Shown here: positions 1 to 36,764 of the stretch, piece after piece
How the letters are laid out: the number at the start of each line of letters is the position of its first letter
Position numbering within the stretch: position 1 is the first letter of the stretch
Virus record (IMG/VR): IMGVR_UViG_3300045968_000110
Coordinates: 1-36,764 of that record
DNA length: 36,764 nt
Direction: 5' to 3' (one strand)
Source: a virus
Translations under genes and position numbers: made by a program
Notes under the pieces: generated by a model
The model's database searches: none
What the model saw: only the letters and a program-made list of their open reading frames with translations
Told to the model about the DNA's origin: nothing

Positions 1-482
1 CCGATCAGAAGCCGGACCTGCGCCTCGTCGTACACCATCCCCGACGTCGAGCCCCAGATGTGCGTGCCCTTGGTTCCGTGAGTCGTGCTGGAGTAGGTGA
101 GACTTTCGGAAGCGGCTGATCCGCCGATGACCGACTGCCCGCCGGCGATCCCGGTGGACAGGTTCGCCGTCACCACGTGCCCCGATTTCGTGAGCCCCGT
201 CGAGAAGACCAGGGCCTCCCCGGGTGGCCCGACGCGCACGACATCGTCGCTGTCCTCCGACACGCCGGCGAGCGGCTGCACCATGGAGCCCGGGACGGAT
301 GTCCCACCCCCCGTGACGGTGGTCGACGTGATGAATCGATTGATGACCGTCTGCTGGCGGATGATCGTTGCGTTGGCGGCGTCCAGCGCCGTCTTGATGG
401 CCGCCAGGTTCCGGTCGACGATCTTCGCGTCGAGCCCGCTCTGCTGCGTCCAGAACGGCGAGAACGGGATTACATCAGCCAC
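1..482 (-). CDS. tail fibre protein, N-terminal part (runs off window)
   Basis: Open frame leaving the window at base 1; about 160 residues are visible. The GTG start at 482 is chosen because it overlaps the stop of the connector gene by 8 bases and opens directly into the conserved frame; the nearby ATG at 475 is followed at once by a stop. The N-terminus (MADVIPFSPFWTQQSG) is followed by a short helical stretch (about residues 15-50), as in virion-attachment segments. The visible part ends in a Gly/Ser/Thr-rich region with a THGTKGTHIWGS block and VYDEAQVRLLIG, a motif style I recognise from many phage fibre and receptor-binding proteins. Its position right after the head genes fits. It may be the same gene as the open frame at the other end of the window (36244-36764). 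Confidence 0.75.
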   Translation of the reverse strand, partial: MADVIPFSPFWTQQSGLDAKIVDRNLAAIKTALDAANATIIRQQTVINRFITSTTVTGGGTSVPGSMVQPLAGVSEDSDDVVRVGPPGEALVFSTGLTKSGHVVTANLSTGIAGGQSVIGGSAASESLTYSSTTHGTKGTHIWGSTSGMVYDEAQVRLLI

Positions 483-1182
483 CGTATGCGTCCGGGTCGT
501 CCGCCTCGACGTCGGCGATGCGGATCGGCTCGCCGTTGTCGCGCTCGTGCTCCTCGACGATCTCCGCGTTCAACTCGGCGAGCCGCTGGCTCATGAACCC
601 GGTTTCGCTCTCCTCGATGCCGAGCCCGGAGCGCGCGGCCATGATGGCGATCCACTCCTCGTAGTCCTCCAGCTGGTCATCGAGCGGCGTCGCGTCAACG
701 TCCGACGTGAACAGGCGGCAGCCGCCGCGGCAATACGCCCTGTACGTCCCGGCGGCCGCCTCGTACGGCGTGATCACCAGCGTCTTGCCGCGTAGGTCGT
801 AACCGCGGTCGTCGGCGTAGATCGTCGGCGCCCACCAGCGGTCCAGTGACCCGTGGTTGCGCTCGCGGAACGGGCGCCCGCGGATCGTCCGGCGCGTGGA
901 CGTGTCGGGCGACAGGTCCAGGCCGTGGAGCGCGACGTAACGGGTGGTCGGCGTCCAGCTGGCGGCCGCCAGATCCTTCGTCGCGCCCGAGGGCGCGGCC
1001 GTCAGCGTGAAGTCGGTTGTGGCGAACCGGAACCCCGGATCGAGCGCGGCGATCTTCCGGTCGAGCGACTGCTGGGCGCGGTTGACGTAGACGACCCAGT
1101 CAGCCGGCGGAATCGACAGGTCGTTGCGCTTGTCGACGAGCGCCTGCGCCCGGTCGATCAGCTGGGCGACCGCGATCGCCAC
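475..1182 (-). CDS. head-tail connector/adaptor-like virion protein
   Basis: 235 residues, ATG start, 3 bases after the stop of the 83-residue gene. The N-terminal 50 residues are helical (LIDRAQALVDKRNDL, then VNRAQQSLDRKIAALDP). A beta-rich middle with HGLDLSP and a helical, acidic C-terminus follow. This layout and the place behind the major capsid gene match podovirus adaptor/connector proteins that dock the tail to the portal. I see no decisive family signature, so the role rests mainly on gene order. The C-terminal Asp-rich tail overlaps the start of the fibre gene, which suggests coupled translation. Confidence 0.55.
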   Translation of the reverse strand: MAIAVAQLIDRAQALVDKRNDLSIPPADWVVYVNRAQQSLDRKIAALDPGFRFATTDFTLTAAPSGATKDLAAASWTPTTRYVALHGLDLSPDTSTRRTIRGRPFRERNHGSLDRWWAPTIYADDRGYDLRGKTLVITPYEAAAGTYRAYCRGGCRLFTSDVDATPLDDQLEDYEEWIAIMAARSGLGIEESETGFMSQRLAELNAEIVEEHERDNGEPIRIADVEADDPDAYGG

Positions 1183-1185
1183 GCG

Positions 1186-1437
1186 TCACTTCCGGTAGCC
1201 GACCGTGTCGAGGTACTGCTCCAGGAGCTCGCACGCCTTGCGCGCGTCCCCGGTCAGGCCCAGGGAGTCCATGAACTCCTGGAACTGCGACACGGCCACG
1301 GCGGACTTCGTCTCCTCGTCGTCCTCGCCCATCTCGTCGCCCGCCGGCTCCTCGTCGTTCCGCTTGCCGCCGCTGGCGTAGCCCTTGAGCTTGTTCGGCG
1401 GCGGCGCCTTGTCCGCGATGTCCTTGCCGTACACCAT
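1186..1437 (-). CDS. small acidic hypothetical protein
   Basis: 83 residues, ATG start, 3 bases downstream of the preceding gene's stop. The N-terminal half is charged and probably disordered (an acidic run around residues 28-45). The C-terminal half forms a helical segment (SQFQEFMDSLGLTGDARKAC). No family recognised. Its place between a capsid accessory gene and the connector suggests a minor head or assembly protein. Confidence 0.55.
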   Translation of the reverse strand: MVYGKDIADKAPPPNKLKGYASGGKRNDEEPAGDEMGEDDEETKSAVAVSQFQEFMDSLGLTGDARKACELLEQYLDTVGYRK

Positions 1438-1440
1438 GGC

Positions 1441-1830
1441 CTACCGCTGCGCCTCGATGGCGAAGTGGATGATGTTGCCGTTGGTGGGGTTCGCGTCCGC
1501 CAGCGTCACCTGGGACGCCTGGATGTCGAACGACTGCCCCGAGACGTTCCGGCCGGACAGGAACCAGCCGTCAGACGACGTGATCGCCGCGTCCGCCGGC
1601 CCCTGCAGCGTCAGGCTCACGATCCGCACGTTCCGGTACTTCTTCAGGAACGTCACCGTATACCGGCCGGTCTCCGCCGCCGTCTTGACGATGCCCGTGC
1701 TCGAGCACTGCTCGCAGGAGAACGACGACACCGCACCGGCGGCGCCGATCGTGATCGTGCCCGTGATGATGATGGCCCGCGGCCGTCCGTGTCCGATTGC
1801 CGGGGACAGCGCCGGTGCTTGAACTGCCAT
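1441..1830 (-). CDS. probable head decoration or capsid accessory protein
   Basis: 129 residues with a beta-rich, Ser/Thr/Gly-rich composition and few charges. The C-terminus (PTNGNIIHFAIEAQR) resembles small virion proteins found behind the capsid gene in many environmental phages. It begins 57 bases after the major capsid stop, beyond a strong hairpin (1854-1881) that probably lowers its transcription relative to the capsid gene. It contains two cysteines in CEQC (about residues 39-42). Decoration is inferred from size, composition and position, not from a recognised domain. Confidence 0.55.
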   Translation of the reverse strand: MAVQAPALSPAIGHGRPRAIIITGTITIGAAGAVSSFSCEQCSSTGIVKTAAETGRYTVTFLKKYRNVRIVSLTLQGPADAAITSSDGWFLSGRNVSGQSFDIQASQVTLADANPTNGNIIHFAIEAQR

Positions 1831-1838
1831 GGTGGTTG

Positions 1839-1855
1839 CCTTTCGATTTGAAAGG
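1839..1855. other. 6-bp inverted repeat with 5-base loop
   Basis: CCTTTC and GAAAGG flank GATTT immediately beside the larger GC hairpin at 1854-1881 and just upstream of the gene starting at 1830. It may form an alternative RNA structure around the ribosome-binding region of that gene. Seen in the sequence; function not known. Confidence 0.4.
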
Positions 1856-1881
1856 CCCCGGCACCGTCAGGCACCGGGGCC
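1854..1881 (-). terminator. strong hairpin after the major capsid gene (attenuator-type terminator)
   Basis: Read on the minus strand, a 12-base stem (GGCCCCGGUGCC against GGUGCCGGGGCC, two G-U pairs) closes on the loop UGAC and is followed by CUUUC-type bases. It lies between the major capsid stop and the next gene, so it would act as a partial terminator, giving more capsid than downstream transcript. The T tract is short, so termination is probably leaky. Confidence 0.6.
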
Positions 1882-1887
1882 AGTTGA

Positions 1888-3135
1888 TCAGACGAGCTGG
1901 ATGCGGCCGCCCGCCGCGGGGTTCCTGAACTGGAGCAGCGCCATCTGGATCCAGCGCCACTCGTACCCGAGCGCCGTCGCCTGGTGCACCATCTCGACGC
2001 CGTTCTTGGAGTCGATGTGCGGCGCGGCTCCGATCGACCGCAGCACGATGCTGGCCGGGTCGTAGAACCAGATCTGGTTGTCGTTCGTGGTGCGCGACAC
2101 CTGGAGGTGCCCCTCGGCCTGCCCGTCGGCGTAGACCAGCAGTCGCCGGGCGCCGACGCTCTTTACCTGCGGGTTGTCGGTGTAGCGGACCAGGGACTGC
2201 GTCTCGTTCACGGCCGTGTTCCAGACCGCCTCGGAGCAGAACATCTCGACCGCCTTCGCGTTGCCGAGCGTGACCGCGCGCTGGCAGGCGTTCTGGCATG
2301 CCGACAGGACGGAGCCGCCACCGGTGGCGTCCACGAACATGCCGTAGTACCGGCTGTTGCTCGCCCGCGACTGGCCGAGCAGGGTCGTCACGGTCGCGTC
2401 GCCCATGTCCGTCAGGCGGTTCGGGAACCAGACGCCCAGGCCGGCGTTCGCGATGCGGTTCGGCGTCGCGCTGTCCTCGCGCAGGCCCGCGATGAACGCG
2501 TAGTCGCCGTTGGCGCCCGGCGCCACCGCGGCGTTGCACGTCACCAGCTCGGACCCGACGTCGTAGTTGACGCCGGTCACGTAGATCACGGTCGTCGTGC
2601 GCAACACGTGCCCGTGGAGCGACTGCGAGAAGTGGAGCGGCATGCCGACCACGTACTTCGTGATGTCCGAGCGGTTGCCCGGGACGAACGTGGAGCCGGA
2701 GACGCTGGCGATCGTCGAGATCTCGCCCCACCCGTAGCCCTGCAGCAGGACCGCGTTCGTGTGGGCGAAGCTGTTGATCGCCTTCTGCAGCGCGACGTCC
2801 ACGGCGTTCTGCCAGGCCCCGTCACGCGTGCGCGTCTTCTCGATGATGCTCGTCGGCACCTGGGCGACGCCCGGCAGCGTGTTCCAGTCGGACAAGAACT
2901 TCTTGCCGACCGTGTTCGGGTTCGCCGCCGCGGCAGCCTGCGCGATGGCGAACGTGCCGCCGACCACGAAGCTGTCGTCCATGTCGGTGAGCCAGGAGAA
3001 GTTCTCCCCGTCCCCGTCGGTGGCCTTCTTGATGGCCTTCAGGGTCGAGTCGGAAACCGACGTCATCGAGTTCTCGATGAACGACGGGTCGTACTTGCGC
3101 TTCGTGTATGCGGCCAGAGCTGCGTCAGAAAACAT
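1888..3135 (-). CDS. major capsid protein
   Basis: 415 residues, ATG start. Forms the icosahedral shell, by inference with an HK97-type fold. The N-terminus (FSDAALAAYTKRKYDPSFIENSM) and the middle section with GDYAFIAGLREDS and repeated hydrophobic beta segments are typical of capsid proteins of this class. The gene follows portal and scaffold in the canonical order portal, scaffold, capsid, connector. Length suits a capsid subunit without a fused scaffold. It ends in front of a strong hairpin, consistent with high expression. The function rests on synteny and general sequence character. Confidence 0.85.
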   Translation of the reverse strand: MFSDAALAAYTKRKYDPSFIENSMTSVSDSTLKAIKKATDGDGENFSWLTDMDDSFVVGGTFAIAQAAAAANPNTVGKKFLSDWNTLPGVAQVPTSIIEKTRTRDGAWQNAVDVALQKAINSFAHTNAVLLQGYGWGEISTIASVSGSTFVPGNRSDITKYVVGMPLHFSQSLHGHVLRTTTVIYVTGVNYDVGSELVTCNAAVAPGANGDYAFIAGLREDSATPNRIANAGLGVWFPNRLTDMGDATVTTLLGQSRASNSRYYGMFVDATGGGSVLSACQNACQRAVTLGNAKAVEMFCSEAVWNTAVNETQSLVRYTDNPQVKSVGARRLLVYADGQAEGHLQVSRTTNDNQIWFYDPASIVLRSIGAAPHIDSKNGVEMVHQATALGYEWRWIQMALLQFRNPAAGGRIQLV

Positions 3136-3155
3136 GGCGTGCCGTCCCTACGCGG

Positions 3156-4139
3156 TCAGAGAATTCCTTCCGCCTTCAGCTCCGCGTTGATCTGGGCGGT
3201 TCTCTCGTCCGGGTCGTCGCTGTACTTCTTGGCGGCCGGCGCACCCGACATCGGTTTGCCCGCCAAGGACGTGCCGCCGTTTCGCGCTGCGGTCGCGGCT
3301 GGTGCCGCAGCGGATTTGGTGCCCTGTTTTCCGCCCGGGCCGGGCGTAACCGTTGGCTCCCCGAACTCGGCGCGGAGATCCTTCTCCACCTGGTCGGCGA
3401 GATAGGCGACGGCGTCGTCATCGACCGCGCCGTGCTTGTCGTGGTACGCGACGATCGTCGCCCACAGCGTGGCCTTCCCGGTGCCGGTGGCCGTGCGGAC
3501 GTATTTCGCCTTGTTCTCGTCCACGAACGCGAAGACGGCCTTGCGGGACTCCGCCACTGCCGCTTCCTGGTCGGCCTTCGCGCGCGGAGCGTTCGCCTTC
3601 TCCAGGGCCTTGCTGACGGCGGACTCGATCCGCTCGTCCTCGGTCAGCTCGCGCTCGCCGCCCGTGTCCAGCACGTGCTGCGCGAACTCCTTGAACGTCG
3701 AGAACCCGAGCCGACCGAGCGCCCGCATCGGCTCGCGCTTCAGCTGGTCGACGAAGCCCGTAAGGACCTCGTTTTCTTTCGTCAGTGCCGCGTTCTGAGT
3801 CTTCGTCTCGGCCACCGCGCGCTCGGCGCGTCGTGCCGCCGCCATGGTGCGGTTCGCCTGGCTGACCAGCTCCTTGGCGTACTTCTCCGCCGACGCCTTC
3901 AGCTCGCCTTCGGCCTTCTCCGCGGCGGCCTTCTCCTCCGCCTGCTGCTCCGGCGTCTTCTCCGCCTCGCCTTCGCCCTTGTCACCTTCGGCGGGGGCGT
4001 CCTGCGCGCCCTCCTGCTGCTGCTCCCCACTCTCGACCGCGGGCGTGACCTTGTCGGTGTCTTCCGTGCCATCGGCAACCGCCGCGACCGCCGCGGGCGT
4101 CTCGGCTTCGGGTGTCTCAGGCTGCGACTGCGTCGGCAT
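3156..4139 (-). CDS. capsid scaffolding protein
   Basis: 327 residues, strongly charged and low in complexity. Residues 1-75 are Glu/Pro/Ala/Gln-rich and disordered; residues 75-150 form a long predicted coiled coil (EKAAAEKAEGELKASAEKYA, then AERAVAETKTQNAALTKENE); the C-terminal tail ends in a small helix as in capsid-binding scaffolds. It sits between portal and capsid, the usual scaffold position. The ATG at 4139 is preceded directly by repeat R1 rather than a Shine-Dalgarno sequence, and its first 23 bases overlap the portal gene. No protease was seen, so a non-cleaved scaffold is likely. Confidence 0.85.
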   Translation of the reverse strand: MPTQSQPETPEAETPAAVAAVADGTEDTDKVTPAVESGEQQQEGAQDAPAEGDKGEGEAEKTPEQQAEEKAAAEKAEGELKASAEKYAKELVSQANRTMAAARRAERAVAETKTQNAALTKENEVLTGFVDQLKREPMRALGRLGFSTFKEFAQHVLDTGGERELTEDERIESAVSKALEKANAPRAKADQEAAVAESRKAVFAFVDENKAKYVRTATGTGKATLWATIVAYHDKHGAVDDDAVAYLADQVEKDLRAEFGEPTVTPGPGGKQGTKSAAAPAATAARNGGTSLAGKPMSGAPAAKKYSDDPDERTAQINAELKAEGIL

Positions 4140-6045
4140 TCACAGGCGCCCGATCGGGGACCCCTGCCATACCTGGAGCCTGGGACACTGTCCCACCCTG
4201 CTGGAGCGCTTGCGCCTGCTTCGCCGCGGCCTGCGCGGCGGCGGTCGCGAGTTGCTTGCACCGCTTCAGGTAGCGCCGTACGCGCTCGAGATGCTTCTCC
4301 GGAACGCCGTCCTCTTCGCCCTGGGACAGGTACTCCGTGCCGATCTCGATGGCCAGGGCGTAATTCGTGAACTCGTCGGGCATGAACGCCGCGACCTTGT
4401 CGTACAGCATCGCCTCGAACTTCTTTTCCAGGCCCCGCTCCTGCGACATCTGGCGGTTGACGCGCCCGTCTGCGTCCAGGTCCTGGATGTAACCCGCCAG
4501 GCGCTCCGGCTTCCACGCGCCGATCTCGATCATGCGCTCACCGAACGCCACGAGGCCCGCCGGGTCGGTCGGCACCGGCGACGCAGGCTTGATCTCGAGC
4601 ACGTAGTCAGCCCGGTCGATGGCCACGTCCTTCCAGTCGGTCATCGTGAGTCCGCGCTTGCCCGGCACGGCAACGCGGTAGCTCGTCTTCTGCTTCTTGC
4701 GGTCCTTGTTGTTCTCCGACCGCGTGACGCAGTCGCGGACCACGGACAGGGCCGCGTCGACGCAGTCCAGGTGGAACTGCTCCCAGCGCTGCTGCCGGAT
4801 GCCGTTGCGCTCACTGGATGACGCCTTCTCCTCGCGCTTGGCGGCGCCGCTGGCGTCGAGGCCCGTGTTCGTCTGGGCCTGCGATGCGTGCAGGTTGATG
4901 CCCAGGTTTTCGAAAATGCGCTGGCCGTCGCGCTCCACCGCCGCCTCCCAGACGTCGGTGACGTTGTCGAACTTGATCTGCTGCGGGCCGACGGGGCCAT
5001 TGCCCTCCCAGACGGTCCCGATCTCGTTCGTGAACTTCGCCTGCGCCATCTTCGCGGCCTTGTCCACGTATAGGTGGCCGGAGTGACAGAGCTTGCGGGC
5101 CTTCTCGATCCGCCACTCGTTCGCGTTGATGCGGCACTGTAGCTTGCGAGCCTGCGTCATGAGTCCCAGGCCCCACCCGGTCGCGAAACGGTCCTCGATC
5201 GAGAAAAACACGATCTCGTGGATCGGCTTGGTGTAGGGCTCGACCGTCAGGGCGCCGTCGTGCACGTCCAGGGCGACGACGTGCCAGCCATCGCCGGCGC
5301 CCTCCTCGCTCGGCAGCGTCCACCCCTCGAACACCTCGATGTGGTCCGACGGCGCGCCACTGGTGGCGACCGGGTTCGCGTTCTCGATCGCCTTGTCCGC
5401 TGCCGGCGTGCCGCCGAAGTTCGCCCCGACCACGGCGCGCGGCATCGGGCGGTGGCGGTAGATCGTCCGCCACTGCTTGTTCACCATGCCGTCCAGCGGA
5501 TCGATCGCCAGCTCCGTGGCCAGCACGCGCTCCGCCGCGCAGCGGCCGTTCCGGCGGAAGAACTGGATCGCTCCCACGCCGCTCTCCAGGATCGCCGCGT
5601 CCATGAACGCGCGCTGGCGCAGCTGGTGTAGCTTCAGCTCCAGCACCAGGCCGTCCGTGAAGTTCTGGAGCTCGCGGGCGCGGCGCCGCTGTCGGTAGTT
5701 GCCGTCAACCACCATGAACCGGGCACGCTGGTTCGTACTTGCCACCTGCGCGAACAGCGTGTCGATCGCCGCCTTCGCCCGGTTGTTCGTCGACTGCTCC
5801 GGCACCGGCAGCGACATCGACGTCGACTCCGCATAGTAGGCGCCCGCGAAGTTGTAGAGCGTGATGATCGGGTTGTTCTCGAACAGCCGGACGTTGAACA
5901 GGTCACGGTCGCGGCGGTACGTCTCCGCCGGTAGGTCGCAGATGATCCGTTGCGCCATGACCGCGCGCCGCGCGCGCTCCTGATCGGGCAGTGCCGCATC
6001 CGACCAGTCGAACGACTCGCCGCGGGCCGGCCGCGCCTCCGCCAT
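4117..6045 (-). CDS. portal protein
   Basis: 642 residues, ATG start overlapping the previous stop as TGATG. Forms the dodecameric vertex through which DNA is packaged. The N-terminal part (YRRDRDLFNVRLFENNP, then YNFAGAYYAESTSMSLP) and the helical middle with ARKLQCRINANEWR followed by an extended central domain fit podovirus-type portals. Size is normal for the class. The last 27 or so residues are encoded by repeats R2 and R1 (GGTVSQAP and VPDRAPVNA), so the natural C-terminus appears to have been extended by the repeats that drive the scaffold gene. Confidence 0.88.
   Translation of the reverse strand: MAEARPARGESFDWSDAALPDQERARRAVMAQRIICDLPAETYRRDRDLFNVRLFENNPIITLYNFAGAYYAESTSMSLPVPEQSTNNRAKAAIDTLFAQVASTNQRARFMVVDGNYRQRRRARELQNFTDGLVLELKLHQLRQRAFMDAAILESGVGAIQFFRRNGRCAAERVLATELAIDPLDGMVNKQWRTIYRHRPMPRAVVGANFGGTPAADKAIENANPVATSGAPSDHIEVFEGWTLPSEEGAGDGWHVVALDVHDGALTVEPYTKPIHEIVFFSIEDRFATGWGLGLMTQARKLQCRINANEWRIEKARKLCHSGHLYVDKAAKMAQAKFTNEIGTVWEGNGPVGPQQIKFDNVTDVWEAAVERDGQRIFENLGINLHASQAQTNTGLDASGAAKREEKASSSERNGIRQQRWEQFHLDCVDAALSVVRDCVTRSENNKDRKKQKTSYRVAVPGKRGLTMTDWKDVAIDRADYVLEIKPASPVPTDPAGLVAFGERMIEIGAWKPERLAGYIQDLDADGRVNRQMSQERGLEKKFEAMLYDKVAAFMPDEFTNYALAIEIGTEYLSQGEEDGVPEKHLERVRRYLKRCKQLATAAAQAAAKQAQALQQGGTVSQAPGMAGVPDRAPVNADAVAA
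4140..4162 (-). repeat. repeat R1, copy A (upstream of scaffold gene)
   Basis: Identical 23-bp element, also at 6542, 25699, 31050 and 35434; plus-strand core GGCGCCCGATCGGGGACC. On the coding strand it ends TGTGA and is followed at once by the ATG of the scaffold gene. It contains the 10-bp palindrome CCCGATCGGG and could fold as an RNA hairpin with the loop GAUC. It lies 12 bases from repeat R2 copy 1. Here it is translated as part of the portal C-terminus. Confidence 0.9.
4175..4198 (-). repeat. repeat R2, copy 1 (palindromic)
   Basis: 24-bp element whose centre is the palindrome TGGGACACTGTCCCA; the flanks (GGAGCC on one side, CCC on the other) are shared with the copies at 9242 and 22583 and, inverted, at 6580. 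It lies 36 bases upstream of the scaffold start, in the portal C-terminal coding region. The symmetric core is what one expects of a dimeric DNA-binding regulator's operator. Confidence 0.85.
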
Positions 6046-6332
6046 CAGGCCGCCTTCTTCTTGCCGAAGTTGGCTCGCTCGAGCGCGGCGTCGCTCGACT
6101 CGACCACGGGCGCCCGGGCGTCATCCGGGTCGCGCGCCAGCGTCGGCAGGTCTGCGTCAAGATCCAGCGGCCGGCCGTCCTTGTCCCGGAACGGCGTGAC
6201 CGGCAATGGCCCGGGCGAGAACTCGACGTCGATCGAGTCGATCTCCGCGCCCTCGAACGTCGCGCGCACCTTGGCGCAGCCGCCCGCGCGCAGCTTGTCC
6301 AGGAGCCCGGCGACCGCCGCCGCGTCCATCAC
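6045..6332 (-). CDS. hypothetical protein
   Basis: 95 residues. GTG at 6332 or ATG at 6329 are both possible; both overlap the preceding stop. A short helical N-terminus is followed by a beta-rich stretch (CAKVRATFEGAEIDSIDVEF) and a Lys-rich end. No family recognised. It lies between terminase and portal and is translationally coupled to the portal gene (TGATG). Confidence 0.6.
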   Translation of the reverse strand: MMDAAAVAGLLDKLRAGGCAKVRATFEGAEIDSIDVEFSPGPLPVTPFRDKDGRPLDLDADLPTLARDPDDARAPVVESSDAALERANFGKKKAA

Positions 6333-6523
6333 TTCCGGCCGCGGGCCTTCGGCTCGGCCGCTTCAGGTGCTTCCGCGGCTGGCTCGTCGCCGGCCACCAC
6401 GATGCCGACGACCCGGCGCCCGTTGATGGCGCCCGTCAGGCCGACAAGCTGCGGGTGCTCCTCGATCGCCTTTCGCAGCCCAGCGCCGCGCACCTCGTCC
6501 AGTTCGACCGTTTCCTTGCGCAT
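6329..6523 (-). CDS. small hypothetical protein
   Basis: 64 residues, ATG start preceded by a good Shine-Dalgarno GGAGG at 6 bases. The N-terminal half shows a helix plus GLTGAINGRRVVGIVVAGDE; the end is Ala/Glu/Lys-rich and disordered. No family recognised. It is the first gene after the R2-R1 pair at 6542-6603 and is the only R1-linked gene with its own conventional ribosome-binding site. Confidence 0.6.
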   Translation of the reverse strand: MRKETVELDEVRGAGLRKAIEEHPQLVGLTGAINGRRVVGIVVAGDEPAAEAPEAAEPKARGRK

Positions 6524-6541
6524 GTGTGCCTCCGTGGGGTT

Positions 6542-6564
6542 TCACAGGCGCCCGATCGGGGACC
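6542..6564 (-). repeat. repeat R1, copy B
   Basis: Identical to the copies at 4140, 25699, 31050 and 35434. It ends 18 bases before the ATG of the 64-residue gene at 6523, not directly against it. It lies in the roughly 100-base gap after the terminase gene, 15 bases from R2 copy 2, repeating the R2-R1 pairing seen before the scaffold gene. Confidence 0.9.
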
Positions 6565-6579
6565 GCCGGCACGGCGGGA

Positions 6580-6603
6580 GGGTGGGACAATGTCCCAGGC
6601 TCC
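6580..6603 (+). repeat. repeat R2, copy 2 (inverted relative to others)
   Basis: Same 24-bp element with core TGGGACAATGTCCCA, but its asymmetric flanks are reversed relative to copies 1, 3 and 4. It lies between the terminase stop (6624) and R1 copy B, which would place it at a promoter or operator for the portal-capsid segment. Tolerance of inversion is expected if only the palindromic core matters. Confidence 0.85.
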
Positions 6604-6623
6604 AGGCTCGCAAAGCCGCGTGA

Positions 6624-8123
6624 TTACTGGTACAGGTCGTCGCTCAGGTCGGCGAACTCGTCGGCGTCGTACCCGGCGGCTGCCGCGCGCTCTGCGCGCA
6701 CGCCGTCGGTGACGTGCTTGACCTGCTCCAGGTACGCCAACCGCTTCGCCTGCGCGTCGGTCAGCACGCGCGGCGGGTCCGGCAGCAGGTTGGCGAGTTC
6801 CAGGGCGGCGTAGCGCGTGGTCGGCACGATGTCGCTGTGGCCCGTCTCGACGATCTTCCCGTTGACGATCCCGTCCTTCCACTCGCTGTTGCGGACCTGG
6901 GCGTAGAAGGCGGACGTGCGCGCGCACTTGAACCCGCGGCGCAGGCGGTCGTTCAGCGCCTTGACCTGCAGGTTGACGGCGGGCTTCGTGACCGCGCGGA
7001 CCGGGACGCGGTGGTGCAGCAGCTTCTGGATCGTCATCAGCGTCTTCAGGCCCAGGCCGCCAGCGTCGAACGCCACCAGCACCGGGTCGTATTCGTCCAC
7101 CAGCTTCTCGACCGCGTCCGCCAGGTCCAGCGTGTCCTGGCCGCGCTTGATGACCTCGCGGACCAGATACAGCGTCGGGTCGTCGTCTCCCCAACCGTAC
7201 ACGCCCGCCGCGTCGGCGTCGCGCACGCCCATGTCGCCGATGATGGCGAAGTGCGTGAGCGTCGGGATGCCGTCGAAGGCGTTGCGGTCGTCGTGGAAGT
7301 GGTACACGCGGCGGGCTAGGTCCACCGCCCACTGCGCCAAGATCTCCCGCTGGTACCAGACGTCATCACGCGTCTGGCCCTCCTCGGCCAGCATCTCGTC
7401 CACCACGTGCTCGATCGCCTCGCGCGTCCCCAGCTTCGTGTTCTCGTACACCGTGCATCGGTCCGACCCAGGCTCCGCCGCGAACCGCCCCACGCCCGGC
7501 CGTTGCAGGTACTCCCAGAACGTGCCGAGCTTGCCAGCGGGGTTCGGCGTGCCCATCAGCCAGAGCTGCGCCGTGCGGCCCTGGGCGCGCAGGTCGATGA
7601 ACATCGCCTTGATGACGTCCAGCACCAGATAGTCCAGGACGTCCTTTTTGTACCGCTGCGATTCGTCGACGCAGACGAACGCCACGCGCGACAGGCCGCG
7701 CACCTTGTCCGCCGCGGCGTCCGCGTCGACCGGCAGCAGCACGATCTGCGAGCCGTTGCGCAGCGTCACCGTCCACCCCTCGACGCCCTTCAGGAACGAA
7801 CCGCCCAGGCCGTGGGCGCGGTTGAGCTCGCGGAGCGTCTTCCAGAAGATGCGGCTGATCGATCCCTGCGTCGCGCCGATCAGGCAGCACGTCACACCCG
7901 GCGTCGCCAGCGCCACTGCGTACGCCTTCACGCACGCCAGGACCGACTTGCCCCACCGGCGGCCGGCGCAGATTACAACCGTCGCCAGCGTGCACAGGAA
8001 CGCCGCGAGCTGGCCGGCGTGCAGCACCTTGGCCGCCTCCAGCGTCACAGCCTGGCCGGCGGCGGCGCGCTCCCTGCGCTCCCGCTCCTTGATGGCCGCG
8101 CGCTTCAGCGCGGCGCCGGTCAC
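6624..8123 (-). CDS. terL: terminase large subunit
   Basis: 499 residues, GTG start overlapping the previous stop. The packaging motor: an N-terminal ATPase that translocates DNA and a C-terminal nuclease that cuts it. Visible motifs: Walker A GRRWGKS (54-60), Walker B VCVDES with D153/E154, GTPNP (191-195), and an RNase H-like nuclease domain with D297 (IIGDMGV), D353 (LVAFDAGG) and a further Asp in GHSDIVPTTR. Length is normal. TerS lies just upstream and portal downstream, as usual. The end-type of packaging cannot be assigned from the sequence alone. Confidence 0.93.
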   Translation of the reverse strand: MTGAALKRAAIKERERRERAAAGQAVTLEAAKVLHAGQLAAFLCTLATVVICAGRRWGKSVLACVKAYAVALATPGVTCCLIGATQGSISRIFWKTLRELNRAHGLGGSFLKGVEGWTVTLRNGSQIVLLPVDADAAADKVRGLSRVAFVCVDESQRYKKDVLDYLVLDVIKAMFIDLRAQGRTAQLWLMGTPNPAGKLGTFWEYLQRPGVGRFAAEPGSDRCTVYENTKLGTREAIEHVVDEMLAEEGQTRDDVWYQREILAQWAVDLARRVYHFHDDRNAFDGIPTLTHFAIIGDMGVRDADAAGVYGWGDDDPTLYLVREVIKRGQDTLDLADAVEKLVDEYDPVLVAFDAGGLGLKTLMTIQKLLHHRVPVRAVTKPAVNLQVKALNDRLRRGFKCARTSAFYAQVRNSEWKDGIVNGKIVETGHSDIVPTTRYAALELANLLPDPPRVLTDAQAKRLAYLEQVKHVTDGVRAERAAAAGYDADEFADLSDDLYQ

Positions 8124-8392
8124 GTGTCCGGCCAGGCTTCGCCGGTCGTGTCGTACGCGATCACCACCGTGCCCGCCGTGGCCAGCCTCAACTTACGATC
8201 GTCTTCGAAGTGCAGGTGCAAGTCGCGATGCAACCAAGCCCACGGCTCAAGCCCGATCTTGACGCGCGCCGGAAATCGCCCGCGCTCCAACACGCTGATG
8301 GCCAGGTCGCAGATCGCGCCGTAGACGGTCGCCCCGTTCGCCACCCAATCTGGCTCCGGGCCGTCCCAAGGTTCACCCCTGGCAAGCGTCAA
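8120..8392 (-). CDS. hypothetical protein between terminase subunits
   Basis: About 90 residues if translation starts at the TTG overlapping the TerS stop (TTGA); longer upstream starts would run through TerS in another frame. Contains a helix (GAICDLAISVLERGRF) and a beta-rich stretch (LEPWAWLHRDLHLHFED, then KLRLATAGTVVIAYDTTG). It overlaps the terminase start by 4 bases, which supports its being a translated gene. No family recognised. Confidence 0.5.
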   Translation of the reverse strand: MTLARGEPWDGPEPDWVANGATVYGAICDLAISVLERGRFPARVKIGLEPWAWLHRDLHLHFEDDRKLRLATAGTVVIAYDTTGEAWPDT

Positions 8393-8754
8393 TTCAGATG
8401 CTCCGCCAGCCACTCGACCACCTCCGGCGGCGCGTCCGACAGGTCGGCCTTGATCTCTCGCACCGGCCCCTCGACGCGGTTCAGGTACAACTCCATGTAC
8501 GCCTCGCTGTGCCTCCGGACGTGGCCGCACACCGCGCCCTCGTGAAACTTCGGCTCGTCCCACCCCTCCACGGCCAGCTCGCGCAGCTTGGCGTACACCT
8601 CGCGCATGTTCTCGACCGTGCGGTGCTCGGCGTCCAGCATGCGCTGGATCTCGCGCAGCGACTTCGGCCGCCCTCCAGGGTTCGCCGTGCCGCCCGGCAG
8701 GAGTTGCCCCTTCGCGTTTCGCGCGGGCTTCTTGTTCTGAAGCCGCTCAGCCAA
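8389..8754 (-). CDS. terminase small subunit-like DNA-binding protein
   Basis: 121 residues, TTG start. The start is set by a strong Shine-Dalgarno AAGGAGA ending 6 bases upstream. The N-terminus carries GQLLPGGTANPGGRPK, the hallmark of a family (DUF5681-like) often encoded directly before large terminases, followed by helices (SLREIQRMLDAEHRTVENM). It is expected to recognise phage DNA and feed it to TerL. Gene order agrees. Small terminases diverge quickly, so this is a family-and-context call. Confidence 0.72.
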   Translation of the reverse strand: MAERLQNKKPARNAKGQLLPGGTANPGGRPKSLREIQRMLDAEHRTVENMREVYAKLRELAVEGWDEPKFHEGAVCGHVRRHSEAYMELYLNRVEGPVREIKADLSDAPPEVVEWLAEHLN

Positions 8755-8830
8755 GTCGCTTCTCCTTGAGCGCCTTCGCGCCGGACTCCGACGCTTGTCG
8801 GATAGCCCGCCGCAGATCGTCCAGCGTCAC
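8747..8830 (-). CDS. very small hypothetical ORF (27 residues)
   Basis: A GTG start overlaps the previous gene's stop (GTGA) with GGAGG-like bases upstream, and its end overlaps the TerS start. The product is one amphipathic helix (VTLDDLRRAIRQASESG, then KALKEKRLG). The tight overlap at both ends matches the style of neighbouring junctions, but the ORF is so short that chance is possible. It also holds the Shine-Dalgarno of TerS. Confidence 0.35.
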   Translation of the reverse strand: MTLDDLRRAIRQASESGAKALKEKRLG

Positions 8831-9630
8831 CCTGCCGCCCCCTCCGGCTCCACGCGGTCGGCCTGCAGGATGCCGTCCCAGGGCACCGTGATGGTCGTGC
8901 GCGTGTTCTCGCCGTTCGTCTTCGTCTCGAGTTCCACGTTGATGCCGCCGGCGTGCGGCACGCCTTCCACCTCGATGAACATCCGGCGCTGGCGGGCGCC
9001 GATGCGTGGGTCTCGGACGTCGATGTCTCGTTTGAGCAAGATCCTGGTGTAGTGCACTCGCTTTGGCTCGGCCATGGGCTCCTCCTTCGGTTCGTCCTCC
9101 GGCGGCACCAGCCGCAAGAGCATCGGGTCACCGCCGAACAGATCGCGCAGTTTCCCCCTGTCGGCGCACTGAAGCGCCAGCATGCAAACCCTCACTGTTA
9201 CGCGTCGATCCGAGCGCATCAGCAGCCCGCGCACGTCGTCGGGAGCCTGGGACACTGTCCCACCCCCCGCGGCCACCTTTCGCCAAGGGTTATCCACTGG
9301 CGCCGCCGGCGCCCACCGCTCCACACGCTCGATCGCCCGCGTGACCGCGCGCTTAGACGCCTTCAGCTTCGCCGCCAGCAACGCCAGCGGCCGCCCCTGC
9401 GCGTACAGCGACCACACCCGCCGCTGCCACGGCGTATCGAAGCGGTGAGCGCGCAGAACATCTTGCGCCCAGGCAAGCCATGCGCTCACCGCCTCCGGCT
9501 GCGCCGGCCGCGCCGCGGGCGTGCCGCGCCTCCATGATCGTCGCGCCGTGTTCGCTCGAACGAGCTCGCGGTCGATCGGCGCGAGGTTTTCGCTTGCCAA
9601 TCGGCGCTCCCATACAGCAGCCGCGGTCAT
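8827..9630 (-). CDS. HTH DNA-binding protein with C-terminal beta-rich extension
   Basis: 267 residues from the ATG at 9630; first gene of the leftward late block. Residues 60-110 look like a sigma-region-4-type helix-turn-helix (TPWQRRVWSLYAQGRPLALL, then KLKASKRAVTRAIERVERW), as in phage late regulators. A linker encoded by repeat R2 (GGTVSQAP) follows, then a helical section and a beta-rich end (RRMFIEVEGVPHAGGINVEL). An ATG at 9075 with a strong AAGGAGGAG Shine-Dalgarno would make a second, 82-residue product in the same frame. Either one two-part protein or a nested gene; both fit. Confidence 0.6.
   Translation of the reverse strand: MTAAAVWERRLASENLAPIDRELVRANTARRSWRRGTPAARPAQPEAVSAWLAWAQDVLRAHRFDTPWQRRVWSLYAQGRPLALLAAKLKASKRAVTRAIERVERWAPAAPVDNPWRKVAAGGGTVSQAPDDVRGLLMRSDRRVTVRVCMLALQCADRGKLRDLFGGDPMLLRLVPPEDEPKEEPMAEPKRVHYTRILLKRDIDVRDPRIGARQRRMFIEVEGVPHAGGINVELETKTNGENTRTTITVPWDGILQADRVEPEGAAG
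9242..9265 (-). repeat. repeat R2, copy 3
   Basis: 24-bp element with core TGGGACACTGTCCCA, same orientation as copies 1 and 4. It lies inside the 267-residue gene, in frame (GTVSQAP), about 170 bases upstream of the internal start at 9075. No R1 copy accompanies it. Confidence 0.85.
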
Positions 9631-9902
9631 TTTACAAACGACTCGTGGCTTTATTTGCTGCCGTTGTCAACATGTAGTCAAACAACCCCCATGCCGCAAG
9701 GCACACCCGGGGCGATCTTCTCCCCGTCCAGGAAGGCGTCCCTGCTTCAACGCCGCGTGGCTGGCGCCCGTCTGTCGGGCCGGCGCAACGCCGCGGCTAT
9801 GTATTCGAGAGCGCGTCCACGTTCGCATGGCGCGGCAAGCCCCGGTGGCCCGCGCCTCCGCCGTTGCCCCACACGAGGGGCGGCGTTTGCGGTGAGACGT
9901 AT
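9631..9902. other. gap between early and late leftward operons (putative late promoter region)
   Basis: No convincing gene in 272 bases. The part near 9635-9690 is much more AT-rich than its surroundings and, on the minus strand, holds TTGACT (9677-9682) and TTGACA (9665-9670) followed by AAATAA, so it could carry the late promoter; no well-spaced -10 stands out. Near 9866-9881 the inverted repeat GCCCC-ACACGA-GGGGC could end early transcription but lacks a T tract. The ORFs that cross the region look like shadows. Confidence 0.35.
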
Positions 9903-10571
9903 TCATCCGCCCTCGGTGCCCTCCCCTGTCTTGCGCTCGTTAGTGGGAGGGTGAAGCGGGCGCCCGGCGTCGCGACAGGCGGGGGTGCAGTAATGTCGGT
10001 TCGTCGGGTCCATCGGCGCGTAGAAGCCGCTCCACTGCTGCCCGTAAACGTCCGGTTGCCCGCATCCAGGCTTGCACCTCGGCCCCTCGTCTCCTGGCTT
10101 GGGAGGGGCGGGAGCGGTGAGGACGCGGATTGCCCTGTCGAGGATTTCGTAAGCGTCGCCGGGGTTGGGACACTGCGCGCGTGCCGCCTCCAGTGCTTCA
10201 CGAGCTGAGCGGAGTTGGCTGATGAAGACAGCGGCCCGGGAGCACTCCAGTTTCCACAGGGCAATCGATCCGTCCCGTTCCGCCTCTAGTGCTGCGACCT
10301 TGCCGGCGAGTTCTTTCTCACGCTCTGCACGTAAGCAGGTGTCGCGTTCGTGGTCGCGCCCGGCAATCGCCTTGTCCCGAGCCCGCTCCGCCTCGGCCCT
10401 GGCTGCTTCGGAGGTAGCGAGAGCGGCCCGGGCCGTGTGTAGCTCGGCCTCACGGTCGCCAAGGGTTCGCACGACTCGCGTGTACGCCTCCGCAAGCGCT
10501 TCCTCTTCGCCGTCAATCATCCCGTCCTCAAGCTCATCGTGGGTCGCCTTGGACCAATCCTGTGTGCTCAC
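9903..10571 (-). CDS. coiled-coil protein with C-terminal cysteine cluster
   Basis: 222 residues, ATG start overlapping the previous stop (ATGA). Residues 20-140 form a long coiled coil (AELHTARAALATSEAARAEA and following). The C-terminal part carries CKPGCG and HYCTPACRDAG, a CxxxC plus CxxxC arrangement able to bind zinc. It is the last gene of the early leftward operon. No family recognised; the layout suggests an oligomeric protein with a small zinc module. Confidence 0.6.
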   Translation of the reverse strand: MSTQDWSKATHDELEDGMIDGEEEALAEAYTRVVRTLGDREAELHTARAALATSEAARAEAERARDKAIAGRDHERDTCLRAEREKELAGKVAALEAERDGSIALWKLECSRAAVFISQLRSAREALEAARAQCPNPGDAYEILDRAIRVLTAPAPPKPGDEGPRCKPGCGQPDVYGQQWSGFYAPMDPTNRHYCTPACRDAGRPLHPPTNERKTGEGTEGG

Positions 10572-10738
10572 GGCTTCGCCCGCCTTCCTGGTTTCTTGGG
10601 GGTGGGGCGCGAGAGCGGCTTGACGCGCACCGGGCCTTGCGTTGGTATTTCGTGCCCGTCGACAATCATCCTTCCATTGCCGAGCGTGACGCTGTGCCTG
10701 TGCGCATCGGTTCGCAGGCAGTAGGGACAGTCGGTCAT
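10568..10738 (-). CDS. small zinc-motif hypothetical protein
   Basis: 56 residues. The ATG at 10738 is chosen for its GGAGGAGG Shine-Dalgarno and a 4-base overlap with the gene before it. The N-terminus MTDCPYCLRTDAHRH has a CxxC followed by His residues, a likely zinc knuckle; the C-terminus is Lys/Pro/Arg-rich. Probably binds nucleic acid, but no family recognised. Confidence 0.55.
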   Translation of the reverse strand: MTDCPYCLRTDAHRHSVTLGNGRMIVDGHEIPTQGPVRVKPLSRPTPKKPGRRAKP

Positions 10739-11004
10739 CCCCTCCTCCGTTTCTGGCGGGTGGCCGTCCAGTCCCAACTCTGCAATCGATTGGTCCCGTA
10801 GATCGTCCAGCGCGGGTTTATCGGTTGCGGCTTCCCGTACCAGCGGGCGGGGTAGCCGTCGAGGAGAATGGAGGCGGCGTCCATGTGCGTGTGCGGCCAG
10901 TCGAAACGCCACGCGCAGCCACGGCAACGAACGCGACGCCACGGTCGGCGGTGCCGGCGTTCCCAGTTGTTCACCGTGTCGCGCGCCCGCTCCAGCCGGT
11001 TCAC
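10735..11004 (-). CDS. small basic protein with CxxC motif
   Basis: 89 residues, very basic and Trp-rich. Contains VRCRGCAWRFDWPHTHMD, a CxxC followed by two His residues that could complete a zinc site. Start and stop overlap its neighbours by 4 bases each. No family recognised. Confidence 0.55.
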   Translation of the reverse strand: MNRLERARDTVNNWERRHRRPWRRVRCRGCAWRFDWPHTHMDAASILLDGYPARWYGKPQPINPRWTIYGTNRLQSWDWTATRQKRRRG

Positions 11005-11207
11005 CGCTCCCCTCCAGTAGTGCGCCGCTCAAGAAACTCGGCGATGGCAACCTGCATCGCGCTTTCCATGGTCACGCGGTTTTCGGTGCAGAAGGCGCGG
11101 AGGCTTTGCGCAAGCTCGGCCCCGACACGGGCTGCGATGTTCGGATTCGTCGCAGACTTCCGCTGCACTTCCTTCGGCGGTTTCAGTACGTATTCGTTAC
11201 CCGCCAT
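11001..11207 (-). CDS. ribbon-helix-helix-like DNA-binding protein
   Basis: 68 residues from the ATG at 11207, preceded by GGAGG at 6 bases; longer upstream starts are less likely. Residues 18-60 fit the ribbon-helix-helix (Arc/CopG) plan: a short strand (NPNIAARVGAELAQ), a helix (SLRAFCTENRVT) and a second helix (ESAMQVAIAEFLERR). Such proteins bind palindromic operators as dimers, so this is a candidate reader of repeat R2, though nothing here proves it. Confidence 0.55.
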   Translation of the reverse strand: MAGNEYVLKPPKEVQRKSATNPNIAARVGAELAQSLRAFCTENRVTMESAMQVAIAEFLERRTTGGER

Positions 11208-11778
11208 CGCGCCCTCCAGTAGTAGGAGAGGGGCCGAGAAAGGCGCGAGCCCGACAGTACCAGCACGTCGGTTTACCATCGGGGTCCGTGAGGTCGATGC
11301 AGAACGATTCGCCGGGGTTGGCGCCAGCCGACGCTTCCACGCACGTCCAGGAATTCGCCTCCTCCCGCAGCAACCCCTCAGCCTCAGCCAGACGGCTAGC
11401 GAGGGAGGCGCGGTCGGATTCGATTGCAGCGGTCAGTGCAGCGATGTAGTTGGCCTTCGTGTTGTATGGCTCGCGGGCGGCAAATTCCTCGGCCACGCTT
11501 CGCGCACTCTGCCCAACAGGGGCGGCAGCCTCTTGGTGGGTGCGGAGGGCGGCGCGTTCGTAGCTTTCGAGGGCTTCAAGCAGGGACGCAACCGCGTCGC
11601 CGTAATCGTAGACACGCGGCGGGATTCTGTGCGCTTGGCTCTCGCCCGTCCTCCTAGCCTCGGTCGCAAGCTCTTGAAGCTGGCGCGTGTACTGGTTCTG
11701 TGCGTCTCGGACGCGGCGAATCTCGCGGGCCGCGTCGACCAAGCCGGCCGTGGCCTCCCGTAGTCCGTTGGGGGTCAT
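11197..11778 (-). CDS. coiled-coil hypothetical protein with CxxC
   Basis: 193 residues from the ATG at 11778 that overlaps the preceding stop (ATGA). Mostly helical with coiled-coil character (residues 5-60 and 85-135). The C-terminal section holds SWTCVEAS and CIDLTDPDGKPTCWYCRA, a likely small zinc-binding unit. Part of the run of coiled-coil and zinc-motif genes at the end of the early operon. No family recognised. Confidence 0.55.
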   Translation of the reverse strand: MTPNGLREATAGLVDAAREIRRVRDAQNQYTRQLQELATEARRTGESQAHRIPPRVYDYGDAVASLLEALESYERAALRTHQEAAAPVGQSARSVAEEFAAREPYNTKANYIAALTAAIESDRASLASRLAEAEGLLREEANSWTCVEASAGANPGESFCIDLTDPDGKPTCWYCRARAFLGPSPTTGGRDGG

Positions 11779-11957
11779 GAAAGCACCGTCCCGCATGCGC
11801 GGCAGACCTGCTGATCAATGCGTAGTCCGTAGTCGATTTGGGTTCGCCATACCGGAAGGTGCGGCGGGCACGTCATCGGACCAGCGGGGCGCAACCTTGC
11901 ACGCGGCCCCATGGAATTCAGGTTGCGAACCCCCTGTTTCGTTTTCGATTCGCTCAT
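11775..11957 (-). CDS. small zinc-ribbon protein
   Basis: 60 residues; the ATG at 11957 overlaps the previous stop (ATGA). MTCPPHLPVW near the middle and QVCRACGTVLS at the end give C-H and CxxC pairs consistent with a zinc ribbon. No family recognised. Confidence 0.55.
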   Translation of the reverse strand: MSESKTKQGVRNLNSMGPRARLRPAGPMTCPPHLPVWRTQIDYGLRIDQQVCRACGTVLS

Positions 11958-12409
11958 GGCGCATCCGGGAGTAGGTCGAAATCGTCGACAGGGGCGTACC
12001 AACTTCGTTTGGGTTTGGCGGGCGGGTGGTCCGTCCTAGCGGGGCGCCGAGACCGACGGCGGTCGTCCATGTCGTCCATTGCGATGCGCTGCGAAAGCTC
12101 CGTCTCGTTCGCTACCTGACGCTCACCGTGATAGCGACCGATGACCCGATTTGCGACGTTAGCCTCTACGGCTACAGCCGCCACGACACCGTCGACACGG
12201 CGGTGCTTGTAGGAGTCAAAAGCGTCGGAGTCCGTGAGGCGTTCGTACGGAATCCAGTCTCGGCCGTTGTGGCTGACTTCGCGCTCGGGAGGCTTCGAGG
12301 ATGGGCCAGCAACCTCCTCGTCGGCGCGGATTGTTCGTCCGTACGTCGCATCCATGTCGTCATTCCACCGTCGCCTCTGCCCTACTTGCACCGTCGGTTT
12401 CTCACTCAT
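11954..12409 (-). CDS. charged hypothetical protein
   Basis: 151 residues, ATG start overlapping the preceding stop by 8 bases. Rich in Asp and Arg, with RDWIPYERLTDSDAFDSY and a predicted helix around VVAAVAVEANVANRVIGR. The C-terminus is disordered. No domain recognised; probably one of the phage's fast-evolving host-interaction or regulatory proteins. Confidence 0.5.
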   Translation of the reverse strand: MSEKPTVQVGQRRRWNDDMDATYGRTIRADEEVAGPSSKPPEREVSHNGRDWIPYERLTDSDAFDSYKHRRVDGVVAAVAVEANVANRVIGRYHGERQVANETELSQRIAMDDMDDRRRSRRPARTDHPPAKPKRSWYAPVDDFDLLPDAP

Positions 12410-12755
12410 GGCTCCCTCCTTCGGTTACGGGCCGCAGCAATCCAAACTTCCGACACCAATTCACGTCGAGTCCGGCGGCTTCGGCCTTGGCGATGTCGTC
12501 GGGCCACGTTCCGCCGTTCGGAAATGCCTTCTCAAACGCTTGCACGGCTGCATTGCAGGCGTTGCCGCGTTTCAGATGTTCGGCGGTCACGGGGACAGCG
12601 GACGGCAGACAGGCCAAGAGATCGTACCCGGACCCGGACCCGGACCCGTACCCGTACCCGCACCTGTACCCGTACCCGTCCCCGGTCCCGTACCCGGACA
12701 CGATCTTGGGAACTTCCCCGCGCAACACGGCTACGTCCACGGCGCCGTCTCCCAC
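12402..12755 (-). CDS. protein with Tyr-Gly/Ser-Gly repeat tract
   Basis: 117 residues from GTG at 12755; a GTG at 12740 that overlaps the upstream stop is also possible. Residues 20-44 are a low-complexity YG/SG/DG tract encoded by hexamer repeats (12624-12698). The C-terminal 60 residues look folded and helical (AEHLKRGNACNAAVQAFEKA, then GLDVNWCRKFGLL). No family recognised. Slippage in the hexamer array would change the tract length without shifting the frame. Confidence 0.5.
   Translation of the reverse strand: MGDGAVDVAVLRGEVPKIVSGYGTGDGYGYRCGYGYGSGSGSGYDLLACLPSAVPVTAEHLKRGNACNAAVQAFEKAFPNGGTWPDDIAKAEAAGLDVNWCRKFGLLRPVTEGGSHE
12624..12698. repeat. imperfect hexanucleotide array (GTACCC/GGACCC)
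   Basis: About twelve consecutive 6-base units of the type GTACCC, GGACCC or GTCCCC on the plus strand. Because the unit is a multiple of three, copy changes keep the reading frame of the surrounding gene. Confidence 0.8.
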
Positions 12756-13033
12756 CTCGCCACGGCTTCCGGCGTGACATCCATAACCGCCGTGATGTTC
12801 CGCAGCTTGATATCAGCGGCGGGACCAATGCGGCAGCTAGCACTCGGACCGTTTGCTGCGAGCCCCATGAACCCCTTGACGTCGGCGCTCCAGTAGACGC
12901 ACAGCCGCGCCCGCTTGAGCGGGATCACGTCTGCGTCGATGTCCGCCGGCTTGATGTAGCCGAAAAACATCCCGCGGTGCTCCGTCGTCACGATTACCGC
13001 TCGCTCGCTCTCTCCGTTCGTTGCTTTCTTCAT
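12731..13033 (-). CDS. DUF6948-like phage protein
   Basis: 100 residues, ATG start overlapping the previous gene's region. Contains HRGMFFGYIKPADI, LKRARLCVYWSADVKGFMGL, IGPAADIKLRNITAVMDVTP and a C-terminal AVARWETAPW, matching my memory of a conserved small phage protein family (DUF6948). Function of the family is unknown to me. Size is the full family length. Confidence 0.65.
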   Translation of the reverse strand: MKKATNGESERAVIVTTEHRGMFFGYIKPADIDADVIPLKRARLCVYWSADVKGFMGLAANGPSASCRIGPAADIKLRNITAVMDVTPEAVARWETAPWT

Positions 13034-13206
13034 GGCTCCCTCCTCGGTTCTTTCGGTTCTAGTGGTGGTGCGGCGGGGCAGTTGCAGTCCATCAACACGG
13101 CATCGAAGGCATGCGCTGGGTCGGCCGGGTGTCCTTTCCCGCGCTGGTCAATGACGTGCCACCACTTCCCATCGCTGTCCTGCCAGTGGACGATCGCGGC
13201 TACCAT
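13030..13206 (-). CDS. small hypothetical protein
   Basis: 58 residues from the ATG at 13206, which overlaps the stop of the small membrane ORF (ATGGTAG); a longer frame to 13302 or beyond exists but would overlap two other genes. Compact beta start (MVAAIVHWQDSDGKWWHVID) and a Cys pair CNC near the end. No family recognised. Confidence 0.5.
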   Translation of the reverse strand: MVAAIVHWQDSDGKWWHVIDQRGKGHPADPAHAFDAVLMDCNCPAAPPLEPKEPRREP

Positions 13207-13289
13207 TTGCCACCCGCGCACGTCCAGCCCATGAGGCACCCATAAATAAACAGCCCCCAGCACACGAGAATCATCACGCGCGCGCTCAC
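13200..13289 (-). CDS. tiny single-span membrane protein (29 residues)
   Basis: The GTG at 13289 overlaps the upstream stop (GTGA) and the TAG at its end overlaps the next ATG. The product begins MSARVMILVCWGLFIYGCL, one hydrophobic span of about 17 residues with a short tail. The overlap pattern at both ends is the same as for the proven-looking neighbours, which raises confidence despite the length. Possibly a small inhibitor or lysis accessory; unknown. Confidence 0.5.
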   Translation of the reverse strand: MSARVMILVCWGLFIYGCLMGWTCAGGKW

Positions 13290-13516
13290 CCCCCACCCCC
13301 ATACACCGCCCCGCTATCGTCATCATCCAAGCTGGCGTCGTAGTCCTCGTGGCAAGCGCAGCCGCACTCGTCGTCATCGTCGCATCGCAGTTTCGACGGC
13401 TCGACGTCAAGCATCGTCCGCAAGTCGTCGCTCACGCGAAACCGAATGCAGTCCCGACCATCGATGCGATGGCACGCGCACCCGATGCGCTCGCGCGGGT
13501 CAACCAACCCGCTCAC
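13286..13516 (-). CDS. cysteine-rich small acidic protein
   Basis: 76 residues from the GTG at 13516 overlapping the upstream stop. CACHRIDGRDC and CDDDDECGCACHEDYD provide several Cys and His residues, probably two zinc sites, followed by an Asp-rich tail. No family recognised. The start lies beside the 19-bp repeat at 13518. Confidence 0.5.
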   Translation of the reverse strand: MSGLVDPRERIGCACHRIDGRDCIRFRVSDDLRTMLDVEPSKLRCDDDDECGCACHEDYDASLDDDDSGAVYGGGG

Positions 13517-14142
13517 CGGGCACCCCCATACGCCGCCGCGCTGCGGGCGATGGAGAGGAGAAGGTCGCGGAAGGGGCGAGGGGTTCCTGCGCGCTGTCTT
13601 TTGCTGAGCCGCTGGCACACGCCCGTCCGTATGGCTCGCCTTCGTTCGGCTGCGGTGTGAAACCCGTCGTCAAGTCGCGTTCGGCGAGCTGCGCGACCCC
13701 AATTCAGCGCGGGCAGCTCGGCGCGCACGGCGTACAACCAGGTCATTTTCTGAGCTCTGTGGCCGTAGTGGCCCTGCGCCACGCAACACGTCTTGCCCAT
13801 TCCGTCCCCGGCATCCACCCAGCCACCAGCGTACGGAGGAGGCGCCAGGTTGAACGCGCGCCAGGCGTGAGACGCTTCGGGGTGCTCGAGCACGCCACCA
13901 AACGCGCGCACGGACGCGAGCGCTGCCGCGAAACAGCCCTTGTCGTCGCCCTTCTCTCGCCTCACCCGCGCAGACGGGCCTCCCGACCAGTACCGTCCCC
14001 ACCGCTCACACGGCGGATGCGCCACCACGGGCCACGGCCCCGCGTACTCCCTCGCATCTCGATTCGGCCACCCCCACGGCTCCACGTCATCCAGGCCGTA
14101 GTAGACCCCGCCGTAACGGACGTACAACGCGGCGACCTTCAC
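13513..14142 (-). CDS. C5-cytosine-methyltransferase-like protein
   Basis: 209 residues from the GTG at 14142 (GTGA overlap); the much longer frame upstream is a shadow of the HNH gene. Motifs: YGLDDVEPW (16-24), VVAHPPCERWGR (39-50) with the Pro-Cys pair of C5 methyltransferases, FGGVLEHP (81-88) in the place of the ENV/ENP motif, then HYGHRAQKMTWLY (125-137). This is a recurrent phage protein related to the catalytic core of DNA cytosine methyltransferases, but lacking a recognisable SAM-binding FxGxG motif, so enzymatic activity is uncertain. Confidence 0.6.
   Translation of the reverse strand: MKVAALYVRYGGVYYGLDDVEPWGWPNRDAREYAGPWPVVAHPPCERWGRYWSGGPSARVRREKGDDKGCFAAALASVRAFGGVLEHPEASHAWRAFNLAPPPYAGGWVDAGDGMGKTCCVAQGHYGHRAQKMTWLYAVRAELPALNWGRAARRTRLDDGFHTAAERRRAIRTGVCQRLSKRQRAGTPRPFRDLLLSIARSAAAYGGAR
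13518..13536 (-). repeat. 19-bp junction repeat, copy 1
   Basis: GGGCACCCCCATACGCCGC on the plus strand, identical to 14144-14162. Each copy spans the end of one gene and sits 1 base from the GTG of the next, so the upstream proteins end alike (AAYGGAR and AAYGGAL). A decayed third copy lies near 13293-13311. Confidence 0.8.
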
Positions 14143-14501
14143 AGGGCACCCCCATACGCCGCTTGAGTCACGGCCACCGCAATTGCTCCCCAGCCCCGCC
14201 TTCGAGCCACGGACCAGCCAGCGAAGATCCCGCCACCACCAACAACCCCATGCCACTGGCGGTGATGGAACGGACACATCGGAACGCAGTTGCGATCGGT
14301 GTTCTCGCCGTACCGGCCGCCGATGTGGTGGGCTTCCGGCCACCCCACGCACACCGACGCGTTTGGTATCAACTGGCGAACGATGCACGACTGCCCGCGC
14401 ACCCAGGCCATGTACTCCCAGTCCCGCTTACGGCGGGCGTGCTTGGTGTTGCCTCGGGGCTTGAGGCGGGTGTAGCGCTTGAGAGGTGTCCGGCGCATCA
14501 T
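14139..14501 (-). CDS. HNH endonuclease-like protein
   Basis: 120 residues; the ATG at 14501 overlaps the upstream stop (ATGATG). Residues 39-84 contain the HNH-type core: CIVRQLIPNASVCVG, EAHHIGG (56-62), DRNCVPMCPFHHRQWH (69-84) with paired His, Asn and Cys residues for metal binding. The N-terminus MMRRTPLKRYTRLKPRG resembles phage Nin-type or DUF968-type nucleases of recombination loci. Expected to nick or cut DNA during recombination or packaging. Confidence 0.72.
   Translation of the reverse strand: MMRRTPLKRYTRLKPRGNTKHARRKRDWEYMAWVRGQSCIVRQLIPNASVCVGWPEAHHIGGRYGENTDRNCVPMCPFHHRQWHGVVGGGGIFAGWSVARRRGWGAIAVAVTQAAYGGAL
14144..14162 (-). repeat. 19-bp junction repeat, copy 2
   Basis: Identical to 13518-13536, again at the overlap of one gene's end and the next gene's GTG start. 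Two exact copies 626 bp apart at functionally equal places suggest duplication of a translation-coupling junction. Confidence 0.8.
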
Positions 14502-14884
14502 GCCGCCCTCGGTTTCGCGTGCGGCGACGCGGCCACCTTCACACCTTGCTCGAGCAGCCGAAGGACGTGCCCGCAGGCCACCTCGATCGCCCGCGCTTCG
14601 CCCAGGTCCGCGGCCGCGCTGTGCAGCGACGCCGTCACCATCGTCAGCGCGTCGTACGTCGCCGGCTTCGACAGCCTGATGTCGCTGGCGATGTCGATGA
14701 ACATTCGGCAGCGGTCGGCGTCGAACGCCTTCCACGCCTGCTCCGCCTCCGCCGCGCGCGCGACCGCGCGGGCGTGCCGGAACGCCCAGTCGATCGTGAC
14801 GGTCGGTCCGCCGATGGCCAGGTCCTTGCGGGCCTGCTGCTCGACTTCTGCGAGCGTCACGCGCCGCTGTGCTGGCGTGCTCAT
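14498..14884 (-). CDS. helical hypothetical protein
   Basis: 128 residues from the ATG at 14884 (ATGA overlap with the previous gene). Entirely helical, Ala-rich: VTLAEVEQQARKDLAIG, then IDWAFRHARAVARAAEAEQA and further helices. No family recognised; position suggests a DNA-metabolism accessory protein. Confidence 0.55.
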   Translation of the reverse strand: MSTPAQRRVTLAEVEQQARKDLAIGGPTVTIDWAFRHARAVARAAEAEQAWKAFDADRCRMFIDIASDIRLSKPATYDALTMVTASLHSAAADLGEARAIEVACGHVLRLLEQGVKVAASPHAKPRAA

Positions 14885-15132
14885 GCCGCCCTCGCCGGCA
14901 CGGGCCCGATCGCCATGCCCACGCTCGCCTCGCGCGCCGTCGCCTCGCGGGCGATGTCCGCTACCGGCACCCAGCGCGGCCGCGACCAGCGGCGCGTGCC
15001 GCCGAAAGGCCCGCGCCACTTCGCGACCAGGGCCTGGTCGCCGCGCACAGCCTGCACCAGCGCCACGCGCGGCCCCGGGACGTTGTCCCGTGGAAAACGC
15101 ACGATCGCCACAAGACCGGCGGCGACCGTCAC
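14881..15132 (-). CDS. hypothetical protein
   Basis: 83 residues, GTG start overlapping the upstream stop. Beta-rich N-terminus (VAAGLVAIVRFPRDN), then GDQALVAKWRGPFGGTRRWS and RPRWVPVADIARE, which look like a small conserved SH3-like barrel seen in phage early proteins. The gene also carries an imperfect R2-like palindrome GGGACGTTGTCCC (near 15076-15088). No function assigned. Confidence 0.55.
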   Translation of the reverse strand: MTVAAGLVAIVRFPRDNVPGPRVALVQAVRGDQALVAKWRGPFGGTRRWSRPRWVPVADIAREATAREASVGMAIGPVPARAA

Positions 15133-15302
15133 GTCTCACCTCGCGGCGCGAGCTCGCCCACTGTCGTCGCAATCGGGACGCCACGCACCAGCATCGGCGT
15201 CAGCCCGATCAGGCACGCCGCGCACGTCCGCACGCCGTCCGTGTCGACGGTGGACGCGATGTACGTCGTCGAACCGCACTCGGCGCAGGGCTCAGGCGTC
15301 AC
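15129..15302 (-). CDS. small zinc-ribbon protein
   Basis: 57 residues; GTG at 15302 overlaps the methyltransferase stop and the TGA at the end overlaps the next GTG. PCAECGSTTYIAS and TCAACLIGLTPMLV give two CxxC knuckles about 22 residues apart, a classic zinc ribbon. The overlap at both ends and the zinc motif support a real gene. Role unknown; such proteins often contact nucleic acid or host polymerase. Confidence 0.6.
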   Translation of the reverse strand: MTPEPCAECGSTTYIASTVDTDGVRTCAACLIGLTPMLVRGVPIATTVGELAPRGET

Positions 15303-16009
15303 GTCGCGATCCGTTGCTGCATCGGCCGGCGGCGCCGACGCGGCCTTAACAGGTCAAGCTGCTCACGCGTACCGGCGAGAACGCGGCGCGCCTCGTCGTG
15401 GTACGAGCGGTCGACCTCCCACCCGATGAACGACCTGCCCTGGCGAACGGCGGCGACACCGGTGGTGCCGCTGCCGGCGAACGGATCACAGACCACGTCC
15501 CCGGGGTGCGAGAAGAATCTGACGAGCCATGCCAGGTGCTCGTCCTTCCGCGGGCACGGGTGCACACCGCGACGGACGCCTGGCGGCACGCCGTTGGACG
15601 ACGCCGTGACCTCGCCGGGCATCAGCGTCGCGCCGTGAGGCCCGCGGGCGTCACCGAAGACGTACGCGGCCACACCGCCGTTCAGGACGGTGCCGTTGTA
15701 GCTCGGCAGCGCGTAGCGCAGCCAGCACAGACGAACGAACGGGAACGACGGCGGGACGCAGCCCAGGAATCGCGGGTCAGTGTCCGTGCCAAGGATGACG
15801 ATGACGCGGCGGCGGACGATCCGCTCAAACTGCATGCATGCCCCCCCCCAAACGGCCGCGGCGTCAACGCCGGGCCACAGACTGGCCGGCCGGTTCGGCC
15901 AGACCGGGTCAGTGATGACGACGTCAACCGACTTATCTGGGAGCGACGGAAGGCCGGCGGCCTGGTCCAGGCAGTCGCCGAGCCGCAGATCCCACCGCGC
16001 GCGGCCCAT
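15299..16009 (-). CDS. DNA methyltransferase (N6-adenine or N4-cytosine, beta class)
   Basis: 236 residues, ATG start (TGATG with helicase stop). Transfers methyl from SAM to an exocyclic amino group of DNA. Catalytic motif IV is VITDPVWPN (31-39), a variant of DPPY; the SAM-binding motif I DPFAGSGTTG (175-184) follows it, the order of beta-class enzymes; VLGTDTD and GWEVDRSYHDEA also fit. No restriction partner is seen nearby, so a solitary enzyme, likely protecting phage DNA from host nucleases or tuning gene control. Confidence 0.85.
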   Translation of the reverse strand: MGRARWDLRLGDCLDQAAGLPSLPDKSVDVVITDPVWPNRPASLWPGVDAAAVWGGACMQFERIVRRRVIVILGTDTDPRFLGCVPPSFPFVRLCWLRYALPSYNGTVLNGGVAAYVFGDARGPHGATLMPGEVTASSNGVPPGVRRGVHPCPRKDEHLAWLVRFFSHPGDVVCDPFAGSGTTGVAAVRQGRSFIGWEVDRSYHDEARRVLAGTREQLDLLRPRRRRRPMQQRIAT

Positions 16010-17706
16010 CAGTACAGCTCGTCCTCGCCGCCGCCAGGCTCGCGCGCGGGCGCCTTTGCCAGGTTCGCCGGCAGCCGCCAGCCGTTCTGCTTGATCGCCT
16101 CGTACATCTCCGAGGCGCGGTCCTTGCTGATGTTGATGTCGGTGATCCCGTACCGACGCAGGAACGCCGCCTGCTTGTACGTCGCCAGGCCAAGGTCCTG
16201 GCGCTTCGCCAGCGAGCCGATGAGCTGCGACGCGCGCGCCCTGCTCATGCCCTCGTCGGGCTCGATGCCCTTCCGCTGCAGGTACGCGATCTGTTTCTCC
16301 GTCGCGGTCATCCCGAACCGCGCCGAGTGGTCATCGACCAGCGGACGCATGTGCAGCACGTCGAACGGGCTCACCGCCTCCGTCCGGTACGCCACCTTTG
16401 CTTTGATGCGGGACCGGCGGGCGGCCTCACGCTGCTTGGCCTCGGCGATCTCCTTCGCCGCGAGCTCCAGCGCCTCCTGCGCCGGCATCGCGCCTTCTTC
16501 GCGGTCGGCGATCTCCTTCGCCTTCGAGACCGTCATCTCGTCGTACTTCCCGCCCAGGATGTCGATCGCGCTCGCCAGCTTGTGCGCGCCGTTCCGCCCC
16601 ACGAAGTCGAGCAGCAGGCAATCCTTCTTGCCGTCAAGCACGCGCAGCCCGCGCCCGGCCATCTGCGCGTATAGGGACCGCGACTTGGTGGGCCTGGCGA
16701 TCGCGACGCAGGACACCGCCTTGTCGTCGTACCCCTCGGTCAGCACGCCGACATTGCACAGAAACTGGAAGACGCCGGCCTTGTGGTCGCCGAGGATCCG
16801 ACGGCGCTGGCCGCTGCGCTTCATCTCGGCGCCGCCGTCCACAGCCCGCGCCGCCTCCGGCCGGTACCGGTTGATGATCTCGGCCATCCGGTGCGCGTTC
16901 TCCACCGACGTGGAAAAGACGATCGTTCGCCGGTCGCCAGCCTCCTTCAACAGCGGCTCGACGATGCCGTGCAGGACCTTCTCCAGCGACATGACGGTGT
17001 CGAGCTGGCCCTGGTTGAAGTCGCCGGCCACGATGCCGACGCCCGACAGGTCGATCGCGTCGACCAGGACGCGCTGGCGGACGACCGGGCACAGGTAGCC
17101 GTCGTTGATGGCGTCCAGGATTTCGTACACGTACGCCACGCTGTCGAACACCTGCCCCATCGCCCGCTCGTCGGCTCGGTCGGGCGTGGCTGTCAGGCCC
17201 AGGACCTTCGCGCCGGGGAAGGCGTCCAAGATCTTGAGGTAGCTCGGCGCCACCGCATGGTGCGCCTCGTCCACCACGATCAGCGCCGGCCTAGCGTACC
17301 GTGCCTTGAAGTCGTCCAGGCGGTCGCTCTTGAGCGTCTGGACGCTCGCCACCACCAGCCGCCCGCCCTCCGCCCGGCGCTCCGCCTTCTCCTTCGCCAC
17401 GTACTCGCCGACGACCGTCGACAGGTCGCCGATGCCCTGGTCAACCAACTCCTCGCGGTGCGCCAGCCAGATCACCGGCGCCGCCGGATGGTGCCGCTCG
17501 ATATACGTCGAGGCCGTGAACGTCTTCCCCGCTCCGGTCGGCAGCACCAGCAGCGTCGAGCGGTGCTCGGACAGGCGCGCGCGCACCGCTTCGATCGCCG
17601 CCTCCTGGTACGGGCGCGGCGCGCGCACCGGCCCCGCCGGCGCTGTCATGGACATCCGCGCGGGCGCCGCGGGCGCGAACAGGCCGATCTGGTGCGCCGC
17701 CGACAT
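16009..17706 (-). CDS. DEAD/DEAH-box (SF2) DNA helicase
   Basis: 565 residues, ATG start. ATP-driven unwinding or remodelling of DNA in replication or recombination. Motifs: Q-like RPYQEAA (31-37), Walker A PTGAGKT (56-62), DEAH box (146-149), TATP (172-175), VFSTSVENA (263-271), LTEGYDD (322-328) and QMAGRGLR (348-355). A C-terminal extension of about 170 residues carries helices with FGMTATEKQIAYL and ATYKQAAFLRRYG, two related segments found in other phage helicases of this type. Sits with ParB-like protein and the methyltransferase in the early operon. Confidence 0.9.
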   Translation of the reverse strand: MSAAHQIGLFAPAAPARMSMTAPAGPVRAPRPYQEAAIEAVRARLSEHRSTLLVLPTGAGKTFTASTYIERHHPAAPVIWLAHREELVDQGIGDLSTVVGEYVAKEKAERRAEGGRLVVASVQTLKSDRLDDFKARYARPALIVVDEAHHAVAPSYLKILDAFPGAKVLGLTATPDRADERAMGQVFDSVAYVYEILDAINDGYLCPVVRQRVLVDAIDLSGVGIVAGDFNQGQLDTVMSLEKVLHGIVEPLLKEAGDRRTIVFSTSVENAHRMAEIINRYRPEAARAVDGGAEMKRSGQRRRILGDHKAGVFQFLCNVGVLTEGYDDKAVSCVAIARPTKSRSLYAQMAGRGLRVLDGKKDCLLLDFVGRNGAHKLASAIDILGGKYDEMTVSKAKEIADREEGAMPAQEALELAAKEIAEAKQREAARRSRIKAKVAYRTEAVSPFDVLHMRPLVDDHSARFGMTATEKQIAYLQRKGIEPDEGMSRARASQLIGSLAKRQDLGLATYKQAAFLRRYGITDINISKDRASEMYEAIKQNGWRLPANLAKAPAREPGGGEDELY

Positions 17707-17709
17707 CGG

Positions 17710-18768
17710 CTAGTACGCCTCGTCGCTGTCCAACGGGATCTCGTTGCCCGCTTCGTCCTCGACCTTGATCCGCCTACTGCTCTTCTTCGCGGGCGCGCCG
17801 TTCGTCTGGAACTTCCCCGCCAGCGCGTCCGCGTACGGAACGGGCTTGCCGTTCCACATCACGATCGGCGGGCTCGCCTCGCGGCACTCTGCCGGGGCGC
17901 GCGCCGCCTTCTCCGCCGTGACCCACTGCTGGCCCTTGCAGCCGCCGCACAGGCCGAACGTCGCCTTCGGCAGGCCCTTGCACCACGGGCAGATCGCCCC
18001 GGGCCGCTCCGACCGGACGCGCCCGCCGACGTTCTGCACCTGCGCCCGCAGCTCCTGGCCGAGCGCGGAATTCTCGATCGGCTTGAGAGCGCCCAGCGCC
18101 AACTGCAAGTGCTTGTCCGCGGCGTCGATCGCCAGCTGGTACGGCAGCGCGAACTTGCAGACCGCCCGCGTGCTGACGTCGTCAACGAACAGCTCGAGGG
18201 TAACCGGGTCCTCGGCCACCGGCGCGTCGGGTGCACCGGCGCCGTCAGGGGCGGAAGCCCTCGCGCGCTGCTCGGCCTTCTTCACCGACGCGGGAGAGAT
18301 GCCGGCGGCGCGGGCGACCTCGCGGCGCGCGCGCGTCTTTATGGGGTCGTTGCCGCCCCGTACCGAGGGGACACCGTCCCCTGAGTCAGCGCGCGTCAAC
18401 TCAGTGTTTGCGCGTAATTGCTGCTCCTTGAGGCCCACCATCTCCGCGATCAGCGCGGCGCGGTTCTCGGCGCGGCGGTAGATGTTCTCCGCCAGCTCCA
18501 GTTCCTTCGCCTCCCCGTCGTCGCAGTCGACGACGTGCACCCAGATCTTTTTCGCCTTGAGCGTGATCAGCGCGGCCATGCGGTCCCGCCCGCAGAGCAG
18601 CCGCTTGTCGCTGTCGCGGATCGTTGGCGCGTGGATCGGGTCGCCTCCGCGCTTGCGGATGTCGTCCGCCAGCTCTGCGACGTGCGCCGCCTTCGACCGC
18701 TGCCGGATCTCGGAGACGTCCATCCTGATCGACTTGAACGGAATCTGCTTGTAGCCACACCACTTCAT
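17710..18768 (-). CDS. ParB-like nuclease/partition domain protein with zinc finger
   Basis: 352 residues, ATG start overlapping the previous stop (ATGA). Residues 10-100 are a ParB N-terminal domain (HVAELADDIRKRGG, LLCGRDRMAAL at 58-67, equivalent to the GERR box). Then a helix-turn-helix (RREVARAAGISPASVKKAEQ), a middle helical part, and a zinc finger (CPWCKGLPKATFGLCGGCKG). Could bind specific DNA sites (partition, regulation) or hydrolyse NTP. The gene contains adjacent palindromes at 18366-18404. No ParA partner is seen, so plasmid-like partition is not assured. Confidence 0.78.
   Translation of the reverse strand: MKWCGYKQIPFKSIRMDVSEIRQRSKAAHVAELADDIRKRGGDPIHAPTIRDSDKRLLCGRDRMAALITLKAKKIWVHVVDCDDGEAKELELAENIYRRAENRAALIAEMVGLKEQQLRANTELTRADSGDGVPSVRGGNDPIKTRARREVARAAGISPASVKKAEQRARASAPDGAGAPDAPVAEDPVTLELFVDDVSTRAVCKFALPYQLAIDAADKHLQLALGALKPIENSALGQELRAQVQNVGGRVRSERPGAICPWCKGLPKATFGLCGGCKGQQWVTAEKAARAPAECREASPPIVMWNGKPVPYADALAGKFQTNGAPAKKSSRRIKVEDEAGNEIPLDSDEAY
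18366..18404. repeat. two adjacent inverted repeats inside the ParB-like gene
   Basis: AGGGGAC-ACC-GTCCCCT (18366-18382) is a perfect palindrome with a 3-base centre; it shares its GGGAC arms with repeat R2. It overlaps a second inverted pair CTGAGT...ACTCAG (18381-18404). Could be a self-binding site for the ParB-like protein; not shown. Confidence 0.55.
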
Positions 18769-18959
18769 GACCGTGCCTCCTGGCGTTCTCGTTTTCGGGC
18801 GTTGCGCATCCGGCGGCGGTGGCCGCGGTCCATGCCGCCCGTGATGACCTTGGTGACTTGACCGCGCCGGTCGCGCTCGACGACGCCCAGCGCGTATCGC
18901 TCGATCGCCCGGCAGGCGAACTCGGCGCGCAGTCGCTGCGTGTACGTGGAGCCCTTCAC
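18765..18959 (-). CDS. small basic hypothetical protein
   Basis: 64 residues from the GTG at 18959, overlapping the stop of the membrane ORF upstream. Helical and Arg/Lys-rich, with AEFACRAIERYALGVVERD and a strongly basic end. May bind nucleic acid. No family recognised. Confidence 0.5.
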   Translation of the reverse strand: MKGSTYTQRLRAEFACRAIERYALGVVERDRRGQVTKVITGGMDRGHRRRMRNARKRERQEARS

Positions 18960-19099
18960 GGCGACCCCAGGAATGCGCCCACCGCCGCCCAGGCGAGCAA
19001 GGACGGCAGAACGATGGCCGCCAGCGCGCCGCCGTATCGGATCAGCCGCTCGCGCCGGTGGCGCCGCGCCCGCCACTCCGGGCAGGTGAGCACCTTCAC
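18956..19099 (-). CDS. small single-span membrane protein
   Basis: 47 residues; GTG at 19099 overlaps the previous stop and the TGA end overlaps the next GTG. Basic N-terminus (RARRHRRERLIRYGG) followed by a hydrophobic span (ALAAIVLPSLLAWAAVGAFL). The positive-inside pattern predicts an N-in membrane protein. The role is unknown; superinfection exclusion or lysis accessory are possible. Coding support comes from the overlap at both ends. Confidence 0.55.
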   Translation of the reverse strand: MKVLTCPEWRARRHRRERLIRYGGALAAIVLPSLLAWAAVGAFLGSP

Positions 19100-19380
19100 C
19101 CGCGCACGGCCCGGCGCACGGGATCCGCAAACATGCGCAGCGTCGCCTCCAACGCCCGCCGGGCGCGCTTGCCCTCCTCGATGGCCCTGTCCGCCCGCCG
19201 GATCAGGCTGCGCGTGGTAGCCGTCTCGCCCAGCAGTTCGTGGACGCGGTCGAAGATGTCAGGGCCGGACGGGCGCGGCTTGCGCGCACCCCCGCCGCCG
19301 CGGATAACCCGCAGGGGCGCGGCTGCCAAGATTCGAACTTGGTACCCCCGGCTTCGTAGGGCGATTCCCGTTCCTCCCAT
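19096..19380 (-). CDS. helical hypothetical protein at the attachment site
   Basis: 94 residues from the ATG at 19380, which has GGAGG 8 bases upstream; a longer frame starts at 19500. The N-terminal 25 residues are encoded by the tRNA-derived attP sequence (SRGYQVRILAAAP) and are unlikely to be a folded domain. From residue 45 a helical section (FDRVHELLGETATTRSL, then RRADRAIEEGKRARRAL) looks genuine. If so, integration would separate the coding region from its own 5' end and promoter. A shorter TTG start at 19329 is possible. Confidence 0.45.
   Translation of the reverse strand: MGGTGIALRSRGYQVRILAAAPLRVIRGGGGARKPRPSGPDIFDRVHELLGETATTRSLIRRADRAIEEGKRARRALEATLRMFADPVRRAVRG
19316..19359 (-). 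other. attP: 3' half of a tRNA-Arg(ACG) gene
   Basis: On the minus strand, an anticodon loop CTACGAA (19359-19353, anticodon ACG), anticodon-stem 3' half GCCGG, a variable loop, a perfect T arm CCAAG-TTCGAAT-CTTGG (19342-19326) and a 3' acceptor strand CAGCCGC lie in the right order and spacing. The 5' half of a tRNA is absent: bases upstream of the anticodon loop do not pair. This is what a phage attP carries when its integrase targets a host tRNA gene, and the integrase gene is 180 bases away. Confidence 0.8.
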
Positions 19381-19522
19381 GATGGATGCCTCCCGTCTTG
19401 CGATCGGCGGCTTTGGCCCCCCCTCCTCGAGCGAGCGCACGTTGCGAGCATGGCTGCGCCGCGAAGAAGAGGCCGAGACCGCCGAATTGCTGGTTTCCAT
19501 GCTCGCATCTCAACCAGTACAA

Positions 19523-19535
19523 CCCCTGATCGGGG
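19523..19535 (-). terminator. short hairpin after the integrase gene (weak terminator)
   Basis: CCCC-GATCA-GGGG on the minus strand followed by TTGT, just behind the integrase stop. The stem is only four to five pairs, so it may pause rather than stop transcription. The remaining 160 bases between the integrase stop and 19380 hold nothing else recognised. Confidence 0.3.
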
Positions 19536-19542
19536 AGATCAA

Positions 19543-20478
19543 CTATTTCGTAACGGCGGGCGCGAAATTCGGACGCGCGTTGTCAAACGGGTTCGCAACG
19601 TCGATCGCATCGGGCGTCCACCGCAGGTAGTGCGTGCGGATGATCCTCGACGTGCGGGGGTCGCTTTTGTGCCCGAGCCAGAGCGCGGCGAACTCGGCGC
19701 CCTGCTCCGGGCTCATGCCCTTCTTCACCGCGAGCTCGAAGATGTACGAGACGCACGAGCGGCGAAGGCCGAGCGGCGTGACGTGGGGGACACCGGCCCG
19801 GGCGCAGGTTCGGATCATCCCCTTGGACGGGTACGCCCACCACCGCGGCGCCACCCGGTGCGCCGGCTCCGTGATGCCGTTCGCCGTGAACCAGTCCGCC
19901 AGCAGCTCGCCGAACTCGTCCGGCAGCGGCAGCCAGCGGGCGATGGCCTTCGACTTGGTGTTGTACCTGCGCCACGTCCGGCGCTCCAGGTCAACGTCGC
20001 CCCGCCGCCACCGCCGGACGTCGCTGTCGTGCATGCCCGTCCAGAACAGGATGTCGACGCCGATCCGCTGGTCCGGGTCGAACGCCAGCCGCCCCTGGCG
20101 GTAGTCCTTGTACGTCCACACGTCCTGCCCCGGCTTGCTGTCGCCCTTGATCTCTGGCCACCAGTGCGGCCGCTCCTTGCAGAACCCGCGGCGCCAGGCG
20201 TCCTCGAGCGCGAGCCGCAGCAGCTTGAGGCGCTTCTTCACCGTCTCCCGCATCAGGCCCCGAGCCGTCTCCTGGTCGATGTAGCCGTTGACGTCCTTGA
20301 ACCCGATGTCCGCGACCTGCACGTCCCCGAAGAACGCCACGAGCCAGCGCCGCTGCTCGTGGTACATCGCCCGCGTCTCCGTGCTGATGTTGCCGCGGTG
20401 GTCGATCGTCCACGTGATCGCCTCGTAAAGACGCCCTTCCTGGTACACCGGCAATTCGAGCTGCATCGTCGCCCCCAT
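19543..20478 (-). CDS. int: tyrosine recombinase (integrase), divergent active site
   Basis: 311 residues, ATG at 20478 (or 20466). Catalyses site-specific recombination between attP and a host tRNA gene. N-terminal SAM-like arm and core-binding region (residues 25-105), then a catalytic domain. Box I reads FWTGMHDSDVRRW (145-157) with His150 where Arg is expected; box II TPLGLRRSC (234-242) keeps Arg but has Leu for the first His; LGHKSDPRT (268-276) and the probable nucleophile Tyr284 (RTHYLRW) are present. Gene and attP are adjacent, as usual. The substitutions may define a subfamily rather than inactivate it. Confidence 0.85.
   Translation of the reverse strand: MGATMQLELPVYQEGRLYEAITWTIDHRGNISTETRAMYHEQRRWLVAFFGDVQVADIGFKDVNGYIDQETARGLMRETVKKRLKLLRLALEDAWRRGFCKERPHWWPEIKGDSKPGQDVWTYKDYRQGRLAFDPDQRIGVDILFWTGMHDSDVRRWRRGDVDLERRTWRRYNTKSKAIARWLPLPDEFGELLADWFTANGITEPAHRVAPRWWAYPSKGMIRTCARAGVPHVTPLGLRRSCVSYIFELAVKKGMSPEQGAEFAALWLGHKSDPRTSRIIRTHYLRWTPDAIDVANPFDNARPNFAPAVTK
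19546..19554 (+). repeat. TTTCGTAAC direct repeat, left copy
   Basis: TTTCGTAAC at the integrase stop; the same 9 bases occur at 20582-20590 behind the other end of the gene, with TTACGAA at 20490 and the inverted pair TTACGA-TT-TCGTAA at 20600-20613. Candidate arm-type binding sites for integrase or a directionality factor. Confidence 0.5.
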
Positions 20479-20581
20479 TCGAAACGAGCTTACGAACCTG
20501 CCATGACAGAACTGGTCGTACCTATGCGGTCTGTTTGTTCAGCGAAACCCCGGGGACCGCGTCAACGATGTGGCGCGAAGG

Positions 20582-20613
20582 TTTCGTAACTATCTAACCT
20601 TACGATTTCGTAA
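20582..20613 (+). repeat. TTTCGTAAC repeat plus TTACGATTTCGTAA inverted repeat
   Basis: Second TTTCGTAAC (20582-20590) and an inverted repeat of TTACGA with a 2-base centre (20600-20613). They overlap the end of the 67-residue gene and lie just upstream of the integrase. Together with TTACGAA at 20490-20496 they flank the region 20479-20589 that holds the integrase control sequences. Confidence 0.5.
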
Positions 20614-20793
20614 TGTTCTGCGCCTTCGTTGCCGATCCGGCAACGTCACCTCGATCATCTGCGTCGGGCCGTCGGCGCTCACCGACTGGAACACGCGGCC
20701 GTCCTCGAGCACCACGACGAGCTGGCTCACGAAGCGCCGGTGCTCCGGGTCGTACGCCATCGCCGGAACGGCGGACCGCGCGCGTGCCTTCAC
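20590..20793 (-). CDS. small hypothetical protein
   Basis: 67 residues from the GTG at 20793 (GTGA overlap with the nuclease stop). A short beta-rich protein, YDPEHRRFVSQLVVVLEDGR followed by VFQSVSADGPTQMIEVTLP, with a very basic C-terminus. It may bind DNA. No family recognised. Its end contains the TTTCGTAA repeats. Confidence 0.5.
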   Translation of the reverse strand: MKARARSAVPAMAYDPEHRRFVSQLVVVLEDGRVFQSVSADGPTQMIEVTLPDRQRRRRTLRNRKVR

Positions 20794-21476
20794 GGCTGCA
20801 CCGCCGGGCACGCGCGTTTTTCCCAACAACGCGAACACCAGTCGCCCGGGCGCGGCTCCGGCGGCAGCGTCGCGGCGGCGCGCACCGCCTCCAGCATCGC
20901 CGCGTGAGCGGGCGAGCCCATCGCGACCGTGTCCCCCTCGTCCAACACCCCGTCGCGCACGTAGTAGATCGCCGGGACGTAGTGCGTGGCGCCCGTGCGC
21001 TCCGCCAGCGCGATCCCCGCGGCGTTCACCTGGAGGTTGACGGCGGCCGGCGGCGCGGGCCACTTCCCAGTCTTCCAGTCGATGACGTGCAGCACGCCGC
21101 GGCTCCAGCAGAACGCCAGGTCCGCGCGACCCGCGGTCAGCAGCTCGCCGCCGTCGCGCGCGCGGTAGACGTGCGGCTCCGGCTCGTCAACGTCGGTGTA
21201 CGTGCCGTCCGGCCGTAGGCCCCAGGCGATTTCCACCTCCGCGTCACGCGGCGGCGTCCACTGCGCGGCGAGCAGATGGAGCCACCCCAGGATCTCCAGG
21301 TCCGCCACCATGTCGCACGCCGCGTCCAGGTTGCCCGACGTCACCCAGGACTCGACGGCCTTGTGGAACAGTGTCCCGCGCTCCTGCGCCTCGACGGTCG
21401 TCGCCACCGGCGGACGCTTCGCCTTCAGGACGCGCGGGTACGCGCAGTTCGGCGCGAGCGCGGACGCGGAGATCAC
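20790..21476 (-). CDS. Cas4/RecB-like PD-(D/E)XK exonuclease with Fe-S cysteines
   Basis: 228 residues. 5' or 3' single-strand resection for homologous recombination. Motifs: H38 (TLFHKAVE), GRADLAF with D119, VIDWKTGKW with D133 and K135, and NLQVNAAG with Q149. Cysteines at 11, 214, 217 and 223 (DWCSRCWEKRAC) match the four-cysteine iron-sulphur arrangement of Cas4-like and AddB-type nucleases. The gene is two positions from the Mgm101-like annealing protein, so the two form an exonuclease/annealase pair. Confidence 0.82.
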   Translation of the reverse strand: MISASALAPNCAYPRVLKAKRPPVATTVEAQERGTLFHKAVESWVTSGNLDAACDMVADLEILGWLHLLAAQWTPPRDAEVEIAWGLRPDGTYTDVDEPEPHVYRARDGGELLTAGRADLAFCWSRGVLHVIDWKTGKWPAPPAAVNLQVNAAGIALAERTGATHYVPAIYYVRDGVLDEGDTVAMGSPAHAAMLEAVRAAATLPPEPRPGDWCSRCWEKRACPAVQP

Positions 21477-21625
21477 GACTGCTCCTCATCGTCGTCCGAC
21501 CCGTTGATCTCCAGCCAGTCCTCGATGAAGTCCTGGAGGTCGCCCGCCAGCTCCTTCTGCGCCTGGTCGCCCTTGACGAATACCTTCGCCAGATCCAGGC
21601 ACCGCTCGTCGTAAAGCCGGCTCAC
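21473..21625 (-). CDS. small acidic hypothetical protein
   Basis: 50 residues from the GTG at 21625, overlapping the upstream stop and the next start. Two helices (CLDLAKVFVKGDQAQKELAG, then DLQDFIEDWLEIN) and an acidic tail. Placed between annealase and nuclease, it may be a coupling or regulatory factor; no family recognised. Confidence 0.5.
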   Translation of the reverse strand: MSRLYDERCLDLAKVFVKGDQAQKELAGDLQDFIEDWLEINGSDDDEEQS

Positions 21626-22650
21626 GCCGCCGCCTCCGGCAGCACGAGCCCCTTCGCCCTCTCCTCCGCGATCAGCGCCTCGTAGTGCTTCGTGCCGTGG
21701 GCCATGACCAGCGTCAGCGCCGCGTCGGCCTGCATCTGCGTCAGCGCCTCCACCGGGTTGTCTGCCGCCGCGAACAGGCGCCCGAACAGCTGCCCGAACC
21801 ACACCCGCACGTACGCCTTCGTCCATTTCCGCTTCCGGATGTGGCTGACGATCGCCTCCTTCTGTTCGGCGGTCGCCGCTTCGCCGGTGTCAGGCACCGA
21901 GGGCGCGGACGGTGACGGCGATGCTTCCGCGCCAACCGCATCGGCACTCGGCGGAGACGGCGATGCCGGCGGTGTACGCGACGCTTCGGAGGACGGCGGA
22001 GAAGACGGCGCCGCAGGCGGGGCAACACCACCCGCGCCCGCCATCAGGTCGTGCGGCTGGCTCACCCGGTTCTTGAGCTTCCACTTCGTCTTCTTGTCGC
22101 CCGTCCGCTTGTCCGTCTGCTCGTAGCTCGTCGCGTACTGGCTTTTCCATTTCTCCCTCCAGGTTGCGTCCCACAGCTCCGTCGCCACGCCCAGGTCCTT
22201 GCAGCAGCGCGACAGGGCGTCCGTCTTCGCCCCCTCGACGCACGAGGCGTAGCTCATGTTGGGGTTGTTGTCGCGGTAGAAGCACTCGCCCACCGCCTCC
22301 GCCACGAAGCGCCCCAGGCAGAACAGGGCGCCGTGGTACACGACGATGTTGTTGTCCTTCATGTACCGGGCGGGCGAGCGCGGGGCTATGGCCCAGCCGC
22401 CGGCGCCGAAGGCGCGCGTGAGGATGCGCCGGTAGGCCACGCCCGGCAGGAACACGATCCCGTCCGGTTTGATCTCGACGTCGTGCGGGTTGACCTTCTC
22501 CGCCAGCACCCGCCGCGCCTCCTCCGAGAACGGCTCGGTCGCCATGCCGTCGAAACCGCGGGCGTACTGCGCCGCGGGCCCTGGAGCCTGGGACATTGTC
22601 CCACCCTCCGGTGGGGTCATCGCGGTCGTTTCTGCGGCTGCTGCGGTCAT
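21622..22650 (-). CDS. Mgm101/Rad52-like single-strand annealing protein
   Basis: 342 residues, ATG at 22650 with an AAAGGA ribosome-binding site. Residues about 52-175 match the Mgm101 core: VNPHDVEIKPDGIVFLPGVAY, RILTRAFGAGGWAIAPRS, then a EGAKTDALSRCCKDLGVATE block and WDATWREKW. Members anneal complementary single strands in phage recombination. The middle (200-260) is a Ser/Pro/Ala linker, and a second helical domain follows (KEAIVSHIRKRKWTKAYVRV). The N-terminal residues 12-24 are encoded by repeat R2 (GGTMSQAP). Confidence 0.85.
   Translation of the reverse strand: MTAAAAETTAMTPPEGGTMSQAPGPAAQYARGFDGMATEPFSEEARRVLAEKVNPHDVEIKPDGIVFLPGVAYRRILTRAFGAGGWAIAPRSPARYMKDNNIVVYHGALFCLGRFVAEAVGECFYRDNNPNMSYASCVEGAKTDALSRCCKDLGVATELWDATWREKWKSQYATSYEQTDKRTGDKKTKWKLKNRVSQPHDLMAGAGGVAPPAAPSSPPSSEASRTPPASPSPPSADAVGAEASPSPSAPSVPDTGEAATAEQKEAIVSHIRKRKWTKAYVRVWFGQLFGRLFAAADNPVEALTQMQADAALTLVMAHGTKHYEALIAEERAKGLVLPEAAA
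22583..22606 (-). repeat. repeat R2, copy 4
   Basis: 24-bp element with core TGGGACATTGTCCCA in the same orientation as copies 1 and 3. It lies 44 bases inside the annealing-protein gene and is translated as GGTMSQAP. A start at the inner ATG of the repeat, or at MATEPFSEE a little further on, would place the element upstream of the gene. Confidence 0.85.
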
Positions 22651-22895
22651 GGCTTGATCCTTTCGTCGTCGTCGTTCGGGTCCGGCCGTTCGTCGAAGTG
22701 GTAGCGGCTCCGCACGGGCGGCGGCTTCGACTCCTCCGCCAGCTGCGTCAGCGCCTCAATCACCTGCGTCGCCAGGTTGTTCGCGCGCTCGCGGGCGATC
22801 TCCTCGGTCAGCGCCTCGCCCCGGCGCACCAACAGACCTTCGTACAGGACGTCGCGCACGCGCATCGTCGCCTCGCTGACGTGGCGGGCGTTCAT
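22647..22895 (-). CDS. hypothetical protein
   Basis: 82 residues; ATG at 22895 overlaps the stop of the gene before it (ATGA) and its own stop overlaps the annealing gene. Helical N-terminal part (SEATMRVRDVLYEGLLVRRG, then ARERANNLATQVIEALTQL) and a charged tail. No family recognised; possible cofactor of the recombination set. Confidence 0.55.
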   Translation of the reverse strand: MNARHVSEATMRVRDVLYEGLLVRRGEALTEEIARERANNLATQVIEALTQLAEESKPPPVRSRYHFDERPDPNDDDERIKP

Positions 22896-23221
22896 GCGGC
22901 CACCGTCCCGACCACGCGCCACCGGTCACCATCTGGCTCGATGGCCAGCCCGCGCAGGCGCAGCGCCGCCAGCAGCGCCACGCGGTCGCAGTCGCCGATC
23001 TCCGCCTCGCCCAGCAACTCGCCCTCCTCGATGATCAACGCCTCGACTGCCGCGCGCGCCACCGCGCACGCCGTGCCCGGGCCATGGAACAGCCGGCATG
23101 TGTCGCAGTAGGACTCGGCGATCGGCAGCGACAAGCGCAGGTCGCCGTCCAGCGGATCACTGTGGTGCGGGACCAGTCCCAGGCCGTCCCGGTACGCCTC
23201 GTATCCGTCGTCGTCCGTCAT
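22892..23221 (-). CDS. first early-operon protein, cysteine-containing, unknown
   Basis: 109 residues from the ATG at 23221. This start is favoured because the promoter at 23232-23259 would begin transcription only a few bases upstream, giving a leaderless or nearly leaderless message; the frame itself extends upstream to 23281 through the operator. CDTCRLFHGPGTAC gives a CxxC plus Cys cluster; the C-terminal half has helices and an RLRGLAIEPDGDRWRVVG strand region. No family recognised. Confidence 0.55.
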   Translation of the reverse strand: MTDDDGYEAYRDGLGLVPHHSDPLDGDLRLSLPIAESYCDTCRLFHGPGTACAVARAAVEALIIEEGELLGEAEIGDCDRVALLAALRLRGLAIEPDGDRWRVVGTVAA

Positions 23222-23224
23222 CTC

Positions 23225-23252
23225 GCCACACATTCTAGCCACACTCGCCACA
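23225..23252 (-). promoter_or_regulatory. operator array 1: three TGTGGC half-sites
   Basis: On the minus strand TGTGGC occurs at 23252-23247, 23243-23238 and 23230-23225 (spacings 9 and 13). The -10 hexamer of the leftward promoter lies between the second and third sites, so a bound repressor would block it. A matching array in opposite orientation lies at 23595-23618. Confidence 0.65.
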
Positions 23253-23259
23253 AACGCAA
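23232..23259 (-). promoter_or_regulatory. leftward early promoter
   Basis: -35 TTGCGT (23259-23254), 16-base spacer, -10 TAGAAT (23237-23232), reading left. The predicted start point near 23225 lies about four bases before the ATG at 23221. The position at the head of the long early operon and the overlap with three TGTGGC sites support a repressor-controlled lytic promoter. Confidence 0.55.
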
Positions 23260-23291
23260 GCACTATTTCTGGCCTCGCCACGGCGGCTACT

Positions 23292-23810
23292 TCAGTCGCC
23301 CAGCCTGGCCCAGCAGGTCAGCGGCACGCGCCAGTTGCCGTCGGCATCCTTGCCGAAGCGCGCCTTGATCCATTCGGCGTCGGCGCGGGGGATCGGGCGG
23401 GCGTTGTCCGTGTCGGCGTCGTACCAGCTCTGCACCGTCGAGCGCGCGCGCTTCCGCTCGGCGGCGATCTCCGTGACCGTGACGCCGTCCTGCACGCACG
23501 CGGCGACGAACGGGTGCCGCCGGTTGTCCTTGCGCAGCCGGGCGCGGCTGACCCGGGTCTGCCGCGTCTCCTCGTGTGCTCCGGTTGACATCGGTGTGGC
23601 TAATGTGGCATGTGTGGCGAGAGATGGCAAGCTCAAGAAGTCGTCCGGCCGTACCAGCGGGAAGAAGGCGTCCACGATCGCCGCTCGCATCTCGGGCGGT
23701 GGCGCTGACCTCCGATCGATCCAGGACCATGCTGTCGCTGTCGGCACGCCTGCCCGGCGCGCCCACGCCTCCAGCAGGGCGACCAGCATCGGGTGTTCTC
23801 GGCGCTTCAC
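23292..23810 (-). CDS. phage repressor, two HTH-like segments
   Basis: 172 residues if it starts at GTG 23810 (ATG at 23789 also possible). Residues 8-55 hold a Cro/YdaS-like helix-turn-helix (LLEAWARRAGVPTATAWSW) and the C-terminal 75 residues hold a second one (VTVTEIAAERKRARSTVQSW, then IPRADAEWIKARFG). The joining stretch (SLPSLATHATLATPMST) is encoded by operator array 2, so an alternative is a separate 99-residue repressor starting at ATG 23591. Its place between two operator arrays is that of a CI-like lysogeny regulator. No cleavage or peptidase domain. Confidence 0.62.
   Translation of the reverse strand: MKRREHPMLVALLEAWARRAGVPTATAWSWIDRRSAPPPEMRAAIVDAFFPLVRPDDFLSLPSLATHATLATPMSTGAHEETRQTRVSRARLRKDNRRHPFVAACVQDGVTVTEIAAERKRARSTVQSWYDADTDNARPIPRADAEWIKARFGKDADGNWRVPLTCWARLGD
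23585..23613 (+). promoter_or_regulatory. rightward promoter candidate
   Basis: A perfect -35 TTGACA (23585-23590) followed after 17 bases by GCATGT, a poor -10. It would transcribe right, antisense to the first half of the repressor gene, into the plus-strand genes starting at 23826, and overlaps operator array 2. Confidence 0.35.
23595..23618 (+). promoter_or_regulatory. operator array 2: three TGTGGC half-sites
   Basis: TGTGGC on the plus strand at 23595, 23604 and 23613, a strict 9-base period. The orientation is opposite to array 1, and both arrays share the extended context GTGTGGCTA...ATGTGTGGCGAGA. They flank the C-terminal half of the repressor gene, as OL and OR flank cI. Confidence 0.65.
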
Positions 23811-23825
23811 TGGGCGAAGGGTAAC

Positions 23826-24014
23826 ATGGCGACCGGGCAGATCCTCATCGGCCAGGTGCTCGACCATGACCGCGCGGCGCGCGCGTCCGTGGTCCTGGCG
23901 ATCGACTTCGGCACGGGGCGGGTGTACGTCGAGCCGTTCGCCCCGGGCGTGCCGACGCTGTGGCGGCGCATCTGGATGCGCCTGCGCTACGGCTACAGGT
24001 GGCCGCGCCCGTGA
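23826..24014 (+). CDS. small hypothetical protein
   Basis: 62 residues, ATG start with a Shine-Dalgarno (AAGGG). Starts 16 bases from the repressor start on the opposite strand. VLAIDFGTGRVYVEPF looks like a short beta hairpin; the C-terminus is basic and Trp-rich. The stop overlaps the RusA-like start (GTGA). One of only three plus-strand genes. No family recognised. Confidence 0.6.
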   Translation: MATGQILIGQVLDHDRAARASVVLAIDFGTGRVYVEPFAPGVPTLWRRIWMRLRYGYRWPRP

Positions 24015-24418
24015 CGACGATCAGAGCGTCGTTGTGGGTCCCGGGGCCGCTGCCGGGGATGAACGAGCTGATCGCAGCGGCGAAGGGCTCCGGCGGCCGC
24101 GGCGCCGGATACGCGCGTCTCAAGCGCACGTGGACCGACGTCGTACAACTCCTCGCCAAGTCGAAGAAGCTGCCGGCGTTCCCGGGTCAAGTCGTGCTGT
24201 CGTTCCACTGGTACGAGCGGGACCGGCGGCGCGACCCCGACAACGTGGCGGCCGGCGGACGCAAGCTGATCTTGGACGGCCTGGTGGCGGCGGGCGTGCT
24301 GGGCGGCGACGGCTGGCGCCACGTCCAGGGCTGGAGCGACCGATTCGACATCGAGGGTGCGGGCGGCCATAACCTGGGCCCGGGCGTGGGTGTGACGATC
24401 GCCCACTTCGCGGGCTAA
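24011..24418 (+). CDS. rusA: RusA-type Holliday junction resolvase
   Basis: 135 residues, GTG start overlapping the previous stop. Cleaves four-way junctions made during recombination or replication. LWVPGPLPGMNE (8-19) and the core RDPDNVAAGGRKLILDGL (74-91) with D75, D77, K85, and D100 (LGGDGWRHVQGW) match the RusA acidic and lysine residues. Full family length. It completes the recombination set with the annealing protein and nuclease but lies in the rightward unit. Confidence 0.87.
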   Translation: MTTIRASLWVPGPLPGMNELIAAAKGSGGRGAGYARLKRTWTDVVQLLAKSKKLPAFPGQVVLSFHWYERDRRRDPDNVAAGGRKLILDGLVAAGVLGGDGWRHVQGWSDRFDIEGAGGHNLGPGVGVTIAHFAG

Positions 24419-24609
24419 CCGCCGTGGGCAGCGATCCAGCGGCGTAGCTTCTCCGTGATCAGGTACGCCTCTCCGGGGTCCGTGCGGTCCTCGATCATGG
24501 CCTCGCGCAGGCACCAGAGCGCCCGGTCCATCCCGATCCGGTAACCGTCCTTGAACCCGGGCTCATATCCGGGCAGGCGGACCGGCTCCGCCTCCGGCGT
24601 GTCGTCCAT
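24415..24609 (-). CDS. small hypothetical protein
   Basis: 64 residues, ATG start (TGATG with the previous stop); convergent with RusA, the two stops overlapping by 4 bases. Contains YEPGFKDGYRIGMDRALWCL and a helical end (AYLITEKLRRWIAAHG). No family recognised. Last gene of the leftward tail/lysis block. Confidence 0.6.
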   Translation of the reverse strand: MDDTPEAEPVRLPGYEPGFKDGYRIGMDRALWCLREAMIEDRTDPGEAYLITEKLRRWIAAHGG

Positions 24610-24866
24610 CAGAGCGCGATCAGCGGCGGCACCGGCGACCCCTCGTACTTGGTCAGCCGGGGTCGGATGTGTGCTTCCCAGACAAGTCGCTCGCGCGCGA
24701 GCTCACGGTCTGCGGCGACAATGAGATGGGAGAGTTCCGCTGCTCGACCAGCGTCAGGTGGTGGGACGCAGCGGCCAAATCCGCCCAGAGCTCGGGATAG
24801 AAGCTTCCGGGCGTGTAGCCAGTCGTCGATATCGACGGCGAGCTTGAGCGGGTGCTCATCGGCCAT
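24609..24866 (-). CDS. helical hypothetical protein near the holin candidate
   Basis: 85 residues from the ATG at 24866, overlapping the holin-like gene's end by 11 bases. Helical, with LAVDIDDWLHARKLLSRA and AADRELARERLVWEAHI. Could be a lysis accessory protein by position, but has neither signal nor membrane segment. No family recognised. Confidence 0.5.
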   Translation of the reverse strand: MADEHPLKLAVDIDDWLHARKLLSRALGGFGRCVPPPDAGRAAELSHLIVAADRELARERLVWEAHIRPRLTKYEGSPVPPLIAL

Positions 24867-25062
24867 GGCCTTGATCGTCGCGCGCGCGCGCGGCTGCGGC
24901 ACCAGCCTTCACGCCCTGCGCGTGCGCGAACGTCGCGACAGCGATCGTTGTCGCAAACGTGATGATGTCCTTTATGTGCTGGCCGCAGTGCTGCGCGAAC
25001 ACGATGCAGGAGATCACCAGCAACACCGACAAGGCCAGGGCGATGTCGTGGTGAATCGTCAC
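24856..25062 (-). CDS. holin-like small membrane protein
   Basis: 68 residues, GTG start. Two predicted membrane spans: ALALSVLLVISCIVFAQ (about 8-24) and IITFATTIAVATFAHA (about 33-48), with a charged, basic C-terminus (KAGAAAARARDDQG), as in class II holins that permeabilise the inner membrane at lysis. Position after the virion genes supports this. No endolysin was recognised beside it, so the assignment rests on topology and place. Confidence 0.55.
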   Translation of the reverse strand: MTIHHDIALALSVLLVISCIVFAQHCGQHIKDIITFATTIAVATFAHAQGVKAGAAAARARDDQGHGR

Positions 25063-25071
25063 GGCTGGCCG

Positions 25072-25698
25072 TCAGTACCGTTCGACCTCGAGCCAGTCCA
25101 TTTCGACGACTACCCGCGCCGTGCCGCCTGCGCCCATGAGGATCTCGTTCCGCAGCAGTAGCCCCTCGTTCGGCGCCAGCACGATCGGATACTGCGCCAT
25201 GTCCTCCGTCGACAGGAAGAGTTCGAAAAACCCCTTGGGCACGGTCGCGGCCGCCGCCAGCTCGGAGAATGCGCCCGTGGCGATCGGGTCCGTGTCGATG
25301 GCCTGCGTGCCGGCGGTGAGCGCCCCCGTGGTGGCGATCCGCCCGGTCATCAGCGACGTCGGCGCGGCCGTTCTCTTCTTCGACGGCGTGATCGCGCTGC
25401 CGCCCGTGTGCGGCGCCGCGTAGCCGGTCAGCTTGAACAGCGACAAGAGCACTTCCTGGGCCGCTGTGAAGCCGGCGATCGTGAACCAGCGCGCGCGCAG
25501 GCGAGTGATCAGCGCGAACCGGCGTTTCTCGACCGCCAGGGCACCGGCCGCGGTCGATGGCGCCCAGCGGACCGCCCAGATGTGCCCGGCGCTCGCCGTT
25601 CCTGCGGCCACCCCGGTGATAAGGCCCGTGCTCGGGCCGTCGCGATACGCACCCTCGCGGTTGTCGTTCAGGTTGCGGATCGTCGCCTGGCTGGCCAT
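25072..25698 (-). CDS. virion structural protein
   Basis: 208 residues, ATG directly behind repeat R1 copy C. Beta-rich, Ala/Thr/Gly-rich, with AGHIWAVRWAPST, LAVEKRRFALITRLRARWF and a C-terminal strand pair ending VVVEMDWLEVERY, a pattern I associate with small structural or attachment proteins of environmental phages. It lies after the internal virion proteins. No shine-dalgarno; the start depends on R1. Confidence 0.55.
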   Translation of the reverse strand: MASQATIRNLNDNREGAYRDGPSTGLITGVAAGTASAGHIWAVRWAPSTAAGALAVEKRRFALITRLRARWFTIAGFTAAQEVLLSLFKLTGYAAPHTGGSAITPSKKRTAAPTSLMTGRIATTGALTAGTQAIDTDPIATGAFSELAAAATVPKGFFELFLSTEDMAQYPIVLAPNEGLLLRNEILMGAGGTARVVVEMDWLEVERY

Positions 25699-25721
25699 TC
25701 ACAGGCGCCCGATCGGGGACC
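25699..25721 (-). repeat. repeat R1, copy C
   Basis: Identical to the other four copies; on the coding strand it abuts the ATG at 25698 without a spacer. No R2 element is adjacent. It occupies the short gap behind the 289-residue gene. Confidence 0.9.
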
Positions 25722-25723
25722 CG

Positions 25724-26593
25724 TCAGCGGGCGCCGCTCGCCGCGCGCGACCCCGGCGTTAGCGCCTCGCCCGCGTCGCCCGATGCCCCGCCACGCTTCC
25801 GCCGCCGCGCCGCTGACGGCGCCGGCTGCGCGCCCGGGTCCATGGCGTACACCTGCTGCACCTGCGCCGCCAGCTCGGGGTCGATCTGCTGCTCCTGCCT
25901 GAGCATCGACAGCAACGCCGCCTTCTGCGGCGCCGGCTCCCATCCCTTGCGCCGCGCCTCCATGGTCGCCACGCCGTCGACGATCGCCTGGCGGATCTCC
26001 TGGTAGATCTGCGGGTAGATCAGCGCCAGCGCCGCCACCTGGTCGTCCGACAGGGACCCGTCGTCAAGCTCGTCCAGCACGAACAGCGGGTCCAGCGCCA
26101 CGTGCCAGACGCGGCGGAAGTCGGCCGTGGCGCTCGGATCTGGCTCCGCCGCGCGCGCGCCGATCGGCCCGGGCTGCGCGTCGCGCGGCATGATGCCGTC
26201 CGCCCACGTCAGGATCCGCACCGCCTGCACGCCCAGGTCCAGCGCCATGTCCGGATCTGGCAGCGCCGCCAGGAGCGCGTTCGCCTGCTCCGGCGTCAGC
26301 TGGTGCCCAGGCTGCGCCACGAAGCCCAGGGCCTCGTCGTAGTCGAAGTCTGGCACGTCGTTCGCTTCGGTGAATGCGTCGGAGGCGATGAAGCGCAGGA
26401 TGCGCCGGCGGATCTCCTTCGGCAGGTCGGCCGCTTTCCGCCACTGGTACTTGTGCAGCGTCGGGCGCGCCGCCAGGATCTTGCCGAGGCCGATCGCGGC
26501 GAACAGGGCCTCCTGGTCAAGCGCCGGGTTGTCGGCAGGGGGGGGCAGCGTCCCCGGCTCGTCGTCGTCCCGGACCAGCGTTACGAGCGGCAT
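25724..26593 (-). CDS. internal virion protein-like hypothetical
   Basis: 289 residues, ATG start as TGATG. Mostly helical: LDQEALFAAIGLGKILAARP, LPKEIRRRILRFIASDAF, LTPEQANALLAALPDPDM, LYPQIYQEIRQAIVDGV. The C-terminus is Arg/Ala/Gly-rich and basic. It follows two larger Ala-rich proteins and is probably part of the ejected internal core or tail complex. No family recognised. Confidence 0.5.
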   Translation of the reverse strand: MPLVTLVRDDDEPGTLPPPADNPALDQEALFAAIGLGKILAARPTLHKYQWRKAADLPKEIRRRILRFIASDAFTEANDVPDFDYDEALGFVAQPGHQLTPEQANALLAALPDPDMALDLGVQAVRILTWADGIMPRDAQPGPIGARAAEPDPSATADFRRVWHVALDPLFVLDELDDGSLSDDQVAALALIYPQIYQEIRQAIVDGVATMEARRKGWEPAPQKAALLSMLRQEQQIDPELAAQVQQVYAMDPGAQPAPSAARRRKRGGASGDAGEALTPGSRAASGAR

Positions 26594-28296
26594 CAGCGAC
26601 CCTCGTCCGCGGCCTTGACAGCGTCGGCCAGCGACGCCCCGCCCTTCATCCCCTGCGCCACGCGCGCCGCGTAGTCGAGGGACGCGGCGCGCGCGCCTAC
26701 TCCGCTGGACACGTCCGGCGCCACGCCGCGGAACTTCTTCGCCAGCGCGTAATCCGCCGCTCGGATGCCCTCGCCTCCCAGCCTGATCGCCTCCGGCGCC
26801 ACCAGGCCCAGGACCATCTCCTTGACGCCGCCGTGCGCGAGGCCGGCGCCCGCCAGCGCGGCGCGGCCGATGTGTTCGCCGATCGACCGGCGGCCGGCCG
26901 CTCCCATGGCCGCGCGCTCCTCCAGCGCCAGCTCCGCCGGGATCAGGACCGACACGTCCTGGTTGAGCTTCCGTAGCCGCTTGATGTCGACTCCGTCGGC
27001 GTTGGCGGCGGCGCGCTCGATCGCGTCGGAGTACACCGCCCAGATCTCCTTGCTGACCTGCCTCTTCAGGAGCGGGTCCACCGCCGCGTTGCCGTCGAAT
27101 GCCGCGGTCCGCGCGCGCCCCTTGAGCCCGCGCAGCGTGTCCGCCGACAGCTTGCCGAAGTTTCCGTACTCGCTCAGGAACTGCGCGCGCGCCTTGCGCA
27201 GCACGTTCAGTGCGTCGAGGTGCCCGTCCTTGAGCAGCCGTCCGGCGATCTTGTCGAAGCTGACGGCGATTTCGGTCGGCGTCACCACGCGCCCGGCCTT
27301 CTCCATGGCCGCGAACATGTCGTCCAACTCGCCGTTGATCTGCTCGATCTTCCCCGTCACCGCCTTGCCGACCTTGTCCGGCGACGAGCCCGCCTTGACC
27401 GATACCAGCTTCTCGAGCGCCGGATCCTCCGCCAGCACCACCGACAGCCGATCGCCGTCTTCTCCCGCCCGCTCCTGCACCTTCAGCGTTGTCGACTTCT
27501 TCGCGTTCTGCTCGCCCGTCGTGATGTCCTTCGCGCGGCGCTTCGCCACGCGCGCCGGCGCCGACTCGACCAGCTTGGACGCGAGGCTCGCCCCGCCGCC
27601 TGTCGCGGCCGACAGCGCGATACCAGCCGGATCCGTAGCCGCCTCGCGAGCCGCGCCCGCGCGATCGCCGGACGCCTCCGCCGACAGGGCCGCGGTAACC
27701 GGCGCCGTGGCTGCGTACCCGCCTGCGCCACGGGCCGCGCCGAGCGCCACGCGCGCCGGCGCGCTGGTCGCCTTGAGCCCGGCCGTTCCGAGCTTTATGA
27801 GCTGGCCGCCGCCCTTCGCGATCGTGGACGCCACGCCGGGCGTGAACGCTCCGGTGATCCCGCCGAACTCGCGGAAGCCCGGCGCATCCACCATGTCCTG
27901 GTCCGCCGTCGCTGCGAGCTGCACGTCAGGAGCGTCACCGGCCGCGCGCCCGATGCGGTCAGCCAGGCGCTGCCCGTACCCGAGCGTGACCATGTTGTCC
28001 ATGCCCCGCAGGAACTCGCGCCGCCGCGCCGGGTTCGTGATGGTGTCGATCGGGTGCCGCCACGTCTCCGCCGCCGCGCCGGCTCCGGCGGCGATCGTGC
28101 GGCCGAGCGCCGCGAACCCTCGCCCCAGGCGATCGAACACGCCCGGCGGCGGTTCGGCTGCGGGCGGCGCGTCTCCGCCCGTCAGGCCATGCGCCTGCGC
28201 CTCCTCCGGCGTCAGCGTATCCGGCAACTCCGGCAGCAACCCGAGCTTGCGCGCCTGCTCCGGCGTCAGCGTGTCCGGCATGTCGATGCCGGCCAT
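26593..28296 (-). CDS. large internal virion (ejection) protein, probable
   Basis: 567 residues; ATG at 28296 (TGATG) is preferred over the longer frame. The N-terminus carries two copies of a PDTLTPEQA/PDTLTPEEA unit about 20 residues apart, followed by GFAALGRTIAAGAGAAAE and Ala/Gly-rich amphipathic stretches (120-200) able to insert in membranes; from 280 on it is helical with KIEQINGELDDMFAAMEKAG and FDKIAGRLLKDGHLDALNVL. Short-tailed phages eject such proteins to build a DNA channel. I infer this role from composition and context. Confidence 0.55.
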   Translation of the reverse strand: MAGIDMPDTLTPEQARKLGLLPELPDTLTPEEAQAHGLTGGDAPPAAEPPPGVFDRLGRGFAALGRTIAAGAGAAAETWRHPIDTITNPARRREFLRGMDNMVTLGYGQRLADRIGRAAGDAPDVQLAATADQDMVDAPGFREFGGITGAFTPGVASTIAKGGGQLIKLGTAGLKATSAPARVALGAARGAGGYAATAPVTAALSAEASGDRAGAAREAATDPAGIALSAATGGGASLASKLVESAPARVAKRRAKDITTGEQNAKKSTTLKVQERAGEDGDRLSVVLAEDPALEKLVSVKAGSSPDKVGKAVTGKIEQINGELDDMFAAMEKAGRVVTPTEIAVSFDKIAGRLLKDGHLDALNVLRKARAQFLSEYGNFGKLSADTLRGLKGRARTAAFDGNAAVDPLLKRQVSKEIWAVYSDAIERAAANADGVDIKRLRKLNQDVSVLIPAELALEERAAMGAAGRRSIGEHIGRAALAGAGLAHGGVKEMVLGLVAPEAIRLGGEGIRAADYALAKKFRGVAPDVSSGVGARAASLDYAARVAQGMKGGASLADAVKAADEGR

Positions 28297-30029
28297 CACT
28301 TCACCTTGTGGTACTTGCCGTCCGCTCCAAGCTCGTACTTGATGCCGCCGGGAGCGGTGATCGTGCTGCCCGCGGCGGCGGTGCGGCGCTGGCGCATCCC
28401 TGGCACGTAGGTGTCGAGGTACACCGGGATCTCCTTGGCGACCCACGGGGTGTTTTCCGCAACGCCCTGGAGCCGGGTTTCGATCTGGCCGCCGATGCGG
28501 TCGAGCTCAGCCAGGGCGCCCTTCGCCAGCTGGCGGATGGCGTCGCCGACGATCTTGGCCTTCGCCGGGGCCATGTTGCCGTTCGTCCAGTCGTTGATGA
28601 ACTGGTCGACGGCCGCGCCCGACAGCTTGCCGCCCACGCGCTTCCAAAACAGATCCATGTCGCTGTCGCTGATGACGCCCGTACCGCCCTGGGCCATCTT
28701 CACGAACTGTCCGGCGCCCGCCGCCGCCAGCGCCGCGTTGGTGGTCGCGCCGGAGAGCGTGCGTGCCATCTGGTTGTACTTCGCGTTCTGGGCGGCGGAC
28801 TCCTTGTACCCGGTGTTCTGGATCACCTTCTGCACGATGCCGTCGACACGGGCCTGGTCCTGCAGCGACTTGGACTCCTTCTTCTCCTCGCGCGCCAGCT
28901 TCTTGTCTGCGAGCCGATCGTCGAACTCGCGCTTTCGCTCGCCCAGGTTCGCGCGCGCGAGCGCCAGCGTCGCCGCCGCCTGCTGCCGCTGGTCGCGGTG
29001 CCCCTCCTCGCGGTTGTGGATGTCGCCTTCGTGCGCGGCGGCCTTCTGGAGCGCGTCCACCAGCACGACGTTGCCCTTGACCTGTGCCTCCGGCACGCCC
29101 GCCCGGCGCAGCTGCTCGTCCGCCTCGCGGGCGATGGCGCGGTACCGGGCCGCGAAGTCCGCGTCCAGGTCGTTCATCGCCGCCCGGTGCGCCTCCTGCG
29201 CGTCCTTGGCGCCGTGGCGGGCCATGAGGACGTTGTCCCCGGCCTGGGCCAGCCTCGCCCGCTTCGCGTCGTACTCGCGCTTCATGCGGTCGTTGATGCC
29301 CTTCAGACCCTCGTTCTGGTTACTAGGCGCGTGCCCGGCCTGGATGGCGGCGACGTTGCCCAGGCCAGCCGCGAAGCCGCCGATGAGGATGGCGGCGATC
29401 TCGCGCCCGGTGTGCGGGCGATCCCACTTGAACCCCTCGACGTCCCGGGCCGCCGCGAGCCGGGCGTTCACGGCCTCGTTGATCTGCGTCGCCCGCGCGT
29501 CCCGCGCCAGCTTGGCGCGCGCGATCTCCGCCTTCTTCTCGCGCGCCTCGACCGCGGCAACCTCGGCCTCCTTCTGCCCGCGCATCGCCCCCACGGCCGC
29601 GGCGTGCTGCGCCAGCGCCGTCTGCCGCTTCGTCAGCTCGCCGTGGTGGTCGACCAGGGAGCGCTGGTACGCGGCGTTCAGCGCCACGTCCTTCTGCGGG
29701 TCGCCCGTGAACGCGGGCGGCGGCGGCGGCGGGCCGAGCTCCGGGAACTGCGGCGCGGGCGGATACGCGCTGGTAGCAGGGGCTGGAGTCGAACCAGCTG
29801 CGACAGGCGTATGAGGCCCATCTGCCGCCACGGCTCCCTGCTGTGGAACTTCCGGCTCGGCAACCAGCGGCTCCGAGGTGACGTCCTCATCCGTCAGCGC
29901 GTCCGCGTCCAGGTCGAGCGCGGCGTCGATGGCAACGTCCGGCGTGGTGGTGCCGCCGGCCAGGTAGTCCCGCGCCTGCTGGACGTCGCTGTCCTCGTCC
30001 TCGTCGTCCGCGACGAACCCGACGCCCAT
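28296..30029 (-). CDS. coiled-coil internal virion protein, probable
   Basis: 577 residues, ATG start. Residues 1-110 are acidic and Pro-rich, including a PPPPPP run. Residues 120-190 and 245-360 form long coiled coils (AEVAAVEAREKKAEIARAKL, then ARANLGERKREFDDRLADKK). Between them is a hydrophobic segment (REIAAILIGGFAAGLGNVAA, about 205-224), a possible membrane span. The C-terminal part (about 390-540) is globular and ends in a short basic tail. A likely ejected core protein of a podovirus-like virion. No enzyme motif seen. Confidence 0.55.
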   Translation of the reverse strand: MGVGFVADDEDEDSDVQQARDYLAGGTTTPDVAIDAALDLDADALTDEDVTSEPLVAEPEVPQQGAVAADGPHTPVAAGSTPAPATSAYPPAPQFPELGPPPPPPAFTGDPQKDVALNAAYQRSLVDHHGELTKRQTALAQHAAAVGAMRGQKEAEVAAVEAREKKAEIARAKLARDARATQINEAVNARLAAARDVEGFKWDRPHTGREIAAILIGGFAAGLGNVAAIQAGHAPSNQNEGLKGINDRMKREYDAKRARLAQAGDNVLMARHGAKDAQEAHRAAMNDLDADFAARYRAIAREADEQLRRAGVPEAQVKGNVVLVDALQKAAAHEGDIHNREEGHRDQRQQAAATLALARANLGERKREFDDRLADKKLAREEKKESKSLQDQARVDGIVQKVIQNTGYKESAAQNAKYNQMARTLSGATTNAALAAAGAGQFVKMAQGGTGVISDSDMDLFWKRVGGKLSGAAVDQFINDWTNGNMAPAKAKIVGDAIRQLAKGALAELDRIGGQIETRLQGVAENTPWVAKEIPVYLDTYVPGMRQRRTAAAGSTITAPGGIKYELGADGKYHKVK

Positions 30030-31048
30030 CAGGCCGCCTTGCGCAGCGACACCAGCGGCTTCTTCGTCTCGCGTAGCGCCTGCGCGGACATCGCCAGCGC
30101 GGCGCCCACGGCGTTCCCGACGTCGAGCTTCAGCCGGCCGGCGCCGTCCATCTTGACCATGCCCTTGCCGATCGGGCCGCCCTTCTGCGCGTCCTGGGCC
30201 ATCACGCCAACGCGCTCGCCCTCGCCGTGCGCCTGGTCCTTGTAGCGGAACCGGAAGCCCTTCAGCGACTCGGCCAGCTTCTCCAGCTTCGCCGGCTTGA
30301 CGTCTTCCTTCAGCCGCTCGTCGGAGAACATCTGCCCGATCGCCTTCGCCCCCTCCATGTTGAACTGGTTCGTGGCCGCGGCGTTCAGGTTCTCGCCCTT
30401 GAACTGCGCGCCGGCAGCGTCGATCCCTGAATCGAGGGTCTTCACCTCTCCGCCCAGCAACGCCTTCCGCCAGTCCACGTCGGCGCCGAGCAGGCCCTGG
30501 TCTCCCGCGCGCTGCTGCGCCAGCACCTGGCCGAGGAGCGCGCGCGCCCGCTCCTGCTCGCCCGCGCGCAGCATGGCCGCGTCAACGTTCGTCCCCGCCT
30601 GCGTGGCGAGCGCGCCGAGTCGCCCGGATCGCAGCGCGGCGCCCGGGTTGCGTCCCTGGAGCGCAGCGGCCAGCCCGAACTGCCGGGCGGCGTTAACGCC
30701 GGCTTGGCGCCGCAGTTGGATCTCCGCCAGCGACGGCACCTTGCCGGCGGCTGCGCCTGCCAGGTCGGCGGCCAGCATCCGCTGGCGCATGGCGCCGTAG
30801 CGGTCTGACGCCGGGTCGAAGTGGCCACCGAAGCCGGCGCGCTCGGCGGCCAGCTTGTCCTGCGTCCCGAAGGCGCGGTTCATCGCCGCGGTCAGGTTGG
30901 CGGTGCTGGCCTTCTCCGGGCCTACCTTCGGGCCGCCCTGCCTGATGATCGTCAGCGGGTTGTCGCTGCCCGTGAGAAACGGCGTTCCAAGCGGATCCTC
31001 CGGGACGTTTTCATCCCAGGCGCTTTCGAAGTCACCGTAAATGCCCAT
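30029..31048 (-). CDS. tail protein with S74-type intramolecular chaperone
   Basis: 339 residues from the ATG at 31048 directly behind repeat R1; the longer frame to 31090 runs through the repeat. Residues 50-180 are helical, Ala-rich. Residue 241 begins FSDERLKEDVKPA, the start of an S74/endosialidase-type chaperone, with Ser242 the expected self-cleavage site, then FRFRYKDQAHGEGERVGVMA and the helical end (VGAALAMSAQALRET). This domain trimerises tail fibres or spikes and may be cut off afterwards. Confidence 0.75.
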   Translation of the reverse strand: MGIYGDFESAWDENVPEDPLGTPFLTGSDNPLTIIRQGGPKVGPEKASTANLTAAMNRAFGTQDKLAAERAGFGGHFDPASDRYGAMRQRMLAADLAGAAAGKVPSLAEIQLRRQAGVNAARQFGLAAALQGRNPGAALRSGRLGALATQAGTNVDAAMLRAGEQERARALLGQVLAQQRAGDQGLLGADVDWRKALLGGEVKTLDSGIDAAGAQFKGENLNAAATNQFNMEGAKAIGQMFSDERLKEDVKPAKLEKLAESLKGFRFRYKDQAHGEGERVGVMAQDAQKGGPIGKGMVKMDGAGRLKLDVGNAVGAALAMSAQALRETKKPLVSLRKAA

Positions 31049-31049
31049 C

Positions 31050-31072
31050 TCACAGGCGCCCGATCGGGGACC
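31050..31072 (-). repeat. repeat R1, copy D
   Basis: Identical 23-bp element, one base from the ATG at 31048. It sits in the 41-base divergent gap between the S74 tail gene (left) and the plus-strand lipoprotein gene (right), so it marks the boundary of the lipoprotein insertion. Confidence 0.9.
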
Positions 31073-31089
31073 CGTGTTACGCTCGGGCA

Positions 31090-31518
31090 ATGCGGTGGAT
31101 TTGGCTGCTAGCAGTCTTCGCCGCCTGTGCCCAGGGCGAGACGCGCAGGATCGGTCGCACGGTGTACCGTCCGAGCACCGAGAATGGCGGTGGATACGGC
31201 TACTCGGACGTCCAGCTAAACGGGCAAACGTTCCGGGTCACGTTCGTCGCCACCTCGCCCAGGGAGGCCAGGGACGGCGCGCTGCTCCGCGCCGCGGAGG
31301 TCACGTTGCTCGCCGGCGCCGACGGGTTCGTGATCGCCCAACAGGAAGATCTGATGGACCAGGCCACGCGCACCCGGTTCGTCGTCGGCCGCGTTCGGCG
31401 GAATATTCCTACCACCGTCCTGACCATCAACCCGCTCCTGCGAAGAGAATTCGCGAGGGTGCCGCCCGGCACCACGGTCTACGACGCGCGCCTGATCGCG
31501 CCGCAACCGGGCAACTAG
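31090..31518 (+). CDS. CC0125/CC1285-like lipoprotein (moron)
   Basis: 142 residues, ATG start, plus strand inside a minus-strand late region. Signal peptide with lipobox-like end (RWIWLLAVFAAC, Cys13 as lipid anchor). The mature part has YGYSDVQLNGQTFRVTFVAT and REARDGALLRAAEVTLLAGA, the pattern I know from the CC0125/CC1285 lipoprotein family of bacterial envelopes. Orientation and content suggest a cargo gene that changes the lysogen's surface rather than a virion part. Convergent with the next gene; the stops overlap by 4 bases. Confidence 0.7.
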   Translation: MRWIWLLAVFAACAQGETRRIGRTVYRPSTENGGGYGYSDVQLNGQTFRVTFVATSPREARDGALLRAAEVTLLAGADGFVIAQQEDLMDQATRTRFVVGRVRRNIPTTVLTINPLLRREFARVPPGTTVYDARLIAPQPGN

Positions 31519-31955
31519 ATCGCCGGCACGACGAGGCGCACGAACAGGTATTCCGCGCGGCACTCCGTCGCCGGGCGCTCGAAGCGGATGTCGACGCTGC
31601 ACGTGCCGTCTGCGCCCGGCGCGATCGTGTAGCTGCCGACGTCCGGCCACGCGCCGAAGAAGTCCACCGTCCCGTTCACGACGGTGACGCGGATGTCTCC
31701 GGTGGACGGCGTGCCGCATCGATTCCACACGGGCGCCTCGTCTGTCCCGGAGATCTGCTCGATCGGGATCGCGCACGACGTCGCCGGCGCACCGCCCTGC
31801 CCAGCCGTCCCGCTCGCGCCCGCGGCGCCGCCGCCAGTGGTGCCGGCCGTGCCCATGTCGCCACCCGCGCCGCCGGTCCCCGGTCCGGCAGTGGCAGCCT
31901 CGCCGCAACCAACAACGAGAAACGCCAGCAACGCCAACGAACGCATAGACACCAT
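31515..31955 (-). CDS. secreted lipoprotein with Gly/Thr-rich linker
   Basis: 146 residues from the ATG at 31955 (31946 also possible). Lipoprotein signal LALLAFLVVGC (lipobox LVVGC with Cys17), then a Gly/Thr/Ala linker (about 20-52), then a beta-rich domain with cysteines (ATSCAIPIEQ, WNRCGTPS, GTCSVDIRF, TECRAEY) that probably form disulphides outside the cytoplasm. The linker style is common in Myxococcota lipoproteins. Partner of the oppositely oriented lipoprotein; likely the same cargo unit. Confidence 0.65.
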   Translation of the reverse strand: MVSMRSLALLAFLVVGCGEAATAGPGTGGAGGDMGTAGTTGGGAAGASGTAGQGGAPATSCAIPIEQISGTDEAPVWNRCGTPSTGDIRVTVVNGTVDFFGAWPDVGSYTIAPGADGTCSVDIRFERPATECRAEYLFVRLVVPAI

Positions 31956-32001
31956 GTTTGCACCCGCTCCAACGAACGCGCAAGGGCAAGATTCCCGAGC
32001 C

Positions 32002-32016
32002 GGGGACAGTGTCACC
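32002..32016. promoter_or_regulatory. degenerate R2-like palindrome
   Basis: GGGGACAGTGTCACC resembles the R2 core with three mismatches, 47 bases upstream of the lipoprotein start at 31955, in the 92-base gap behind the nozzle gene. May be a decayed or weak operator of the same system. Otherwise nothing recognised in that gap. Confidence 0.4.
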
Positions 32017-32047
32017 TGCTCCAACCAACGTGAACGTAATGAGTACG

Positions 32048-35000
32048 CTACGTTAGCCGGTTGCCGCTGGCCGTTTTCCGCAGGCCTTCTTTGACGGCGT
32101 ACACGACGGTCAGCCCGGTCAGCTTGGGCCCGGCGAAGTTGACGGAGCCGCCTTCCTTCTGGGAGATCGTGACGCCGATCTTGAGGGCCGATACCTTGGC
32201 CGAGTAGCGGAGCTCCACGGCGTTGATGTCGTCGGTGACGAGCATGTTGCGTGCGACGGTCGCCAGCGGGGTGTCGTCGAAGTCCTTGAACAGTGTGAGC
32301 GTGACCCTGTACCCGGGATCGTCCTCGTCGGAGATGATCCTCTTTTCCCCGGTCAGCTGAACGCGCTTGAACCGGAAGTACCCCTTGAGCTTGGCGATCG
32401 AGATCCACGGCGTCTCCGCGTACAGCGCGACGGGCCCTGAGCTGTCGTCGAAGACGGTCCCGGTGATGTCCTCGGCGATCATGAACATGGCGACCTGGCC
32501 CTGTTGCTGCCGCACCATCCGCCCGCCGTACGCGGTCGCCGATTCGCACGCCCCGACGTCCACGTCCCAGAGCTTCGTCACGTGGTCATAGACCAAGATC
32601 TGGCCGGCGGAGGTGACGAACTTCGTCTGGAGTGTTTCGGGGATGTGCACTGCTTCTACGACCGAGAGCCCGCGCAGGTTCTCCTGGACCGGCTTGCCGA
32701 TCTGGTCGTCGATGGCGAGGCCGCGATTCACCATGAAGATGCCGCTCCGGTTGCTGATCGACCGGAACATCACGCCGTCGGGAGTCGACACGATCGAGCG
32801 CGGCTCCACGGTGCCGATGCCGGCGGCGATCAGCTGCGCCAGGCCGAAGGTGCCGTTGCCCTGCAGGTCCGGGCCGTCGCCCAGGACGGCGTAGATCGCG
32901 TCCCGCTTGAACAGGATCGACCGGTCGTCCGCCGCCGCGCCGCCGATCAGGTCGCCGCGGCCGTCGTCGACGCGGAAGCTGCTCACGCTGTTGAAGCGCG
33001 GGCCCTCGGTCTCCGACAGCGGCAGCGACACCAGCACGCGCGTCGGGTCGGTCGCGTCGATGACCGCCAGGCGATCCTTGACCGGCCACACCGCCAGCGC
33101 GGGCGGCGGCGGTTCTGGCTCCAGTACGTCGCCGTCGGATGGCGATTCCTGGCCAAGCGCGATCTGGGCGTCCGAGGCGGTGATGTCGACGGTGACGGTG
33201 TCGACGGTTTCGACGTTCGCCACGGCCGCGACCAGGCGGTGGTCATCCGGCGCGTTGTTCGTGGTGCAGTACACCTCGATCGCGGCTTTCCCGGGGCGCC
33301 CGTGCAGCTTCAACGTCTTGATGACCGCGCGAATCGTCCGGTTGGCGCCAGACAGAGAGATCTCCGTGGGCGCCGACGCCTGCGACACCCGGCGTCGGCC
33401 GAAGTCGTCCGTGTAGCGATAGAGGGCCAGCACGCTGTAATTCCCCGGCGACGACAGGCTGCCGCCGGCAACCTGGGACAGCGCGGGCGGCTCCGGGTAG
33501 AGGTGGAAGCCCTCTTCGGCGAACGTGACGCCGTCGAAGGCGCCCAGGACCCCGCCGCAGACGTACAGGCTGTCGGCGAACTCCCGCGGGCTGTTCACGT
33601 TCGCCGGGTTGAAGGTGAGCGTCAGGGTATCCACGCCGCTGTCAAGCGACGTGCCCGACGGGAGCTGGACGAGGCGCATGGAGATCTTCGCCGCGCCCAG
33701 GAACACGTGCGTCGACAGCGTATGCACGTCCGGCGGCGCTCCGGTGTCGCGGACTCCGATCAGACCGGCGAACGCCTTGGCGCTGGGCGTGCGGTTGCCG
33801 TCGGTCGCGTCGGTGACAGACACGGACGGCACGCGCACCGTGAACAGCGTCCCCTGCTCGTCGCTCTCGTACGCCACCTGCACGTAGAAGCCGCTCTCGT
33901 GGGAGAACGTCATCGACCCGAGCGACGCGGACCAGATCCAGGTCGCGGTTCCGATCGACCCGCCGAAGCGCCGGCCGTACAGGATGCGCTGTGTCCCGGC
34001 GCCGGCGTTGTTGGCGTAGAGGACGACGAATTCGCCGGTGGCGTTGTTCGTGATGGTGTGGCCGGCGAGCTGGACGACGTCCGCGCCGAACCCGGCGTCC
34101 ACGGTGTAGCTCGAGGCCGGCAGGCCCGTCCCGAGGTTGATGTCCCACTGGACGGTCACGCCCTGGGCGCCGGACGCCACGATCGCCGCGAACCGGCCCG
34201 ACCCCGACCAGTCCCGCATCCAGGCGAAGACCCCCGGAGACACCGCGCCGCCGCCCGACGTCGTCAGGTTGTTCGCGGTGACCACGCCAGCGCCATCTCG
34301 CCGCAGGATCCGCGTCGTCGCGCCGGCATAGATCACCAGCAGCTCGTTTCCGTTCGCCAGGACGTCGAAGCGGTCGCTGGTCGCGTCGGTGGCCAGCGTG
34401 AACACGCTGGACGGCTGCCCGTTTCCGGCCGTCAGGTTCGAGATCGACCACAGGACCATCTCGATATTGGCGGCGTCGCGCACCACGAGCTGCAGCTGCG
34501 AATTGACGAACGCGGCCCGGCAGCTCGAGCTGCCGTAGGTAACGGCGTCACTGTGGATAAACAGCGTCTTTCCGGTAGAGAGCTCTAGGATCTGCGCCTT
34601 CGCCGCCGCGGTCAGCGCCACGTCGTTCGACTGGATCCAGCATACCAGCGCGTACGTGCCGTTCGTGGCCACGTTGACGCTGGTGACGCGGGCGGAGCTG
34701 TTGACCGCGTTCGACCGGAAGACCGTGCCCCGCGCGGGCATGACCTGGCCGCGAAGCTTCGACTGGACGCCGGCATTCACGGCCTCGATGTTCGTGCCGG
34801 CGGAGGCCGCCCACTTGTTCAGGCCCGGCGAGTAGACGCCGATATTCCGCAGGCCGGCCTTCGACAGGGACACGAGGGCGCCCTTGTGCGTGGCGAGTTG
34901 CCAGGACGGCGGCATGTTCCCGGGTGTCTGTGCCGCGTACTGGCCGCCCAGAAACGCCGACCCGTTGCGCTTGACGAGCTCGCCCGATCGCAGCCAGGTC

Positions 35001-35107
35001 GCGTTCTGCAGGAGGGGGACCTTGCCTACCGGCAGCAGCTTGTCGTCGATGTCCGACTGGAGCCCGAGCCCGAGCGGGATCTCCAGCTTGTCGAACGTCA
35101 GCGGCAT
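32048..35107 (-). CDS. tail nozzle / stabilisation beta-propeller protein
   Basis: 1019 residues, ATG start as TGATG with the previous gene. The N-terminus (IPLGLGLQSDIDDKLLPVGK, LLQNATWLRSGELVKRNGS) is the hallmark of nozzle-type tail proteins, which cap the short tail and fit a propeller fold; many beta repeats follow. Later motifs include WPVKDRLAVIDATDPTRVLV and FRVDDGRGDLIGGAAADDRS, then SIVSTPDGVMFRSISNRSGIF. The length is at the large end of the class. It is the main reason to regard this as podovirus-like. Confidence 0.75.
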   Translation of the reverse strand: MPLTFDKLEIPLGLGLQSDIDDKLLPVGKVPLLQNATWLRSGELVKRNGSAFLGGQYAAQTPGNMPPSWQLATHKGALVSLSKAGLRNIGVYSPGLNKWAASAGTNIEAVNAGVQSKLRGQVMPARGTVFRSNAVNSSARVTSVNVATNGTYALVCWIQSNDVALTAAAKAQILELSTGKTLFIHSDAVTYGSSSCRAAFVNSQLQLVVRDAANIEMVLWSISNLTAGNGQPSSVFTLATDATSDRFDVLANGNELLVIYAGATTRILRRDGAGVVTANNLTTSGGGAVSPGVFAWMRDWSGSGRFAAIVASGAQGVTVQWDINLGTGLPASSYTVDAGFGADVVQLAGHTITNNATGEFVVLYANNAGAGTQRILYGRRFGGSIGTATWIWSASLGSMTFSHESGFYVQVAYESDEQGTLFTVRVPSVSVTDATDGNRTPSAKAFAGLIGVRDTGAPPDVHTLSTHVFLGAAKISMRLVQLPSGTSLDSGVDTLTLTFNPANVNSPREFADSLYVCGGVLGAFDGVTFAEEGFHLYPEPPALSQVAGGSLSSPGNYSVLALYRYTDDFGRRRVSQASAPTEISLSGANRTIRAVIKTLKLHGRPGKAAIEVYCTTNNAPDDHRLVAAVANVETVDTVTVDITASDAQIALGQESPSDGDVLEPEPPPPALAVWPVKDRLAVIDATDPTRVLVSLPLSETEGPRFNSVSSFRVDDGRGDLIGGAAADDRSILFKRDAIYAVLGDGPDLQGNGTFGLAQLIAAGIGTVEPRSIVSTPDGVMFRSISNRSGIFMVNRGLAIDDQIGKPVQENLRGLSVVEAVHIPETLQTKFVTSAGQILVYDHVTKLWDVDVGACESATAYGGRMVRQQQGQVAMFMIAEDITGTVFDDSSGPVALYAETPWISIAKLKGYFRFKRVQLTGEKRIISDEDDPGYRVTLTLFKDFDDTPLATVARNMLVTDDINAVELRYSAKVSALKIGVTISQKEGGSVNFAGPKLTGLTVVYAVKEGLRKTASGNRLT

Positions 35108-35433
35108 CAGCCCAGCGTCAGCTCGTCACCGAAGACGGCCATGACGACCACGTTGGCGACGCTCGCGAACGCCTGGATCACTTCGGCCGCCTCCATGACC
35201 TGGTACGGGTACCAGTCGAACGGCTGCCCCGACGGGACGCTGAAGGCGTCGAACAGACGCGTGCCCGCGGCATCGGCGCCCAGGCTCACGGTGACGGTGA
35301 CCGGGGCGCCGCTCGCGTTGAACAGGTGGACGTGGCGGACGATCGCCTTCGTCCCGGCAGGGACCGTGTACTTGGTCGCCGCGGCGCCCGACAGCTGGGC
35401 CGGTCCGAACAGGCGTTTCGCCGTCTTCGCCAT
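35107..35433 (-). CDS. small virion structural protein
   Basis: 108 residues; ATG directly behind repeat R1 copy E. Sequence FGPAQLSGAAATKYTVPAGT, VRHVHLFNASGAPVTVTVSL, FDWYPYQVMEAAEVIQAFA and VFGDELT follows a pattern widespread among phage virion proteins of the tail region, a jelly-roll-like module. Its stop overlaps the nozzle start. Confidence 0.65.
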   Translation of the reverse strand: MAKTAKRLFGPAQLSGAAATKYTVPAGTKAIVRHVHLFNASGAPVTVTVSLGADAAGTRLFDAFSVPSGQPFDWYPYQVMEAAEVIQAFASVANVVVMAVFGDELTLG

Positions 35434-35456
35434 TCACAGGCGCCCGATCGGGGACC
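35434..35456 (-). repeat. repeat R1, copy E
   Basis: Identical to the other copies, directly against the ATG at 35433, between the stop of the 130-residue gene and the small virion gene that leads into the nozzle gene. Confidence 0.9.
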
Positions 35457-35457
35457 G

Positions 35458-35850
35458 CTACGTCCCGTCCAGCGCCGATGACACGATGTCGTGGGACATC
35501 AGGACGCCCTCGACAGCCCGCAGGCCAGCGTTGTGGTTCGCGGCTGCCCGGTATGCATCCTGCGCAGCCGTGAGTGCCCCGGCAAGCCCAACCCCTCCCA
35601 CACCTGAAGGCGTAGGAGCCACCTCGATAATCTTGTCGTTCCAGTGCTCCGGGGCTGCGTTCACCGCGAACCCGCTGGACTTGCCGGCCGCGTTCGACAG
35701 TTTGCCTTGCTTCCTGATCGACGGCGGGAATGGCTGCGTGGAGTTCGGCGCCCAGAAGAGCACGACGACGTTTCCCTTGTTGGGTCCGAAGTCTTCCACC
35801 TCCCAGCGGTTGATGTTCGGGAAGGTCAGGTTGGAGTTAAGGTTGACCAT
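35458..35850 (-). CDS. hypothetical virion-region protein
   Basis: 130 residues, ATG overlapping the preceding gene's end by 14 bases. The N-terminal half (VNLNSNLTFPNINRWEVEDF, then NVVVLFWAPNSTQPFPP) is beta-rich; the C-terminal half is helical and Ala-rich. No family recognised. Likely a minor tail protein by position. Confidence 0.55.
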   Translation of the reverse strand: MVNLNSNLTFPNINRWEVEDFGPNKGNVVVLFWAPNSTQPFPPSIRKQGKLSNAAGKSSGFAVNAAPEHWNDKIIEVAPTPSGVGGVGLAGALTAAQDAYRAAANHNAGLRAVEGVLMSHDIVSSALDGT

Positions 35851-36226
35851 CGGGCACCGCTTTCAGTGGCCGCAATTCAGCCGGAAGCTCGTATTTCTTG
35901 TCCCGCAACTGCTCCAAGCGCTCGCGAAGGCGCAGGAGGGTGTCCGCCCATGCCCCAACGATCTCCTGCGCCAGTCCGGAAATGACGTGGTCAATAACGT
36001 CGGTGTTCAGGTCGACGATGTGCATCGTCTTCCTGTCCCGGTACTCGGCGATCGGGATCTCCCCGCCCATTGCCTGCGCCCCGGCCAGCGTATCGGCCAG
36101 GTCGGACACCCCGAACTCGTCCCAGGTGCGCAGACGCTTGCGCCCGTACTCGGGGTTAGGACAGCGCTGGTTCACCAGGTGGTGCGTCAGCGCGAACAAC
36201 TCGTATTTCGTGATGCCGAATTTCAT
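35837..36226 (-). CDS. helical hypothetical protein
   Basis: 129 residues from the ATG at 36226, selected for its GGAGGAG Shine-Dalgarno. Helical throughout (ITKYELFALTHHLVNQRC, ETVGAWADTLLRLRERLEQ-like region near 85-110). Asp/Glu/Arg-rich. No family recognised; perhaps a chaperone for the adjacent fibre, since such genes commonly follow fibre genes. Confidence 0.55.
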   Translation of the reverse strand: MKFGITKYELFALTHHLVNQRCPNPEYGRKRLRTWDEFGVSDLADTLAGAQAMGGEIPIAEYRDRKTMHIVDLNTDVIDHVISGLAQEIVGAWADTLLRLRERLEQLRDKKYELPAELRPLKAVPDGQP

Positions 36227-36243
36227 GGCTGGCTCCTCCGTTG

Positions 36244-36764
36244 TCAGATCCACAGCGGGACGTAGTACGTGGTGCCGTCGCTGTTCACCGGCAGCCACTT
36301 GTTTTGCGCGGCCGTTCCGGGTCCGCTGCCGCCGATCGTGCCGAGCGTCGCGTTCGCCCCACCGCCGAGTGCCACCTGCCCATCCAGGCGGCATACGCCA
36401 GCGTCGACCCAAAGCGCGTAGCTCGCGCCCGTGACTCCCGACAACGTCGGCGCGTTCGCGAGGTACAGCGTTGTGGCCGCGGTGATAGACGGCGATCCGG
36501 ACAGGGCGCTGTAGGTCAGTCCGTCGATCCGGACGGTCGTCAGGATGCCCGTGCCGCCGAAGTCAGCACCGGCGATCGCGGTGTTCGTCGGGCTGACGTG
36601 CACGAAGTCGTTATTCGGGTGGTCGTACAGGTTCCCACCGCCGACCCCCAGGAAGACGTGATCGCGGGTGGAGTCGTTGATGTGGCCGACGGAGAAAGCG
36701 GTGTTATTAGCGACACCGGCGCCGTTGATCTCAAGGTAGCCGCCGCTGGCCCCAAATCCGATCG
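36244..36764 (-). CDS. tail fibre protein, C-terminal part (runs off window)
   Basis: Open frame entering from the window end; about 173 residues to the stop. The GTG at 36603 is internal, since the frame continues upstream with INDSTRDHVFLGVGGGN and NLYDHPNNDFVHVS. The C-terminal motif (LGTIGGSGPGTAAQNKWLPV, then GTTYYVPLWI) is one I know from the ends of many fibre proteins. Very probably the distal part of the fibre gene that leaves the window at base 1; gene order around a closed circle supports this. Confidence 0.7.
   Translation of the reverse strand, partial: IGFGASGGYLEINGAGVANNTAFSVGHINDSTRDHVFLGVGGGNLYDHPNNDFVHVSPTNTAIAGADFGGTGILTTVRIDGLTYSALSGSPSITAATTLYLANAPTLSGVTGASYALWVDAGVCRLDGQVALGGGANATLGTIGGSGPGTAAQNKWLPVNSDGTTYYVPLWI

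Follow-up and report, generated by a model that had tools for sequence, protein, structure and literature searches.

A phage genome from the IMG/VR collection repeats a short element at the starts of several virion genes. Comparison with related contigs strongly supports the view that it is dedicated to the expression of selected late genes. We think it fairly probable that the element is a compact late promoter of which each phage has its own version, used here at several virion genes or operons.

An element repeated at virion gene starts

The window analysed here is one whole IMG/VR record (IMGVR_UViG_3300045968_000110; 36,764 bases, without end repeats). We call its phage W and its 23-bp element R1, which reads GGTCCCCGATCGGGCGCCTGTGA on the minus strand. 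As the sequence-only reading had reported, R1 occurs in five identical copies on the coding strand of virion-region genes, all of which lie on the minus strand (Table 1). A search of both strands of the window allowing up to three mismatches found no further match, and shuffled sequences gave none, so that the expected number is 0. Four copies are indeed fused to an ATG: those at 4140, 25699 and 35434 abut it, and a single G intervenes at 31050. At 4140, the portal-like ORF of W reads through R1 into the next gene (4117-4162), whereas in relatives the homologous ORF ends a few bases short of the element. The portal-like function was assigned by position, and the scaffold-like name of the following gene rests on position and on an acidic N-terminus in relatives.

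The fifth copy, at 6542, stands apart from its start codon. The 64-aa ORF behind it has its own Shine-Dalgarno sequence (SD), and codon usage favors the ATG at 6523 (log-odds of +0.43 per codon) over a GTG inside R1 (-1.24), which was ruled out as a start, its frame lacking phage-like codon usage. This ORF has no counterpart between the element and g7 in the relative G002.

The earlier observation that the four fused starts lack an SD is true, but SDs are also weak at several other genes of W. Across the 31 element instances collected from W and its relatives, the first base of the element lies 20-27 nt from the start codon in 30, and the lone exception carries an SD. At element starts SD pairing was weaker, averaging -2.4 kcal/mol, compared with -5.6 kcal/mol for 61 other starts (P about 1e-7 after collapsing repeats).

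Table 1. Features of the W genome discussed in the text, with positions in the window and, for R1 copies, the counterparts in related contigs (positions in those contigs in brackets).
Feature	Position	Strand	Description	Counterparts
R1 copy	4140-4162	-	Abuts ATG of scaffold-like gene; within 3' end of portal-like ORF	G002 (10556), G003 (7064), G007 (18641), L059-L061, L063, L066, L034, L077
R1 copy	6542-6564	-	18 nt upstream of ATG 6523; sole R1 copy with an SD after it	G002 (8311), G003 (4878), G007 (16495), L006, L031, L034, L066, L063 (2821)
R1 copy	25699-25721	-	Abuts ATG of the 208-aa gene	G002 (24899), G003 (21730), G007 (32211)
R1 copy	31050-31072	-	1 nt from ATG (31048) of tail-fibre gene	G002 (19200), G003 (15627), G007 (26444)
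R1 copy	35434-35456	-	Abuts ATG of the 108-aa gene	Not found in relatives
Scaffold-like protein, 327 aa	3156-4139	-	First gene after R1 4140; 36-44% identity to relatives	
Portal-like protein, 642 aa	4117-6045	-	57-59% identity to relatives	
64-aa ORF	6329-6523	-	Downstream of R1 6542	
SD GGAGG of 64-aa ORF	6529-6533	-	Duplex -9.5 kcal/mol; five bases before ATG	
Terminase large subunit	6624-8123	-	Anchor gene for finding relatives	
g11, conserved helix-turn-helix protein	8827-9630	-	Beside terminase genes; candidate trans-acting factor	
DNA-binding-like protein	23292-23867		HTH_23 match below cut-off	
Virion-region protein, 208 aa	25072-25698	-	First gene after R1 25699; 49-52% identity to relatives	
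Tail-fibre protein	30029-31048	-	Peptidase_S74 domain; first gene after R1 31050	
108-aa protein	35107-35433	-	First gene after R1 35434	
TGGGACANTGTCCCA palindrome	4181-4195, 6583-6597, 9248-9262, 22589-22603		Four exact copies within a ~30-bp repeat	
GCGGCGTATGGGGGTGCCCTGTGA repeat	13286-13309, 13513-13536, 14139-14162	-	Between consecutive early genes	
Lipoprotein-like genes	31090-31518; 31515-31955	+; -	Inserted between 1019-aa gene and R1 31050	
Mgm101-like single-strand annealing protein	21622-22650		Pfam E 1.5e-49	
Exonuclease	20790-21476			
Integrase	19543-20478			
ParB-like protein	17710-18768			
tRNA-Met call	29771-29842		Within virion gene; chance match possible	

Related contigs carry their own versions

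Exact R1 had no match in viral contigs. The terminase, portal and capsid of W had no match among annotated phages at the DNA or protein level, no cultured phage matched, and a search of the genome collection returned only distant terminases of other phages. Uncultivated contigs did match W. Chief among these contigs are G002 (36.1 kb), G003 (23.6 kb) and G007 (38.6 kb, a complete relative with a 99-bp terminal repeat), with 50-65% identity to W in terminase, portal and capsid.

About ten or eleven related uncultivated contigs hold their own version of the element at the same gene starts. G002 has five copies of GGTATCCAACGCCGCTT; G003 has the same repeat, also in five copies, one with one mismatch; and G007 has four copies of GGCCCTCCCCATG(Y)(Y)GACT. 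Further versions were found in shorter contigs: GGTCCCCAAACGCGACGTGTGAG, then ATG (L006); GGTCACCAATCGCAGTAAGGC, then GTG (L031); GGTCCCCATTCC... (L059 and L060); GGTCCCCAAAGGCCCCATCTGTGA, then ATG (L061); GGACCCATCCGCGC, three copies (L063); GGGCCCGCCCCATAGCGCCG, two copies (L066); GGCCCTCCCCATGCGGGCA, two copies (L034); and GTACCCCACCCGCGCGACGGGTGA, then ATG (L077). Versions are near-identical inside one phage and different between phages. Four sites are common to W, G002, G003 and G007, namely before the small gene and portal, the scaffold-like gene, the tail-fibre gene and the homologue of 25072-25698. The fifth site, at 35434 in W, lies before a different gene in G002 (24075) and G003 (20909). 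The motif search in relatives upstream of orthologous genes, which the sequence-only reading had proposed, thus bore out its idea of a dedicated element for selected late genes, and the random placement in related genomes that would have spoken against this idea did not occur.

In the more distant relatives L074 and L076 the element is absent at the tail-fibre junction, where GAGG stands close to the start; after the portal gene of L074 it is also absent, with an ordinary SD instead. Single matches to the G002 17-mer in G004, G005 and G006 were dismissed as chance.

A leave-one-genome-out profile ranked all five W copies 2-6 among all positions on both strands. For G002, four of the five copies were among the first five; for G007, one copy alone came near the top, indicating that the G007 branch has diverged more. 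Because a profile made from the other genomes recovers the W copies, the elements of W and its relatives are probably homologous, forming one family. Identity within a genome together with divergence between genomes suggests a cognate recogniser that co-evolves with the element. Such a pattern is what one would expect if a single factor of the phage read every copy.

A pyrimidine-purine step moves with the element

We aligned the 31 instances on their CCCCA core. All have CC at positions 6-7 and most have GC at 14-15; positions 16-20 are variable and are followed by a pyrimidine-purine (YR) step at 21-22. The lineage consensus is roughly GGTCCCCAnnC(N)2GC(N)5-YR. In a test made after seeing the alignment, the YR step was at 21/22 in 14 of 16 collapsed rows, which none of 50,000 shuffles reproduced, and no other position was comparable. 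It falls one base further along in L061 and L077. The start codon lies anywhere from element position 22 to 28, and the YR step stays with the element, not with the codon. Transcription usually starts at a YR step, and one that is fixed while the start codon moves looks like a transcription start.

Among the three mechanisms offered by the sequence-only reading, a promoter giving leaderless mRNA fits best, because the YR step follows the element and the lone distant copy has an SD of its own. The missing SD where the start codon is close and the good SD at the distant copy both fit a fixed 5' end near position 22. RNA would begin at the purine of element position 22, the presumed transcription start, which precedes the start codon by 0-3 nt, or by up to 6 nt in one relative. 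The products would be leaderless or near-leaderless mRNAs with a leader of about 0-6 nt, for which an SD would not be needed; at 6542, RNA begun at that purine would have a leader of 20 nt that includes an ordinary GGAGG. A phage-encoded factor, for which g11 is a candidate, would read the element, and transcription from it would presumably be late.

Other explanations

An element of 20-24 nt before the start codon might instead act in the mRNA as a translation-initiation signal in place of the SD, recognised by the ribosome or by an RNA-binding protein of the phage. The narrow distance to the start codon is what such an element would require, the SD is absent, the element often fills the gap between an upstream stop and the next start, and the start-associated sequence (SAS) of cluster K phages has been proposed to act in translation (PMC3203893). 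We nevertheless judge this explanation unlikely. R1 6542 is intact in every base although the start 18 nt away has its own SD, and such preservation away from a start codon is hard to explain for a translation-only element; moreover, the YR step tracks the element and not the start codon. There is neither unusual pairing with the 16S 3' end nor a conserved RNA structure. Extended pairing to a generic 16S 3' end, considered since the G002 element resembles the complement by eye, was overall no better than in shuffles. The earlier suggestion of a hairpin stood in so far as R1 folds on paper at -8.3 kcal/mol, but the stem is not conserved: when all 31 instances were folded, relatives folded weakly and differently, and we rejected the hairpin as a functional structure. 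With neither the stem nor the CCCGATCGGG palindrome conserved in relatives, the proposed hairpin switch of translation was not supported.

The element could also be where a phage regulator of late genes binds, be it a repressor, an activator or an antiterminator, rather than the promoter itself. R1 contains a 10-bp palindrome, a helix-turn-helix protein is conserved beside the terminase, and repeated regulator sites are known, such as the cluster A stoperators (as cited in PMC3203893). The palindrome is missing in relatives, however, and all copies share one orientation and lie at starts; a regulator site alone would leave the missing SD and the YR step unexplained. We regard it as distinctly improbable.

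Cleavage of a long late transcript, with new 5' ends arising at start codons, would likewise leave leaderless ends at one fixed point of the element, and to that extent the processing option of the earlier reading is compatible with the data. Nothing points to processing, however: there is no conserved structure, the Rfam scan gave no match, and no phage ribonuclease was recognised in the scans made, so that this option is less probable still. That R1 is a neutral or mobile repeat lying between genes by chance is hardly credible, although the W genome does contain scattered short palindromes of a different type, given phage-specific versions at the same gene starts on the same strand over about eleven contigs.

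Promoter classes and candidate readers

No sigma-70-like site (-35 and -10 hexamers) was found in window positions 1-12000 and 24000-36764, and the element did not match known promoter classes. A sigma-54 promoter was rejected by eye, the GG-to-GC spacing being 13 and not 12. Literature searches found no description of the element.

No RNA polymerase was found among W proteins (30 compared with PHROGs, 20 with Pfam). A PF00940 search of four genomes was empty, with a control that was also silent, and a very diverged enzyme could escape it. No sigma factor was found in the window, and for a weak Sigma70_r4 match in G002, a Pfam scan of part of that locus, in an unchecked frame, gave no confirmation.

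Two DNA-binding-like proteins, g11 and the product of 23292-23867, recur in W, G002 and G007. The structure model of g11 has low confidence overall, but its helix-turn-helix part is good, and it has a C-terminal beta domain. The helix-turn-helix model resembles NarL, KorA and sigma region 4 in weak matches. The recognition helix is nearly the same in phages with the same element, a pattern that also follows the phage tree and is therefore weak evidence. We infer that g11 is the best candidate partner of the element. All g11 homologues combine a helix-turn-helix N-terminal half with the conserved beta domain, and most have an in-frame Met before that domain, so a shorter second product is possible.

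Other repeats and genes

Two copies of the TGGGACANTGTCCCA palindrome lie exactly 18 bp upstream of R1, and the others are inside genes; the copies in g11 and in the portal C-terminus are both translated as GGTVSQAP. Comparable palindromes (GGAACA..TGTTACG) precede some of the elements in relatives. The palindrome could be a dispersed repeat, an operator or a centromere-like site. As an obligate part of the element it was rejected, being present at only two of the five R1 copies and elsewhere inside genes. A second repeat, GCGGCGTATGGGGGTGCCCTGTGA, lies across junctions between consecutive early genes, overlapping the stop of one and the likely GTG start of the next, and holds the SD-like GGGGGTG.

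The lipoprotein-like pair is absent at the corresponding junction in G002 and G003, and a degenerate palindrome at 32002 is left on its far side. The pair looks like a moron, and its glycine-rich linker suggests a myxobacterial host. The Mgm101-like protein and the nearby exonuclease form a recombination pair, and the ParB-like protein occurs in a phage that also has an integrase.

Discussion

T7 class III promoters are about 23 bp long, occur as identical copies spaced through the virion operons of a genome, diverge between phages together with the polymerase, and are read by T7 RNA polymerase. R1 is likewise a conserved 23-bp repeat at late operons; however, its sequence is unlike that of T7 and a single-subunit RNA polymerase was not recognised in W. 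In T7, late mRNAs carry a leader that includes a ribosome-binding site; R1 abuts the start codon without such a site.

The SAS of cluster K mycobacteriophages, a short oriented repeat a few bases from the start codons of selected genes and absent elsewhere, is 13 bp long (GGGATAGGAGCCC), contains AGGAG, occurs 11-19 times, in non-structural genes, and varies little across the cluster; about half of the copies have an upstream inverted repeat, and the ESAS were later read as promoters (PMC3203893, PMC11373665, PMC12699233). The R1 family also lies within a few nt of start codons in one orientation. In contrast to the SAS, it lacks the 13-bp GGGATAGGAGCCC with its SD core AGGAG in both W and relatives, has no SD, is 21-24 bp long, occurs in 4-5 copies and varies from phage to phage. 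The SAS is restricted to the non-structural half, whereas all five R1 copies precede virion-region genes. The R1 element resembles T7 class III promoters in function and SAS/ESAS in its position at start codons, yet lacks defining features of each.

Like T4 and AR9 late promoters, R1 would be a short late promoter without a -35 box that ends at or just before the transcription start. The AR9 late promoter is AACA-N6-TA/G with leaders of 26-491 nt (PMC5312081); the T4 and AR9 promoters have known readers, a phage-specific sigma factor or polymerase, whereas R1 is GC-rich with a predicted leader of 0-6 nt. In mycobacterial leaderless mRNAs the start codon is at or beside the 5' end without an SD, as a general feature of host genes (PMC4633059), whereas the R1 family is a repeated element dedicated to chosen genes of the phage. 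As a phage-specific late promoter the element would be of a known kind, but unusually tied to leaderless starts.

More tentatively, we propose that small temperate phages of a lineage with no cultured relatives may use a so far undescribed form of late transcription, with a GC-rich promoter of about 21 bp that has no -35 box, is read with the aid of a phage factor (perhaps g11), places 5' ends on start codons and has its own sequence in each phage. If true, a compact, portable signal would tie the start of transcription to that of translation at chosen virion genes, as a private code for each phage in genomes of only 36-39 kb with no recognised polymerase or sigma factor, and a phage transcription factor of a new kind could be what reads it. 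The element also offers a means of calling late genes and correcting start codons in a lineage for which no cultured member was found.

Follow-up and report, generated by a model that had tools for sequence, protein, structure and literature searches.

Tyrosine-integrase islands and prophages can use anticodon-centred (A-type) tDNA attachment sites, which were reportedly described by Williams in 2002. The Islander survey counts a 3' tDNA fragment in 3760 of 3919 islands and an anticodon-centred site in 2083 islands (PMC4383910). An attP that restores a tRNA carries the 3' part of that tRNA from the anticodon loop on (PMC4383910, PMC10865867). In the mycobacteriophages BPs and Weirdo19ES, attB lies in tRNA-Arg for both (PMC7194413), the tyrosine integrase is short and lacks an arm-binding domain, and the attP core is embedded in an open reading frame adjacent to the integrase gene; this frame encodes the repressor and loses its 3' end on integration. 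A further arrangement is the tRNA-dependent lysogeny of Fionnbharth and others, in which a tyrosine integrase, a tRNA target and a tRNA-like gene in the phage occur together with a core of about 10 bp, the phage tRNA being of the same isotype as the target (PMC10865867).

In the viral DNA analysed here (the window, 36,764 nucleotides), a candidate attP core that corresponds to the 3' part of a tRNA-Arg(ACG) gene lies at 19316-19359 on the minus strand. It comprises the anticodon loop CTACGAA with the anticodon ACG (19353-19359), the 3' strand of the anticodon stem, GCCGG (19348-19352), a 5-nt variable loop, GGGTA (19343-19347), a T arm CCAAG TTCGAAT CTTGG with five Watson-Crick pairs and the loop TTCGAAT (19326-19342), the acceptor 3' strand CAGCCGC (19319-19325) and the discriminator G (G73, 19318). 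From 19359 to 19318 these elements follow one another in the correct order and with normal tRNA spacing; the discriminator is followed by CC but no A, so CCA is not encoded. The ACG anticodon loop, 3' anticodon stem, perfect T arm and acceptor 3' strand that an earlier note had reported are thus all readable on the minus strand. That note had also stated that the 5' half of the tRNA is missing, and we agree, because neither ARAGORN nor cmscan gives a tRNA at the site: the sole ARAGORN call in the window is a tRNA-Met elsewhere, and cmscan (Rfam) of 101 or 701 bases around the half tRNA returned no tRNA match. When the 44 nt alone were compared with RF00005, they aligned to positions 31-71 of the 71-position model as a tRNA truncated at its 5' end; the score was 20.0 bits, below the gathering score of 29 bits, and the E value of 0.012 is generous, because the 44-nt cut was picked once the site was known. 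Folding of 60 nt around the half tRNA was no better than that of shuffles (z 0.89), which is unsurprising for half a tRNA.

A pattern scan for perfect T arms (five Watson-Crick pairs and a TTCRANY loop) found two in the window, one in the half tRNA and the other in the tRNA-Met at 29771-29842, against a mean of 0.077 per sequence in 300 first-order Markov sequences of window length. When an in-register anticodon loop was required as well, the expectation fell to 0.0067 per sequence. The pattern was defined after the site was known, but the half tRNA stands far above chance nonetheless, and its place beside an integrase gene adds to the evidence.

The isotype was assessed over the 42 nt from the anticodon loop to the discriminator, compared ungapped and in register. 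Matches of the 44 nt by BLAST included one tRNA of a ten-tRNA array on a Variovorax plasmid and one in KVP40-like Vibrio phages, both of which ARAGORN identified as tRNA-Arg(ACG); in the phage collection 34 records matched, and Vibrio phage phi-pp2 was the one taken for comparison. Identity reached 32/42 with the Variovorax gene and 30/42 with the phi-pp2 gene, scores biased upward because both genes were found by BLAST with the half tRNA, and 27/42 with E. coli argQ, which was not found in that way. The nine other tRNAs of the Variovorax array were identical at 17-23 of the 42 positions, and the window's own tRNA-Met at 20/42; a Parabacteroides tRNA-Pro, chosen through BLAST likeness, reached 31/42, owed to its T arm and not to the anticodon loop. 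The third plasmid match, from Sphingobium, holds no tRNA; it falls within or beside an annotated hypothetical gene and was omitted from the alignment. All three tRNA-Arg(ACG) genes compared align with the half tRNA in register and without gaps, which supports the isotype proposed in the earlier note.

The gene for a 311-aa tyrosine integrase (19543-20478, minus strand) ends 183 bases from the half tRNA on the same strand, which supports the earlier note's placing of the half tRNA beside an integrase gene; no other integrase gene was recognised among the proteins searched. Its product matched the PHROG integrase family phrog_1 with an E value of 2.1e-21, and the Pfam matches (PF00589, E 0.0053; PF13102, E 0.01) were both below their cut-offs. 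The third-position G+C of the gene is 0.94, as strong as expected for a gene under selection. The match to the core-binding domain is weak and begins at residue 29, so that the roughly 28 residues ahead of it leave hardly any room for a full arm-binding domain. Catalytic positions were assigned by aligning the protein with two plasmid-borne integrases. In this alignment, the first catalytic Arg position is taken by His150 (TGMH versus TGMR and TGIR) and the first His position of the RKHRH pentad by Leu236 (TPLGLRR versus TPHQLRH and TPHDLRH); R239 and H270 are kept, Y284 is probably the nucleophile, and the catalytic lysine has no assigned position. With two usual catalytic residues apparently replaced, the activity of the integrase is not assured. 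However, His150 and Leu236 need not mean an inactive enzyme, because the tyrosine recombinases described in PMC8138268 include subgroups in which the first Arg is moved or missing or the first His is replaced. A PDB sequence search with the integrase gave only chance-level matches, and a structure model built without an alignment was set aside (mean pLDDT 36.7).

Below the site lie genes for a ParB-like protein, a helicase, a methylase and the large terminase, and above it the integrase gene is followed by those for Mgm101-like and tail-fibre-like proteins. Since phage genes flank the site on both sides, it would be an internal attP and not the end of an integrated prophage. Together with its place beside a tyrosine integrase gene, this setting makes an ordinary attP with its core in the anticodon loop the best reading of the half tRNA. 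Its form, a terminal tRNA fragment from the anticodon loop onward with a tyrosine integrase gene (phrog_1; Pfam below cut-offs) adjoining it, is that of A-type sites, and it supports the attP reading in that a tRNA-restoring attP has the same form (PMC4383910, PMC10865867). Unlike known A-type sites, the present one is read from the phage sequence, and its integrase lacks, by alignment, two usual catalytic residues. We consider it very likely that 19316-19359 (minus strand) is an attP core, at which the integrase would recombine the phage with a host tRNA-Arg(ACG) gene and restore the tRNA.

By this attP reading, the integrase encoded at 19543-20478 would recombine the core with the same stretch in the host tRNA-Arg(ACG) gene. 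By analogy with A-type sites (PMC4383910), strand exchange would probably take place in the anticodon loop (19353-19359). The 5' half of the host tRNA would then be joined to the phage-borne 3' part to restore a working tRNA, and the host's own 3' part would be moved to the distant end of the prophage, on the integrase side. In the direction of the tRNA, the integrase gene precedes the core; in the prophage it would stand at that distant end and border the displaced host fragment. The restored tRNA gene would be followed, in the same orientation, by the genes from 19315 downwards. A tRNA-type attP is a common kind of feature, and the arrangement is an ordinary one. The half tRNA indicates that this otherwise orphan phage is probably temperate, and it gives a concrete attB to seek; a genome with a matching tRNA-Arg(ACG) could name the host.

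Three other explanations of the half tRNA were weighed against this reading. The fragment could be what is left of a whole phage tRNA-Arg(ACG) gene that lost its 5' half, with no relation to integration. Phages do carry tRNA-Arg(ACG) genes, phi-pp2 being an example, and the same phage has a weak tRNA-Met-like gene (29.0 bits, just at the gathering score), but the fragment starts at the anticodon loop and is undamaged as far as the discriminator, as A-type attP fragments usually are, and it adjoins the one integrase gene recognised among the proteins searched. Moreover, the fragment lacks CCA, yet both the tRNA-Met of this phage and the tRNA-Arg of phi-pp2 encode it. Decay seems an improbable origin.

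Far less credible still is a short-core site of the tRNA-dependent kind, at which integration would disrupt the host tRNA and a phage tRNA would take its place. Such phages exist and use tyrosine integrases (PMC10865867), and the phage analysed here does have a tRNA-like gene; however, a whole 3' part of a tRNA is present, the core measures about 42 bp and not about 10 bp, and the phage tRNA is Met(CAT), of another isotype than Arg. That the half tRNA is a mere chance resemblance inside coding sequence would fit with the stretch belonging to an open frame and with the empty full-length tRNA searches, but a window should hold only about 0.007 such half tRNAs by chance, with the proximity of the integrase gene not yet counted, and we regard this explanation as hardly tenable.

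The candidate core also overlaps a possible gene. An open frame on the minus strand (19096-19500) runs uninterrupted through the half tRNA, and a plausible 94-aa gene (19096-19380) would have its first codons running through it. The best start is the ATG at 19380, which has a GGAGG 8 nt upstream (19389-19393), although this support is suggestive only, since GGAGG stands 4-11 nt before 18 of the 310 ATGs on the minus strand; an alternative start, TTG at 19329, lies within the T arm. Third-position G+C gives this frame a strong coding signal between about 19095 and 19305, which disappears at the site and above it. Searches with the longer, 134-aa form of the product across the site gave no family match, and no repressor was recognised at the half tRNA. 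The earlier note had placed the site in the 5' part of a predicted gene; the open frame and the ATG with its GGAGG agree with this, but the product is not recognised and the coding signal fades at about the site, so the claim stands only in part.

It is possible that integration splits the 94-aa gene across the site, as the earlier note had predicted; in that case, it would remove the ATG at 19380, its ribosome-binding site and any promoter above. BPs and Weirdo19ES resemble the present case in the tRNA-Arg target, the short tyrosine integrase and the core inside an open frame adjoining the integrase gene. They differ in that the 3' end of the repressor gene is removed there: here the small gene has no family match and meets the site at its 5' end, so that integration would remove its start. 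An integration-dependent immunity of the BPs type is therefore not what this 94-aa frame displays. The site might also act as a gene switch. As long as the phage is free, the 94-aa gene would start at ATG 19380, upstream of the core, and integration would swap its promoter, ribosome-binding site and first seven codons for the 5' half of the host tRNA, leaving the gene off or expressed from the tRNA promoter as a 77-aa form that begins at TTG 19329. We hold such a switch to be unlikely; if the gene across the site is real, it would add one more case of integration itself altering a gene.

The earlier note had also suggested that the site could name the host, which it did not. Neither a strict pattern (33 fixed bases) nor a looser one (26 fixed bases) matched any host tRNA with the 3' part of the half tRNA in genome_contigs, a collection of 84,980 species, in scans where a single difference at a fixed position suffices to hide the host. 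These empty scans do not refute an attP, because the host may stand outside the collection or be missed through one mismatch, and because a phage core can differ from the host site, as in Boilgate, with five differences in 43 bp (PMC10865867).

Related site patterns and an integrase scan found no prophage or relative carrying the site in viral_contigs; the one viral match to the T arm and acceptor pattern was a whole tRNA-Thr in an unrelated phage. A helicase scan of the viral contigs gave 13 loci (34-56% identical) and a terminase scan one locus (66% identical). The integrase had no match when the window's proteins were searched by tblastn (E 1e-4) against the first 13 loci, nor in four of these records that were searched with it. 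Scans of viral_contigs with the integrase and the Mgm101-like protein gave no relatives, and neither the integrase nor the terminase matched any of 50,697 phage records. With the closest viral contigs sharing only single proteins with it (56-66% identity), the phage is an orphan. The Mgm101-like protein (21622-22650, minus strand) matches PF06420 strongly (E 1.5e-49), a recombinase family named for mitochondrial genome maintenance, and had no match in the phage collection, the plasmid collection or viral_contigs.

The tRNA-Met(CAT)-like gene (29771-29842, minus strand), called by ARAGORN, has a weak D arm and an encoded CCA, and its RF00005 score equals the cut-off. It sits within an open frame (28296-30029), in which third-position G+C is 0.47 across the tRNA-Met stretch but 0.93 and 1.0 in the parts flanking it. 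Either the tRNA is nested within a coding frame, or the open frame links two genes.

The motif TTTCGTAA occurs four times in the window against 0.12 expected, three of them around the integrase gene; its positions are 10145, 19546, 20582 and 20606 on the plus strand and 20490 on the minus strand. We rejected these repeats as arm-type sites, because two of them stand more than 1.2 kb away from the core and because the integrase could hardly accommodate an arm-binding domain. Upstream of the integrase gene (20578-20613, plus strand), the copies at 20582 and 20606 stand close together, the second within the palindrome TTACGATTTCGTAA (20600-20613), and these TTTCGTAA sites and the palindrome are possible operators.
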